The notes under the pieces are model-generated. The model made no database searches. It was given only the letters and a program-made list of their open reading frames with translations, and had not been told where the DNA came from. A program made the translations under genes and the position numbers. DNA of 55,185 nucleotides from Candidatus Cloacimonadota bacterium (GTDB lineage: Bacteria > Cloacimonadota > Cloacimonadia > Cloacimonadales > Cloacimonadaceae): contig JAQUJJ010000005.1 of NCBI GenBank assembly GCA_028681035.1, forward strand, positions 1-55,185, written 5' to 3'. Shown piece after piece: positions 1-55,185 of this stretch (positions are counted from its first letter, which is position 1; each line of letters opens with the position of its first letter).

Positions 1-101
1 TCTCCTTTTACGAAAGTACTTGGGGACAACTTTTTGTTAGTGCTGCAATTTATGCAATGTTTTTTTTCATGCTCAGTAGCGAAAACTCGTTTTCTGGGTG
101 G
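1..101. other. Intergenic, nothing recognised
   Basis: No open reading frame, RNA gene or convincing terminator is visible in this leading stretch. It lies before the first palindromic repeat and may be the tail of an intergenic region that starts outside the window. Confidence 0.5.
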
Positions 102-280
102 TTGACTTACAATTACGCTGCGACGAGCTTTAGAAAAAGCAAACAATGCTACAACACAGCGTAATTGTGAGTTAAACAATGTAACCAGAGGATAGCATCT
201 ATTGTTTAACTCAGAAATCTGCGAATTTCAAGTAATAGTGCTTTTATCTGAAGATACTTCTCGCCGATTTCTAAGCCAAA
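102..280 (+). repeat. Composite palindromic repeat A-B, copy 1
   Basis: Two imperfect palindromes lie side by side. Palindrome A (about 102-176) has arms ACTTACAATTACGCTG and CAGCGTAATTGTGAGT around a variable centre of about 36 bases. Palindrome B (about 205-280) has outer arms TTTAACTCAGAAATCTGCG and CGCCGATTTCTAAGCCAAA. The linker carries its own 10-base inverted repeat (GTTAAACAAT / ATTGTTTAAC). Related copies lie near 6.1, 36.2, 40.6 and 41.6 kb. The outer arms are conserved and the centres vary. The function is unknown; a MITE-like element or a structured RNA are the main options. Confidence 0.8.
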
Positions 281-424
281 CATCTCAGTCGTTTCATCCA
301 AACTCATCATTGGAAATAGGCAAGCATATCTGAAATTCATTGACAAAAAAACGGCAGAACACCAACATGTTTTTCATTTAGAATAGCTATCTACAATAGC
401 AGAGAATTATGGAATGGAGGATTT

Positions 425-1906
425 ATGTCAAGATACCGAAAACTAGTATTACTACTGCTTATAGTGTGCGGTTTATCGTTAATTAACGCTGTAGCAATAG
501 ACGATTTTAAGGACGCAATATCCAAAACAGAAGGGGATGCCACAGCCATAACTGCAATAATTCAGGAGTACCTGCCTCAGTTTAAAACAGTGGAAGAGCT
601 TAGAGAGCTGCAAAACGTATGGCAGCAAACGGATAAAGAAGCCTCATCAGCATATTTTTGCAAGGCTTCTTACAAGAATCCTGATTCACCAATATATCAG
701 TATCTTATCTTGCGTATTGAGGATGATAGCGCAATACAGTTAGAAGGTGCGGAAATGCTTTGCACGCAGCATCCTGAATTCTATTGGGGCTATCGTTTGC
801 TGTCAGTTAACGTGGCGGAAGCACTTGTTAAGGCTGAGAAAGAGGAAGGCAATCCCCTTGAAGGCAAAGAAGAATTGTTCGCCTTAGCAGAGCAAGGTTT
901 GCAGCACTTCCCTGATGATACCTACTTGAATCTATGCCAGTTTCACCATTACAGAATAGCTAATGACCCCACCAAGGCAGCAGCTTATTTGCTGAAAGTA
1001 AACGATATAGCAGCATTAAACTCGAACTGGAATCTCATCATGGATTTCATCGTGGATAATAAACGTAGCGACATCTTTGAAAGAATATTCCCAAAGATGG
1101 TTTCCGATGCAGTTGCCAAAGAACAGATAAGTGCTGAAGAAAGCGATGATGTCTATCGCAGTCAGTGGCTTAGCCTGCAAGAAAAGCTGGATAATTGGGA
1201 CGTGATAGCCACTGTGTTCGAGAATGATACCAGCTTGAAAGAAAGCCCTGCTTGTGCGGTATATTACGAAAAGTTACTTATCAATAAGAATAAAAACGCA
1301 GATTTGCTGGATTACCTGAATGTAAGGCTAGATAAGGGTGATATAGATTTTAACGACATAAAGAATGAGAGCTTATACGAACCCTTGCATACGGAAACCA
1401 GTTGGCAAACCTTGCTTACTAAAGCCGAACAAAAATGGGCAGCAGACGAACCCAAACGCAAAGCAGAAGCACTTAAAGACCGCAGCAGCAAAGATGCGCC
1501 CTTGTGGGAATATCCCAATGCTGAAGGTAAGATGATTAAACTGGCAGACTATAAAGGACAGGTGGTGGTGCTGGATTTCTGGGCTACGTGGTGCGGTCCC
1601 TGCCGCATGGCAATGCCAGCATTGGATACATGGATGAAAAGCAAAATGCCTGCTAACGTAAAAGTCTTTTCTATCAATGTGTGGGAAGATGCTGTGGAAA
1701 AGGCTAAAGCATACTTTATAGATAATGATTTCAGCATGACGCTGCTGTTTGGAGAGAATAGTATTTCCAAAGATTACGGCTTTAATGGCATTCCTTACAT
1801 TTGCGTGATAGATAAGCAAGGGAAGGTAGCCTATGCTCAAAATGGCTATAGCGAAACCTTGGAAGATAACCTTGGCTACTGGACAGAAGTACTATGTAAG
1901 GAGTAA
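425..1906 (+). CDS. Secreted TlpA/ResA-like thioredoxin-fold protein with long N-terminal helical domain
   Basis: A 493-aa protein with an N-terminal hydrophobic signal segment (about residues 6-22). A long, mostly helical region follows (about 25-350) that looks TPR-like but has no repeat I can register with certainty. A C-terminal thioredoxin-fold domain (about 355-493) has the redox motif WCGPC with cysteines 390 and 393. Family knowledge: TlpA/ResA proteins exchange disulfides in the periplasm, often supporting cytochrome or envelope protein maturation. The start follows GGAGG by a good spacing. The gene is followed after 2 bases by a thioesterase gene and then an HhH gene, so the three are probably co-transcribed. 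The substrate cannot be read from the sequence. Confidence 0.85.
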   Translation: MSRYRKLVLLLLIVCGLSLINAVAIDDFKDAISKTEGDATAITAIIQEYLPQFKTVEELRELQNVWQQTDKEASSAYFCKASYKNPDSPIYQYLILRIEDDSAIQLEGAEMLCTQHPEFYWGYRLLSVNVAEALVKAEKEEGNPLEGKEELFALAEQGLQHFPDDTYLNLCQFHHYRIANDPTKAAAYLLKVNDIAALNSNWNLIMDFIVDNKRSDIFERIFPKMVSDAVAKEQISAEESDDVYRSQWLSLQEKLDNWDVIATVFENDTSLKESPACAVYYEKLLINKNKNADLLDYLNVRLDKGDIDFNDIKNESLYEPLHTETSWQTLLTKAEQKWAADEPKRKAEALKDRSSKDAPLWEYPNAEGKMIKLADYKGQVVVLDFWATWCGPCRMAMPALDTWMKSKMPANVKVFSINVWEDAVEKAKAYFIDNDFSMTLLFGENSISKDYGFNGIPYICVIDKQGKVAYAQNGYSETLEDNLGYWTEVLCKE

Positions 1907-1908
1907 GC

Positions 1909-2304
1909 ATGGAAGAACCTCGTTATGATACCTGCTTTGCATGCGGGAAGGATAATGCCGTTGGGCTAAAGCTGGAGTTCAGCTATGTTGGAGATAAGGC
2001 TGTTGCGGAGTTTACGTCCCCCGCATGTTATGAAGGGTACAGAGGTGTTATTCATGGCGGGATAATAACCACGCTAATGGATGAAGCCATGGCTAAAGCT
2101 ATTCTAATCTCCGGGAAGAAAGCTGTAACAGCACAAATAACTACTCACTTTCGCAAACCACTAAGAACAGGCTTGAGAGTACTTGCTTCCGGCTGGATAA
2201 CAGCAAGCAAAACCAGAACTATAAAAACAGCAGCACAAATAGCAGATGCCACAGGCTCCGTAATTGCCACTGCGGAAGCGGTATTTATTGTAAGCGGGAT
2301 ATAA
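1909..2304 (+). CDS. PaaI-type hotdog-fold thioesterase
   Basis: A 131-aa protein that fits the single-domain hotdog acyl-CoA thioesterase family (PaaI/YbgC-like). The motif VIHGGIITTLMDEAM, with HGG followed by the long central helix, is the family hallmark, and a beta-rich C-terminal half follows. An N-terminal CFACG segment resembles the short 'FACG' start seen in several PaaI-like thioesterases. Expected reaction: hydrolysis of an acyl- or aryl-CoA thioester in the cytosol; the substrate is unknown. An AAGGAG ribosome site lies at the end of the upstream gene, and the 2-base gap suggests translational coupling. Confidence 0.8.
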   Translation: MEEPRYDTCFACGKDNAVGLKLEFSYVGDKAVAEFTSPACYEGYRGVIHGGIITTLMDEAMAKAILISGKKAVTAQITTHFRKPLRTGLRVLASGWITASKTRTIKTAAQIADATGSVIATAEAVFIVSGI

Positions 2305-2306
2305 GA

Positions 2307-2966
2307 ATGAAACTAAAGAATCCCCTGCGCAATTACCTTACTCCCAATGAACAAAGAATCCTCCTCTTCTTCGCTACTTTGGTTTTGCTTGGCTCTTGGC
2401 TGGATTTTACTGGATGGACTCCTTTGGAGGCAAAGAAGACAGATTTGGATAGCCTCCGCAAGGTTGTGCAGGTGGATGCACCGCTAAATCTGGATATCCG
2501 CAGCGCTGGACGGGAAGAATTGATGACCCTTAGGGGTATCGGCGAGAAAAGGGCGCAGGATATCATAAGCTTTCGCCAGAAGAAACCCTTTAGCTCTGTA
2601 AATCAACTGCTGCAAGTGAAGGGCATAGGTGCTAAGACTTATGCTAATATTCTGCCGGATTTGCTGGTCTTTGGGGATAGCACTAATCTGGAAAGTGTTT
2701 CCCAAACAAGTGCTAAAACAAAAGGCAAATCCACCAGAGTGAGTAGCAGCCCCAAAAGCGAACTGACAACGATAGTAAATATCAATACTGCTTCGCTTAA
2801 GCAGCTCTGCACTTTAGTGGGTATAGGCGAAGTAAAAGCCAAAGCTATCATTGCTTGGCGCGAGGAGAACGGTGCATTTGCCAGCGTCGAAGATATCACT
2901 CAAGTGAAGGGAATCGGCGAGAAAACCTATCAGAAAAACAAGCACAGATTGAGTATTGGCAGATAG
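2307..2966 (+). CDS. ComEA-like membrane-anchored helix-hairpin-helix protein
   Basis: A 219-aa protein with one N-terminal membrane segment (about residues 18-35) and two ComEA-type HhH units. The first (about 58-118) has LRGIGEKRAQDI and VKGIGAKTYANI; the second (about 150-215) has NINTASLKQL, VGIGEVKAKAI and VKGIGEKTYQ. A basic, serine-rich linker joins them. Family knowledge: ComEA binds double-stranded DNA at the outer face of the membrane during natural transformation, but many membrane-anchored HhH proteins lack a proven role. No other competence gene is in the window. It follows the thioesterase by 2 bases in the same operon. Confidence 0.8.
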   Translation: MKLKNPLRNYLTPNEQRILLFFATLVLLGSWLDFTGWTPLEAKKTDLDSLRKVVQVDAPLNLDIRSAGREELMTLRGIGEKRAQDIISFRQKKPFSSVNQLLQVKGIGAKTYANILPDLLVFGDSTNLESVSQTSAKTKGKSTRVSSSPKSELTTIVNINTASLKQLCTLVGIGEVKAKAIIAWREENGAFASVEDITQVKGIGEKTYQKNKHRLSIGR

Positions 2967-2990
2967 GATAAGGCTTATACTGTTGGTGCT

Positions 2991-3028
2991 TTATCCGTGT
3001 TAATCCGTTTAATCCGATAAATCCGTGT
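2991..3028 (+). repeat. Short degenerate AATCCGT direct repeats
   Basis: Four near-copies of the heptamer AATCCGT occur in 38 bases between two operons. They could be a small repeat or protein-binding site. Nothing else supports a function. Confidence 0.4.
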
Positions 3029-3097
3029 AGCTATACAATCAATTTTACTCCAAATATTGCTTTTCAAAGAATAGGGGAATGCCAGCAAACAAAGAGA

Positions 3098-3125
3098 TTG
3101 ACATAAACAGCCCTTGCTTTAGATT
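3098..3125 (+). promoter_or_regulatory. Putative sigma-70-type promoter for the rsmD operon
   Basis: TTGACA (3098-3103), 16 bases, then TAGATT (3120-3125). The predicted start is about 25 bases before the ATG at 3158. It matches a vegetative consensus by eye only. Confidence 0.5.
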
Positions 3126-3157
3126 GCCCCTTGCAAAAGATATTATTGGGAGAAATA

Positions 3158-3730
3158 ATGAAAACCAACGAAAGTAGCTGGCAACCAACCCTTACCCTGG
3201 CTAAGCTTTTTGAAGAACAAAATCAGTTCTACGATGCTTTGGCTGCTTATGAGCTTATCAGCCAGAATGATGCCTCTCCGGCAGTGCGGGAGAGGATTGA
3301 ATCTTTGCACCTTCGTATTTTAACAGACCCCAATAACCGCTATGACCCGCGTATTGAAAAGCTTTTCTCTCCCGAGGAGCTTGCTTATCTAAAGATTCTG
3401 CACCATCAGGGTTTTGATAATATGGCAAAGACCATAGAAAAACTCAGCGAAGGCATGCAAGGCTCGGAGATTTTCTTTGATGCAGTCCCCGAGGATGTGC
3501 TTGCCGATGAAAGCGAGATGGATACTCTGGCTGAAATGCTTAAAGAAATTGAGCAGCAGGCACAGCTAAATCTTATCTCGGAAGCAGGCGATTTTACCGA
3601 TTACAGCATTCAAGACCTGATGATTGCCATATTGGCAAGATTTGATAAAAATCAAAGACTTAATGAGGTTAAACTAAGCGATCTTGTGTCGCTGTTTCTG
3701 GAAATGCAGAGCCTCAAACCTATGCGTTAA
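3158..3730 (+). CDS. TPR-like protein of unknown function
   Basis: A 190-aa soluble acidic protein. I chose the ATG at 3158 because GGGAGA lies just before it; a TTG at 3131 in the same frame has no ribosome site. Residues 5-60 have a helical hairpin pattern typical of one or two TPR units (LFEEQNQFYDALAAYELI). The rest is acidic and helical. I do not recognise a family. The stop overlaps the start of the next small gene (TAATG), and that gene overlaps rsmD in the same way, so the three are likely coupled in translation. Confidence 0.65.
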   Translation: MKTNESSWQPTLTLAKLFEEQNQFYDALAAYELISQNDASPAVRERIESLHLRILTDPNNRYDPRIEKLFSPEELAYLKILHHQGFDNMAKTIEKLSEGMQGSEIFFDAVPEDVLADESEMDTLAEMLKEIEQQAQLNLISEAGDFTDYSIQDLMIAILARFDKNQRLNEVKLSDLVSLFLEMQSLKPMR

Positions 3731-3906
3731 TGAAGCCTAAGTCATCAGTCAGTTTCAATTCAATCTGCATCCGTTGCACAAGGAAGTGTAAACAACCCGA
3801 AAGTGTAAGTCTGTTGGCGTGCCCCAAATTCGATGCCATACCAGTGCAGCTTGAGATTAAGTTCACCGGCATCAGAAAACCCCGCAAGAAAACAGCATCC
3901 GTCTAA
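3730..3906 (+). CDS. Small cysteine-rich protein (58 aa) upstream of rsmD
   Basis: An open frame from ATG at 3730 (overlapping the previous TAA) to TAA at 3904-3906 (overlapping the rsmD ATG) encodes 58 residues. Cysteines at 13, 16, 20 and 31 have spacing C-x2-C-x3-C-x10-C, and the C-terminus is strongly basic (RKPRKKT). This could bind a metal or Fe-S cluster, or make a zinc-knuckle-like fold near RNA. The single-base overlaps at both ends and the absence of any other explanation for 175 bases inside an operon support a real gene. No family is recognised. The weak point is the lack of a clear separate ribosome site, as expected for coupled translation. Confidence 0.65.
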   Translation: MKPKSSVSFNSICIRCTRKCKQPESVSLLACPKFDAIPVQLEIKFTGIRKPRKKTASV

Positions 3907-4439
3907 TGCGTATCATCACAGGCATTCACAAAGGCAGGAATCTCTCTATAGTACCGGGTTATACCACCCGTCCTACAACTTCCTTCAATCGCGAGATGAT
4001 CTTTAGTGTGCACCAGGATTATGAAGGTAAGCGTGTGCTTGACCTCTTTGCGGGAACCGGTTCTTTCGGACTGGAAGCTATTTCTCGTGGAGCGGTATGG
4101 GTGGATTTTGTGGAGTTTGCTCCCGCTGCTATTGGCACATTACTAAAGAATATCGCCTTGCTTAGTTGCGGAGATATCTGCCATCTTTGGCGGAAAAGAG
4201 TGGATGCTTACCTAAAGACTTGCACCGAGACCTACGATATTATCTTTATGGACCCGCCCTATATGAAAAACCTTGTTAACCCCATTATTAAGCTTGTAGT
4301 AGAGCGAGAACTGCTAAACCCGGGTGGCTTGATAGTGGTGGAGCATTCTCCCAAAGAACCCATAGACGAAACTTTCTTACCGCTAATTATTAAACAAAAA
4401 GGCAGTAAAAGCTCCAGCTTTACTTGGCTCTCAATGTAA
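3906..4439 (+). CDS. rsmD: 16S rRNA (guanine(966)-N(2))-methyltransferase RsmD
   Basis: A 177-aa Rossmann-fold methyltransferase. It opens with the typical RIITGIHKGRNL, then has the TRPTT/NREMIF substrate region. Motif I is VLDLFAGTGSFGLEA (SAM binding, about residues 44-58) and motif IV is MDPPY (D116-Y119), as in N2-guanine methyltransferases. Family role: methylation of G966 of 16S rRNA in the assembling 30S subunit. Length is normal for the family. The start overlaps the stop of the small Cys-rich gene. A bidirectional terminator follows. Confidence 0.93.
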   Translation: MRIITGIHKGRNLSIVPGYTTRPTTSFNREMIFSVHQDYEGKRVLDLFAGTGSFGLEAISRGAVWVDFVEFAPAAIGTLLKNIALLSCGDICHLWRKRVDAYLKTCTETYDIIFMDPPYMKNLVNPIIKLVVERELLNPGGLIVVEHSPKEPIDETFLPLIIKQKGSKSSSFTWLSM

Positions 4440-4459
4440 TGCTACTAGACAATATAGCA

Positions 4460-4486
4460 AAAGGCATCCTGTTACGGGATGCCTTT
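4460..4486. terminator. Bidirectional intrinsic terminator
   Basis: A 10-bp stem AAAGGCATCC / GGATGCCTTT with a 7-base loop lies between convergent genes (rsmD on plus, outer-membrane protein on minus). The A and T residues that flank the stem give a U-rich tail in both directions. Confidence 0.8.
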
Positions 4487-4508
4487 ATTGCATTATTTGT
4501 ATATTGTA

Positions 4509-5678
4509 TTAGAAATTGTAATCTACAGAAACCATGCTGGCAAGACCATTGGCTTTGCCACCGATGAAATTGGGTCCGTCATGCAACAAGGTTTTGCTTA
4601 ATACGGTATCAACGGTGAACTTGTTGAACTTGAAAGCAAGCCCCATATCCATGCTAAATCCTGATTGATAATCGGCAGTTTCAGTGTTTGGTGTTCCATC
4701 GGGATCATCGTTGTAAGCATGGAAAGCATAATGTTGAGTTGCGCCAACTCTTCCGGTAAGCCAAGGTTGAATTAGTGATTCCAGTCCGATTGTATAGGTG
4801 GGGACATACATCCATGATTCGCTACCTTTGTCTGTACCTGAAGGGTCTTTTTCTTCCCAGCCTTGGGATACTAATCTAAGAGGTTTGACGGCGAATATTA
4901 TGCTACTCTTTTCATCTAACTTATAGTTAATACCTGCGCCAAGGTCAAACATCATTGTGGATTCATCTTTAGTGTTTTTAGCACCCGTCATTTTTTGTTC
5001 TTCAGAATGACTCTTAATGGCAAGATTGGCAGCACCAACCAAGTCAAAAGCGTCATTTTCCATTACAAAATATCTGCCTTGCACACTAAACCCAAAACCA
5101 CCAACTGAGCTTTCGTCTGAATCTACATCATTCTCTGTGCCAGCACCCCATAAGGTAATAGCAGCACCGATATCCATCTTTTCATCGCTCATACCACCGC
5201 TTACTTCAAAGTAAGATGCGCTAAGATTAGCGGATTTATCAGGATTATCACCGATATCTTTTTCTCTGCTGTCGATCGCCATGGCAAAACCGACGCCAAA
5301 CTTTTCCATGAAACCATAATACATCTGGATTTTCTTACTGATGTCCAAATCCCCTCTGTTGTAATAATTCCATACAGGGAGGTAGTTATCGACGTTTATC
5401 TGTGTATTGGTATTCAGATACACACCGAGGGTGTTACCTTCGCTTATCATGCAAGGAAGGTTTGCGCCAATCATCCAATCGGAACCTAAGGTACCAAGCT
5501 CGGCTCTGAGGTTTCGTTCATACATGTTGATAACGCCAGGATAGGCAGAAATGTCAGTGTTATCCCGGATAAAACCAAAGGGATTGCCCAAGGCGGTCAT
5601 TCTGCTTTCTGTGGCGAATACGCTGCTTACGCTAAGGGTAAGCACTACGAATAACAGGAGCAATGCTTTGCGATTCAT
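4509..5678 (-). CDS. Putative outer-membrane beta-barrel protein
   Basis: A 389-aa protein with a clear signal peptide (cleavage near residue 22, after SSVFA). Alternating amphipathic strands follow, and the C-terminus ends in aromatic F (SVDYNF), typical of outer-membrane barrels. An N-terminal stretch of the form ALGNPFGFI...DISAYPGV resembles the start of PorV/UPF0164-type barrels, where NP residues follow an early strand. The ligand or partner is unknown. It is monocistronic: its own promoter (5744-5773) lies upstream and a shared terminator downstream. GAGAGG precedes the start. Confidence 0.7.
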   Translation of the reverse strand: MNRKALLLLFVVLTLSVSSVFATESRMTALGNPFGFIRDNTDISAYPGVINMYERNLRAELGTLGSDWMIGANLPCMISEGNTLGVYLNTNTQINVDNYLPVWNYYNRGDLDISKKIQMYYGFMEKFGVGFAMAIDSREKDIGDNPDKSANLSASYFEVSGGMSDEKMDIGAAITLWGAGTENDVDSDESSVGGFGFSVQGRYFVMENDAFDLVGAANLAIKSHSEEQKMTGAKNTKDESTMMFDLGAGINYKLDEKSSIIFAVKPLRLVSQGWEEKDPSGTDKGSESWMYVPTYTIGLESLIQPWLTGRVGATQHYAFHAYNDDPDGTPNTETADYQSGFSMDMGLAFKFNKFTVDTVLSKTLLHDGPNFIGGKANGLASMVSVDYNF

Positions 5679-5743
5679 AAGAATCCTCTCAATTTTTTAT
5701 TACCCAATCCAGATGTATAAAGCATCTAAATCAGGCTGAGAGC

Positions 5744-5773
5744 ATAATAATGAGAGACCAATAAACCTGTCAA
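5744..5773 (-). promoter_or_regulatory. Putative promoter of the outer-membrane protein gene
   Basis: On the minus strand TTGACA (5768-5773), 18 bases, then TATTAT (5744-5749), about 60 bases before the start codon at 5678. Good match to a vegetative promoter by eye. Confidence 0.6.
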
Positions 5774-6110
5774 TCTTTTTTTTTGTACAAATACACATTT
5801 AGAGCATTACTGACAGGAGTTGTTGCCTCATTTCTTAGGAATATTTCTGAAATATAAGAATCGTTACCATCTATGCTAAGCTATACATATCATTGTGTTA
5901 AATGCTATACGTGTCACATAGACTAATCCAATAGTGAAAAGTAAAATCGCTAAAACCATAATGACAAAATAGTTCTAACGCTACTATAAAAATACGATAA
6001 AACGCCTTTACTTTTCTTAGTCATTAGGTACTAGCCAGATATCGATTTCTACTAAATTGCAGCAAAACTGCTACTTTTTTCTTGCTTCAAGTTTCACTTA
6101 CAAATTAACG
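5774..6110. other. AT-rich intergenic stretch
   Basis: More than 300 bases without a supported gene. I see no open frame with a ribosome site, no strong hairpin and no repeat shared with the rest of the window. The next element is the palindrome composite at 6111. Confidence 0.5.
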
Positions 6111-6293
6111 TTTGACTTATATAATCGGCGACGATATTTATTGGGCAGTAGGGTACTTAGTGCACACATTGCCGATTTATGAGCTAAACGGGGTTAACCT
6201 GCTTTTCCTGTTATATTTTTAACTCACAATTACGCTGTGTTTTAGTTGTACTGGTTTGTTACTGAACTGATCTTAGCGTAATTGTAAGCCAAA
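6111..6293 (+). repeat. Composite palindromic repeat B-A, copy 2
   Basis: Palindrome B (about 6111-6188; arms TTTGACTTATATAATCGGCG and GCCGATTTATGAGCTAAA) is followed by a linker of about 40 bases and palindrome A (about 6228-6293; TTAACTCACAATTACGCTG and AGCGTAATTGTAAGCCAAA). This is the same composite as at 102-280 in reversed order. It is joined directly to the long hairpin at 6298-6388, 110 bases before mtnA. Confidence 0.8.
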
Positions 6294-6297
6294 AACC

Positions 6298-6388
6298 CTT
6301 CCTTGCTTGCATTGCCCTATCAATGCCCACTCATTGTCCATGTGGAGGGCAATAGGTGGGCATTGATAGGGCAATGCAAGCAAGGAAG
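6298..6388. repeat. Long perfect-type hairpin, 39-bp arms with 13-bp core
   Basis: Left arm 6298-6336 and right arm 6350-6388 pair at 37 of 39 positions around the core TCCATGTGGAGGG. The arm contains 11-base spaced CATTG motifs. A second copy at 41723-41805 has arms that differ at several positions but stay self-complementary, and its core is the exact reverse complement. No U-run follows, so it is not an ordinary terminator. Confidence 0.85.
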
Positions 6389-6498
6389 AAACGCAAAACG
6401 GCTATTTTAACAGTAGGTTACAAGAAAGATATTGACGAATATCCCCATAGTGAAACTAATAGCATCAGCCTAAAAGGCATTATTACACAGGAGATTAG

Positions 6499-7533
6499 AT
6501 GCAAATTAACGGACAAGAATATCGCTCGGTTTGGTACGAGTACCACCGGGTAAAAATGATAGATCAGAACAAGCTCCCGCATGTTTTTACCATTGCGGAA
6601 TATAGTAACTATCTGGAAGTGGCTGCGGCAATTCGTGAAATGACCGTACGAGGTGCGCCGGCAATCGGAGCAGCGGGTGCATACGCCATGGCTTTGGCAG
6701 CCTTAAATGCTCCAGATGAAAAGTTTAGGGCTTACTTGCGCTCTGCCCGAGCCGAGATTATAGACACACGCCCCACAGCGATTGATCTAAACAATGGGGT
6801 TAGCTACGTTTACGAAAATACCTTGAAGTTTATTCCGGATTACACTCATGCCCGTCAGGTGGCGATATTGGCAGCAAAGGAATTTGCAAATAAAAGCGCT
6901 GATGATTGCCATAAAATTGGGATTGTGGGCGCTGAGCTTGTTCCCCATGGAGCGCGAATCCTAACACATTGCAATGCCGGAGCTTTGGCAACGGTGGATT
7001 GGGGAACTGCTTTATCGGTTATCAGGATAGCACATAAGCAGAAGAAGGATATCTTTGTGTATGTGGATGAAACCCGTCCTCGCTTTCAGGGGGCGCGTCT
7101 TACGGCGTGGGAACTGGAGCAGGAAGGCATCCCGCATGCCATTATTACCGATAGTGCAGCCGGTTTCTATTTCTGGAAAAAGGAAATAGATTTGGTGATC
7201 ACCGGAACTGACCGCGTGTGCTTGAATGGAGATATTGCCAATAAAATTGGGACATACGAGAAAGCTATTCTTGCTCACGAGCATAAGATACCGTTTTATA
7301 TCGCTGCACCGCTTACTACTTTTGATTTTAGCTGCAAAGAAGGCGCAGATATTCCTATCGAAATTAGGGATGAGGACGAGATAAAGGTTATTGAGGGTAG
7401 GGCGGTGGCAAATCCCGGAAGTCCGGCTCTAAACCCCTCGTTTGACATTACACCTGCCAAATATATCACGGGGATTATTACCAACAAAGGGATATTTAAA
7501 CCCAAGGAAGCAGCTCAGAAGGTGCAAGGCTAA
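6499..7533 (+). CDS. mtnA: S-methyl-5-thioribose-1-phosphate isomerase
   Basis: A 344-aa protein of the MtnA branch of the eIF2B-like isomerase family. MTVRGAPAIGAAGAYA (about residues 47-62), THCNAGALATVDWGTAL with C158 at the position of the catalytic Cys, DETRPRFQGARLTAWEL, and TGTDRV...NGDIANKIGTY with D238 as the expected catalytic Asp are all present. Reaction: 5-methylthioribose-1-phosphate to 5-methylthioribulose-1-phosphate in methylthioadenosine salvage. AGGAGA precedes the ATG. It overlaps the deaminase gene by one base (TAATG). A hairpin-rich repeat lies just upstream. Confidence 0.93.
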   Translation: MQINGQEYRSVWYEYHRVKMIDQNKLPHVFTIAEYSNYLEVAAAIREMTVRGAPAIGAAGAYAMALAALNAPDEKFRAYLRSARAEIIDTRPTAIDLNNGVSYVYENTLKFIPDYTHARQVAILAAKEFANKSADDCHKIGIVGAELVPHGARILTHCNAGALATVDWGTALSVIRIAHKQKKDIFVYVDETRPRFQGARLTAWELEQEGIPHAIITDSAAGFYFWKKEIDLVITGTDRVCLNGDIANKIGTYEKAILAHEHKIPFYIAAPLTTFDFSCKEGADIPIEIRDEDEIKVIEGRAVANPGSPALNPSFDITPAKYITGIITNKGIFKPKEAAQKVQG

Positions 7534-8849
7534 TGTTTGATCTGGTGATAGAAAATGGACAAATCGTCACCATGGACGGCGATTACAGGATACTGAAAGG
7601 GCACTGTATTGGGATAAACGGCGGAAGCATAGAGGCGATTTTCCCTAAGGCAAGCTCAAGTTACACAGCCAAAAGCAGCATTGATGCTAGCGGTTGCCTG
7701 GTTATTCCCGGCTTGATTAACGCCCACTCGCACCTGGCGATGACCTATTTTCGCGGCTTGGCTGATGATCTGCCCTTGCAGGAATGGTTGCAGGATTATA
7801 TCTGGCCCATGGAAACCAAACTGTTAAATCCTTCTTTTGTGTTCGATGCCGCACTTCATGGCGCAGCAGAGATGATAAAGAACGGGATAAGCTGCACGAA
7901 TGATATGTACTTCCACATGGCGTCTATCGCCGATGCTTGCACCTTAGCCGGATTGCGGGTGGTGGTTAGTGAAGCTTTGATAAACCCAGAGGGCAGCCAA
8001 CCCATTGCAGAAGACCGCATTGGAAGTAAGGTAATTGAGCTTAAACAACGCTACAAAGGCAATCTCCTGGTGGATTTCAGCCTTGCTCCACATTCCATTT
8101 ATACCTGCACTAAAGCGACGCTGAAGAGCTGCGCGGAAGTAGCTAAGCAAAACGGATTTCTGGTGCATATGCACCTGGCTGAAACGGAAGAAGAAGTGCA
8201 AAACTGCTTGTCAGAGCATGGTTTGTCACCAGTTGCCTACTTGGAGTCGCTTGGTTTGTTGGATGTTCCTGGCGTGTTTGCTCATGGTATTTGGGTGGAT
8301 GATACGGAAATGGAGCTGATGGCAAAGCATAATAACAGCAGCATTGCCGTTTGCAGCGAAAGTAACCTGAAGCTGATATCCGGCTTTGCTCCGCTAAAAA
8401 GCTATGCTAAACACGGGATTAACCTGTGTCTTGCCACCGATGGAGTGGCGAGCAATAACAACCTGGACTTGCTGGCAGAGCTTTCCCTAACGGCAAAACT
8501 GCATAAAACACTGAACCAAGACCCCAGCTTTCTTTCTGCCAAAGAAGCCTTTGCGATGTTAACCATCAACGCTGCCAAGGCTATCGGGAGGGAGAAAGAC
8601 TTAGGCTCATTGGAAGTAGGCAAGCTAGCAGATATAGCTATATTATCACTATTGGAACTGGAAAACCAACCGCTGTATAATCCTTATTCGCATTTGGTTT
8701 ATGCCATTAACAGCAGCAGCGTGCGAGACCTTATTATTCAAGGTACACCGGTGATGCTGAAGCGTAGCTTATGCACAGTAGATGAAAGCCAGATTATTAG
8801 CAAGGCTGGCGAATACAAAGACAGAATAGTAGAAGAGTTAAAACGATGA
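7533..8849 (+). CDS. mtaD: 5-methylthioadenosine/S-adenosylhomocysteine deaminase-like amidohydrolase
   Basis: A 438-aa amidohydrolase-superfamily enzyme. The metal-binding HxH is H65-S-H67 in NAHSHLAMTYFRG. GLADDLPLQEWL, the helix with the HLAETEEEV motif, AHGIWVDDTE (metal His) and ATDGVASNNNLDL (catalytic Asp) match the MtaD/SAH deaminase and 8-oxoguanine deaminase relatives. Expected reaction: deamination of methylthioadenosine and/or SAH to the inosine form. Pairing with mtnA by a one-base overlap supports the MTA assignment over other amidohydrolases. Its stop overlaps smpB by four bases. Substrate specificity is inferred. Confidence 0.85.
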   Translation: MFDLVIENGQIVTMDGDYRILKGHCIGINGGSIEAIFPKASSSYTAKSSIDASGCLVIPGLINAHSHLAMTYFRGLADDLPLQEWLQDYIWPMETKLLNPSFVFDAALHGAAEMIKNGISCTNDMYFHMASIADACTLAGLRVVVSEALINPEGSQPIAEDRIGSKVIELKQRYKGNLLVDFSLAPHSIYTCTKATLKSCAEVAKQNGFLVHMHLAETEEEVQNCLSEHGLSPVAYLESLGLLDVPGVFAHGIWVDDTEMELMAKHNNSSIAVCSESNLKLISGFAPLKSYAKHGINLCLATDGVASNNNLDLLAELSLTAKLHKTLNQDPSFLSAKEAFAMLTINAAKAIGREKDLGSLEVGKLADIAILSLLELENQPLYNPYSHLVYAINSSSVRDLIIQGTPVMLKRSLCTVDESQIISKAGEYKDRIVEELKR

Positions 8850-9283
8850 AATCAATAAAGAACCGCAGAGCTTTGCACGAATACTTTATCATCCAAAAGT
8901 ACGAGGCAGGCATCTCCCTTAAAGGCACCGAGATAAAGTCTATCCGTGCAGGCATGGTTAACTTCAAAGATAGCTTTGCGAAGATAGAAGATGGACAGTG
9001 CTGGTTGCAAAACTTTCATATTAGCCCCTGGGAAAAGGCAGCCTTTTTTAATCATCAGGCAGAGCGTCCCCGCAGATTGTTAATGCACAAAAGCGAGATA
9101 AAACGCCTGAGAGCCAAGGTGGATGAACAGGGGATGACGCTTATCCCCTTGGAGATTTATATAAACGAGAAAGGGCTGTGTAAAATAAGCCTCGCACTGG
9201 CAAAGGGTAAGAAGTTCTTTGATAAACGGGATACCCTGCAAAAGAAAGACCTGGAACGCGAGAAAGCCAGGGAAAACAAGTAA
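8846..9283 (+). CDS. smpB: SsrA-binding protein SmpB
   Basis: A 145-aa protein with the SmpB signature throughout: NRRALHEYFI, EAGISLKGTEIKSIRAG, NFKDSFAKI, PRRLLMHKSEI, LIPLEIYINEKGLCKI and a lysine/arginine-rich tail. Role: binds tmRNA and brings it to stalled ribosomes for trans-translation. The start overlaps the deaminase stop (ATGA). The tmRNA gene is not in this window. Confidence 0.95.
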   Translation: MKSIKNRRALHEYFIIQKYEAGISLKGTEIKSIRAGMVNFKDSFAKIEDGQCWLQNFHISPWEKAAFFNHQAERPRRLLMHKSEIKRLRAKVDEQGMTLIPLEIYINEKGLCKISLALAKGKKFFDKRDTLQKKDLEREKARENK

Positions 9284-9294
9284 AGTAGGAAAAA

Positions 9295-10776
9295 ATGCAA
9301 GAAATGAAGAGAACAAGTAACAAAGATGAATCGGCAAACCAAATCAGTTTCTTTTTAAACGGAAAGCCAATTCAAGAAACAATTCCTGCCGGACTTGGCA
9401 CATTAGACTGGCTGAATAATTACAAACACATGCAGGGCACTAAATGTAGCTGCAATGAAGGCGATTGTGGAGCTTGCACGGTGGTGATTGCCTACCCTCA
9501 TGAAGGCACTATTGCGTATGAAGCGATTACTTCCTGCATCTATCCAGCGGCAAAGCTGCACGGCAGACACCTAATTACTATTGAGGCACTTGGCGAGCCG
9601 AACAATCTTCACCCCATTCAGCAAGCGTTGTTAGACCATCATGGCACCCAGTGCGGTTATTGCACACCCGGTTTTGTGATGAGCATGTTTGCCCTTTTTG
9701 CCACTTATACGCATCCGGATAAAGAGACCATATTTGCCGCGCTGGAAGGCAACCTCTGCCGTTGCACAGGTTATCAATCCATTATGGAGGCAGCGGTGGA
9801 GCTATCGGAAAACTATGTCCCACAGGATATTGTGCCCACTTGGTGCAGAAAGGTAGAGGCGCAACTATTTAATTTTAAAGAACCGGCTCTGATGATACTG
9901 AAACCTTCTGGTTCGCCAATGGTGGTACAACGCTATTTGGTGCCAGAAGATTTTAATAGTTTGTTCGATTATTGCGCTGTGGAGCAAGATGCCACCTTCA
10001 TAGCAGGTGGAACAGACTTGATGGTGCAAATGAACGTAAGCCGCAAAGCCTTTCCTGTATTAATCGACCTCTCTCGCATTCCTCAACTGCAACGCTTATA
10101 CTTGCAGAAGGATGGCTTGCATATTGGGGCAGGGGTAACCTACAGTCAGCTATTGGATTCTGGTATCGTGAAGACAGATTATCCCGTGCTGCATCGGCTA
10201 ATTAGCCAAATTGCGTCCAAACAGATACGGAACTTTGGTACCTTAGCAGGGAATATTGCCAACGCCTCTCCTATTGGGGATAGCCTTCCCGTGTTGTTAG
10301 CTCTTGATGCTACGCTAAGCCTACAGAGTGAACTTGAAGTGCGGATTTTTCCGATTAAGGACTTTTTTGTCGGTTACAGACAAACCGCACTGCGTAAGAA
10401 AGAGATTATCCGCGAGATTATCCTACCCATCATTCCCAAAAGCACCTATATGAATTATCATAAGAGTGCTAAACGCAAGGCTGAGGATATTTCCACAGTG
10501 CTAACAGTCACAAAGATAGAGCTTAATGCCGGTATGGTTAGCTCTGCTGTGCTTGCTTTGGGCGGTGTGGCAGCTATTCCGATTGTTTCATCTGTTTTCG
10601 CTGCTTTAGTGCAGGGGAAACAGCCTTCGGAATTAGATGCGCAAAAGATAGCAATTACTGTGGCTGCCGAGTTTAGCCCCTTGTCGGACGTACGGGGGAG
10701 TGCTGATTACCGCAGTAAGTTAATCGAAAAACATGTTGAGCTATATCTTGAGGAGCTAAAGGAGCTACAACCATGA
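9295..10776 (+). CDS. Xanthine dehydrogenase small subunit, fused [2Fe-2S] and FAD domains
   Basis: A 493-aa protein in the order Fe-S then FAD. The plant-type [2Fe-2S] cluster site includes C53, C58 and C61 in CNEGDCGAC. The second [2Fe-2S] domain has C120 and C123 in CGYCTPGF and C155, C157 in CRCTGY. From about residue 200 a CO-dehydrogenase-flavoprotein-type FAD domain begins, with IAGGTDLMVQ and IRNFGTLAGNIANASPIGD. It passes electrons from the Mo site to FAD and the final acceptor. AGGAAAA lies before the ATG. It overlaps the large-subunit gene by four bases (ATGA). Whether the substrate is xanthine/hypoxanthine or another purine needs biochemistry. Confidence 0.9.
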   Translation: MQEMKRTSNKDESANQISFFLNGKPIQETIPAGLGTLDWLNNYKHMQGTKCSCNEGDCGACTVVIAYPHEGTIAYEAITSCIYPAAKLHGRHLITIEALGEPNNLHPIQQALLDHHGTQCGYCTPGFVMSMFALFATYTHPDKETIFAALEGNLCRCTGYQSIMEAAVELSENYVPQDIVPTWCRKVEAQLFNFKEPALMILKPSGSPMVVQRYLVPEDFNSLFDYCAVEQDATFIAGGTDLMVQMNVSRKAFPVLIDLSRIPQLQRLYLQKDGLHIGAGVTYSQLLDSGIVKTDYPVLHRLISQIASKQIRNFGTLAGNIANASPIGDSLPVLLALDATLSLQSELEVRIFPIKDFFVGYRQTALRKKEIIREIILPIIPKSTYMNYHKSAKRKAEDISTVLTVTKIELNAGMVSSAVLALGGVAAIPIVSSVFAALVQGKQPSELDAQKIAITVAAEFSPLSDVRGSADYRSKLIEKHVELYLEELKELQP

Positions 10777-13043
10777 AAGCTGTAAGCCATATAAGTGGAA
10801 GGCTGCATCTTACTGGACGGTCTCACTTTATCGCTGATGATGCACCGCTTAGCGGGATGTTGCATGCTAAGTTCTTTTTTTCTCCCATTGCTCATGGTCG
10901 CATCCTGAAACTTGATATTAGCCAAGCTGCTGCCTATCCAGGGGTTTACAGAGTGCTGAGTGCCAAGGATATACCTGGTGTGAATCAGACAGGGCATGTG
11001 ATTAAGGATGAACCTCTTTTCCCAACTGAAACCATTATGTACGCATTCCAACCCTTGGCGATGGTGCTGGCAGAAGATGAACTGATTGCCGAAGCCGCCG
11101 CAAAACTAATTAAGCTTGAAGTGCAGGAACTACCCCTTATTCTTACGGCTTTGGAAGCCGATGCAGCCAAGGAGTGGTATGTTCCAGAACGCTGCATCGC
11201 CTGCGGAGATGTAGATTCCGTGTTTGCCAGCGCAAAGCACATGTTAGAAGGCGTTACGGATAGTAGCGGTCAAGAGCATTTTTACATGGAAGGTCAGCGC
11301 ACCCGTGCCATACCCTTTGAGGATAGCCGTTTGCTGCTGCATTGCGCCACACAAAGTACTATGGAAGTGCAGGAAGTGGTGTCGCACTTGCTTGGTATTC
11401 CTGCGCATGATATCGTGGTGGATGTGCCTCGTTTAGGTGGTGCTTTTGGCGGGAAAGAACGCGCAGCCACTATTTGGGCTTGCATGGCTGCATTGGGTGC
11501 TTTTGTATGCAAAAAGCCGGTGCAGGTAAAACTGAACCGCGAAGAGGACATGCGTGCTACCGGCAAACGTCATCCCTTCACCAGCCTTTGGAAAGTAGCA
11601 TTTGACGGACAGGGCAAGATATTAGCTTACGATATCCAACTGCTTGCCAATGGTGGAGCTTATGCCGATCTTTCTGTTGCCATCCTAGAACGCGCTATGT
11701 TCCATGCGGAAAACACATATCACATTCCCCACATGCGTATTCGGGGACGTGCCTGCCGTACTAATTTGCCACCCAATACCGCTTTCCGTGGTTTCGGCGC
11801 ACCGCAGGGCATCTTTGTAATAGAATCTGTTGTCCAAGAGATTGCCAAAGAATTGGGACTGGATGCGCTTGCCATCCGCAAGCTTAATTCCTACAAAAAC
11901 GGCGATTTAACCAGCTATGAACAAGAGATTACAGAATGCCAAATGCTGGAGATATATGACAAACTTAGCCATAAAGCCGATTACCCAAAATTGCAAGCCG
12001 AAGTGGCAGAATTCAATGCCAGCCATAAAAACCATAAACGTGGTATTGCTATTGTGCCTGTTAAATTTGGCATATCCTTCACCACCGCACTTCTAAACCA
12101 AGGCTCTGCCCTCATCTGGGTGTATATTGACGGCAGCGTTTCCGTAAGCACCGGCGGAGTGGAAATGGGGCAGGAGCTAAGCACCAAAGTGGCGATAGTT
12201 GTTTCCAGAGTACTGGGCATTCCCGTGGAGCAGATTAGAGTGGAGAGCAGCAATACGCAGAGAGTGGGGAATGCCTCGCCCACAGCGGCTTCCACTGGTA
12301 GCGATATCAATGGCAACGCTGCCCGCATCGCCGCCGAAAAGATACGTGAACAGCTCCGCGAACCCGCTGGCAAACTGCTGGAACAGAAGTTTAGCGTTAC
12401 AGTGCAAGCAGAGGATATCGTGTTTTCCGACAGCCGGGTTTACTTGCTTAGCAATCCCGCGTGCAGCATAGCTTTTAATGAACTTATCGGTTTTGCTTAT
12501 GTAGAGCGCATTCCCTTGGGTGCTTATGGCTATTACCGTACCCCGAATTTGTGGTTCGATAGGGAAGTTGGCAAGGGGCATCCTTTCCATTATTACGTTT
12601 ATGGTGCTGCTTTGGCAGAAGTGGAGCTGGATTGCAGAATGGGTGAACACACTTTTAAACAGCTTGTAATCGTGCACGAAAATGGACAAAGCCTGCATGA
12701 AGAAGTTGATCTGGGGCAGATAATTGGCGCGGCTATCCAGGGCTATGGTTGGTGTACTATGGAAGACCTTGTTTGGGACGAAAAGGGACGCTACACCAGT
12801 GCAAACCCTTCCACCTACAAGATTCCCGGCATTAGAGATTTACCTGAAAAGTTCAGTGTGGAGTTTCTTGCATCCCAGTCCAAAGAAGCAAGTGTATTCG
12901 GCTCTAAAGCAACGGGTGAACCGCCTTTAATCTATGGCTTGGCGGTGTTCTTTGCCCTTCAGGCGGCAGTGCAAGAAGTTAAGCCCGATGCTGTGCTACG
13001 CTTTCCTGCTACACCTGAAGCACTGCTACTGGCAATGGAGTAG
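10773..13043 (+). CDS. Xanthine dehydrogenase molybdenum-binding large subunit
   Basis: A 756-aa Mo-hydroxylase subunit. Motifs lie in the expected order: GGAFGGKE (E229), ERAMFH (R307), FRGFGAPQG (R339, F341), GGVEMGQE, and KATGEPP with E716 at the catalytic base position. The E, R and F residues correspond to those that hold purines in bovine xanthine oxidase (E802, R880, F914), so a purine substrate is more likely than CO, aldehyde or nicotinate. The subunit binds molybdopterin in the cytosol. No Mo-cofactor gene or purine transporter is adjacent. It ends the mtnA-mtaD-smpB-xdh run. Confidence 0.88.
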   Translation: MKAVSHISGRLHLTGRSHFIADDAPLSGMLHAKFFFSPIAHGRILKLDISQAAAYPGVYRVLSAKDIPGVNQTGHVIKDEPLFPTETIMYAFQPLAMVLAEDELIAEAAAKLIKLEVQELPLILTALEADAAKEWYVPERCIACGDVDSVFASAKHMLEGVTDSSGQEHFYMEGQRTRAIPFEDSRLLLHCATQSTMEVQEVVSHLLGIPAHDIVVDVPRLGGAFGGKERAATIWACMAALGAFVCKKPVQVKLNREEDMRATGKRHPFTSLWKVAFDGQGKILAYDIQLLANGGAYADLSVAILERAMFHAENTYHIPHMRIRGRACRTNLPPNTAFRGFGAPQGIFVIESVVQEIAKELGLDALAIRKLNSYKNGDLTSYEQEITECQMLEIYDKLSHKADYPKLQAEVAEFNASHKNHKRGIAIVPVKFGISFTTALLNQGSALIWVYIDGSVSVSTGGVEMGQELSTKVAIVVSRVLGIPVEQIRVESSNTQRVGNASPTAASTGSDINGNAARIAAEKIREQLREPAGKLLEQKFSVTVQAEDIVFSDSRVYLLSNPACSIAFNELIGFAYVERIPLGAYGYYRTPNLWFDREVGKGHPFHYYVYGAALAEVELDCRMGEHTFKQLVIVHENGQSLHEEVDLGQIIGAAIQGYGWCTMEDLVWDEKGRYTSANPSTYKIPGIRDLPEKFSVEFLASQSKEASVFGSKATGEPPLIYGLAVFFALQAAVQEVKPDAVLRFPATPEALLLAME

Positions 13044-13122
13044 GAAGTGCTGGCGTGTTGAAGTTCTGGAGTGTTGATGTGTCGGTGTGTGGAGCAGCTT
13101 TCCTATGCTGCAAAAGTGAAAA

Positions 13123-13178
13123 AGTGGAAGAGTGGAAGAGTGGAAGAGTGGAAGAGTGGAAGAGTGGAAGAGTGGAAG
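13123..13178 (+). repeat. Seven-copy 8-bp tandem repeat (AGTGGAAG)
   Basis: Seven exact copies of AGTGGAAG run head to tail, with partial copies at both ends. This is a simple-sequence tract likely to vary in copy number by slippage. It lies between the xdh stop and the REP-like module and is not in a gene. Confidence 0.9.
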
Positions 13179-13198
13179 AGTGAAACAAATGCACACAT

Positions 13199-13402
13199 TG
13201 GGTTGCCGAACTATTGGGTTATTGGGTTGCCGGGTTATTGGGTTGCCGAACTATTGGGTTGCCGAACTATTGGGTTGCCGAACTATTGGGTTGCCGAACT
13301 CCGATTCGGCAAAGGCAGCCATGCTGCCTAAGAAAGCGACCTGCGGTCGCTGTGGCAAAACGGAGTTTGCCACCCCCAAGCAGTCACCCCCAAGCAGCCA
13401 CC
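13199..13402 (+). repeat. REP-like module, upstream copy
   Basis: A 16-bp unit GCCGAACTATTGGGTT occurs at 13205, 13245, 13261 and 13277. Four adjacent hairpins follow: GCCGAA-CTCCGA-TTCGGC (13293-13310), GGCAGC-CAT-GCTGCC (13314-13328), GCGACC-TGC-GGTCGC (13336-13350) and GGCAAA-ACGGAG-TTTGCC (13354-13371). A run of CACCCCCAAGCAG-type direct repeats closes the module. The downstream copy keeps the same stems and changes mostly loop bases. Confidence 0.85.
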
Positions 13403-13430
13403 CAAATATAAGATGCATTAAAAGGATGTT

Positions 13431-14060
13431 ATGGAAGAATTGAACTTACAATACTGGAGTCACGGTCCTCACTTCCAATTTAACGATTCAATTGTATTTA
13501 TTACTTGGAGGCTGGCGTTTACTCTTCCACATCATATTTTGGATTTGTTTCATCAATTGAGAAAGGAAGCTTGCCATGAAGAGAAAGATCGGGAGATAAA
13601 CTATCTGCAACAAAACAATGCACGTCTCTTTAAAATATATCAGGAATACGACCTCGAACTTGCCTCTTTCAAACATCCTGGTTTCTCCCTAAATGAAACG
13701 GAAATCGCCAAGATTATCACGGATGCTTTTCACTACTTTGATGGTGTGAGATTTGAACTGCTTGCTTTTTGTGTGATGTCTAATCATATCCACCTCTTAG
13801 TGCAGGCGTTGAAGCAGGATAATGGCGAATACTATCGCATCAGCAATATTGTTCAATCTCTTAAGCGATATACAGCAAAGGAGATAAATAGCACTTTAGG
13901 AAAGAAAGGACAAGTGTGGGACGATTACTATTTTGATAGAATTATTAGAACGAGCAAGAGTTACGATAATGTGGTGAATTACATCCTGATGAATCCTGTT
14001 GCTGCGGGTTTGGTGGATAGTCCCGAGAAGTGGAGAGATAGTTACTATAGCTCTCATTAG
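13431..14060 (+). CDS. REP-associated tyrosine transposase (RAYT, Y1_Tnp family)
   Basis: A 209-aa protein of the IS200/TnpA-REP HUH family. The metal-binding HUH motif is H119-I-H121 in VMSNHIHLL. The candidate catalytic tyrosine is Y184 in NYILMNPVAAGLV, a stretch characteristic of RAYTs. The N-terminus WSHGPHFQFNDSIVFITWRL also matches the family. These enzymes cut and join single-stranded REP hairpins, and many are domesticated, single-copy genes. The length is close to the usual 160-220 aa and the frame is intact. Flanking hairpin modules in direct orientation are its probable substrates. AAAGG lies before the ATG. Confidence 0.9.
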   Translation: MEELNLQYWSHGPHFQFNDSIVFITWRLAFTLPHHILDLFHQLRKEACHEEKDREINYLQQNNARLFKIYQEYDLELASFKHPGFSLNETEIAKIITDAFHYFDGVRFELLAFCVMSNHIHLLVQALKQDNGEYYRISNIVQSLKRYTAKEINSTLGKKGQVWDDYYFDRIIRTSKSYDNVVNYILMNPVAAGLVDSPEKWRDSYYSSH

Positions 14061-14109
14061 TGTTTTATATGGTGTAGTGTTTCTTTTTGTTGATGCTGTG
14101 TCAATAAGT

Positions 14110-14288
14110 TGCTGAACTATTGGGTTATTGGGTTGCCGGGTTATTGGGTTGCCGAACTCCGATTCGGCAAAGGCAGCATGGCTGCCTAAGAAAGCGACCT
14201 GCGGTCGCTGTGGCAAAACGGAGTTTGCCACACCCAAGCAGTCACCCCCAAGCAGCCACCCCCAAGCAGCTACCCCCACTAGCCACCC
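14110..14288 (+). repeat. REP-like module, downstream copy
   Basis: The same four hairpins in the same order as the upstream copy: 14151-14168, 14172-14186 (loop ATG instead of CAT), 14194-14208 and 14212-14229, followed by CACCCCCAAGCAG-like repeats. It has fewer copies of the 16-bp leading unit. It lies 70 bases before the PTS IIA-like gene. Confidence 0.85.
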
Positions 14289-14361
14289 CATATCAAGAAT
14301 TTGGTTGACGTTTCGTAAGGAAGAAAAAACGATGTTCTTTAGATAAATAATCGGTGAGAAC

Positions 14362-14835
14362 ATGAGTAAACTTTTTAAGCCAAACTTGGTAAAAATCGTC
14401 GATAAATTCGACACAAAAGGTGAATGCCTGGATTTCATGGCAGCAATGCTGTCGGATAGCGGATGCCTCAGTTTTCCAGATAGGTTCCTTGCTGCGGTTA
14501 AGGGACGTGAGGAGATTATGAGCACCGGTATTGGACGCGGGATTGCCATCCCCCACGCTCGTGACCTCACGGTGAATAGTCTGCGGATAGCAGTCTGCAT
14601 GGTGCGGCAAGAGATGGAATTCAACAGCGTGGACGGTTTACCGGTGCGTTTGGTGTTTATGATAGCAGTGCCGCAAAATTCCAATCAGGAATACATGAAG
14701 ATACTGAGGTCTCTATCAGAATATCTACGGCAGGAAGATAACCGTGAAAACCTATTTAATGCAGTCAGCGAAGGTGATTTATATGAGAAAGTACATAAAC
14801 TTGAGGATGTTATACGTCCTCATCTCAGCGTGTAG
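14362..14835 (+). CDS. PTS IIA-like (PtsN/EIIA-Ntr type) protein
   Basis: A 157-aa single-domain protein of the fructose/mannitol/Ntr IIA fold. The phosphoacceptor His is H65 in IGRGIAIPHAR. MEFNSVDGLPVRLVFMIAVP and the C-terminal helix with LFNAVSEGDLYE complete the family pattern. The likely role is a regulatory phosphocarrier (PtsN-like) rather than sugar transport, since no IIB or IIC gene is present. The 3' end overlaps the next gene by 53 bases in another frame. Confidence 0.85.
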   Translation: MSKLFKPNLVKIVDKFDTKGECLDFMAAMLSDSGCLSFPDRFLAAVKGREEIMSTGIGRGIAIPHARDLTVNSLRIAVCMVRQEMEFNSVDGLPVRLVFMIAVPQNSNQEYMKILRSLSEYLRQEDNRENLFNAVSEGDLYEKVHKLEDVIRPHLSV

Positions 14836-15757
14836 TCTGCTAATTGCAGCACCGCTTGTTGCCCAGCACGTAGATGCTGGAACTACCGGTTTCTCTAACC
14901 TGAAGCTCATCTATTCCGCACGGGCAAACGGGATGGGACAGGCGATGATTGGCAGAGAGCAGAATTATGATGGAATGCAGTTTAATCCCGCTTCCATATT
15001 ACGCACACCAGACAAAAGCATTTCCAGCACGTTTATGGATCATTTTGTGGGCAGTGGGGGAGGCTCCATTCAATACATAATGCCCAAAAACATGTATGTT
15101 AGCTATGGCGCATTTCTGAACTATTGGAATTCGGGTTCTATTGACCGAACAGAGATAAGCAGTAATTTTGACCTTGTAGAAACCGGCGAAACTTTTGGAG
15201 CTCAGAACATCATTGCCGGCGTAACATATGCCAAGTTCATCAGCCCTGCGGTAGATTTTGGTGGAACATTAAAGGTGATGTGGGATCAGATAGACCAAAG
15301 CTCAGCCAGTGCAGCAATGATAGATGTTGGGATTTTGCACCATACGGCAAACGAGAAAATCAAAGTGGGGCTAGTAGTCCGCAACCTTGGTGCCCAGATT
15401 AGCTATTATAGTGATAATAAATACAAAGAAGCATTGCCTACTACCTATCTTGCCGGAATGGGCTTCAATATATCCAAAGACACTTGTGCCGACCTCGATA
15501 TTGTGAAAGCCACAGGAGCAGATTTTGTAGGCAAGCTTGGCATTGAGCACAGGATTCATCCCATGTTTGTTTTACGTGGTGGTTTTCGCAGCAATGCAGC
15601 GGATTATAACCAAGGTGGAGTTTTAGCTTTTAGCTCTGGCTTAAGCCTTGGCTTTGGCTGGGATTGGAAGAACTGGGTGCTGGATTATGCCATCTCCTCT
15701 TATGGAGATCTTGGGTTAACAAATCAGCTTGGCATCAGATATAACTTTGGAAACTGA
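14783..15757 (+). CDS. PorV/PorQ-like outer-membrane barrel protein
   Basis: A 324-aa protein. I take the ATG at 14783 as the start, because GAAGGTGA lies before it and the protein then begins with a proper signal peptide ending LVAQ; an upstream ATG at 14744 would add 13 residues before it. The mature start (LIYSARANGMGQAMIG...FNPASIL) has the pattern of PorV/PorQ (UPF0164) barrels, where the GMGxA turn precedes an NPA motif. PorV-type proteins carry T9SS substrates to the attachment step; PorQ relatives are structural. The start lies inside the upstream PTS IIA gene. Confidence 0.7.
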   Translation: MRKYINLRMLYVLISACSLLIAAPLVAQHVDAGTTGFSNLKLIYSARANGMGQAMIGREQNYDGMQFNPASILRTPDKSISSTFMDHFVGSGGGSIQYIMPKNMYVSYGAFLNYWNSGSIDRTEISSNFDLVETGETFGAQNIIAGVTYAKFISPAVDFGGTLKVMWDQIDQSSASAAMIDVGILHHTANEKIKVGLVVRNLGAQISYYSDNKYKEALPTTYLAGMGFNISKDTCADLDIVKATGADFVGKLGIEHRIHPMFVLRGGFRSNAADYNQGGVLAFSSGLSLGFGWDWKNWVLDYAISSYGDLGLTNQLGIRYNFGN

Positions 15758-15776
15758 CAGGAACGTTGAGGGCTAG

Positions 15777-17873
15777 TTGAAAAAGCAACAATTTTTACTG
15801 GAGCTGGGATGCGAAGAGCTTCCCGAAAAACAGCTTGAAATAGCAATTGAATACGTGAAGACGGCATTTAACCGCTTTCTTGCTGACAATAAGCTATCTT
15901 GCGATAAATATCAGGTGAGTGGAACACCGCGTCGAGTTTATATTATAGCAGAAGGTTTGGACGAAAAACAGGCGGATACAGAAGTGCAGAAGCTAGGACC
16001 TTCTGTTAATATAGCTTTTAACTTAGAAGGGAAACTTAGCCCTGCGGGACTGGGATTTTTAAAGAAAAGCGGTGCATCGGAACAGGACTGCCGTGTTTTG
16101 GAAAACGAGAAAGGCAAGTTTCTGGCGGTAGAATTCCATCAGATAGGGCAGCATACACCGGAACTGCTTAAAGCTTGGATAAACCAGCTTGTCCCACAGA
16201 TTCCCTTTACTAAAAAAATGATATGGAAAGATGCGGCTTTAGCTTTTTCGCGCCCCTTACGTTGGATAGTAGCATTGTGGGACAACCAGCCGATGGAGAT
16301 GAGTGTTTATGGCATTGCCTGCTCTTCTACAAGCTATGGAAACCGCTACCTGGGCTTGGATGAAACTATCACCGTTACAAAAACTGAGCACTACCTGGAT
16401 ATGCTGCGAACCGCCAAAGTTCTGGCAAATGCGGATGAACGTAGAGCAAGTATTGTAAAACAGCTTTCGTCAATATTTACAGATGGGAAACATGAAGTGA
16501 TAGAAGACCTGCGCTTAGTGGAGACGGTAACCAATTTGGTGGAATTTCCTCATGCAGTGGTGGGCGAATTTGAAGCTAAATATCTTGTCCTGCCGGAAAA
16601 GATCATTATTAGTACCATTAGCCAAAATCAGAAGTATTTCTCGGTGATGGATAGTGGCAGACGGCTAGCCAATAGCTTTGTTTTTATAAGTAACGGAGAC
16701 CCAGCCTATTCAGAATTGATTAAACAAGGTAACGAGAAAGTGGTAAACGCCAGGCTTGCCGATGCACTTTGGTATTACGCTGAAGATACCAAGCATCCCT
16801 TGGAAAGCTTTGCACCGCGCTTAAGCGATGTGGTATTCCAGGCTAAACTCGGTACCATGGCAGATAAAACTAGCCGGGTGAAAACGCTAAGTGCCTTAAT
16901 CTCCAAAGAATTGGAGCTTACAGATGCGCAAACACAGCAAATTGTTAGATGCGCCACTCTATGTAAGGCAGATTTGGTAACTACGATGCTGGGTGAAAAA
17001 GAATTCACCAAACTTCAAGGCTATATCGGGAAACACTATGCCCTTGCCTCTGGCGAAGATTTTGAAGTAGCGGAAGGGATTTATGAACATTATATGCCGC
17101 GAGGAAGCGCAGATGGGCTGCCGACTACTCTTTGCGGGAGCGTTGTAGCCGTTGCAGATAAAATGGATACCGTCGTCGGAATAATCGGGATAGGCATGAT
17201 GCCCACAGGCAGTGGAGATCCTTTTGCCTTAAGACGCGCCGCTAATGGCATTGTGCAGATTATAAATGCCAGAGCTTGGGACTTGGATTTATTCAAGATT
17301 GCCGATGTGGCACTAAACACGGTGTCAGAGAAACATGAAATCCAAACTCAAGCCAGAGATAACATTTACTCTTTCTTAGACCAGAGGGTGGTATGGTTGC
17401 TTAAGCAGCAGGATATAAGCTACGATGTTATCGATAGTGTAATGCACATAGACAAAAGCCATATTAACGATCTGGAAAAACGTGCCCGTGCATTGAATCA
17501 GCTAAAAACAGAAACAGATTTTGTAAAGCTGGTGATTGGTTTTAAAAGGGTGTCTAACATTATTGCTACCACAAAAGAGTTTAGCGAGTTTAACCCACAG
17601 CTACTCTCCGAAACAGCCGAGAAAGAAATGTATGATGCGCTGCTTCTTTTACATAAGGACATTGATGTAGCATTAGGCGGGAACGATTACCGTAAGTCAT
17701 TGTTGCACCTGATTGCCTTTGGAAAAACGATAGACAACTTCTTTGATGCAGTGCTGGTAAATTGTGATGATGAATCTGTGCGCAACAATAGACATGCCCT
17801 CCTGATGGAGATTAGACGAGAATTTTTACGTATTGCAGACCTATCTTTAATAGTTCTGGAAAGCGAGATATAG
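15777..17873 (+). CDS. glyS: Glycyl-tRNA synthetase beta subunit
   Basis: A 698-aa protein typical of GlyS. It opens with LLELGCEELPEKQL and carries the family stretches VSGTPRRVYIIAEGL, LVEFPHAVVGEFEAKYL, ISQNQKYF and a C-terminal DALR anticodon-binding domain (DYRKSLLHLIAFGKTIDNFFDAVLV). It charges tRNA-Gly together with the alpha subunit GlyQ. glyQ is not next to it here, although the two are often adjacent. The start is a TTG at 15777 preceded by GAGGG; no ATG at this end gives the conserved N-terminus. Confidence 0.94.
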   Translation: MKKQQFLLELGCEELPEKQLEIAIEYVKTAFNRFLADNKLSCDKYQVSGTPRRVYIIAEGLDEKQADTEVQKLGPSVNIAFNLEGKLSPAGLGFLKKSGASEQDCRVLENEKGKFLAVEFHQIGQHTPELLKAWINQLVPQIPFTKKMIWKDAALAFSRPLRWIVALWDNQPMEMSVYGIACSSTSYGNRYLGLDETITVTKTEHYLDMLRTAKVLANADERRASIVKQLSSIFTDGKHEVIEDLRLVETVTNLVEFPHAVVGEFEAKYLVLPEKIIISTISQNQKYFSVMDSGRRLANSFVFISNGDPAYSELIKQGNEKVVNARLADALWYYAEDTKHPLESFAPRLSDVVFQAKLGTMADKTSRVKTLSALISKELELTDAQTQQIVRCATLCKADLVTTMLGEKEFTKLQGYIGKHYALASGEDFEVAEGIYEHYMPRGSADGLPTTLCGSVVAVADKMDTVVGIIGIGMMPTGSGDPFALRRAANGIVQIINARAWDLDLFKIADVALNTVSEKHEIQTQARDNIYSFLDQRVVWLLKQQDISYDVIDSVMHIDKSHINDLEKRARALNQLKTETDFVKLVIGFKRVSNIIATTKEFSEFNPQLLSETAEKEMYDALLLLHKDIDVALGGNDYRKSLLHLIAFGKTIDNFFDAVLVNCDDESVRNNRHALLMEIRREFLRIADLSLIVLESEI

Positions 17874-17884
17874 GAGATTATTAG

Positions 17885-18886
17885 ATGAACATACTTGAAT
17901 CACTTAAAGCCAGAGCGATGCAGATTGGAGGGACAATAGTCCTTCCCGAATCACGTGATGCCAGAACCTTAAAAGCGGCAGTCCAGATTGTTACAGAAGG
18001 ATTTGCCAAGGTTATTCTGCTTGGAGATTCGGATAAAATGGCGATTGATGCCAAGGAATTGGGCTTGAACCTAAACAACCCCGCTATCAAAATTATCAAT
18101 CCTGTTACATCTGCTGATTTACCGCGCTTTGCGGAATACTTTTTTAACCGCCGTAAAGAAAAAGGCGTAAGTGCTGCCGAAGCTTTGAATATCATGGAGA
18201 ATCCCCTATATTTTGGTGCATGTATGGTGAAGCATGGCTTGGCGAGTGGGATGGTAGCAGGTGCTGCAAATACCACCGCCGATGTATTAAAGGCTGCTTT
18301 GCAAGTGGTGGGAGTATCTCCGGGATTGAAGACTGTATCCAGTACCTTCATTATGGTTGTGCCAGATTTCATGGGAGAAGATAGAGTTTTCCTATTTGCA
18401 GATTGTGCAGTAGTACCAAATCCCACTGCGGAGCAACTGGCAGATATTGCTACCAGTACTGCTAAAACCCGCAGAGCTATAATTGGTGACGAACCCAAGG
18501 TTGCGTTATTGTCGTTTTCTACTTTGGGGAGTGCACAACATGAATTAGCCGAGAAAGTGATTGCCGCTAAAACCATATTGGATGAACGCAAGGTAGATTT
18601 TGCCTATGATGGTGAACTTCAGCTTGATGCGGCAATAATCCCTGCCATAGCGAAAAGCAAGGCTCCTCACAGCAAGGTTGCGGGACAGGCAAATACACTT
18701 ATTTTTCCAGACCTACAAGCAGGAAATATAGGGTATAAACTGGTGCAAAGAATGGCAAAAGCGGAAGCTATTGGTCCTATCATTCAAGGATTGGCAGAGC
18801 CTGTTTGCGATTTATCCAGAGGCTGCTCCTACGAAGACATCGTAAATACTGCAGTATTGGTGCTGCTGATGGCGGGGAAAAAGTGA
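17885..18886 (+). CDS. pta: Phosphate acetyltransferase (short form)
   Basis: A 333-aa single-domain Pta/Ptb enzyme. VLPESRDARTLKAA, MVAGAANTTADVLKAALQVVG, GEPKVALLSFSTLGSA-like (here GDEPKVALLSFSTLGSA) and VAGQANTLIFPDLQAGNIGYK match phosphate acetyltransferases. Reaction: acetyl-CoA plus phosphate to acetyl-phosphate and CoA, used with acetate kinase to make ATP in fermenters. No ackA is adjacent. TAGGAGA lies before the ATG. Phosphate butyryltransferase is a less likely alternative. Confidence 0.9.
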   Translation: MNILESLKARAMQIGGTIVLPESRDARTLKAAVQIVTEGFAKVILLGDSDKMAIDAKELGLNLNNPAIKIINPVTSADLPRFAEYFFNRRKEKGVSAAEALNIMENPLYFGACMVKHGLASGMVAGAANTTADVLKAALQVVGVSPGLKTVSSTFIMVVPDFMGEDRVFLFADCAVVPNPTAEQLADIATSTAKTRRAIIGDEPKVALLSFSTLGSAQHELAEKVIAAKTILDERKVDFAYDGELQLDAAIIPAIAKSKAPHSKVAGQANTLIFPDLQAGNIGYKLVQRMAKAEAIGPIIQGLAEPVCDLSRGCSYEDIVNTAVLVLLMAGKK

Positions 18887-18948
18887 GAGCTTTGCAAGTG
18901 AAGAGAAAGATTAGAATCTAAAAAAAATAAACATTAAAGGGGGATAAG

Positions 18949-20154
18949 ATGGCTATAAAGCTATCCAACCGCTGTAAACTGATTAAACCTTCGCCCACCT
19001 TGACATTATCTGCCAAGGCTAAAGAGATGAGGGATGCTGGCATTGATGTAATTAACTTTGGAGTTGGAGAACCTGATTTTAACACTCCGGAGTATATTAA
19101 AGTTGCTGCGCATAAAGCTCTTGATGCGAACTTTACGCGCTATACCGCAAATGCGGGTATTATTGAATTACGACAGGCAATTTGTGAGAAACTAGCCAAA
19201 GACAATAACCTGCAGTACACTCCCAAAGAAATTTTGGTCTCACCGGGTGCCAAGGCATCCATTCTTAACATCCTGATAGCTGTATGTGACAGTATGGATC
19301 AGGTTTTAATGGCTTCACCCTATTGGGTTAGTTACCCTTATCAGGCGATGCTGGCAAATGCAGAACCTGTGTATATTCCCACTAAAGAAAGCCAATCTTA
19401 CAAGATAATGCCAGCCGCATTGGAACTTGCAATCAAAGAGAATCCCTGTGCGAAGGTGCTTATCCTTAATTCTCCCAGTAACCCTACCGGAGCGGTTTAC
19501 AACCGAGAAGAACTAAGCGCGCTTGCAGATGTTTGTGTTAAGCACAATATCTTGGTTGTCTCGGATGAGATTTACGAAAGATTAGTATATGATGGCTTGA
19601 AGCATGTGTCTATCGCCAGTATCAGCCCGGAGATGAAAGAGCGTTGTGTAGTGATTAATGGTGTGTCTAAAGCTTATGCCATGACAGGCTGGCGTTTGGG
19701 CTATGCTGCGGGACCTGCTCATATTATTGCTGCTGCTGGAAGAGTGCAAGAACATGCCACATCGTGTGTGAATTCCATTACGCAAAAAGCCTGCGTAACT
19801 GCGCTGCGGGAAGAGGATGAATCCATAGAGAACATGAGACAAGAATTTAGCCTCCGTAGAGATTATTTATACGATGAGCTGGGTAAAATCCCTCACTTAA
19901 CATGCTTTAAACCTCAGGGTGCATTTTATATCATGCCCGGATTAAAGTGGTATCTGGAAAACAATAAGCAAGGCATCACGACGGCAGATAAATTCTGCGA
20001 AGTACTGCTGGATAAATACCACGTAGCTCTTGTTGCCGGAGGTTCTTTCGGGATGGAAGGCACGGTGCGTTTTTCTTATGCAAATAGCTTAGCCAATTTG
20101 CAGGAAGGAGTTAAACGGTTTGCGCGCTTTTTAGCTGATTTGTCTGCGGTATAA
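18949..20154 (+). CDS. Class I/II PLP-dependent aminotransferase, aspartate aminotransferase-like
   Basis: A 401-aa fold-type I aminotransferase of subgroup I-gamma. VGEPDFNTPEYIK, TRYTANAGIIELR, NSPSNPTGAVY, VVSDEIYERLVYD and the PLP lysine K241 in VSKAYAMTGWRLGYAAG are diagnostic. Most relatives are aspartate aminotransferases with some aromatic or prephenate activity. AAAGGGGG precedes the ATG. A 62-base gap separates it from pta, and it is joined by two bases to a small membrane protein. Confidence 0.88.
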   Translation: MAIKLSNRCKLIKPSPTLTLSAKAKEMRDAGIDVINFGVGEPDFNTPEYIKVAAHKALDANFTRYTANAGIIELRQAICEKLAKDNNLQYTPKEILVSPGAKASILNILIAVCDSMDQVLMASPYWVSYPYQAMLANAEPVYIPTKESQSYKIMPAALELAIKENPCAKVLILNSPSNPTGAVYNREELSALADVCVKHNILVVSDEIYERLVYDGLKHVSIASISPEMKERCVVINGVSKAYAMTGWRLGYAAGPAHIIAAAGRVQEHATSCVNSITQKACVTALREEDESIENMRQEFSLRRDYLYDELGKIPHLTCFKPQGAFYIMPGLKWYLENNKQGITTADKFCEVLLDKYHVALVAGGSFGMEGTVRFSYANSLANLQEGVKRFARFLADLSAV

Positions 20155-20156
20155 AG

Positions 20157-20363
20157 ATGGAAGATTTTGAAGACAAAATGAAAGAGCGTTGGCAACAACG
20201 GCGTAAAAAAGCTTACAATTGGCAAAGGTTATTATTGATGATTTTGGTGGTCGTGGCGATTTTTTACACCATGGCGCGTTTGCAAAATACAGGTAATATA
20301 GTTACCAAGCCAGCTGCTAGCGTTGTTGATACTCTTGCTGCTGATAAGGTGCAAAATCCTTGA
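20157..20363 (+). CDS. Small single-pass membrane protein, unknown function
   Basis: A 68-aa protein with a basic N-terminal helix (residues 8-22), one membrane segment (about 25-40, RLLLMILVVVAIFYTMARL) and a short extracytoplasmic tail. The likely topology is N-in. I recognise no family. It starts 2 bases after the aminotransferase stop, and its own stop overlaps the TTG start of the PfkB kinase by four bases, so it is probably translated. Confidence 0.6.
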   Translation: MEDFEDKMKERWQQRRKKAYNWQRLLLMILVVVAIFYTMARLQNTGNIVTKPAASVVDTLAADKVQNP

Positions 20364-21253
20364 GTTTGGTAGTAATCGGCTCTATTGGTTTGGATACCAT
20401 ATCCACCCCTGCGGGTGCTGTAGTTGACGCACTTGGCGGCTCAGCTATCTATGGAGCACTTTCAGGTTCTTACTTTTGTCCAGTGAAGATAGTGGGAGTT
20501 CTAGGCACAGATTTTCCTGTTTCGGGATTGGAACTATTGCAGAAACATGGCGTGAATCTGGATGGTCTGGATTTTAAGGAAGGTAAAACATTTAGGTGGA
20601 GTGGTAAATACAACAACTGGAATAAAGCTGAAACTCTTAACACCGAATTGAATGTATTTGCAGATTTTGCTCCCATCCTTCCGGAATCTTACAAGAGCTG
20701 TAAGAGCCTGCTCTTGGGAAACATCCATCCTGAATTGCAATTACAAGTCCTTAGCCAGATAGAATCCGATGCTCACCTTGCCTGTGACACAATGAACTAT
20801 TGGATAAACCGTTGTCCTGAAGACGTTGCTAAGGTTATTCAGCGTGTTGATATTGTATTTATGAACGAAGATGAAGTAAGAGACTTCACCGGAAGAGCAG
20901 ATATATTTTCAGCAGCCAGAGATATCTTGAGCATGGGTACTAAATGGGTGATTGTTAAAAGAGGGGAATATGGCTCTGTGGCTTTATCAATAGACGAGAT
21001 GTACTTTACTCCAGCATATCCTGTTGAGAAAGTTAAAGATCCAACCGGAGCAGGAGATTGTTTTGCCGGTGCATTTATGGCTTACTTGAGTAATTGTGGA
21101 GAGCTGAATAGAGCTTGCATAAAAAATGCTGTGCTTTATGGAACAATTTTAGCTGCTATGAATGTGCAGGACTTTAGTGTAAATGGCATTATTGAGAAAA
21201 ATAAAGCGAGTATTGACGCTGATAAGGAGCTTTTAACTCGATGGACAAACTGA
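20360..21253 (+). CDS. PfkB-family carbohydrate/nucleoside kinase
   Basis: A 297-aa ribokinase-fold kinase. GGSAIYGALSG near the start, NEDEVRDFTG, VIVKRGEYGS and the signature DPTGAGDCFAGAFMA with catalytic Asp D233 are present. Substrate is not predictable; adenosine, ribose, fructose and sugar phosphates all occur in the family. The start is TTG at 20360, overlapping the previous stop. It overlaps purM by 13 bases. Its place next to purM may hint at a nucleoside or ribose substrate, but that is inference. Confidence 0.85.
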   Translation: MSLVVIGSIGLDTISTPAGAVVDALGGSAIYGALSGSYFCPVKIVGVLGTDFPVSGLELLQKHGVNLDGLDFKEGKTFRWSGKYNNWNKAETLNTELNVFADFAPILPESYKSCKSLLLGNIHPELQLQVLSQIESDAHLACDTMNYWINRCPEDVAKVIQRVDIVFMNEDEVRDFTGRADIFSAARDILSMGTKWVIVKRGEYGSVALSIDEMYFTPAYPVEKVKDPTGAGDCFAGAFMAYLSNCGELNRACIKNAVLYGTILAAMNVQDFSVNGIIEKNKASIDADKELLTRWTN

Positions 21254-22278
21254 AATCAGGAATATCATACCGAGATTCTGGAGTGGACATTGCTGCCGGA
21301 GAGCAAACGGTAAAAGCGATAAAAAACAAAGTACGGAGCACATACAATAGCAATGTTTTAAGTGAACTAGGGAGTTTTGGAGGCTTGTACCGCATAGAAA
21401 AAGACAAGTGGAATGCACCCATCATGGTGTCTAGCACAGATGGGGTTGGTACCAAACTCCGCATTGCCATTATGGCTGAAAAATACAATACAATTGGTCA
21501 GGATTTGGTTAACCACTGCGTAAATGATATCCTTGTTCAGGGAGCAGTTCCACAGTTTTTCCTAGATTACATAGGAGTAGGTAAACTAAACCCAGTGATG
21601 GTGGAGCAAGTGATAGACGGGTTGATTACCGCTTGTTGCGAAAACTCATGCGCCTTGATTGGTGGAGAAATGGCGGAAATGCCGGGTATTTATCTAGGGA
21701 ACGATTTTGACCTGGCAGGGACTATAGTCGGCATGGTAGAAGAAAAAGAGCTGCTTCCCCGCAAAAGCATGGCTTCTGGAGATGTATTGGTGAGCTTGGC
21801 AAGCAGTGGCTTACATACAAATGGTTTTTCACTGGTGCGTAAAATTATCTTTGAACACCTAAAGCTTGATTTGGATGCATATATTACGGAATGCAGTGCG
21901 GTTCTTGGTGATCTGCTGTTATCTGTGCACAAAAGCTATTTGAATGTCTTAAGACCTCATTTGGGCAATCCCGCCCTGCAAGGTCTCGCCCATATTACCG
22001 GAGGGGGTATCGGAGGAAACTTAAGCCGCATATTGCCCGATGGGATGGGTGCGAGAATTTCATTAGAAACAGATAGCATACCTTCACTTTATCATTGGTT
22101 GCAAAATGCAGGTGGTATCAGTGATGAAGAAATGCGCCGTACCTTCAATATGGGAATAGGGATGATTTGCATTGTTCATAAGGGATTTGCTACTGAGTTT
22201 ATAGCCCAAACTGGAGGGAAACACATTGGCGAACTTGGTGAAATAACGTCTATTCAACAGAAAGTAGTTTTTGGATGA
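21241..22278 (+). CDS. purM: Phosphoribosylformylglycinamidine cyclo-ligase
   Basis: A 345-aa AIR synthetase. ISYRDSGVDIAAG, STDGVGTKLRIA, GQDLVNHCVNDILVQGA, FFLDYIGVGKL, GGEMAEMPGIY and ITGGGIGGNLSRILPDG are the standard motifs. Reaction: ATP-dependent closure of FGAM to AIR in de novo purine synthesis. No other pur gene is in the window. It overlaps the PfkB gene by 13 bases, and its own stop overlaps a possible 50-aa ORF (ATGA). Confidence 0.95.
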   Translation: MDKLKSGISYRDSGVDIAAGEQTVKAIKNKVRSTYNSNVLSELGSFGGLYRIEKDKWNAPIMVSSTDGVGTKLRIAIMAEKYNTIGQDLVNHCVNDILVQGAVPQFFLDYIGVGKLNPVMVEQVIDGLITACCENSCALIGGEMAEMPGIYLGNDFDLAGTIVGMVEEKELLPRKSMASGDVLVSLASSGLHTNGFSLVRKIIFEHLKLDLDAYITECSAVLGDLLLSVHKSYLNVLRPHLGNPALQGLAHITGGGIGGNLSRILPDGMGARISLETDSIPSLYHWLQNAGGISDEEMRRTFNMGIGMICIVHKGFATEFIAQTGGKHIGELGEITSIQQKVVFG

Positions 22279-22427
22279 TTAAGCGGAAAAGGCTTGATAT
22301 AACTGAACTCTTGGCTATATCAAACAGCTTTATCTCCAAGCTATGCAAAAAACATCTTGACTTTTTTGGTACATCACATATGATAGATTTCAGTGATGAA
22401 GTCCCTGTGCTTTTGGGAAGGGACTAG
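22275..22427 (+). CDS. Possible 50-aa protein coupled to purM
   Basis: ATG at 22275 overlaps the purM stop as ATGA and the frame runs to TAG at 22425-22427. The product is 50 residues, basic at the N-terminus (MIKRKRLDITELL) and acidic towards the end (DFSDEVPVLL). The overlap geometry is the same as at several certain gene junctions here. Against it: no separate ribosome site, a short frame, and a promoter-like sequence inside it. No family is recognised. Confidence 0.35.
   Translation: MIKRKRLDITELLAISNSFISKLCKKHLDFFGTSHMIDFSDEVPVLLGRD
22357..22384 (+). promoter_or_regulatory. Putative promoter of the TonB/secretion operon
   Basis: TTGACT (22357-22362), 16 bases, then TATGAT (22379-22384), about 100 bases before the receptor start at 22486. 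A second AT-rich block (TATAATATAAT at about 22442) lies closer but has no good -35. Confidence 0.45.
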
Positions 22428-22485
22428 TTGCTTGGTCATAGTATAATATAATGAATAATAACCTAGGATGAAGGGAGGTTTGTCG

Positions 22486-25400
22486 ATGCGTAAACATGCA
22501 TTGATCCTGCTAATAGTAATGCTCCTCGGAGCGGCATTTCTTAATGCTGCCACTACAGGGCGTTTAGCTGTTCGTGTCCGTGATGGACAGGGACGTGCCA
22601 TCGAGTTTGTTAATATCGTTGTGATGCAAGGAACTCAACGCATTACGGGCGGTCAAACAAACGCTAAGGGAACTGCCATAATTATAAATATACCCCCTGG
22701 CCAATATACTGTTAAATTCTCCTTGATTGGCTACAGCGAGATGGTGTACAAAGATGTGCGTGTACAAGTTGATCAAACCGCCAATCTTTCTCCTATCATG
22801 AACCGCGCCGGAGTTCGGCTTTCAGCGGTGCTTGTCCAGGCTACTGAAGATGTAGTTGATAAAGATAGAGTTGGCTCTGCGCATCAGATTGAAATGTCTA
22901 ACATGTCTGATACCGCTGTTAGTGATATTGCAGGGATTATATCTCTCCAAGCTGGAGTTACGAATATTGGAGGCGAACTCCATATTCGTGGCGGTCGAGC
23001 TAACGAAGTTAACTATACTGTTGATGGTATGAGTGTGTCTGATCCTGTTGATGGTGGAGCTACTTTACAAGTGGATACTGATGCAATCAGCGATATGAAG
23101 GTGATGACCGGCGGATTTCCGGCAGAGTATGGCAATGCACAATCTGGGGTTGTTAATATTGTTACTAAGGATGGAGATTCCTTCTTTTCTGGCAAGTTAG
23201 AGTACCAAACGGATCACCTTTACGATGAAAATAGAAATTCTGATGTGTTCAAATTTGCTATTGGAGGTCCCGTAGTACCTTTTGCCAGCCCAGAACTAAA
23301 GGAGAAATTTACTTTTTACCTCAATGGAGCTGGAGAGTGGCTTGATGGGCGCATGAAAGATTATTATGTATCTGATCCTAACAGTGATTTTACTTACTTA
23401 GGTCGCCCATTACTTGATGCAGAATACACACCCTATAACCCTTATGAAGGAAGAAACAGTGTGCTGGGTGTTGATCTGGGGAATCGTAATTACAACTCAT
23501 ATAATGTAAACCTGAAGAGTAAGTATTCAATCAGTTCAGGGCAGAATATTACCATAGCAATACGTGGTGACAAAAGCTACAACAAACCATTTGGTGAGTA
23601 TGGCACAGATTACTCATGGCGCTATGCGAATCACCATTTTGCCGAAGATAAAACCACTCAAAAGCAGTTTATTGCAACATATGATCACGTTTTTAACTCA
23701 TCAATGAATCTAAAGGTTAAAGCAAGTTACTACCAAAAGGATAGCTATACAGGTCCCAAAGGGATAGATAGAGATAATTATTTTTACTGGGTGATTGATC
23801 CTAATAACCCTCCTCCAAATTATGATCAAATGGTCGGGCAGGAAATCTTTGGTTATGCAAGCGTAGATAACAACCATGATCTGGTTTACGATGAAGGTTT
23901 TTGGAATTCTTCTTCTTGGGTGTATAACCTTCAAGGCTTAGAGATTCCTAGAGGAATATCTGGGTTTAAAGCTCCAGGAAGAATCTATACTAACTACATT
24001 GATGATACGACTTCTACCATCAGCACAAGAGCAGATTTTGAATGGCAAATTAATGAAACTCATCTTGCGAAGACAGGTCTTGAGATTATTAAACACGATA
24101 TTAAGAAAGACCAGTTGCAGAATTTCTTGACTGTTTACGAAGACCGCCGCCAAACATATCTGCGTGGTATTTTTAACATTAGAGACAGTCTGCAATACAC
24201 TTTAGCAGATTATCAGGCTTATGTGCTTGATCCCGATAACAATCCTCTTCCTGCTCAGTTACACGGCATTATTTCAAAAGAAGATGTTCCGGCTACTGTT
24301 GGAGATTTAGTTGCTGTGTACAAACCGGAATACTACTTTGAAGCTGCAAAAGCAGCAGCAGGGAAACGTGATGGATATAAAGCAGACCCATGGCAGATGG
24401 CTTACTATTTGCAGGACCGGATGGAATGGGAAGGCATGATTGTTAACGCTGGTATGCGTTTCGATTTCTGGTATCTTGGCAAAGAATACTCGATAGCTCA
24501 GGATAACGGAACATTTTCTCCGCGTGGTTTTGAGAGTAAAGATAGATTCCAGATGATGATTTCTCCCAGATTAGGTGTGTCTCACCCAATTACTGAAAGA
24601 GACGTGCTTCGCTTTGCCTATAATTATCAGAACCAACTACCGCAAATGCAATATATATTCACCAGTAAAACGCCTCAAGATGCCAATGTGTCTGATGTTG
24701 TTATCAGGGTTGGAAATCCAAGCCTTGAGCCACAGATAACGGTAACTTATGAGGTTGGGCTTTCTCACCAAATTAGTGATGACTACGTTCTCGATATGAC
24801 AGCTTACTATAAGAATCTATACAACTATGTGAGCACTAAGATTGAACGTAAGCTAGGCGAAGAATCGATATCATGGTATAAGTATATTTCAGAGGACTAT
24901 GGCTCTGCTCGTGGTATAGATATGCAGCTAGAAAAGATGCTCTCAAACTTTAATACTTGGAGCATTGCCTATTCTCTTGCATGGGCTCAGGGTAATAACT
25001 CGTACACAGTTGTTCAAGATGAAGCAACCAACTTAAGAGAGTTTCCTCTTGATTGGGACGTGCGTCATAATATCAGTGCAAACTACACCTTCCGTATTGG
25101 CAGGGGAGAAGAATTCTTTGTTCCGTTTACCGATTTCATCCTCCCTCTCGACGATTTTGTAGCAAACCTCACCTGGAGTTTTGCCTCAGGCTCTCCCTAC
25201 ACTCCACAGAGTTACGAAGGCAACAATAACTTCTTAGATACAAATAGCAAACGGATGGCTCCCACTCAGTCTGCAAATTTACGTGTGACTAAAGGGATCC
25301 GATTGCCTAACAAGACTAGTATGAGATTGTTTTTGGAAGTGGAAAACTTATTTAAGAAGACTAACATATACAGTGTTTACTCAAAGACCGGTTCGCCCTA

Positions 25401-25542
25401 CAATGATGGGGAAGATCTTCAAGATTCCCAGCTTGGCTATGTGTTTCCTGAAGTGGAATACACATACGGACTGGCTATTAATAATCCAACCTACGTTAAT
25501 GACTTCCGCGGGGTTACCCTGGGTGTCATCTTTAACTTCTAA
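22486..25542 (+). CDS. TonB-dependent outer-membrane receptor with CarboxypepD-like N-terminal domain
   Basis: 1018 aa from the ATG at 22486, chosen because GGGAGG lies 8 bases before it (an ATG at 22468 is in frame). Signal peptide residues 1-21. A carboxypeptidase-regulatory-like domain (about 22-105) follows, as in SusC/RagA and many FCB receptors. The plug (about 120-240) contains IRGGRANEVNYTVDGM and GGFPAEYGNAQSGVVNI, then comes a 22-strand barrel ending in VTLGVIFNF. The ligand is unknown. It heads a run with ExbB, two ExbD and TonB, which would energise it. Confidence 0.9.
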   Translation: MRKHALILLIVMLLGAAFLNAATTGRLAVRVRDGQGRAIEFVNIVVMQGTQRITGGQTNAKGTAIIINIPPGQYTVKFSLIGYSEMVYKDVRVQVDQTANLSPIMNRAGVRLSAVLVQATEDVVDKDRVGSAHQIEMSNMSDTAVSDIAGIISLQAGVTNIGGELHIRGGRANEVNYTVDGMSVSDPVDGGATLQVDTDAISDMKVMTGGFPAEYGNAQSGVVNIVTKDGDSFFSGKLEYQTDHLYDENRNSDVFKFAIGGPVVPFASPELKEKFTFYLNGAGEWLDGRMKDYYVSDPNSDFTYLGRPLLDAEYTPYNPYEGRNSVLGVDLGNRNYNSYNVNLKSKYSISSGQNITIAIRGDKSYNKPFGEYGTDYSWRYANHHFAEDKTTQKQFIATYDHVFNSSMNLKVKASYYQKDSYTGPKGIDRDNYFYWVIDPNNPPPNYDQMVGQEIFGYASVDNNHDLVYDEGFWNSSSWVYNLQGLEIPRGISGFKAPGRIYTNYIDDTTSTISTRADFEWQINETHLAKTGLEIIKHDIKKDQLQNFLTVYEDRRQTYLRGIFNIRDSLQYTLADYQAYVLDPDNNPLPAQLHGIISKEDVPATVGDLVAVYKPEYYFEAAKAAAGKRDGYKADPWQMAYYLQDRMEWEGMIVNAGMRFDFWYLGKEYSIAQDNGTFSPRGFESKDRFQMMISPRLGVSHPITERDVLRFAYNYQNQLPQMQYIFTSKTPQDANVSDVVIRVGNPSLEPQITVTYEVGLSHQISDDYVLDMTAYYKNLYNYVSTKIERKLGEESISWYKYISEDYGSARGIDMQLEKMLSNFNTWSIAYSLAWAQGNNSYTVVQDEATNLREFPLDWDVRHNISANYTFRIGRGEEFFVPFTDFILPLDDFVANLTWSFASGSPYTPQSYEGNNNFLDTNSKRMAPTQSANLRVTKGIRLPNKTSMRLFLEVENLFKKTNIYSVYSKTGSPYNDGEDLQDSQLGYVFPEVEYTYGLAINNPTYVNDFRGVTLGVIFNF

Positions 25543-25566
25543 ATTATTCCAAGGAGGAATTATAAA

Positions 25567-26307
25567 ATGAGAAAATTCTCGTTGATTATGCTGATAGTGT
25601 TGATAAGCCTTGTGTTTACAAGTCTTGCTTACGCTGTGGAACAAGCTGCACCGGTATCCGGGGGTGGAATACAGAGCTTTGCTGAATTAGTTTTTGGCAG
25701 CGGGCTGGTAAAATGGTTTAAAGATGGTGGCTGGGCAATGTGGCCTATCATTATCGTTACTATTTATGGTTTAGCCTTTGTTATCTGGAAATTTATCGCC
25801 CTTTTAACTGGTAAGCTTAATCTGAACAACTTCCTTGGGAAGATTATCCCGTTAATCAAAGACAAGAAATACAAAGAAGCACTGGCGATTGCCCAAAAAG
25901 CTAGGGGTCCTGTTGCTGCTATTGTTTATGCAGGTCTTTTGAAGTCTGATAAAGGCATTGAAGCCGTAGAAAAAGCCATAGAAAACGCTGCAATGATAGA
26001 AATGAGTTTCTTAGAAAAGGGCTTTTTAGAGCTTTCCACTACTATTACACTTGCTCCAATGTTGGGCTTCTTGGGAACAGTTTCAGGTATGATTAGTGCA
26101 TTTGATGCTATCGCTGCTGCACGTGCAGTGGATGCAACTATTGTTGCAAGCGGTATCAAAATTGCTTTGATAACAACTCAAGCTGGTTTGATTGTAGCTA
26201 TACCGGTTCAGTTCTTTAACAACTTATTTGTTACCATGGTTGATCGCCAAGTTATAGACATGCAACGAGCTTCCGAGAAAGTGATTGAAGCCCTGCTTGA
26301 AGCATAG
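25567..26307 (+). CDS. exbB: ExbB/TolQ-family proton channel protein
   Basis: A 246-aa MotA/TolQ/ExbB-family protein. A signal-like hydrophobic N-terminus (about residues 5-22) is followed by three membrane segments near 55-75, 150-175 and 195-225. LSTTITLAPMLGFLGTVSGMISAFDAI and the following TTQAGLIVAIPVQFF match the channel helices. The N-terminal extension with a possible cleavable signal is common in FCB ExbB proteins. It forms the proton channel with ExbD, driving TonB. AGGAGG lies before the ATG. Confidence 0.9.
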   Translation: MRKFSLIMLIVLISLVFTSLAYAVEQAAPVSGGGIQSFAELVFGSGLVKWFKDGGWAMWPIIIVTIYGLAFVIWKFIALLTGKLNLNNFLGKIIPLIKDKKYKEALAIAQKARGPVAAIVYAGLLKSDKGIEAVEKAIENAAMIEMSFLEKGFLELSTTITLAPMLGFLGTVSGMISAFDAIAAARAVDATIVASGIKIALITTQAGLIVAIPVQFFNNLFVTMVDRQVIDMQRASEKVIEALLEA

Positions 26308-26316
26308 GGAGATTAA

Positions 26317-26742
26317 ATGAAAATCGGTCGAAAAAGGAAAGGTAAAGCCGAGATACCGACTTCGTCGATGTCTGACATAGCCTTTCTGTTGATCATCTTT
26401 TTTATGGCGACCACAAAGTTCGACGTAAAAGAAGGGATTAAATTAGTCCTGCCACAAGCCACTGAGAAGCAAGAAGGTCAAGTGAAATCTCTGACGCTTA
26501 CAGAGAAGGAGATGACCCGCTTACAGATTATGGCTGATGGGCAGATTGTGGTGAACAAGGAAGCTCCCAGAAACATAGAAAGCGGTGAATTAGATACCTT
26601 GATTCAGCAGAAAGTGAAGATAAACCCTGATATGATTTTCAAGGTAATCACCGATCGAGAAGCAAAATATAGCGAAATGGTAAAAGTGGTTGACCGCCTT
26701 AAGGCAGCAAAAATTGAAAAGATATCACTTTCCACGAATTAG
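26317..26742 (+). CDS. exbD: ExbD/TolR-family biopolymer transport protein 1
   Basis: A 141-aa protein with a short basic cytoplasmic N-terminus, one membrane segment (about 18-35, SSMSDIAFLLIIFFMAT) containing the conserved Asp, and a periplasmic domain with the family's V-N-x-E and D-R-E-A-K-Y-S-E-M patterns. It is the proton-coupling partner of ExbB. It lies 9 bases after exbB and is followed by a second, divergent exbD. Confidence 0.88.
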   Translation: MKIGRKRKGKAEIPTSSMSDIAFLLIIFFMATTKFDVKEGIKLVLPQATEKQEGQVKSLTLTEKEMTRLQIMADGQIVVNKEAPRNIESGELDTLIQQKVKINPDMIFKVITDREAKYSEMVKVVDRLKAAKIEKISLSTN

Positions 26743-26750
26743 GAGGTAAG

Positions 26751-27185
26751 ATGGCTAAGATTGCATCCAAGAAAAACCGAGAATCCACTATACCGACTAG
26801 TTCTATGTCCGATATTGCTTTTCTGCTGTTACTGTTCTTTATGGTATCGACAGTGTTTGTTCAGGAAAAGAAGTTTTGGGTTGAGAGAGATAGGTGGCCT
26901 GTAGCGGATAGCATTGAACGTATCCCTAGGAATCATACCACAACCATATACGTTATGCGTGATGAGACAATTCTTATCGACGATGTTCCTACAAGGATAG
27001 AAACTGCCGAGGATGTATTTGTTTCCACAACTCTGGTTCGCAAGAAAACTGAAGATCCAGATTTGGTTGTATGTTTTCGTACCGACCGTGAAACGAAATA
27101 TGGTGTAATGTCCGATGTAATGAGACAACTACAGGATGCAAATACCTTAGTTGTAGCATTCGAGACGCAACAACGGAAAAATTAA
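26751..27185 (+). CDS. exbD: ExbD/TolR-family biopolymer transport protein 2
   Basis: A 144-aa paralogue of the preceding ExbD. The same SSMSDIAFLLLLFFMVST membrane segment carries the Asp, and DRETKYGVMSDVMRQL is in the periplasmic part. The two copies are clearly diverged outside these motifs. Paired ExbD genes are known in FCB operons and may build a heteromeric complex. GGAGG precedes the ATG. Confidence 0.88.
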   Translation: MAKIASKKNRESTIPTSSMSDIAFLLLLFFMVSTVFVQEKKFWVERDRWPVADSIERIPRNHTTTIYVMRDETILIDDVPTRIETAEDVFVSTTLVRKKTEDPDLVVCFRTDRETKYGVMSDVMRQLQDANTLVVAFETQQRKN

Positions 27186-27196
27186 GGGCGGATAGA

Positions 27197-27829
27197 ATGA
27201 ATATGAGCACCAACGACTGGAAAGACATTGCCAATGCTCAATTTGGCAAAGCCCTAGCCTTATCATTAACTCTGCTAATATTTGTCATGATGGTTAGTCC
27301 TAAGATTGAGGTACGTAAACAAGTGTTTAAAGCTGAACAAATGGAGCTTGTGGATATTCCCATGGAAGAAAGGGAAAGAATAGAACCTCCGCAAACTGAA
27401 GTGAGTATCGACGTGAGCTTTGAGATTAGTGATGATCTTGGAACGCAAGAAGTAGATATGAAGGCATATGAAGATGCCATGTCACAGATAGGAAACATCT
27501 ATAGCACCAATGCTACTTCTTCCACAGTTCAAGATGATAGACCTGTAAATTTCGTTGCCTATGATGATCCTCCGGTAGTAATTGGTACAATTGCTCCAGA
27601 GTATCCAGATTTTGCCAGAAGGGCAAAGCAACAGGGGACAGTTGTTCTAGAAGTGGAAGTCCTTAAAGATGGCAGCGTCCGCCATATTTCTGTTAAACGT
27701 TCTGTCCCTGGTGGACTTGACGAAGCAGCAATTGCGGCAGTTAGAAAGGTAAAGTTTCAACCCGGGCGCAGCAGCGGGCAACCAGTAGATTGTCTGGTTA
27801 TCATCCCGGTAGAATTTAAAATTAACTAA
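27197..27829 (+). CDS. tonB: TonB-family energy transducer
   Basis: A 210-aa protein with an N-terminal membrane segment (about residues 16-36) and a middle acidic/proline-containing linker that is short for a TonB. The C-terminal TonB domain (about 130-210) has APEYPDFARRAKQQGTVVLEVEV and the closing VRKVKFQPGRSSGQPVDCLV. It transmits proton-motive force from ExbBD to the receptor. The short linker could limit reach across the periplasm or reflect a small periplasm. An ATG at 27203 is an alternative start. Confidence 0.88.
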   Translation: MNMSTNDWKDIANAQFGKALALSLTLLIFVMMVSPKIEVRKQVFKAEQMELVDIPMEERERIEPPQTEVSIDVSFEISDDLGTQEVDMKAYEDAMSQIGNIYSTNATSSTVQDDRPVNFVAYDDPPVVIGTIAPEYPDFARRAKQQGTVVLEVEVLKDGSVRHISVKRSVPGGLDEAAIAAVRKVKFQPGRSSGQPVDCLVIIPVEFKIN

Positions 27830-27843
27830 ATTGGGAGTGTTTC

Positions 27844-30800
27844 ATGAAGTTGAATAAAACTGGAATCTGTCTGAGTTTATTACTGTTGTTTGTAGTAAGC
27901 TCCGTTTATGCGAGAATGGCAGTCCCATCAACTGGAACCAAAAAATTAGACCTATCCAAATTCCACAATGTCGGAAACATTTGGTTGCGTGTTAGCAACT
28001 ACGGTTTTTTCGGTTCTGGAGACGATGTAGTTCCTCAGTATCCTTCTCTTGAATATCCTGGCGGTAGCGGTACTGATTATCTATATCAAGGGGCTTTGTG
28101 GTTTGGAGCCAAGAAACAACGACGTAACGATTATGGTAAAAAAATGTATTGGCCTGTATATCCTCCTGTCCCAAACACCATTCCAATCCCTGAGAATAGT
28201 GCCGATTGGAATCCATCCATGATAGCTGTATTAGATACACTTGTTACAGTGGGCTTTGATGGTGATCTAGACCTCTATGAGTTTTTACCAGCATATAACC
28301 CCTTACTTGTTTCCAATCCAGACATGACAGATGCTTATGATGCCTACAATCCACTAGATGGAGTGGCTACTGCTTCCACTAGATTTAATAGACGTGGTGT
28401 TGATGATGACGGTGATGGAAAGATAGATGAAGATATGGTTGGCTACACTTTTCCCATGCGACAAGGCAATGAACTTCCGCAAGTGTTTTCAGATGCTGGT
28501 TTTGGTGGAAGATATCTATATGAACTCCCCAACAGTGCGTTTAGTGTATTGAATACCCCAAAAAACCTCGAAATATGGTTCCCCTTGGGTTTCCAAGAGC
28601 TGGCATTTGATAATTATCCCAATTTGTATCCTATGAATAGCTTGTTAGATTATGCTTTCACTAATCCTCGCGATGATGATGGTGATGGACGTATTGATGA
28701 AGACGGAGCACCTGTTTCGGAGCAAGATTTCATTTCTTACTATTATGATTATTGCCCCTTTGACTCTCCCGGAGACCGGGATCATGGATCTCGCAAGGCA
28801 GAGAATACTCATATTCCTCTAAATGTTCGTGTACGCCAAATGAGTTATCAGTGGAGCTTTGAGTATATCAAAAATCTCGTATATGTCGAATTCAATATTA
28901 CTAACATGAACAAAGAGGATGATCTTATAGATTGCGCCATGGGAATCTATATGGATTCCGATGTGGGTCCGCAAACGTGGGGACCCGAGAAAGCAGCAGA
29001 TGATAAATCAGGTTATGTGAAAGGGGAAGGTTTCGAGTTTGCCTATACCTTTGATGCCGATTTTGATGGCGGACTTAGCCCGGGTTATGTGGGAGCAAAA
29101 GTATGTACTCCAGATCCAGAAAAGCTGAAGTTCCATTGCTGGTATTGGGTAGTTGGTGATGGACCAGATGATTTTGATCCTCAAGATCTAGCATCTACCA
29201 ACAATACAGCTAATGAGAAGTATTGGTTATTAACTGGCAGAAATCCCAATCAGGATAAATATAAACCTTTGCGACCGGAAACATCGGAAACCGAATATGT
29301 GCAACCAATAGCGAATGACACACGTTTTCTGTTTGCTTTTTATGGCAATGCTACAGGGTCTGATGCCGCAATCGCCGATCCTGAAACTGTATGGAACCTC
29401 GAACCGGGCAAGACAATGAAGATTGTAGTAGCGGTTTTTCCTGGAGACACATTGCCTGATTTAAAAAAATCCGCTAATTGGGCGAGCACGATTTATGACA
29501 AAGCCCAAGATTTAGTTGACGTTGTTAAACCCGATCTTAATGCTCACTATAATCCACCAGAACCTCCCGAAATCCCTAAACTATATGCTGAAATAGCAGA
29601 TGATGGAGGCGTTAGAATAGATTTGTATTGGGATAACCGAAGCGAATTCTACCAGGATGTTAAAACTGTTGGTTCGGGTATTATGGGCTGGCAAGATCCC
29701 ACTAACCTACGTGTTCCGGGCTTAGACAGCGACCCTAATTTATACCCAGGTTGGGTTGGGATTCCGCAGGAATATCAGCCAAGTTTGGATGATCAAGGAA
29801 TTCTGATATACAACGACCAAGCCCTGGTAAATCCTTATACTGCTTTCCGGCTTCGTCACGATTTCCAAGGTTATGCTATTTGGGGACGCAGTGGAAGCGG
29901 AAGCCGAGAAGATTGGGATATGGTAAACCGCTGGGATAAGGTTGATACTTCACAGGACGATGTAGATTACTACATTAATGGTAATTTCCCAAGTGAATAT
30001 CGCAATTTTGGTGGTTACTTAGGAATCGATACTGATTTACCCAATAGAAACGCATGGGTACCTGAGGATCCAGTTGATTATACAAAATTCTATCATTTTA
30101 ATGAGAGATATGACCTTGTCCAAATCACGGCAGCGGATGATTTCTTTGGTTACCCGATCTATGACCCTGATAAAAACTACGGGGATCCTGATCTGATCCT
30201 TGAAGCACAAGGTATTGATGCTAGCTATCCCGCAAATGACGACTTTTTGCTCAGGCAACTGTTGAAGGCACGTCTCTTTAAGCATAGCAGCATGCGTCAA
30301 GATGTGTTTGATGAGCTGTATGATGCCAAACTTATACCATTGCCTGGCATGGGATTCGCAGCAGATGCCCAGCCCTCTGATGCTGCAGTAGATTTAATGA
30401 AGAGACAAAGATTGGCAAGACGCTGTTATAGATCACAGATATTATATCCCCAAAAGGGTATCGAGTATTACGTTGGAGTAACTGCTTACGACAGAGGTAT
30501 TCCATCAGAAGGTGTTGATTATTTGGAATCAGGACTAGATGCTGATGCAAATATGAAAGTGTTTTTCCCCGGTAGCGTCGCTAAAGAAAAGATGGATAAC
30601 ATTATGGTTATTCCGAATCCCTATATCGGGAGCAGTAAATTTGATGGACGTATAGAAGGTGATCAAAAGGGTGATAAGAGCCGCAGATTGTGGTTCGTAA
30701 ACCTTCCCAAGAATTGCACCATTCGTATTTATACGCTTGCTGGCGATTTAATCAAACAGCTTGATCACAATGGTGCTACTGAAACTGACATTATTACCAT

Positions 30801-30963
30801 ATCCAAAGCATCTCCGTACAAAGGAATGTCTGCTGAGGGTATTCACTCGTGGAATTTATTGTCCAAAAACAATCAGATTATCGCCCCTAGCGTGTATCTG
30901 TTCTCTGTAGAAAACAAAGCCGACGGTAAAATCAAAGTCGGTAAATTCGTCGTTGTAAAGTAA
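27844..30963 (+). CDS. Large secreted protein of unknown function with calcium-loop motifs and C-terminal sorting-type tail
   Basis: A 1039-aa protein with a signal peptide (about 1-23, ending SSVYA). Two DxDxDG-type loops, DDDGDGKIDED (about 188) and DDDGDGRIDED (about 277), resemble dockerin/thrombospondin type 3 calcium loops. A beta-rich middle contains VEFNITNMN. The C-terminal ~100 residues (NPYIGSSKFDG... then IRIYTLAGDLIK, GIHSWNLLSKNNQ) end in KVGKFVVVK, like FlgD/T9SS tails. I do not recognise a full-length family. It sits between TonB and a PorV-like gene, so surface export is likely. Confidence 0.7.
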   Translation: MKLNKTGICLSLLLLFVVSSVYARMAVPSTGTKKLDLSKFHNVGNIWLRVSNYGFFGSGDDVVPQYPSLEYPGGSGTDYLYQGALWFGAKKQRRNDYGKKMYWPVYPPVPNTIPIPENSADWNPSMIAVLDTLVTVGFDGDLDLYEFLPAYNPLLVSNPDMTDAYDAYNPLDGVATASTRFNRRGVDDDGDGKIDEDMVGYTFPMRQGNELPQVFSDAGFGGRYLYELPNSAFSVLNTPKNLEIWFPLGFQELAFDNYPNLYPMNSLLDYAFTNPRDDDGDGRIDEDGAPVSEQDFISYYYDYCPFDSPGDRDHGSRKAENTHIPLNVRVRQMSYQWSFEYIKNLVYVEFNITNMNKEDDLIDCAMGIYMDSDVGPQTWGPEKAADDKSGYVKGEGFEFAYTFDADFDGGLSPGYVGAKVCTPDPEKLKFHCWYWVVGDGPDDFDPQDLASTNNTANEKYWLLTGRNPNQDKYKPLRPETSETEYVQPIANDTRFLFAFYGNATGSDAAIADPETVWNLEPGKTMKIVVAVFPGDTLPDLKKSANWASTIYDKAQDLVDVVKPDLNAHYNPPEPPEIPKLYAEIADDGGVRIDLYWDNRSEFYQDVKTVGSGIMGWQDPTNLRVPGLDSDPNLYPGWVGIPQEYQPSLDDQGILIYNDQALVNPYTAFRLRHDFQGYAIWGRSGSGSREDWDMVNRWDKVDTSQDDVDYYINGNFPSEYRNFGGYLGIDTDLPNRNAWVPEDPVDYTKFYHFNERYDLVQITAADDFFGYPIYDPDKNYGDPDLILEAQGIDASYPANDDFLLRQLLKARLFKHSSMRQDVFDELYDAKLIPLPGMGFAADAQPSDAAVDLMKRQRLARRCYRSQILYPQKGIEYYVGVTAYDRGIPSEGVDYLESGLDADANMKVFFPGSVAKEKMDNIMVIPNPYIGSSKFDGRIEGDQKGDKSRRLWFVNLPKNCTIRIYTLAGDLIKQLDHNGATETDIITISKASPYKGMSAEGIHSWNLLSKNNQIIAPSVYLFSVENKADGKIKVGKFVVVK

Positions 30964-30973
30964 GGGAGGAACT

Positions 30974-32005
30974 GTGAAGAAAATACTTATTCCGATGCTT
31001 GCTCTAGCGATGGTCGTGTTACCGATGATCCTTGCTGCTAAGCCTTTTGGGAAAACAGGAACAGTTGCCTTACAGTTTCTCAAGTTAGGTGTTGACGCAA
31101 GGGCACTTGGCATGGGTGAAGCTTATGTTGCGGTGACTGATGACATTTCATCGGTTTATTGGAATCCTGCAGGATTAGCTCCAGCTTATCAGAACCAAGC
31201 ATTTGTATCGCATACAAACTGGGTTGCCGGTATTATGCAGGAGTTTGCTGCTGCTTCATTTACTAATGGTGTTTCAACCGTTGCTGTTTATGGCTCGGTT
31301 TTACATATGGACGACATGGATGTTACAGAAGAATTAACATTCGATGTAACCGGTGAGACATTCACCAACAGTGATATAGCCATGGGTGTGAACTATGCTC
31401 AGCAGTTTACCAACAAGTTCTCGGCGGGGCTGGGAGTTAAGTACCTAAGAGAGAATCTTTATACTTACTCAGTTAATAGCTATGCCTTTGATCTTGGGTC
31501 AATGTACAATACTGGCTGGGAGAACGTTAAGATAGGTATGGCTTTACGAAACTTTGGTCCAGACATTCGCTACCGTGTTGATAATGATGGAGATGGCAAA
31601 ATCGACGAAGACCCCTTCGATTTGTTTGACAATGATGGTGATGGTGAGAAGGATGAGGATGGCTCTGAATTAGATAGTAAAATACCATTGAGCTTTTCTC
31701 TTGGAATAAGCGGAGATCTCAAACGTGACGAGATGAATTATTGGATTGCTTCTCTCCAGCTTGATAATGTGATTGATCGCACGGAAACTTGGAATATGGG
31801 AACTGAATACAAGATGGGCAACATATTTTTCCGAGCAGGATATCAGTTTGGATATGATTCTAATAGTTATAGTGCAGGACTTGGTTGGCAAGTTCCTACC
31901 AGCCTTGGTATTTTCAACGTAGATTATGCATACACGGATATGGGCTATTTGACAGAGAGCTTTTTAAAAAGTGCTCATCGGGTGTCCATTAAAATAAGAT
32001 ATTAA
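30974..32005 (+). CDS. PorV/PorQ-family outer-membrane protein with calcium-loop insertion
   Basis: 343 aa from a GTG at 30974 (GGAGGA before it). Signal peptide to about residue 21. VDARALGMGEAYVAVTDD followed by SSVYWNPAGLA is the PorV/UPF0164 hallmark. Residues about 203-232 hold two acidic calcium-like loops, DNDGDGKIDED and DNDGDGEKDED, between barrel strands. PorV carries T9SS cargo to the attachment complex in known systems. Its neighbours are secreted proteins with sorting tails, which fits. The same loop type occurs in the preceding 1039-aa protein. Confidence 0.82.
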   Translation: MKKILIPMLALAMVVLPMILAAKPFGKTGTVALQFLKLGVDARALGMGEAYVAVTDDISSVYWNPAGLAPAYQNQAFVSHTNWVAGIMQEFAAASFTNGVSTVAVYGSVLHMDDMDVTEELTFDVTGETFTNSDIAMGVNYAQQFTNKFSAGLGVKYLRENLYTYSVNSYAFDLGSMYNTGWENVKIGMALRNFGPDIRYRVDNDGDGKIDEDPFDLFDNDGDGEKDEDGSELDSKIPLSFSLGISGDLKRDEMNYWIASLQLDNVIDRTETWNMGTEYKMGNIFFRAGYQFGYDSNSYSAGLGWQVPTSLGIFNVDYAYTDMGYLTESFLKSAHRVSIKIRY

Positions 32006-32037
32006 ACCAAATAAACGAATATTAATAAGGAGAAAAG

Positions 32038-34242
32038 ATGAAAAGAACACTATTAATCATCCTTTGCCTAAGCTTCTTGATCGGTGCAGTTTATGCTGAA
32101 GACTTTATGCAACCGACTAGGCAAAAGACAATCGCAATTCCCCAACAAGGTGTTACAATTCCGAAAACCAGAACTGCCCCGGAATTTACTTTTACAAAGA
32201 CACCTACTTCTCTGCTTACATCCTATTATGATTACATGATAGGCTCTTACAATGGTTTACCCCTACAGGTGATTCCTGAATCAGCCGGTGGCGGGTATTT
32301 CTTAACTTATCACGCAACCACCTCAGGTACTGCCACACGTCGTGTTTATTATGCTTACCTAAGCCAAACTGGTGATGTGATAAGCAATAGCACAATCACA
32401 CTGGATGACAACCGCGAGGGTTACCCTACGATAGCAGTTGACCCAATCAGCGGAAAGCCAATGTATGCTTGGCATGCAGATGCTGATGGTGCAGAGAATC
32501 CAGCTATATTGGAAGTTCAATTTGTGTCTGATGCTTTTCTTGAAGGCATTGAAGGCTTATGGAACGAACTCGATATAGCCGTTGATAACCCTATTACTGT
32601 TGCTATTCCCAGTGGAGTCGCTACAGATGATAACGAGTTTATCTGGCCCACTGCACAGATTGGTCCTTCCAACGTGGAAGGAAAACGTCGTGTGTATGTT
32701 TCAGCTCGTAATAGCGTAACCCACAATCTTCAAACACCTAGCGCAGTCCCAGTTGAAAACCCTTATATCGCTTACGCAGATTTTAGCGCAGATGATATTG
32801 AAAATGGAGTTCCGTTAGACTGGAGCTACACTACAATTCCTGAAATGGATGTTTGGAATTCTGCCATATTAGAAGCTCGCCGTCCTAACCATGTGCTGGT
32901 TTGTGATGATGCAGGCAGCATTTATTATATCGGGTATCATAGTACTTGGGGTGAAGATGGCAACAGTGTGGATGAAGATGATTTTGATGCTTTCAAGCTT
33001 GATAACTATGGTGAAGGCGAATGGACAAGAGTTATTGGCACCAGTAGCATCCCAACCTGGAATCCTCCGGATTCGCTAGATAGTGTTAACGGCTATTTCA
33101 CTGATTCGGACAACCAAGATGTGCCATGGACTGATGATCAACTTTCTTGGTCGATTGTAAACTCCAGCCATTTGAATGCTACAATAGACAACAGCGGCAA
33201 GATTCATGTTCCTGCTTTATGGGGATATACTGTCAATACAGGAACATACTATCCCGCCATGCAATTTATGAAAGAAATGGTGTTTGATACTGTAAACAAC
33301 AGCTTTAATATCAAAGAAGTATATCCGCAGAAGGATCCTATGGATTCCTTTAATCAAGCCTTTACCCCCTGGGATATGGATGCACCTTTTGGTGTAGTGG
33401 ATACTTTCTATGTTGATAATACCAACGCTCAATTCCCAGGCATTGCAACAGACTGGAACTTCCCTCATTGGGATCAAGAATCACACGTGTCTGATGGTTC
33501 CCCGTCGATGATGTTCCACATCAGCAACATGAAAGTTACTAAGACTAATGCTGAAGGCATGATGGCTGTAGTGTGGCAGAATTCTTATCGGGCAAAAATG
33601 ATTAATCAATATGCCGATCCTGATTATGCTGATTATGGCAATACCCCTGAAATCTTCATCTCTGTTTCTGCTGATGAAGGAGAGCACTGGAGCGAACCTC
33701 TTGTTATCAACAATCAGGAAACACCCGAATTTGCTGGCTTAAAGCCCATGTATGTTTATCCTGCGGATAAAATTATCTTTACTGGTATGCAGGGAAAGAA
33801 CAAAGTTGGTAAAATTGGTTTGATGTTTTACGATGATAACACCTGGGGGGCAACCGCTATCGCTCCCAACGAATTTACCAATGATGGTGGCAGAGTTATG
33901 TTTACCGAGATTCAAGTTGTTTTCCCCATTCCCGGCGCAAACAGCGATATGACTGTTACTCCAGTAACCAGAATGCTCAACCAAAACTATCCCAATCCTT
34001 TCAATCCAGAAACTACCATTAGTTTCGACATGCCCAAAACAGCCAATGCTAACGTTTCTGTGTATAACGTAAAGGGTCAGCTTGTTAAGACCCTGTTAAG
34101 CGGCAAAGCTGAATTTGGCAGAAATAACTTGGTATGGAATGGCAAAGACAATAAGGGTGCCAGTGTTAGCAGCGGTTTATACTTCTACCGCTTGTCCACA
34201 GATGGCAAGACAGAAACCCGCAAAATGATGTTAATGAAATAA
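32038..34242 (+). CDS. T9SS-tailed secreted protein, paralogue of the 49.1 kb gene
   Basis: A 734-aa protein. Signal peptide to about residue 20. A large beta-rich region (about 45-640) is strongly similar in sequence to the N-terminal half of the protein at 49129-52503 (LTSYYDYMIGSYNGLPL..., ESAGGGYFLTYH). The enzymatic or binding role is unknown; a sialidase-like propeller is possible but not shown. The C-terminal tail (about 650-734) has NYPNPFNPETTISFD, VKGQLVKTLL and GLYFYRL...RKMMLMK, a standard type A sorting domain. It is the last gene before a strong terminator. Confidence 0.75.
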   Translation: MKRTLLIILCLSFLIGAVYAEDFMQPTRQKTIAIPQQGVTIPKTRTAPEFTFTKTPTSLLTSYYDYMIGSYNGLPLQVIPESAGGGYFLTYHATTSGTATRRVYYAYLSQTGDVISNSTITLDDNREGYPTIAVDPISGKPMYAWHADADGAENPAILEVQFVSDAFLEGIEGLWNELDIAVDNPITVAIPSGVATDDNEFIWPTAQIGPSNVEGKRRVYVSARNSVTHNLQTPSAVPVENPYIAYADFSADDIENGVPLDWSYTTIPEMDVWNSAILEARRPNHVLVCDDAGSIYYIGYHSTWGEDGNSVDEDDFDAFKLDNYGEGEWTRVIGTSSIPTWNPPDSLDSVNGYFTDSDNQDVPWTDDQLSWSIVNSSHLNATIDNSGKIHVPALWGYTVNTGTYYPAMQFMKEMVFDTVNNSFNIKEVYPQKDPMDSFNQAFTPWDMDAPFGVVDTFYVDNTNAQFPGIATDWNFPHWDQESHVSDGSPSMMFHISNMKVTKTNAEGMMAVVWQNSYRAKMINQYADPDYADYGNTPEIFISVSADEGEHWSEPLVINNQETPEFAGLKPMYVYPADKIIFTGMQGKNKVGKIGLMFYDDNTWGATAIAPNEFTNDGGRVMFTEIQVVFPIPGANSDMTVTPVTRMLNQNYPNPFNPETTISFDMPKTANANVSVYNVKGQLVKTLLSGKAEFGRNNLVWNGKDNKGASVSSGLYFYRLSTDGKTETRKMMLMK

Positions 34243-34264
34243 ACCCAGAACCTTAAATACAAAG

Positions 34265-34295
34265 AATGCCCCGGTTAATCCGGGGCATTTATTTT
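34265..34295 (+). terminator. Intrinsic terminator of the TonB/secretion operon
   Basis: Stem AATGCCCCGG / CCGGGGCATT (10 bp) with loop TTAAT, followed by TTATTTTT. Lies 22 bases after the stop of the T9SS-tailed gene. Confidence 0.9.
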
Positions 34296-34302
34296 TCGTA
34301 GC

Positions 34303-34320
34303 TGCGGTCTCCGAACCGCA
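34303..34320. repeat. Isolated hairpin sharing the REP loop
   Basis: TGCGGT-CTCCGA-ACCGCA. The loop is identical to that of the first REP hairpin near the RAYT gene, while all the stem pairs differ. It stands just after the terminator. Confidence 0.5.
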
Positions 34321-34349
34321 CAACTTGTCCACGGAGGATACCATAGCTC

Positions 34350-34840
34350 CCCATGTTTTAGAGTTCAAGGAGCCAATCCTATCTTTATACTTATGAACAT
34401 CATAGGCTCATGTTCATTTAAAGTGGGTGAGTGCATCAATGAAACATTTTATAGCTCGTTTAGAGCAAGCAGCCTAAATCCCATTATGGATGGTAGATAA
34501 TAGCGACGGGTTTTAACCCGGCGTTAATGAATATATTATTCCAAAGAAAGCCCCATCAGGGCGAAAGCTGTCTTTGTATAGCCAACTAATATCGCCAAAT
34601 AAACTTCAGACCATCTGACGTCCCGCGGGGACTAAAATGTAGTTTTGATCTATCGTCCCGCCGGGTTAAAACCCGTCGCTAATACCTATCGTCCCGTCGG
34701 GACTACTGTCTTGTATTTTTGAAGCTCAATTTATCTTACCCACCATAAATGAACTTGAGCCACATCATACAGGCTCTTCGAACTTCAAGAAACCAGAGCA
34801 AGTGACGCTGAAGTCCATATCGCTTGCAGACTTAGGGGGA
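34350..34840 (+). repeat. Multi-hairpin element C, copy 1
   Basis: About 450-490 bases of noncoding sequence shared with 40700-41520. Recognisable blocks: GGCTCATGTTCATTTA, AAACATTTTATAGCTCGTTT, CGACGGGTTTTAACCCGGCG, GCCCCATCAGGGCGAAAG, GTCCCGTCGGGAC and a tail TTATCTTACCCACCATAAAT. Many blocks are short GC-rich hairpins. No open frame is shared between copies. It fills the gap between the terminator and the convergent flavoprotein gene. Confidence 0.8.
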
Positions 34841-34846
34841 TAGCTC

Positions 34847-36109
34847 TTAAATTGGTAACGGCGACATGAACTCCAGACACGTTTTCATTATAGCTGCAGA
34901 AATGCCTGCCAACCAGCCTGTTGAAACTGCCATCTGGATGTTGAATCCTCCCGTGGGAAGAGCGTAATCCATAATTTCACCGGCAAAATAAAGCCCAGTA
35001 CACAAACGAGATTGCATTGTCTTGGCATTTATCTCCGTTAAAGATATTCCTCCTGCGCTAGCCATGGCTGTGTTAAGCCCGTTTACCATAGCTATTTTAT
35101 AGCGGCAATCCCCCAGCATATTAGCCAGTTCACGCAGGTTTTTCTTCCCAAGATTATACATAGGGGTCTGGCTATCAAAATGGTGTTCATCGAGGATAAC
35201 CCGTAGCAGATTCTTGGGTACAGGAGCAGTCCACAGGGCATTGAGAATAGACATGTTAGAGTACATTTTGTGCATTTCGAGAATCAAATCTTCACCTTTG
35301 GGTACCCAGCACACTGAAATTTCCATGCCTTGGCTGAATCTATGGCAGTTATCTAGGATCAATGGTCCAGAAAACCCCGTATGAGTAATAAGCAAATCTC
35401 CCACTGCTCTAGTTCTCTTGCCACCACCGATAAATGTGGCTTGTGCATTGGGAATGCTGATGCCTGCGCAGGTTTTGTATTTATCAAAGTGCTCGATACT
35501 AACGCTGTTTAAATGCGATCTGAATTGAACAGGCTTATGCCCCAAAGCCTTAGCGAATATAAGTGCCTTACCATCGGAACCAGTTTGGGGATAACTTGCC
35601 CCTCCGCTTGCAATAACAAGCCTTTCACAAGCAAGCTGCTGCCCATTTTCTAGATCCAGCATAAAGCCTTTGTCATTGTTTTTGTGTACATCCCGCACCT
35701 TGCTATCTGTAAGGATTAAAACTCCTGCTTTTATCGCTTGCGCCACCAGTGCATCGCGCACATCCGAGGCTTTCATGGATTGGGGGAATACTTTGTTATC
35801 CGCACGAATAGTGCTTTCACATCCTGCTTCTGCCAATAAGCTTGAAAAAGCATCGTTAGTAAAACTGTAATAAGCAGGCTTCAGGTAATTTGCATATTCT
35901 CCACAACGCAATAAGAATTCTTTCACAGGGAGGTGGTGAGTAAAGTTACATTGTCCACTGCCACTCAGCAGTAGCTTGTTCCCACAGGCGGAACTACCCT
36001 CCACAAGGGTTACTTTTCCTGGTCGATTGCCCAAAGCTCTACTGGCTGATATAGCGGCAGCTAAACCGGCAGGTCCTCCTCCGATAACAATTATATCAGT
36101 GTGGTTCAT
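34847..36109 (-). CDS. NAD(P)/FAD-dependent oxidoreductase of the HI0933 (YhiN/BaiN) family
   Basis: A 420-aa flavoprotein. DIIVIGGGPAGLAAAISA is the dinucleotide-binding motif. LVEGSSACGNKLLLSGSGQCNFTH is characteristic of HI0933 proteins, as are VIASGGASYPQTGSDG and the C-terminal GLYFAGEIMDYALPTGGFNIQMAV. Family members are flavoproteins of uncertain physiological substrate; some reduce bile-acid or aromatic alkenes. AGGAGA precedes the ATG at 36109. It is transcribed opposite to its neighbours and has its own promoter. Confidence 0.88.
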   Translation of the reverse strand: MNHTDIIVIGGGPAGLAAAISASRALGNRPGKVTLVEGSSACGNKLLLSGSGQCNFTHHLPVKEFLLRCGEYANYLKPAYYSFTNDAFSSLLAEAGCESTIRADNKVFPQSMKASDVRDALVAQAIKAGVLILTDSKVRDVHKNNDKGFMLDLENGQQLACERLVIASGGASYPQTGSDGKALIFAKALGHKPVQFRSHLNSVSIEHFDKYKTCAGISIPNAQATFIGGGKRTRAVGDLLITHTGFSGPLILDNCHRFSQGMEISVCWVPKGEDLILEMHKMYSNMSILNALWTAPVPKNLLRVILDEHHFDSQTPMYNLGKKNLRELANMLGDCRYKIAMVNGLNTAMASAGGISLTEINAKTMQSRLCTGLYFAGEIMDYALPTGGFNIQMAVSTGWLAGISAAIMKTCLEFMSPLPI

Positions 36110-36142
36110 TTGGCTATCTCCTAAAGTGCTTCTTATCTAACA

Positions 36143-36171
36143 AAGCTATTTTATTGCCACTGATATGTCAA
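36143..36171 (-). promoter_or_regulatory. Putative promoter of the flavoprotein gene
   Basis: On the minus strand TTGACA (36166-36171), 17 bases, TAGCTT (36143-36148), about 35 bases before the start codon. Confidence 0.5.
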
Positions 36172-36220
36172 GCGAAACATACTGTAACCACAAACGCTCT
36201 GCTGTGCGCACTCGATGCGA

Positions 36221-36537
36221 TTTGACTTACAATTACGCTGCTACTAATCTCGTGATAAGTTAATCTAACTACCACACAGCGTAATTGTTAGTTAAATATA
36301 TTACATACACTGCAGCAGGTTTTGTTTTAACTCATAAATCGGCGAATTGATAAATGGCAGCGTTTGTTGGGAAGATATAGTCGCCGATTGTATAAGTCAA
36401 AACTACCACACAGCGTAAATGTGAGTTAAATATATTACATACACCGCAGCAGGTTTTGTTTTAACTCATAAATCGGCGAATTGATAAATGGCAGCGTTTG
36501 TTGGGAAGATATAGTCGCCGATTGTATAAGTCAAAAC
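36221..36537 (+). repeat. Composite palindromic repeat A-B with 134-bp tandem duplication, copy 3
   Basis: Palindrome A (36221-36296), linker and palindrome B (about 36325-36401) are followed by a second unit that repeats the right half of A, the linker and B (to about 36537). The two units, 134 bases apart, differ at only about four positions, so the duplication is recent. The B centre here is nearly identical to that of the copy at 40564-40641 on the other strand, and unlike copies 1 and 2. Confidence 0.85.
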
Positions 36538-36624
36538 CTACGTTAACAACTTTAGATTAGTTTGTTCTTGACTGTTTGTGCCACTGTTCATAATAAGCTC
36601 AAACTTAAGTTTCAGAGGTGGATG

Positions 36625-37647
36625 ATGAAAGTTTCACAGGTTTTGGAGCATATAGAGCACTTTGCTCCCTTGGGTTTGGCTTTGAGCTGGGATAATGTTG
36701 GCTTGTTACTGGGAGATAAGAACTGGGAAGTATCCAAGGCTTTAATATGCCTAGATGTTACACCCAATGCCGTAGATGTAGCAATAAACAGTAAGTGCGA
36801 TATCATTATTAGCCATCACCCCCTAATCTTCCGTCCGCTGAAAAGCATAGTAAATCCACTATACATAAAGCTTATTCAGCAGCAGATAGCCGTAATCTGT
36901 CTGCATACCAATCTGGATGTGGCAAAGGTTAGTGTAAACCACATTCTGGCTAAAAGGCTAGGCTTGGAAGTATTATACTCTTTAAGCGAAGAAAGCGGCG
37001 CAACTAGCCACCATATCCAAACATACTGTCCACCAGATGCAGCAGAACGAATATGCGAGGCTGCTTTGAAAGCTGTAGCCGGAGGATGCCAATCCTCCGT
37101 TTGTACTGTTCACAATGCTGAAGGCATAACAGAAACATCTTTGGAGTTTAGCTGCGATTCCTTTTCACTCTCCGGAGTATTACATGCCATTCGTTTTGCA
37201 CACCCCTATGAAACTCCTCTAATCATCCACCATCCTCTGGAAAGCCGTAATCCTGCTTTTGGCTTAGGATTGGTGTGCAGGTATCCAGAGAGCCACAGCC
37301 TTGCTGAGATTGCCTTAGTGGTAAAACAGCAGCTTGCCTGTCCTCAGATTAAACTGTGGCTGGCGGGTAAAAAACCAGAGGATAAAATAGATCGCATAGC
37401 TATATGTGGCGGCTCGGGAGCGTCTCTGTTATCTGCCGCTAATGCTAAGGCACAGCTATTTATAAGCGGTGATATATCCTATCATAACTTTCTGGATAGC
37501 CACATCCCGATTATTGATGCCGGGCATTTCTACACGGAATATCCTGTGCTGGATTTCCTGTCGGAACAGCTAAACGCACTTGCCCTGCCAAACAAAATAA
37601 TGCCTATGCAAGAACATGAATATGCCATTAATATGGAGCTATTATGA
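36625..37647 (+). CDS. Nif3-like dinuclear metal center protein
   Basis: A 340-aa protein of the Nif3/DUF34 family, long form with an inserted central domain. Metal-ligand motifs: SHHPLIFRPLKS, CLHTNLDVA, GDISYHNFLDS and GHFYTEYPVLDFL. ATG at 36622 and 36625 are both possible; I prefer 36625 for its spacing from AGAGG. An in-frame ATG at 36562 lacks a ribosome site. The biochemical role is unsettled in the family (GTP cyclohydrolase-like or metal-chaperone roles proposed). It overlaps the C10 peptidase gene by four bases (ATGA). Confidence 0.85.
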   Translation: MKVSQVLEHIEHFAPLGLALSWDNVGLLLGDKNWEVSKALICLDVTPNAVDVAINSKCDIIISHHPLIFRPLKSIVNPLYIKLIQQQIAVICLHTNLDVAKVSVNHILAKRLGLEVLYSLSEESGATSHHIQTYCPPDAAERICEAALKAVAGGCQSSVCTVHNAEGITETSLEFSCDSFSLSGVLHAIRFAHPYETPLIIHHPLESRNPAFGLGLVCRYPESHSLAEIALVVKQQLACPQIKLWLAGKKPEDKIDRIAICGGSGASLLSAANAKAQLFISGDISYHNFLDSHIPIIDAGHFYTEYPVLDFLSEQLNALALPNKIMPMQEHEYAINMELL

Positions 37648-39560
37648 AGAAACTCGTAGTTGCTTTTCTTTTCCTGTTGCCACTCTTAGGGCTGTTTGCA
37701 GGAAGCATCTCAGCAGAAAGAGCACTCAACATCGGTAGAGAGTTCTTTTCTTCCCTCACCGGTAACGATAGTGTTGCTTGCGATATTGAAGCTTATCGCA
37801 GCTCAGAAAACCAAGCAGCGGATTTCTACATAATCCGTTTTAATCCACTTGGATATTTAATCTTAGCAGCAGAAGATAAATCCACGCCGATATTGGCTTA
37901 TTCTTTGGAATCCAGCTTCCCAGAAGGGGATATGCCTCCTCAAGTAGAGTGGTATCTTAGCGAATATTCTAGTGGAATTGAGCAGATTAGGAAGCATCCC
38001 GATTGGCAGCTTGATCCACTTTGGCATGTTTTAGAAACGGGAAATTTCTCTGCTTACAGCCAAAATCGTAGTGTAGCACCTTTGCTAAGCACAGCTTGGG
38101 ATCAGGATTGGCCTTACAACTCTATGTGTCCGGCTGATGCCAGTGGTCCCGGAGGAAGGGTATATGCAGGGTGTGTGGCAGTATCTATGGCGCAGATTAT
38201 GAAGAAATGGGGATATCCTACTACAGGTAACGGAACACACTCATACAACCAAGCTGTGTATGGAGTTCAAACAGCTAATTTTGGAGCAACAACTTACAAT
38301 TGGGCGAATATGCCAAATAGCATTTATACTGTAAATCCTAGTATTTCTACGCTTATGTATCATTGTGGAGTAGCCGTGGATACACAATATGGCGCAGCAG
38401 CCAGTGGTGCTTTATCCGAGAACGTGCGCGATGCCATGGTAAACAACTTTAGGTTTAATGCAGCCGCAGTGTATAGAATGGCTTCTGCTTATACAAGTAC
38501 CGCTTGGGCTACAATGCTTAGGGCAGATCTGGATTTGGGGCGTCCGGTTTATTATGGCGGTAGCAATGGAAGTGTCGGACATTCCTTTGTTATAGACGGC
38601 TATACAGGTACTAATTACTTTCATATAAACTGGGGCTGGAGCGGGAGCTACAATGGCAATTTCTACCTGACGAACCTAAATCCCAGCTCATACAATTTCA
38701 ACCTGACCCAAGCAGGCATATTCAACCTTTATCCTCTTAACACTGCTCCACCCAATCCGCCGACCAATTTGATAGCTACGGAAGTAGCAAACACGGTTTA
38801 CATAACTTGGAGCACAGTAGGAGCTTACTCTAAGATATGGCGTTTAACGCAGGGACAGGAAACCAATGAAGCAGCTTGGGTAAGCCTTATTCCCGGTACG
38901 CAATACACTACTTCTTTTATGGACACGCCTTGGTCTTCTTTCCCATATGGAACCTATATGTGGGCAGTTAAAGCAGTTAGTGCCGCTGGAGTCTCGTCAA
39001 TTCCGGCATTCTCCAATCCTATCACTAAAGCAGCACCTATGCCCCTGGTTAGCGGCTGGAATCTGATATCGCTAAATCTCTCTCCCGGAGACCATGCCAT
39101 AGCTCCGCTAACCTCTTCGATATCCGCTAACTTGCTGCAAATTAAGTGTCCTGAGGGGATATACATACCCAATAACCCGTTTTCAACGCTTAGCTCCTTT
39201 ACAAATGGAAACGGGTACAACATGCAAATGGCGTCTGCTGTGGGCTGGGCAGTAAGCGGTTCACCTATTGCTGCATCTACACCAATAACATTGCAGGACG
39301 GCTGGAATTTGGTGGCATATCTGCCTCAAACTCCCCTCTCTGTGGCAAACGCCGTGCAAAGCATAAGCAATTGGTTAGTGCAGGTAAAGGGGACTGATGG
39401 CGTTTACGCACCTAATAATCCTTATTCCACATTAACTGCTATGTCGCCCAACAAAGGCTATTGGATTAAGATAATGGGTAATCACAATCTTATCTATCCT
39501 AGCGGTACTAAGGATACGGATTATGCTCACGAAACCACGCCGATTCTATTGGATAAGTAA
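37644..39560 (+). CDS. C10 (streptopain-type) cysteine peptidase with FN3 and GWN repeats, no sorting tail
   Basis: A 638-aa protein. Signal peptide to about residue 20, then an N-terminal prodomain (about 22-140) of the type that inhibits C10 zymogens. The peptidase domain (about 145-370) has catalytic C177 in VYAGCVAVSMAQ and H313 in GHSFVIDGY, followed by HINWGWSG. A fibronectin III-like domain (about 375-460) and two GWN-type repeats (about 467-545 and 546-625) follow. Unlike its paralogues it stops before a YPNPF sorting tail. The next gene starts 10 bases later with its own signal peptide and carries the tail. Confidence 0.87.
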   Translation: MKKLVVAFLFLLPLLGLFAGSISAERALNIGREFFSSLTGNDSVACDIEAYRSSENQAADFYIIRFNPLGYLILAAEDKSTPILAYSLESSFPEGDMPPQVEWYLSEYSSGIEQIRKHPDWQLDPLWHVLETGNFSAYSQNRSVAPLLSTAWDQDWPYNSMCPADASGPGGRVYAGCVAVSMAQIMKKWGYPTTGNGTHSYNQAVYGVQTANFGATTYNWANMPNSIYTVNPSISTLMYHCGVAVDTQYGAAASGALSENVRDAMVNNFRFNAAAVYRMASAYTSTAWATMLRADLDLGRPVYYGGSNGSVGHSFVIDGYTGTNYFHINWGWSGSYNGNFYLTNLNPSSYNFNLTQAGIFNLYPLNTAPPNPPTNLIATEVANTVYITWSTVGAYSKIWRLTQGQETNEAAWVSLIPGTQYTTSFMDTPWSSFPYGTYMWAVKAVSAAGVSSIPAFSNPITKAAPMPLVSGWNLISLNLSPGDHAIAPLTSSISANLLQIKCPEGIYIPNNPFSTLSSFTNGNGYNMQMASAVGWAVSGSPIAASTPITLQDGWNLVAYLPQTPLSVANAVQSISNWLVQVKGTDGVYAPNNPYSTLTAMSPNKGYWIKIMGNHNLIYPSGTKDTDYAHETTPILLDK

Positions 39561-39570
39561 AGGAGATATT

Positions 39571-40527
39571 ATGAATTACCGTTTATGTGTTTTCACAATC
39601 CTTATCCTCGCTAGCAGCCTGTTGTTTGCCACAGACCCTTGGAATAATCCTTCCACTCTTACGGGAAGCATGACTGTAATGGCGCAGGTTAGCATTAATG
39701 ATTCACCTGCTAGCAGTGGAGATGTTCTGGCTGCATTTGTTACGGTAGGTGGAACTCCTGAGCTTAGAGGAAAGGGGAACGTGCAGGTTCTTAGTGGATT
39801 ATCGGGATGCCTCCTGCAGGTTTTTACGGATAATAGCGGCGAAGTGATAAATTTCCGGGTGTGGGATGAGAGTGCGCAGCAAGTGCTGGATGCTAGCCAA
39901 ACCTTGGTTGCAGTAGTAGATGGAACCATTGGCAGCTATCCCTCCAATCTATATCAGATTAATGCTGATTTACAAGCGCAGATGGTGGCTATGCCGGAGT
40001 TTAGCATTCCTACGGGAACATATTCTACAGCACAATATGTTAGCTTAAGCTGCCAGACAACTGACGCACTGATTCGCTATACTACCAATGGAACTGAGCC
40101 TGCACTCACATCCAGCTTGTACAACGAGGCGATAACCATTGCCACTACCACTACCCTGAAAGCCAAAGCATTCCTTACAGGTTGGACACCCAGTGCAACG
40201 GCAAGCTCTGTTTACACCTTTGGGTCAGCAAATCCTGATAATCCTGATACTCCTGTTGTTACCGGCATATTTGATGTTTACCCCAATCCTTTCTCTTATG
40301 CTACAACCATTCAATTAGGAGTTAAAGAAGCCAACCAGCCGTATTGTTTAAAAATATACAACATCAAAGGAGAATTAGTTTACCGCACTGAAGGTGTTGC
40401 AATAGGCAGTTTCGAGCTAAACTGGAATGGGTATAGCAATGATGGGAAGAGGCTTCCTACAGGAATATATCTCATCTCTTTTAGTGCTGGAAATACAACT
40501 CAAGCCCGTAAAACGGTGCTGAAATAG
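39571..40527 (+). CDS. Secreted protein with DPWGTP-type module, chitobiase-C-terminal-like domain and sorting tail
   Basis: 318 aa from the ATG at 39571, preceded by GGAGAT; an upstream in-frame ATG at 39523 lies inside the peptidase gene. Signal peptide to about residue 19. The ~110-aa module begins DPWNNPSTLTGSM and ends NLYQINA. A CHB_HEX_C-like domain (about 133-215; IRYTTNGTEP, TLKAKAFLTGW) and a sorting tail (about 228-318; VYPNPF, IKGELVYRTEG) follow. No catalytic domain is visible. It is likely a surface-bound accessory or binding protein. Confidence 0.78.
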   Translation: MNYRLCVFTILILASSLLFATDPWNNPSTLTGSMTVMAQVSINDSPASSGDVLAAFVTVGGTPELRGKGNVQVLSGLSGCLLQVFTDNSGEVINFRVWDESAQQVLDASQTLVAVVDGTIGSYPSNLYQINADLQAQMVAMPEFSIPTGTYSTAQYVSLSCQTTDALIRYTTNGTEPALTSSLYNEAITIATTTTLKAKAFLTGWTPSATASSVYTFGSANPDNPDTPVVTGIFDVYPNPFSYATTIQLGVKEANQPYCLKIYNIKGELVYRTEGVAIGSFELNWNGYSNDGKRLPTGIYLISFSAGNTTQARKTVLK

Positions 40528-40563
40528 AAGGCGGCTGCCTAGCTAAACATCACTAAGTGATAG

Positions 40564-40693
40564 TTTTGACTCATATAATCGGCGACAATATCTTCCCAAC
40601 AAACGCTGCCATTTATCAATTCGCCGATTTATGAGTTAAAATAAGGGAAACCTGCTGCGGTATATTAATATCTTTAACTCACAATTACGCTGT
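40564..40693 (+). repeat. Composite palindromic repeat B-A, copy 4 (A truncated)
   Basis: B (40564-40641) is nearly identical in its centre to the copy at 36 kb in inverted orientation. A linker of about 30 bases and only the left arm of A (40673-40693, TTTAACTCACAATTACGCTG) follow. Element C begins immediately after. The same A left arm recurs at 41641, so the C region is bracketed by it. Confidence 0.8.
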
Positions 40694-40699
40694 ATGATT

Positions 40700-41520
40700 T
40701 GAAGTCCAAAGAGCCATCATTATCTTTATACTTACTAATAGCTTAGGCTCATGTTCATTTAGAGTGGGTGAGTGCATAAATGAAACATTTTATAGCTCGT
40801 TTAGAGCAACCAGCCTAATCCCATTAGGGATGCAGGCTGTTGACAAACCTCGATAGAGGTGGAATACCTTAGCCTGAGGTGTGAACCTCAGGTATGAATA
40901 GGAGTATCAAACAAACCCCATGGGGGTGACACAATAACTGGCAACAGATTGCTATATTGTTATATGTGTCGCCCAAAAAGGGCTTTATATCTCTCTTAAT
41001 GTTGCCCTGGGGTTTCGCTTCGCTACACCCCAGGCTAATATCTTTCGTCCCTGCGGGACTTTGTCAACAGCCTGAATCCCAGTAGGGATGGTTGATAATA
41101 GCGACGGGTTTTAACCCGGCGTTAATGAAAATATCATTCCAAAGAAAGCCCCATCGGGGTGAAAGGTGTCTTTATATAGCCAACAAATATCGCCAAATAT
41201 ACATAAGACCATCTGTCGTCCAGCGGGGACTAATAATGTGTTTTAGCTCCGTTATCGCCGGGTTAAAACCCCGTCGCTAATACCTATCGTCCCGTCGGGA
41301 CTAATGTCTTGTATTTTTGAAGCTCAATTTATCTTACCCACCATAAATGAATTTGAGGCATAACTTAAAGGCTTTTTGGACTTTACATGAAAGCAATGTG
41401 TTTTGGAGTTCAAAGTGCCATTACTATCTTTATACTTATCAATATCTTACAGGCTCTTTGGACTTCAACGACCCAGAGCAGATGACGCTGATGTCCATAT
41501 CGCCTGCAAAGATGATAACA
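40700..41520 (+). repeat. Multi-hairpin element C, copy 2, interrupted
   Basis: Same blocks in the same order as 34350-34840, interrupted at 40833-41074. The right part (41090-41360) matches the first copy closely. No gene is supported within. Confidence 0.8.
40833..41074. mobile_element. 242-bp MITE-like insertion with 15-bp terminal inverted repeats
   Basis: Ends CAGGCTGTTGACAAA (40833-40847) and TTTGTCAACAGCCTG (41060-41074) are exact inverted repeats. The block is absent from element C copy 1, so it interrupts copy 2. Flanking sequences CAGCCTAATCCCATTAGG (from 40811) and CAGCCTGAATCCCAGTAGG (from 41068) form a near-direct repeat. The interior is a chain of hairpins, such as CCTGAGGT-GTGA-ACCTCAGG and GTCCC-TGC-GGGAC. 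No transposase is encoded. Confidence 0.65.
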
Positions 41521-41641
41521 TCTCATAACTCGTATCGGCGATATGAACTCCAGACAAAAATCGCTTTCATGTAAAGTACTGTTCGCCTTGATACCGAGAG
41601 CAAGCATGAGGCGAACTGAACTCCAAAACGCTTATGTTTTG

Positions 41642-41716
41642 TTTAACTCACAATTACGCTGTGTTGCAGATATTCTGCTTTATCATAAAACTCGTAGCAG
41701 CGTAATTGTAAGTCAA
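41642..41716 (+). repeat. Palindrome A, copy 5
   Basis: Left arm TTTAACTCACAATTACGCTG and right arm CAGCGTAATTGTAAGTCAAA around a variable centre. Six bases later the long hairpin begins, in the same order as at 6228-6388. Confidence 0.85.
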
Positions 41717-41722
41717 AGTGTC

Positions 41723-41805
41723 CTTGCTTGCATTGTCCTATCATTGCCCACTCATTGCCCTCCACATGGACAATGAGTGGGCAATGATAGGACAATGCAA
41801 GCAAG
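41723..41805. repeat. Long hairpin, perfect 35-bp arms, inverted core
   Basis: Arms 41723-41757 and 41771-41805 pair at all 35 positions around CCCTCCACATGGA, which is the exact reverse complement of the core at 6337-6349. CATTGTCC, CATTGCCC and CATTGCCC recur every 11 bases in the arm. Confidence 0.9.
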
Positions 41806-41853
41806 TTTGCCCAAAAAATTTCACAGTCTTCTATCAGGAATATGGAAACCTCA

Positions 41854-41928
41854 CTTGCAACGCACTCACTTGCGTAGCTCTCACTTGCAACGCACTCACT
41901 TGCAACGCTCTCACTTGCAACGCTCTCA
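41854..41928 (+). repeat. Five-copy 15-bp tandem repeat
   Basis: Five units of CTTGCAACGCACTCA or a close variant run head to tail. Because the unit is 15 bases, all frames can stay open through it and give artefactual repeats in translation. No ribosome site or conserved flanks suggest a gene. Confidence 0.8.
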
Positions 41929-42022
41929 CCTTTTTTCACCGTTATCTACTAACCCTAAACAGAATAGTTGAAATATGTGAACAATCTCAGCAATCCCACA
42001 AGATTAATTAGCGAGATTTATC

Positions 42023-42051
42023 TTGACAATATAATGATTGCCACCTATAGA
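42023..42051 (+). promoter_or_regulatory. Putative promoter of the secreted-protein cluster
   Basis: TTGACA (42023-42028), 17 bases, TATAGA (42046-42051). It leaves a leader of about 250 bases before the gene at 42312, with a possible short ORF. Confidence 0.55.
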
Positions 42052-42144
42052 GTTAATTAGCTTTGAGTGTGTCAGTACAATGTAGGTTGATTTGATGTAG
42101 AAAATACTGACAGATGCTCTGGTATAGGGAATTAGGGAGACTAT

Positions 42145-42315
42145 ATGATCTCTTGTATGGCAACAGCGAAATGCGTTTTTACTACAATAAGGGTAACCTT
42201 ATTCAGGTTATCAATATGTCCAACTGCGTCAGTTATTTTCAATATTAAGCTCATAAAACGTGTAGCGTTTTATCCACAATCACAATATCAACAATCAACC
42301 CTGGAGGAATCATGA
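42145..42315 (+). CDS. Possible 56-aa leader ORF
   Basis: ATG at 42145 has AGGGAGA before it, and the frame ends in a TGA that overlaps the ATG of the next gene (ATGA). The product (56 aa) looks unlike a structured protein. It may be a translated leader that couples to the downstream gene, or a chance frame. Confidence 0.3.
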   Translation: MISCMATAKCVFTTIRVTLFRLSICPTASVIFNIKLIKRVAFYPQSQYQQSTLEES

Positions 42316-44672
42316 AACCAATCTGCTTAGTTTTACTTGCTCTTATCACAATTAGCATGGTAAAAGCGAATTTGTTATCCGAAACACAACTTCAATCCTA
42401 TCAAAGCACAACAAATCGCTTAGAAGTAGTTGTTTATGAAGAGAACTTTGAATCTGGTGCACCCGGGTGGACACACTATGACGCCGCCCAATCGCCAAAC
42501 AATTGGCATATTCACAACGCTGGCGGAACCCAAGCAAACGTATGGTGGATGGGTGATCCAGCTTTGGCATCAGGTGCTAATATCGGTGGTTATTATGATC
42601 ACCAATACCTGGTTTTGAATACTCCCGCTCGCACGCTTACCGCTGCAAATGCAAGCCTTACTTTCAAAATGAAAACCGGTTTGGAAGACCCCGCTGCCAG
42701 CGGCGGTTATGATGGTTGGGATTCTGCCAACATTCGCATTTCTACCAATGGCGGAACCACCTGGAGCGTGATTAGCGGCTCTCCCGCCTATCAGTTCCAA
42801 AACTCTTACGCCTTCGGTTATGAACACGGCGAAGGAATGGGCATTGCCGGTTGGGGTGGCATCACACCAAACTGGATATCTGCCACCTTCAATCTTTCCG
42901 CCTATGTGGGTCAAAGTGTAATGATTCGTTTTGCCTTTGCTTCCGATCCTGCCTATAGCACTGCAGATGCTCCTGCAATGTTTGGGTTTATGATTGATGA
43001 TATCAGCTTCGGCGGATACACCAACAATGGAACGAACGATGGGCAAATGACCTTTGCCTCATTGGTTCCTCTGGGTGGAGATATCTGGAATCTTGCTACC
43101 GAAGCAAATGCTCCATCACCCACCCACGTGATGAAGAACCAAAATGCCGCGGGTTCTTACAACATAAACATGTTAAACTATCTTGTTAGCCCCTCCATCA
43201 CCCTTCCAGCAAGTGGCGATATCAGAGCTGACTTTATGATCCAAGGCTCTTTTGCAGACCCTGACATCTTCCCCGCAGTAGATTACTTTGGTTGGGAAAT
43301 CTCACCAGATAATGGCTTATCATGGAGAGCTATGAGTAATCCCTACGCTGACCCAGCAGGCAATAACTATGTGTTTAGTGATGCTCCGGACACTTGGTCA
43401 CCCATGAATGATAGTTTTTCACTAGATGGATTAATATCCGACTTTGCAGGGCAAACAGTAAAGTTTCGCTGGTATTTCAAATCTGATGCAGACACTCCCA
43501 ACGGCACTGGTATTATGATTGATGATTTCAAGATATATAACGCTACTACTTCTGTTACCCAAACTATATCTTTGGCAAGTGGCTGGAACCTAGTATCGCT
43601 AAATGTATCCCCCAGTAACCACGCGATAAGTTCGCTAATCTCTGCCATCGCTGCTAATGTGCAGCAGATAAAAGGCACAGAGGGTGTATATATTCCCGAT
43701 AATCCCTACTCAACCCTTACTTCACTTTCCGACGGCAAGGCGTATAATATCCTGATGTCCACCGCTGCAAACTGGAGCGTTACGGGTTCGGCTATAATAG
43801 CTACAACCCCTATCGCTATGCTGGATGGCTGGAACATGGTGGCATACCTGCCTCAAACTTCCCTACCGGTAGCCACAGCGATGCAGAGTATCGGCTCTTG
43901 GCTGGCACAGGTTAAGGGTACGGATGGAGTGTATCTCCCCGACAATCCTTATTCCACGCTTACAACGATTTATCCCAACAAAGGCTATTGGATTAAGATA
44001 AACGGTGCTCATAACCTCATTTATCCCGGAGGCAGCAAAGATGCAGTAAGTGTGCAGGAAAGCCGAACAGAGCTAGCTGTAAGCATCCTCAGCTCTAGCA
44101 TGACGGTGCTTGCCAGATGTGAAGGTGCTTTCACAGGTGATATCCTGCTTGCTAGAGTGAATGGAGAGTTACGCGGAGCAGAGAAGTTCATCGCACCCGA
44201 AGGCTTTGCAGCAGCTTTAATCCAGATTTACACGGAAACAGCGGGTGAAGAGATATGTTTTAGCATCCTAAAAGCAGATGGTAGCGAGCTTCCGATTAGC
44301 AGCACTCTCAACAGCCAGCCTCAGGAGATGATTGGCAGCTATCCCAGCTTTCTGAATCTGGAAATTAAGGCTGGAGATACATCTGTACCTGTTCCCACGC
44401 GCCTGCTTGGTTGCTATCCCAATCCCTTTAATCCCAGCACCACGATATCCTTCAGTATAGCACAGGACAACAGCCCTGTTAGCATAGAAATCTACAATCT
44501 CAAGGGTCAGAAGGTAACTACTCTTATAAACGCTCAACTTTCCAAAGGTAAACACAGCATCGTCTGGAATGGCAAAGATGACCGTAACCAAGGTGTGGCT
44601 TCGGGGGTCTATTTCATCAGGATGAACTGTGGCAGCTATCACAACAACACTAAAATCATGCTTACTAAATAG
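42312..44672 (+). CDS. Secreted protein with two jelly-roll domains, GWN repeats and sorting tail
   Basis: A 786-aa protein. Signal peptide to about residue 19. A first beta-sandwich (about 40-236) of the MAM/immune-inhibitor-A or 'choice-of-anchor' kind has NFESGAPGW, ANIRISTNGGTTW and MIDDISFGGY. A second similar sandwich (about 245-412) ends MIDDFKIYN. Two GWN repeats (about 424-575), an ILSSSM...GDILLARVNGELRG module (about 580-690) and a sorting tail (about 698-786; CYPNPFNPSTTISFS) follow. No catalytic residues were seen. GGAGG precedes the ATG. Its C-terminal third is nearly identical in DNA to the next gene. Confidence 0.75.
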   Translation: MKPICLVLLALITISMVKANLLSETQLQSYQSTTNRLEVVVYEENFESGAPGWTHYDAAQSPNNWHIHNAGGTQANVWWMGDPALASGANIGGYYDHQYLVLNTPARTLTAANASLTFKMKTGLEDPAASGGYDGWDSANIRISTNGGTTWSVISGSPAYQFQNSYAFGYEHGEGMGIAGWGGITPNWISATFNLSAYVGQSVMIRFAFASDPAYSTADAPAMFGFMIDDISFGGYTNNGTNDGQMTFASLVPLGGDIWNLATEANAPSPTHVMKNQNAAGSYNINMLNYLVSPSITLPASGDIRADFMIQGSFADPDIFPAVDYFGWEISPDNGLSWRAMSNPYADPAGNNYVFSDAPDTWSPMNDSFSLDGLISDFAGQTVKFRWYFKSDADTPNGTGIMIDDFKIYNATTSVTQTISLASGWNLVSLNVSPSNHAISSLISAIAANVQQIKGTEGVYIPDNPYSTLTSLSDGKAYNILMSTAANWSVTGSAIIATTPIAMLDGWNMVAYLPQTSLPVATAMQSIGSWLAQVKGTDGVYLPDNPYSTLTTIYPNKGYWIKINGAHNLIYPGGSKDAVSVQESRTELAVSILSSSMTVLARCEGAFTGDILLARVNGELRGAEKFIAPEGFAAALIQIYTETAGEEICFSILKADGSELPISSTLNSQPQEMIGSYPSFLNLEIKAGDTSVPVPTRLLGCYPNPFNPSTTISFSIAQDNSPVSIEIYNLKGQKVTTLINAQLSKGKHSIVWNGKDDRNQGVASGVYFIRMNCGSYHNNTKIMLTK

Positions 44673-44680
44673 GAGCCATA

Positions 44681-47600
44681 ATGAAGAAACTAATCGTCTT
44701 TATCCTGTTCATACTCTCGTTTTTGATGGTATTTGCGAATACTGTTTCCCCAGAAAGAGCCACTAACATTGGAAACGATATCTTCGCTTTTCTTTCCGGC
44801 TCAAATACAAGGTTATCAGGTCTGGAAACTTATCGAGGTTCGGAAAGCCCCCAAGTGGATTTTTACATACTCCGTTTTGAACCACAAGGGTTTATGATCC
44901 TTGCAGCAGAAGAACAATCAGCACCTATTTTAGCTTATTCGTTGGAATCTAACTTTCCCAATGATAAGTTGCCCTCTCACATAGAATGGTATTTGTCCCA
45001 ATATTCTAAAGCTATGGCTGAGATTCGCAACCATCCCGAATGGGCAGTTGACCCTGCATGGAACATATTGGAGAGGAAAGATTTTGCAGCATACAGTTTC
45101 AATCGTGATGTGACGCCTTTGTGTAGTACAACTTGGGATCAGGACTGGCCTTACAACTCCATGTGCCCTGCTGATGTAAGCGGACCCGGAGGAAGGGTTT
45201 ATGCCGGATGCGTGGCAACAGCAATGGGACAGGTGATGAAAAAGTGGAATTATCCCACAACTGGTAATGGTTCACATTCCTATAATGCAACCGGATATGG
45301 CACGCAAACAGCTAATTTTGGGGCTACTACTTACAATTGGTCTAGCATGCCCAACAGTACATCAAGTGTAAACACCAGCATATCCACACTGCTCTATCAT
45401 TGTGGTGTATCTGTAGATATGACGTATGCTCCTGATGGTAGCGGTGCCTTTTCAGATGCTGGGCGAAATGCGCTGGTAAACTATTTCCGTTACAACAGCG
45501 CAGCACAGTATAAAACCGCTTCTTCGTATTCTGCCACGTCTTGGGCTACGATGCTTAGGGGAGATCTGGATTTAGGTCGCCCTATTTACTACGGTGGTCA
45601 GGGTGCGGATGGAGGACACGCATTTGTATTAGATGGCTATCAGGGGACGGATTATTTCCATTTTAACTGGGGATGGAGTGGTTACTACAACGGCTATTAC
45701 TATCTTAATAATCTTAATCCGGGTTCGAGTACTTTTAACCAATATCAGGCAGCGATTCTTTATGTTTACCCTCTAAGTACCGAAACTGCCAATCCCCCCA
45801 CAAATGTAGTGGCAACCGAATCAGGCAGCAGCGTGAATGTAACTTGGCAGGCTCCTGGAGGTGCGCAAACGGGATTTTCAGACGGTTTTGAGACATACAC
45901 AGATTTTGCCTTAAGCTTTGCTCCATGGACACTTGTGGATGTAGATCTCAGTACCACCTATGGAATCACCAATATTTCATGGCCCAATGCTTATGCCGCC
46001 CAAGCCTATATGATATTTAATCCCAGTGCAACAAGCCCTGAAACAACAGGTCTCTCTGCTCACAATGGTATGAAAATGGCTGCTTGTTTTGCTGCAAGCA
46101 CGCCTCCCAATAATGACTGGATGATCAGCCCGCAAATAATAGTTGCCGCAGGTGATGTGGCTAGCTTCTGGGCATGTTCATACGTGGTAGATTATGGCTT
46201 GGAACGTTTCAAGGTAGGCATCTCTACCACAGGTACAGCACCTGCCAACTTCACCATCATCAGTGGCGCATCTTACATTTCTGCTCCCGTGGAATGGACG
46301 CAGTATTCTTACAACTTGTCCGCATATGTTGGCCAACAAGTGCGAGTTGGTATTCAATGTATTTCTAACGATGCGTTCATCTTTTTAGTAGATGATGTAC
46401 ATGTCGGTTCCCCTTCTGTTAGCGGGAATTTGGCAACTATGCCTAATACTCAGAAAGACCTTGCTAAGGTTAATGTTCAAGCTCAGAACATCGGCAAATT
46501 AGCCGTTAAAGCAAGAAAGCAATATAATCCTGCCACAGGTATTGTTTCAAGAGAACCTAGCATAGACCTTAGCTTACTTGTAATGAGTGATCCAAGCCGT
46601 GCCCTCACCGGTTACAAAGTGTGGCGTTTTACTGTCGGTCAAGAAAGCAATGAAGCTAGCTGGATAAGCCTTACTCCCAATGCTATCTCAGCCACGACTT
46701 ACCTGGATACCGGATGGGGCGCATTGGCATCCGGCACATATAAATGGGCAGTGAAAGCAGTTTACACGGGTGGTCTTTTATCTCCAGCCGCACTGTCCAA
46801 TCCGCTAGCCAAAATCACCCAGGCGGGTACTATTGCTGGCGTGGTCCGCAACCAAACGAACCAGCCTATTCTTGGAGCGACAATTACTGCCGGGACATAC
46901 AGCGCAACAACTAATGCTAGTGGTGCATACAGCATGGTAGCTCCAGCGGGAACTCATAGCGTAACCGCCGCCCACACCAGCTATGAATCTTCCACACAAA
47001 CAGGAGTTATCATAGTATCGAATCAGACAACTACACTAAACTTTGTGCTTGCTCCTTCGCAAAACATGCTTGTGGATGGATTTGAAACCTATACAAACTT
47101 CGCTCTTTCCTTTGCCCCATGGACTTTGGTGGATGTTGACTTAAGCACAACCTATGGGGTTACTGAAATTGCATTCCAGAACTCCGGTGCTGCAATGGCG
47201 TACATCATTTTCAATCCAAGTGCAACGACGCCAGCAATAGCCTCCATGACTACACATGGTGGAGTTAAAATGGCAGCCAGTTTTGCCTCTACCTTGCCTC
47301 CCAATAACGATTGGTTAATCACACCACAGATTTCAGGTGCTAGCCAGATTAAGTTCTGGGCAAAATCATACACTGAACAGTATGGCTTGGAACGTTTCAA
47401 GGTTGGTGTCTCCACTACTGGAACAGCTCCGGCAAGCTTCACTATTATCAGCGGTGCAAGTTACATCTCAGCACCTGTTGATTGGACAGAATACACCTAT
47501 GATTTATCCAGTTATGGCACCACTCCCATAAGAGTAGGCATTCAGTGCGTATCCAACGATGCCTTCATCTTCTTTGTGGATGATGTATCTGTCATCGGTG

Positions 47601-49072
47601 GCAGTACTCCCCAAGATCCCTTTGGTACGCCTACCGTGCTTCCCACCAGCATGTCTGTAGTAGCAGGCGTTACTATAGGTGGGGTTCAAGCCTCAAATGG
47701 AGATGTACTGGCAGCATATGTAAATGTGGGTGGAACTCCGCAGCTACGTGGCAAACAAACAATTCAAGTGATAGATGGCGTGGCGGGATGCCTTATCCAA
47801 GTTTACACCGAAAGCAACGGTGAGACCATCAGCTTTAAAGTGTGGGATGCCTCTGCCAATCAGGTTATCTCATCTGCCACCACCCTTGCATCTATAGTAA
47901 ATGGAACGGTAGGTGGAGTGGGTAATCTGTTTATGATTAATGCAGCAAACAGCCTTACTCAGACCATAGCAATGCTCAGTGGCTGGAATCTGGTATCCCT
48001 AAATGTATCCCCCAGTAACCACACAATAAGTTCCCTCATCTCTGCCATCTCTGCCAATGTGCAGCAGATAAAGGGCACAGAGGGTGTGTATATCCCCAAT
48101 AATCCCTATTCTACCCTTACTTCACTTTCCGACGGCAAAGCATATAATATCCTGATGTCCACTGCTGCTAGCTGGAGTGTTACGGGTTCGGCTATAATAG
48201 CTACAACCCCTATCGCTATGCTGGATGGCTGGAACATGGTGGCGTATCTGCCTCAAACTTCCCTGCCTGTAGCCACAGCCGTGCAGAGCATCAGCTCTTG
48301 GCTGGTACAGGTAAAGGGCACAGATGGGGTGTATATCCCCAATAATCCCTATTCCACGCTTAGTACTATGTATCCTAACAAGGGCTATTGGATCAATATA
48401 AACGGTGCCCATAACCTCATTTACCCCAGTGGCAGCAAGGATGCAGTAAGTGTGCGGGAAAACAGAGCAGAGCTATCCGTTTGCATCCTAAGCTCCAGTA
48501 TGACGGTGCTTAGTAAGTGTAAAGATGCTTCCACAGGCGATATCCTGCTTGCCAGAGTGAATGGAGAGTTACGCGGAGCAGAGAAGTTCATAGCCCCCGA
48601 AGGCTTTGCAGCAGCACTCATCCATATCTACACTGAAACATCCGGCGAAGAGATAGAGTTCAGCATCCTAAAGGTAGATGGCAGCGAACTCCCCATCAGC
48701 ACCACAATAAGCAGCCAACCTCAGGAGATGATTGGCAGCTATCCCAGCTTCTATAATCTGGAGCTTAAGGCTGGAGATACACCTGTACCCGTCCCCACGC
48801 TTCTGCTTGGCTGCTATCCCAATCCCTTTAATCCCAGCACCACAATCTCCTTCAGTATAGCTCAGGACAACAGCCCTGTAAGTATAGAAATCTACAATCT
48901 CAAGGGGCAAAAAGTAACTACCCTTGTAAACACCCAACTATCCAAAGGCAATCACAGCATCGTCTGGACAGGAAAAGATGACCGCAAGCACAGCGTGGCT
49001 TCGGGTGTCTATATCATTAGGATGAGTGCAGATGGTTACAATAAGTCTATGAAGGCTCTATTATCCAAATAA
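44681..49072 (+). CDS. Multidomain C10 cysteine peptidase with cleaved-adhesin domains and sorting tail
   Basis: A 1463-aa protein. Signal peptide, prodomain, and C10 peptidase (C177 in VYAGCVATAMGQ, H313 in GHAFVLDGY, then FNWGWSG). An FN3 domain begins near 372 but is split: a cleaved-adhesin/jelly-roll domain (about 398-585, DGFETYTDFALSFAPW) lies inside it, and the FN3 remainder resumes near 640. A carboxypeptidase-regulatory-like domain (about 710-790), a second cleaved-adhesin domain (about 795-975), a DPFGTP module, GWN repeats (about 1100-1250) and a sorting tail (about 1375-1463) follow. It is probably a surface-displayed or released protease. It lies 8 bases after the previous gene. 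Confidence 0.88.
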   Translation: MKKLIVFILFILSFLMVFANTVSPERATNIGNDIFAFLSGSNTRLSGLETYRGSESPQVDFYILRFEPQGFMILAAEEQSAPILAYSLESNFPNDKLPSHIEWYLSQYSKAMAEIRNHPEWAVDPAWNILERKDFAAYSFNRDVTPLCSTTWDQDWPYNSMCPADVSGPGGRVYAGCVATAMGQVMKKWNYPTTGNGSHSYNATGYGTQTANFGATTYNWSSMPNSTSSVNTSISTLLYHCGVSVDMTYAPDGSGAFSDAGRNALVNYFRYNSAAQYKTASSYSATSWATMLRGDLDLGRPIYYGGQGADGGHAFVLDGYQGTDYFHFNWGWSGYYNGYYYLNNLNPGSSTFNQYQAAILYVYPLSTETANPPTNVVATESGSSVNVTWQAPGGAQTGFSDGFETYTDFALSFAPWTLVDVDLSTTYGITNISWPNAYAAQAYMIFNPSATSPETTGLSAHNGMKMAACFAASTPPNNDWMISPQIIVAAGDVASFWACSYVVDYGLERFKVGISTTGTAPANFTIISGASYISAPVEWTQYSYNLSAYVGQQVRVGIQCISNDAFIFLVDDVHVGSPSVSGNLATMPNTQKDLAKVNVQAQNIGKLAVKARKQYNPATGIVSREPSIDLSLLVMSDPSRALTGYKVWRFTVGQESNEASWISLTPNAISATTYLDTGWGALASGTYKWAVKAVYTGGLLSPAALSNPLAKITQAGTIAGVVRNQTNQPILGATITAGTYSATTNASGAYSMVAPAGTHSVTAAHTSYESSTQTGVIIVSNQTTTLNFVLAPSQNMLVDGFETYTNFALSFAPWTLVDVDLSTTYGVTEIAFQNSGAAMAYIIFNPSATTPAIASMTTHGGVKMAASFASTLPPNNDWLITPQISGASQIKFWAKSYTEQYGLERFKVGVSTTGTAPASFTIISGASYISAPVDWTEYTYDLSSYGTTPIRVGIQCVSNDAFIFFVDDVSVIGGSTPQDPFGTPTVLPTSMSVVAGVTIGGVQASNGDVLAAYVNVGGTPQLRGKQTIQVIDGVAGCLIQVYTESNGETISFKVWDASANQVISSATTLASIVNGTVGGVGNLFMINAANSLTQTIAMLSGWNLVSLNVSPSNHTISSLISAISANVQQIKGTEGVYIPNNPYSTLTSLSDGKAYNILMSTAASWSVTGSAIIATTPIAMLDGWNMVAYLPQTSLPVATAVQSISSWLVQVKGTDGVYIPNNPYSTLSTMYPNKGYWININGAHNLIYPSGSKDAVSVRENRAELSVCILSSSMTVLSKCKDASTGDILLARVNGELRGAEKFIAPEGFAAALIHIYTETSGEEIEFSILKVDGSELPISTTISSQPQEMIGSYPSFYNLELKAGDTPVPVPTLLLGCYPNPFNPSTTISFSIAQDNSPVSIEIYNLKGQKVTTLVNTQLSKGNHSIVWTGKDDRKHSVASGVYIIRMSADGYNKSMKALLSK

Positions 49073-49084
49073 ACAATAAATACA

Positions 49085-49112
49085 CCCCTCTGGAGTATCA
49101 TCTCCAGAGGGG
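49085..49112 (+). other. Intercistronic hairpin without U-run
   Basis: Stem CCCCTCTGGAG / CTCCAGAGGGG (11 bp) with loop TATCAT stands between the C10 gene and the next gene, right before its ribosome site. With no U-run it is more likely an mRNA-stabilising or processing element, or a weak attenuator, than a terminator. Confidence 0.6.
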
Positions 49113-49128
49113 ATAACATGGAGGAATC

Positions 49129-52100
49129 ATGTTAAACAAAGTTATGCCCCTTGTCATTTTGCTAAGCTTACTGTTTGGCTTTGCTTTTGCTGAGATGCAA
49201 AACCCCGGCATACTCCCCAAGACTATAGACCAACCCAAGGGAGCAATGCTTAGTCCACAACGGACAGCACCTGCTTATACCTTTAGCAGAACCCCAGTTT
49301 CGTTATTAACTTCTTATTTTGATTACATGATAGGCAGCTATAATGGACTTCCGTTAAGGGTTATTCCTGAATCAGCAGGTGGCGGCTACTTTTTAACCTA
49401 CCATGGCAAAACCTCGGCTACTGCCACACGTCGGGTTTATTATGCTTACTTAAGTGATACAGGCAATGTGATAAACAACAGCACAATCACATTGGCAAAT
49501 AACAGAGAAGGCTATCCTACATTGGCAGTCGATCCTGTAAGTGGAAAGCCGTTGTACGCTTGGCATGCCAATGCGGATGCAGATGCGCAACTGGAAGTGC
49601 AATTTGTTACAGACGCTTTCATATCTGGCATTGATGGCTTATGGAATGAGCTTCATGTGCCTATTAACAATCCTATTACTATTACCCTTCCCACAGGGTT
49701 GTCAACAATAGATAATGAGTTTATCTGGCCTACCGCGGTTATTGGTCCCTCACCTGTGCCGAATAAACGCCGTGTTTATGTTTGGGGACGCAACAGCGTA
49801 ACTCATAATCTGCAAGCTTCTCCAATTCCTGTGGAAAACGCATATATTGCTTATGCTGATTTTTCTGGCTATGATATTGAGAATGGAAACACTCTTGCAT
49901 GGAGCTACACTTCCATTCCAGAGCAGAATATCTGGAATTCTGCTCAGCTTGAAGCTCGCCGTCCCAACGATGTACTTGTGTGCGATACTGCTGGTAATCT
50001 ATATATGATTGGCTATCACAGTTCATGGGATGCTAGTGGTGTTTACCTTGATGAACCAGATGTGGAGGTCTTCAAGTGTACTGCTTATGGAGCAGGTACA
50101 TGGACTCATCACACTTATACCAGCAATATCCCAACCTGGAATCCACCTGCCTCTCCTGGTGGTGCTGGATTTTTTACTGATTCAGATAACAATGATATTC
50201 CGTGGACTAATGCCCAGCTATCTTGGGGGATTACTAATTCCAGCCACTTAAATGCTACGATCGACAATGATGGCAAGATTCATGTTCCCGCTTTGTGGGG
50301 ATATAAAGCTACCAATGGTTCATATTATCCTAACATGCAATTCATGAAAGAAATGGTATTTGACACTAACAACAACAACTTCAGTATCAAAGATATCTAT
50401 CCGCAGCAAGATTTAAGCGATAATTACAACCAAACATTTACCCCCTGGGATATGGATGCTCCGTTTGGTGTGGTCGATGAATATATAACCGATGATACAG
50501 GTGCGCAATACCCAAGTATGGCAACCGACTGGAACTTCCCTTATTGGGATCAAGATTCACACATTACTAATGGTAACCCGTCGATGATGTTCCACCTCAG
50601 CAATATGAAAGTAACGGAAGCCAATAGCCAGGGTATGATGGCTGTAGTGTGGCAGAATTCTTACAGGGCAAAACTGTTTAATGAGTATGCCGATCCTGAT
50701 TATGCTGCTTATGCCAACACTCCAGAAATCTACATCTCCATATCTTCTAATAATGGATTTACATGGAGTGAGCCAATTATTCTTAACAACGTTGATACAC
50801 CCCAGTTTTCTGGAATCAAACCTATGTTCGTGTATCCTGCCGATAAAGTTAAGTATATAGGCATGCAAGGTGACCAAATGGTTGGTAAGCTGGGCTTGAT
50901 GTTCTACGATGACAATACTTGGGGCTCAAATGGTATTGCCCCCAACGAATTTGCCAATGATGGTGGGCGAGTGATGTTTACCGAGTTGCAGATTGTGTTC
51001 GGAAATGGCACACCTCCCCCTCCTGTTGACCCCTTTGGCACACCGGTTGTACTTAGTGGAAGCATGAGCCTTATGGCTGGAGTGATGATTAATGGCGCTC
51101 AAGCTGCAAATGGTGATGTTGTAGCTGCTTTTGTAAGCGTAGCGGGAGTTCCTCAGCTACGAGGCAAGGGAACGGTTGCGATAAACGGTGGTACAGCAGC
51201 TTGTCTGATGCAGATATTCACCGAAAGTAATGGTGAAAACATCAGCTTCAAAGTTTGGGATGCCAGCACCGATGAAGTACTAAATATCACCGAGACCCTT
51301 GCCAGCCAGATCAATGGGATTGTGGGTGAATGGCCCAATAACCTTTATTGGTTGCATGCCAACCATGCCACCACACAGAACATAAACTTAACACCAGGCT
51401 GGAATATGATTTCCTTAAATGTGCATCCTGCAAACATGGATATCTCGTCTATCTTTGCGAGTGTATTGTCTAACGTGCAAATGTTGAAGAATTCGGATGG
51501 GGTGTATGTCCCCAATAACCCCTTCAACACACTTAACACCCTAAGCGATGGCAAGGGGTATTATGTATCGGTAAGCCAAGCTTGCACTCTTCAGATAATG
51601 GGAACTGCTATAAACACAAGCACCTCTATACCTCTGGCAGCGGGATGGAATCTTGCTGCTTTCACTCCTCAATCTGCAATTAGTGTAAGTGCTGCCTTGG
51701 CATCGATAGCCAGTAGCATTATCCAGGTGAAAGGCACTGAAGGCATATACGTGCCCAATAATCCCTATAATACGCTTACAACACTAAGTCCCGGACGGGC
51801 TTATTGGATAAAGCTTAGCTCTGCTGCCTCTTTAGTTTATCCTTCTTCCGGTAAAGCAGCTCCGCAAGACCTGCTACCTGCTTGCAATATTTGGGGTACT
51901 CCGGTAATTAAAACCGATAGCCAAGTTGTTCTTAGCAAGCTGGATAACAACGCACAGGCGGGAGATATACTGGGAGCTTTTGTAAATGATGAGTTGCGTG
52001 GATTGTCCACGGTTATCTCGGTAGATGGCATTCTTGGAGCCATGCTTCAGGTGTTTACCGAGGAAGCTGGAGAACAGATTCTCTTCAAATTATACAGCCC

Positions 52101-52503
52101 CAATAGTAACATTCTATACAGCATGAATTCCTCTCTTAGTAGCGCACCCGGAGAAACAATTGGTGATTATGCTAATGGTGAATACTATAGCTTAAAAACC
52201 GACCAATCCAGCACTCCTGCACTGATTTCCAGTATCACATCTGCCTATCCCAATCCTTTCAAAGATGGAACTTCTATTGCCCTTAATGTGGCAAAGGATG
52301 CTCCTACAGTGCAGATAGAGATATACAATTTGCGTGGGCAAAGGGTAAAAACTCTCTTCCACGGACAGCTCGATCCTGGCATGCAAAAGCTCTGGTGGAA
52401 TGGTATCGATGAGCATGGAGATCATGTTGCTTCCGGTGTTTATTTCTGTCGGATGAATAGCGGTAATACTGCCCAAAGCATTAAATTAATGATTCTGAAA
52501 TAA
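49129..52503 (+). CDS. T9SS-tailed secreted protein, paralogue of the 32.0 kb gene with extra modules
   Basis: A 1124-aa protein. Signal peptide to about residue 22. The large N-terminal region (about 40-625) is clearly homologous to the 734-aa protein at 32038. Then come a DPFGTP module (from 634), two GWN repeats (about 755-905), a second diverged module (about 920-1030, IWGTPVIKTDSQVVLSKLD) and a sorting tail (about 1040-1124; AYPNPFKDGTSIALN). The role of the N-terminal domain is unknown. GGAGG lies before the ATG. Confidence 0.75.
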   Translation: MLNKVMPLVILLSLLFGFAFAEMQNPGILPKTIDQPKGAMLSPQRTAPAYTFSRTPVSLLTSYFDYMIGSYNGLPLRVIPESAGGGYFLTYHGKTSATATRRVYYAYLSDTGNVINNSTITLANNREGYPTLAVDPVSGKPLYAWHANADADAQLEVQFVTDAFISGIDGLWNELHVPINNPITITLPTGLSTIDNEFIWPTAVIGPSPVPNKRRVYVWGRNSVTHNLQASPIPVENAYIAYADFSGYDIENGNTLAWSYTSIPEQNIWNSAQLEARRPNDVLVCDTAGNLYMIGYHSSWDASGVYLDEPDVEVFKCTAYGAGTWTHHTYTSNIPTWNPPASPGGAGFFTDSDNNDIPWTNAQLSWGITNSSHLNATIDNDGKIHVPALWGYKATNGSYYPNMQFMKEMVFDTNNNNFSIKDIYPQQDLSDNYNQTFTPWDMDAPFGVVDEYITDDTGAQYPSMATDWNFPYWDQDSHITNGNPSMMFHLSNMKVTEANSQGMMAVVWQNSYRAKLFNEYADPDYAAYANTPEIYISISSNNGFTWSEPIILNNVDTPQFSGIKPMFVYPADKVKYIGMQGDQMVGKLGLMFYDDNTWGSNGIAPNEFANDGGRVMFTELQIVFGNGTPPPPVDPFGTPVVLSGSMSLMAGVMINGAQAANGDVVAAFVSVAGVPQLRGKGTVAINGGTAACLMQIFTESNGENISFKVWDASTDEVLNITETLASQINGIVGEWPNNLYWLHANHATTQNINLTPGWNMISLNVHPANMDISSIFASVLSNVQMLKNSDGVYVPNNPFNTLNTLSDGKGYYVSVSQACTLQIMGTAINTSTSIPLAAGWNLAAFTPQSAISVSAALASIASSIIQVKGTEGIYVPNNPYNTLTTLSPGRAYWIKLSSAASLVYPSSGKAAPQDLLPACNIWGTPVIKTDSQVVLSKLDNNAQAGDILGAFVNDELRGLSTVISVDGILGAMLQVFTEEAGEQILFKLYSPNSNILYSMNSSLSSAPGETIGDYANGEYYSLKTDQSSTPALISSITSAYPNPFKDGTSIALNVAKDAPTVQIEIYNLRGQRVKTLFHGQLDPGMQKLWWNGIDEHGDHVASGVYFCRMNSGNTAQSIKLMILK

Positions 52504-52513
52504 GAGGCTAAAG

Positions 52514-54919
52514 ATGAAAATACGTTTTCTAATACTCGCTGTCTTAATTGTAGTGTGCAACCTTGCTTTCGCAGTTGACCCTTGGGGAACACCCACAGTG
52601 TTAACCGGTAGTGAAACTGTAATGGCACAGGTTAGTATCAATTCTGTTCCTGCCGTAAGCGGAGATGTTCTTGCTGCTTTTGTAACCGTTGGTGCGGTTG
52701 AACAGCTCCGAGGCAAAGGTTCAATAATGGTTAACGGTGGGGTTGCCGGATGCTTAGTCCAAATCTATACCGAGAGCAATGGAGAACAGATCGTATTCAA
52801 GGTTTGGGACGAAAGTGCGCAAGCAATTGTTCCTGTAACGCAGACGCTTACCTCGGAAGTGGGAGGCATAGTTGGGGAATACCCCAATAACCTGTATCAG
52901 ATAAACGCTGGAACAGGTACGCAGACAGTTGCTACGCCTAGTTTCACGCCAGCAGCGGGAACTTACACCGCCGCCCAAAGCGTAACCATTGCTTGCAGTA
53001 CCGCTGGAGCACAGATACGTTATACCACCAATGGAAGCGATCCCACAGAGACCTCCACCTTGTATAGCACGGCTATCAATGTTGCAGCTACTACAACTCT
53101 GAAAGCCAAAGCCTTCCTTACAGGCTGGACAGCAAGTGCCGTTGCAACTGCTGTTTATACTATTGGCGGAGGGATGGTTACAGACCCTTGGGGAACGCCA
53201 GCCATTTTAACAGGTAGTGAAACGGTTATGGCACAGGTAAGTATAAATTCTGTCCCTGCTGTTGCGGGAGATGTTCTTGCTGCTTTTGTAACCGTTGGTG
53301 CAGTTGAACAGCTACGCGGTAAGCAAGCAATATTAGTAACTGGCGGTGTTGCAGGATGCTTAATCCAGATTTATACGGAAAGCAATGGAGAACAGATTGC
53401 ATTCAAGGTTTGGGATTACAGTGCGCAAGCAATTGTCCCTGTTACACAAACGCTAAGCTCGGAAGTGGGAGGCATAGTTGGGGAATACCCTAATAACCTG
53501 TATCAGATAAACGCTGGAACAGGTACGCAGACAGACCCTTGGGGAACACCAACAATCCTAACCGGTAGCGAAACCGTAATGGCACAGGTAAGTATAAATT
53601 CTGTCCCTGCCGTTACCGGTGACATCATTGCAGCTTTTGTAACCGTTGGAACTGAAGAACAGCTTCGCGGTAAGGAAGCAATATTGGTAACTGGTGGTAT
53701 TGCTGGATGCTTGCTCCATATCTATACAGAAACTAATGGTGAGCAGATTGTCTTCAAGGTTTGGGACTATAGTGCACAGCTTATTGTTCCTGTAACGCAA
53801 ACGCTAAACTCGGAAGTGGGAGGCATTATCGGAAATTATCCTGATAACCTCTATCCCATTAATGCCGGTACGGGTGCGCAAGCTGTTGCCCTGCCTACCT
53901 TCACACCTGGAGCTGGAACCTATTCCACCTCACAGAATGTAGCGCTTAGCTGTGCTACACCAAGTGCACAGATACGCTATACCACAAATGGAGCCGATCC
54001 TACCGCTACTTCCACCTTGTATAGTGCTGCTATAAACGTTGCTACAACCACAACCCTGAAAGCCAAAGCATTTCTTGCTGGCTGGACACCCAGTGCGGTA
54101 GCTACAGCGATATACACGATAACCGGAACAGTAGCCACACCTGCCTTCACACCAGCAGCAGGAACCTATACAAGCGCACGGAATGTAAGCATATCTTGTG
54201 CTACAGCAGGAGCACAGATTCGCTATACCACAAATGGAGCCGATCCTACCGCTACTTCCACCTTGTATAGTGCTGCTATAAACGTTGCTACAACCACAAC
54301 CCTGAAAGCCAAAGCATTTCTTGCTGGCTGGACACCTAGTGCGGTAACTACAGCGATATACACGATAAATGGAACAGTAGCCACGCCTACATTTAATCCT
54401 GAGCCTGGGCAGTATCAAAACTATGTGGATGTAACCCTTAGTTGTATCACAGTGGGAGCGCAGATTCGCTATACTCTGGATGCGTCAGAACCTAGCGAAA
54501 CATCATCACTGTATTCTCAGCCTATACACATTAATCTAACTACATTGATTCGTGCCAGAGCTTTTCTTGCCGGCTGGACACCAAGCTCTTTCTCAGAAGG
54601 GATGTACGACATTCCTGTAGCAAATCCTGAAGTTGACGTAACATCGGTAATTACAGGAATTAGTAATGTGTATCCCAATCCTTTCTCTACTTCAACAACC
54701 ATTCAGCTAGGAATTAAAGAAGCCAATCAGGCGTATCAAGTTAAAATCTACAACATCAAAGGTGAATGCGTTTACCGCACCGAAGGTAACGCCAAAGGTA
54801 GCTTTGAGTTAAACTGGAATGGATACAGCAGCGATGGGAAGAGGCTTCCCTCGGGGATATATCTGATTTCTTTTAATTCTGGTGAGATCAGACAAATCAG
54901 AAAAATAGTAATGCAATAA
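52514..54919 (+). CDS. Secreted protein with three DPWGTP modules, four chitobiase-C-terminal-like repeats and sorting tail
   Basis: An 801-aa protein. Signal peptide to about residue 20. Module 1 starts at D22; CHB_HEX_C-like repeat 1 is about 140-218. Module 2 starts at D224 and module 3 at D341. CHB_HEX repeats 2-4 (about 457-700) have the pattern IRYTTNGxDP and TLKAKAFLxGW every 82 residues. The sorting tail (about 718-801; VYPNPFSTSTTIQLG) closes it. No catalytic motif is seen; binding or stalk function is likely. Repeats 2 and 3 are nearly identical at the DNA level. AGAGG lies before the ATG. Confidence 0.78.
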   Translation: MKIRFLILAVLIVVCNLAFAVDPWGTPTVLTGSETVMAQVSINSVPAVSGDVLAAFVTVGAVEQLRGKGSIMVNGGVAGCLVQIYTESNGEQIVFKVWDESAQAIVPVTQTLTSEVGGIVGEYPNNLYQINAGTGTQTVATPSFTPAAGTYTAAQSVTIACSTAGAQIRYTTNGSDPTETSTLYSTAINVAATTTLKAKAFLTGWTASAVATAVYTIGGGMVTDPWGTPAILTGSETVMAQVSINSVPAVAGDVLAAFVTVGAVEQLRGKQAILVTGGVAGCLIQIYTESNGEQIAFKVWDYSAQAIVPVTQTLSSEVGGIVGEYPNNLYQINAGTGTQTDPWGTPTILTGSETVMAQVSINSVPAVTGDIIAAFVTVGTEEQLRGKEAILVTGGIAGCLLHIYTETNGEQIVFKVWDYSAQLIVPVTQTLNSEVGGIIGNYPDNLYPINAGTGAQAVALPTFTPGAGTYSTSQNVALSCATPSAQIRYTTNGADPTATSTLYSAAINVATTTTLKAKAFLAGWTPSAVATAIYTITGTVATPAFTPAAGTYTSARNVSISCATAGAQIRYTTNGADPTATSTLYSAAINVATTTTLKAKAFLAGWTPSAVTTAIYTINGTVATPTFNPEPGQYQNYVDVTLSCITVGAQIRYTLDASEPSETSSLYSQPIHINLTTLIRARAFLAGWTPSSFSEGMYDIPVANPEVDVTSVITGISNVYPNPFSTSTTIQLGIKEANQAYQVKIYNIKGECVYRTEGNAKGSFELNWNGYSSDGKRLPSGIYLISFNSGEIRQIRKIVMQ
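53975..54391 (+). repeat. Near-identical ~170-bp direct repeats inside the 801-aa gene
   Basis: Bases 53975-54145 and 54221-54391, offset by 246 bases (82 codons), differ at only a few positions, including silent sites. This is a recent internal duplication or conversion tract within the CHB_HEX array. Confidence 0.8.
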
Positions 54920-54928
54920 GCTTCTTGT

Positions 54929-54970
54929 CAAGCAGGGCTTTGTTTGTTAATCCAAGCAAAGCTCTGCTTG
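54929..54970 (+). terminator. Putative terminator hairpin of the secreted-protein cluster
   Basis: CAAGCAGGGCTTTG and CAAAGCTCTGCTTG pair over 14 bp with one G-T, with a 14-base loop. No clear U-run follows, so termination is uncertain. Confidence 0.4.
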
Positions 54971-54973
54971 TGT

Positions 54974-55040
54974 ATTGTAGAGCAGCATTCCAATGCTGTT
55001 ATGCTTGGTATTCAGCAGTGAAGGAATGCTATTCTACAAT
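54974..55040. repeat. Inverted repeat after the cluster
   Basis: ATTGTAGAGCAGCATTCC (54974-54991) and GGAATGCTATTCTACAAT (55023-55040) pair at 16 of 18 positions. It lies between the putative terminator and element C copy 3. Confidence 0.6.
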
Positions 55041-55057
55041 GCTTATTCTCATAAAAG

Positions 55058-55185
55058 TCGGCTCAAATTCATTTATGGTGGGTAAGATAAATTGAGCTTC
55101 AAAAATACAAGACTGTAGTCCCGACGGGACGATAGGTATTAGCGACGGGTTTTAACCCGGCGAAGATAGAACAAAACCACGTTTT
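55058..55185 (-). repeat. Multi-hairpin element C, copy 3 (partial, inverted)
   Basis: Inverted match to the right end of the other copies: ATTTATGGTGGGTAAGATAA, GTCCCGACGGGAC and CGACGGGTTTTAACCCGGCG. It is cut by the window end. Confidence 0.8.

Follow-up and report, generated by a model that had tools for sequence, protein, structure and literature searches.

Unequal hairpin pairs between Cloacimonadota genes are probably REP/REPIN-like elements of a divergent RAYT transposase

We analyzed a 55,185-nucleotide stretch of DNA from a Candidatus Cloacimonadota bacterium (GenBank assembly GCA_028681035.1, contig JAQUJJ010000005.1; hereafter the window). The window contains four two-hairpin units of ~180 bp each, in which an A hairpin and a B hairpin lie in opposite orientation with a spacer of 28-32 nt between them (Table 1). 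The outer ends of the units read TTTGAC and the inner ends TTTAAC, and the cores of the doublets are ACAATTACGCTG and AATCGGCG. The exact A-arm core, ACAATTACGCTG, is found at 109, 6226, 36229, 40681, and 41650 on the forward strand and at 157, 36277, and 41698 on the reverse strand. Seven inverted repeats in the window score at least 13, compared to none or one in each of 20 dinucleotide-preserving shuffles. Four of these are the A hairpins, two belong to a separate palindrome C, and one (54972-55042) is unrelated. A sequence-only reading of this DNA had described paired palindromes A and B at five places, and all are present as described. However, they amount to four units plus a tandem copy, in which 36267-36400 is repeated at 36401-36534; the stretches at 40564-40693 and 41642-41716 are not separate places but two parts of one unit split by 948 bp.

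Table 1. Positions of the hairpin units and associated segments in the window
Feature	Position	Strand	Remarks
Unit 1, A hairpin	101..176	+	Left end GTTGAC, right end GTTAAA
Unit 1, B hairpin	205..280	-	Inner end TTTAAC, outer end GCCAAA; stem without bulge
Unit 2, B hairpin	6111..6188	+	Outer end TTTGAC; small stem bulge
Unit 2, A hairpin	6218..6293	-	
Unit 3, A hairpin	36221..36296	+	
Unit 3, B hairpin	36326..36401	-	Small stem bulge
134-bp tandem duplicate	36401..36534	+	Copy of 36267-36400 (A right arm, spacer, B), 98% identity
Unit 4, B hairpin	40565..40640	+	Outer end TTTGAC
Unit 4, A hairpin start	40673..40693	-	First 21 bp (TTTAAC arm), severed by 948-bp segment
Segment splitting unit 4	40694..41641	.	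948 bp; Acido-Lenti-1 match and second-family hairpins (TGGAGTTC/TGAAGTCC)
Unit 4, A hairpin, complete	41642..41717	-	First 21 bp repeat 40673-40693

When the intervening segment is skipped, unit 4 aligns with the unit at 36221 at 165 of 188 aligned bases. Similarity among the window copies spans the whole doublet and mostly ends at the TTTGAC outer ends. A bulge of 1-2 nt is present in the stem of three of the B hairpins (at 6111, at 36326 together with its tandem copy, and at 40565). The copies are intergenic: divergently transcribed ORFs flank two of the units, co-directional ORFs flank a third, and the remaining unit is at the contig edge. The single ORF that overlaps a copy, which is antisense and encodes 98 amino acids (41643-41939), was taken as spurious.

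Other genomes do not clearly share the A arm in its exact form: with up to one mismatch, it occurred at 11 places in 10 of 124 genomes, compared to four control hits. Searching DNA for the entire unit likewise yielded nothing longer than short matches, the best with an E of 0.0047, but places repeated within a genome among these led to related hairpins. Hairpins with the same layout and other cores are present in other Cloacimonadota. A generic hairpin pattern was found in 59 of 121 genomes, although in many of them the control scored as well; in G006 it gave 107 arms versus 5 in the control. Eight genomes were clear multi-copy carriers; G059, G119, G124, and G051 were not counted (5, 6, 5, and 5 hits versus 10, 7, 2, and 2 in the control). 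The pattern gave no hits in G001 and one in G011, both of which carry elements with other cores. A scan of viral contigs for the A arm returned one stretch that we judged to be a chance match, and no relative was confirmed by scanning genomes with the NIF3 protein; a further scan, with an alignment as the query, returned 78 loci.

We examined 99 hairpins from loci picked for carrying the motif, four of them from the window and 50, many nearly identical, from G006. Since the rules required paired arms without a bulge, the bulged B hairpins and the window hairpin at 101-176 fall outside this set. Each hairpin is 70-111 bp long, in contrast to the 20-40 bp of short REPs. In 98 of the 99, one arm starts with TTTG and the other with TTTA. 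Among 51 neighboring pairs no more than 200 bp apart, 28 face each other with their inner ends, 16 with their outer ends, and six point in the same direction, with one unresolved. Tandem arrays of doublets exist, with many copies in G006. The arms covary, and the sequence-only reading, which a lack of covariation would have refuted, withstands this check: we counted 16 extra pair types and 31 compensated cells, and none of 2000 re-pairings scored as high. In G006 (L157 and L158), four hairpins pair TTTGGC with TTTAGC while the adjoining hairpin retains TTTGAC, indicating that pairing is kept within the hairpin. These same hairpins argue against a four-way junction in which outer ends pair with outer ends and inner with inner. 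A strand preference in folding energy was too weak (57 versus 38 of 98 hairpins, mean -0.46 kcal/mol) to be kept as a claim.

In G001, the closest relative that we examined, a gene for a Y1/HUH transposase lies between two complete doublets. This gene and those of G006 and G007, all three found by a Y1_Tnp search that was blind to the palindromes, each have four hairpins within 700 bp, and hairpins of both kinds are present to either side of the gene. In G001 and G006, the TGA stop codon of the gene falls within the TTTTGACTTA end of the following hairpin. Hairpins lie near all five genes of a transposase clade scoring above 240 bits, which form one group in the tree (support 100/100) and include two genes, from G015 and G011, that were absent from the query alignment. 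Among the 30 transposase loci returned, no such hairpins were found at any of the 25 outside the clade; for ten loci (L173-L182) the gene positions are only rough, and no such hairpin lies anywhere within them. Two single TTTRAC hairpins do occur at Y1 genes outside the clade, one 478 bp away (L189) and one inside the gene (L190). Of the eight clear carriers, only G006 and G007 had a detectable clade gene. G003, G002, G041, and G016 gave weaker transposase matches, and G012 and G009 gave none at 1e-10. Carrier genomes in which the gene was not detected may be incomplete. In the window, where long ORFs were scanned in part, no RAYT gene was found. Neither a transposition event nor an empty site was observed.

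The clade proteins match PF01797 (Y1_Tnp) with 33-39 bits, above the cut-off of 23. The HUH histidines and the catalytic tyrosine are invariant in 56 aligned rows, and the corresponding clade motifs are NHFH and YIHANP. The sole NCBIfam match was the RAYT model NF047646, at 57.9, 58.9, and 53.8 bits, below its cut-off of 80. A PDB sequence search with the three transposases found no match. With Foldseek, the top PDB match of a transposase model was 4ER8, a structure of TnpA-REP from E. coli together with a REP hairpin (E 1.4e-7; TM 0.58 by query, 0.73 by target), and the fold also matched the IS608 and ISDra2 transposases.

Since doublets of the same kind flank the transposase gene in related bacteria, the doublets are most likely passengers of a single-strand DNA transposase. 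Together, the recurrence of the layout, the covariation, the association between clade and hairpins, and the match to 4ER8 make it very probable that the units are REP/REPIN-like, non-autonomous, and associated with a divergent Cloacimonadota RAYT (TnpA-REP, a Y1/HUH single-strand DNA transposase). A non-autonomous element was among three options raised by the earlier reading, and it is favored by the flanked RAYT-type genes and by the end of similarity at TTTGAC; the other two were a structured RNA and a nucleoid or recombination site.

One alternative is a miniature IS200/IS605-like element, a single-strand transposon with two ends. A and B would then be its left and right ends, not equivalent to each other and derived from an element that was once longer, instead of amplified REPs. 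The A and B cores differ in every unit read, similarity extends over the whole doublet, and the fold matches to IS608 and ISDra2 would also fit. However, RAYTs gave both the closest match in fold and the sole match in NCBIfam, G001, G006, and G007 have both hairpin kinds per side rather than one end per side, and the doublets form tandem arrays. We therefore consider this origin unlikely.

The elements resemble published systems without coinciding with any one of them. The sequence-only reading had known no family with a two-hairpin layout, a statement that does not hold, as both inverted REP doublets (REPINs; PMC3116915) and heterodimers, in which the two REPs have unlike stems (PMC3733652), have been published. 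Like the Cloacimonadota units, REP doublets are multi-copy and consist of two extragenic palindromes in inverted orientation, separated by a spacer; they occur beside a Y1/HUH RAYT and are copied as a doublet (PMC3116915, PMC8266576). However, REPs are short (20-40 bp) and GTAG-tagged (PMC3733652), whereas a GTAG or GTGG tag precedes only five of 198 feet of our hairpins, which are thus not canonical GTAG REPs. What sets the elements apart from textbook REPs is the size of the hairpins, the missing tag, and the presence of two unlike hairpins in each unit. The TIRYT/TIRtron repeats are closer in some respects, as RAYT-like genes are flanked by long GTAG-less repeats, some self-complementary, and some moderately abundant families form dimers or clusters (PMC3733652). 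Several of these repeats share GGGGWSAS, where ours end in TTTGAC, and a fixed G/A polarity is not described for them in the available text of that paper. Multi-copy structures without GT[AG]G also flank the RAYT-type genes of TnpA-Y1 subclass 2.6 and class 3, but subclass 2.6 is mostly from Bacteroidetes, class 3 has the foot CnGA, and the clade motifs match no single row of Table 1 in that source (PMC6006769). The BIMEs of E. coli likewise combine palindromic units of two kinds, alternating in orientation, into a mosaic, but with units of 29-37 nt, GTAG, and an AA-GC mismatch (PMC8266576). In a literature search that covered mainly non-subscription papers, none of the 10 papers listed, of 12, joined a Cloacimonadota name with a REP term.

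If the units are REP/REPIN-like elements, a RAYT encoded elsewhere in the source genome would recognize the folded hairpins and the TTTGAC foot in single-stranded DNA, cut at the element ends, and spread the doublets between genes, as proposed for REPs. The A and B cores may differ because two identical hairpins in inverted orientation would anneal to each other as a single long palindrome, which nucleases such as SbcCD remove, an argument made for heterodimers (PMC3733652). How RAYTs recognize and spread repeats is not a settled question, and the experimental models described in PMC8266576 are small GTAG-tagged REPs of Proteobacteria. In a phylum that is known largely through metagenomes, the clade offers large tag-free hairpins, pairs with unequal cores, and clear ends, and would allow testing which REP features matter: tag, stem, polarity, or pairing. 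The assignment also allows the recurrent repeats of Cloacimonadota genomes to be named.

Three other explanations fare worse than the IS200/IS605 origin. Hairpins kept for an RNA, either a structured RNA acting in trans or cis or a transcription terminator, would be intergenic and covary as observed, and REPs elsewhere have been reported to act in mRNA. However, A and B have opposite polarity within a unit, such that no one transcript carries the two hairpins in matching sense; divergent genes flank two of the units, no Rfam family matched the window copies at gathering scores, and G006 has many-copy arrays, making this explanation very improbable. Slightly less probable still is a DDE-transposon MITE whose terminal inverted repeats would be TTTGAC: the outer ends are inverted repeats and the size and intergenic location are compatible, but the gene flanked by such ends encodes a Y1/HUH enzyme, and inspection by eye of the occupied sites revealed no target duplication beside the window copies. 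Recombination sites resembling attC, for an integron or another tyrosine recombinase, are scarcely credible: the palindromes have variable loops and attC box motifs resemble their TTTAAC/GTTAAA ends, but one end per hairpin has GAC rather than AAC (98/99) and the copies are scattered among ordinary genes.

A bolder version of the REP/REPIN-like reading, which we put forward tentatively and consider rather doubtful, is that A and B belong to a new RAYT-driven class of element, as partners that are both obligate and non-equivalent. In such a class, the enzyme would recognize a long hairpin from a TTTTGAC foot and a fixed G/A (G.T wobble) polarity in place of GTAG, and would need one hairpin of each kind. 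The two-hairpin elements and the RAYT subfamilies of Cloacimonadota (TTTTGAC type and TGGAGTTC type) would have diversified together, the RAYT stop codon being built into an element end.

Palindromes A and B, read directly from the window, were present at every place reported by the sequence-only reading. Its five locations were right; they make up four A+B units. In each unit A (arms TTTGACTTACAATTACGCTG and TTTAACTCACAATTACGCTG) and B (core AATCGGCG) lie in opposite orientation, 28-32 nt apart, with TTTGAC or a near variant at the outer ends and TTTAAC or a near variant at the inner ends. A 134-bp tandem copy, 98% alike, directly follows unit 3. In unit 4, a 948-bp segment interrupts A, and the same 21 bp are present at either side of it; minus this segment, unit 4 aligns to unit 3 at 165 of 188 aligned bases. 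Seven inverted repeats scoring ≥13 occur in the real window vs 0 or 1 in each of 20 shuffles.

Positions of hairpin units and other features in the window and in loci from other genomes of the phylum
Feature	Sequence	Position	Detail
Unit 1	window	101-280
Unit 2	window	6111-6293
Unit 3	window	36221-36401	tandem copy to 36534
Unit 4	window	40565-41717	split
Palindrome C	window	6298-6388; 41723-41805	arms 42 bp and 38 bp; 7-nt loop
Second-family hairpins	window	41401-41468; 41488-41553; 41572-41625	TGGAGTTC/TGAAGTCC-like arms
Acido-Lenti-1 RNA (RF01687)	window	41006-41060	47.2 bits
Similar intergenic stretches	window	34470-34785; 41068-41383	88-89% alike
Tandem repeats	window	13101-13300; 14092-14261; 41850-41944	8-bp, 16-bp and 15-bp units
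Single TTTGAC arms in tandem	L157; L158 (both G006)	6533-6625; 9079-9190	31-bp period
Short hairpin at Y1 gene	L209	1363-1406	arms AACTTAACTCAT and AACTTGACTTAT

We mapped the element ends by six pairwise comparisons among the four units and their flanks. Similarity spanned the whole unit, stopping within 2 nt of both outer ends, in three pairs (units 1-3, 1-4, and 2-3), overshot one end by 6-8 nt between units 3 and 4, was partial between units 1 and 2, and between units 2 and 4 extended on one side into a common flank, palindrome C. Because of where similarity stops in these comparisons, we favor the doublet as the thing copied; the pairwise ends point that way, short of proving transposition. 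Palindrome C, a third palindrome, has arms composed of CATTGCCC direct repeats, and each copy lies 5-6 nt from an A hairpin's outer end. Long hairpins in its style, with different sequences, occur at L002, L005, L007, L188, L189, L196, and L207.

The window is 55,185 bases of metagenome contig belonging to a Cloacimonadota bacterium: its NIF3 protein is 77% identical to a protein named Candidatus Cloacimonadota; the closest locus in our genome collection (L002, 70%) belongs to HGW-Cloacimonetes-3 (G001). The exact A arm showed no clear sharing with other genomes of the phylum. A generic arm, TTTRACTYAYAAWT, matched 59 of 121 of them. Eight are clear multi-copy carriers (hits, with control hits in parentheses): G006, 107 (5); G007, 24 (2); G012, 21 (0); G009, 15 (0); G003, 9 (0); G002, 5 (0); G041, 4 (0); and G016, 4 (0). 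G006, which we take to be Candidatus Cloacimonas acidaminovorans, includes one contig of 2,246,820 bases.

Under a single rule set, 25 of 26 loci selected for carrying the motif or a clade transposase gene (below) yielded 99 hairpins in total, and the 78 loci (1.2 Mb) obtained via NIF3 yielded none. TTTG stood opposite TTTA in 98 of the 99; the remaining hairpin was G/G. Among 51 neighbor pairs within 200 bp, inner (TTTA) ends faced each other in 28 and outer (TTTG) ends in 16, six ran in the same direction, and one was unresolved. Doublets with two different cores recurred in G012 (TTATAATTCTGCC and AAACAAATGCC), in G006, G007, and G009 (CAATTTTG and TCTAAACCGA), and in G001. Hairpins of the window, G012, G001, and G011 measured 70-76 bp; those of G006, G007, G009, G003, G002, G041, G016, and G015 were longer, at 105-111 bp. 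The tandem single arms in G006 adjoin an A hairpin.

Arms that did not covary had been named as a possible refutation; the arms do covary. The 99 hairpins reduced to 35 arm pairs and 11 representatives. Of the core cells in these representatives, 90 of 99 were paired; there were also 16 extra pair types, and 31 cells were compensated. When the arms were re-paired 2000 times, no trial reached any of the three counts. As the rule set requires paired arms, the paired-cell count is biased toward pairing, and the number of extra pair types is more informative.

A Y1_Tnp (PF01797) search blind to the palindromes matched 15 of 16 genomes. TTTRAC hairpins were absent from 27 of the 32 locus listings examined around such genes, a few of which show the same gene twice. 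Three listings, L153 (G006), L161 (G007), and L195 (G001), each had four such hairpins within 700 bp, on both sides of the gene; L189 had a single hairpin 478 bp away, and in L190 one lies within the gene. In G001 a complete doublet flanks the gene on each side. In G001 and G006 the gene's stop codon TGA forms part of the next hairpin, at its TTTTGACTTA end; the corresponding end in G007 is degenerate.

When the G006, G007, and G001 proteins were aligned as a query, 62 of 121 genomes matched at 1e-10. Five exceeded 240 bits (the three query genomes themselves, G015, and G011); the next best scored 171. For all five of these clade genes, TTTRAC hairpins lay no more than 700 bp from the HUH motif, compared with 0 of the other 25 loci returned by the search, under the same rule. 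G015 has one hairpin, on the sole side of the gene present in the contig; G011 has one doublet upstream and, read by eye, a worn copy downstream. The L209 hairpin, whose Y1 gene is more distant (167 bits), shows the same G/A polarity; going by it, the motif may predate the clade.

The five clade proteins grouped together in a 35-protein tree (support 100/100). L194 and L196, two G001 genes at second-family hairpins, formed a second group (98/97), and both groups fell within a larger one of eight that also includes L210 (99/98). In a protein database search, 23 clade proteins exceeded 230 bits, and the next scores were 186 and 162; because one of the 23 carries a Salinivirgaceae name, the clade may extend beyond Cloacimonadota. 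The G006, G007, and G001 proteins score above the Y1_Tnp cut-off, and their sole NCBIfam match is the RAYT model, under its cut-off. The predicted transposase structure (mean pLDDT 85.4) best matched PDB entry 4ER8 (TnpA-REP with a REP hairpin); the IS608 and ISDra2 transposases came next.

Most likely, the doublets travel as passengers of a RAYT, a single-strand DNA transposase also called TnpA-REP. IS200/IS605-type and TnpA-REP enzymes are not known to leave a target duplication. By analogy with such enzymes, the RAYT would recognize A and B through the TTTTGAC foot and the stem, cut at the ends, and insert the doublet between genes. According to the available text of PMC6006769, IS200/IS605 transposases use single-stranded intermediates and recognize subterminal structures, and REP proliferation could be due to TnpA-REP proteins. 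The unlike cores of A and B would prevent pairing into one long palindrome, which would be a target of SbcCD-type nucleases; available sections of PMC3733652 make the same argument for REP heterodimers. In the 1e-10 alignment search no clade gene was detected in six of the eight carriers, whose genomes may be incomplete; until complete ones are available, this also counts against the passenger reading. Doublets in such genomes may be remains, and loss of REPtrons by deletion is considered possible (PMC3733652, available sections).

The layout is less novel than the sequence-only reading held when it knew of no such two-hairpin family: as far as the available text of the papers goes, inverted REP doublets, REP heterodimers, and RAYT genes with long tag-free flanking repeats are already published (PMC3116915; PMC3733652). 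New here are the hairpin size, the TTTTGAC/TTTTAAC ends whose polarity is fixed, the combination of two unlike cores, and the link to a divergent RAYT clade. Since the doublet hairpins fall outside both the GTAG and the length criteria, we file them among RAYT-associated repeats, apart from canonical REPs. The comparison with published TIRs, long repeats at RAYT-like genes, was by description rather than sequence (PMC3733652, available sections). PMC6006769, PMC3733652, and PMC8266576 contain no word starting Cloaci in their main texts, and a literature search, with most subscription journals outside its scope, found no paper on such repeats in Cloacimonadota.

The second-family window hairpins all lie within the 948-bp segment, and similar hairpins flank the L194 and L196 genes. 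The segment also holds the Acido-Lenti-1 RNA, the sole Rfam match across the window. The first tandem repeats sit between ORFs or at ORF starts. Other palindromes adjoin the Y1 genes of L187 (182 bp), L190, L191, L198, L200, and L201; each of these may represent a repeat family of its own.
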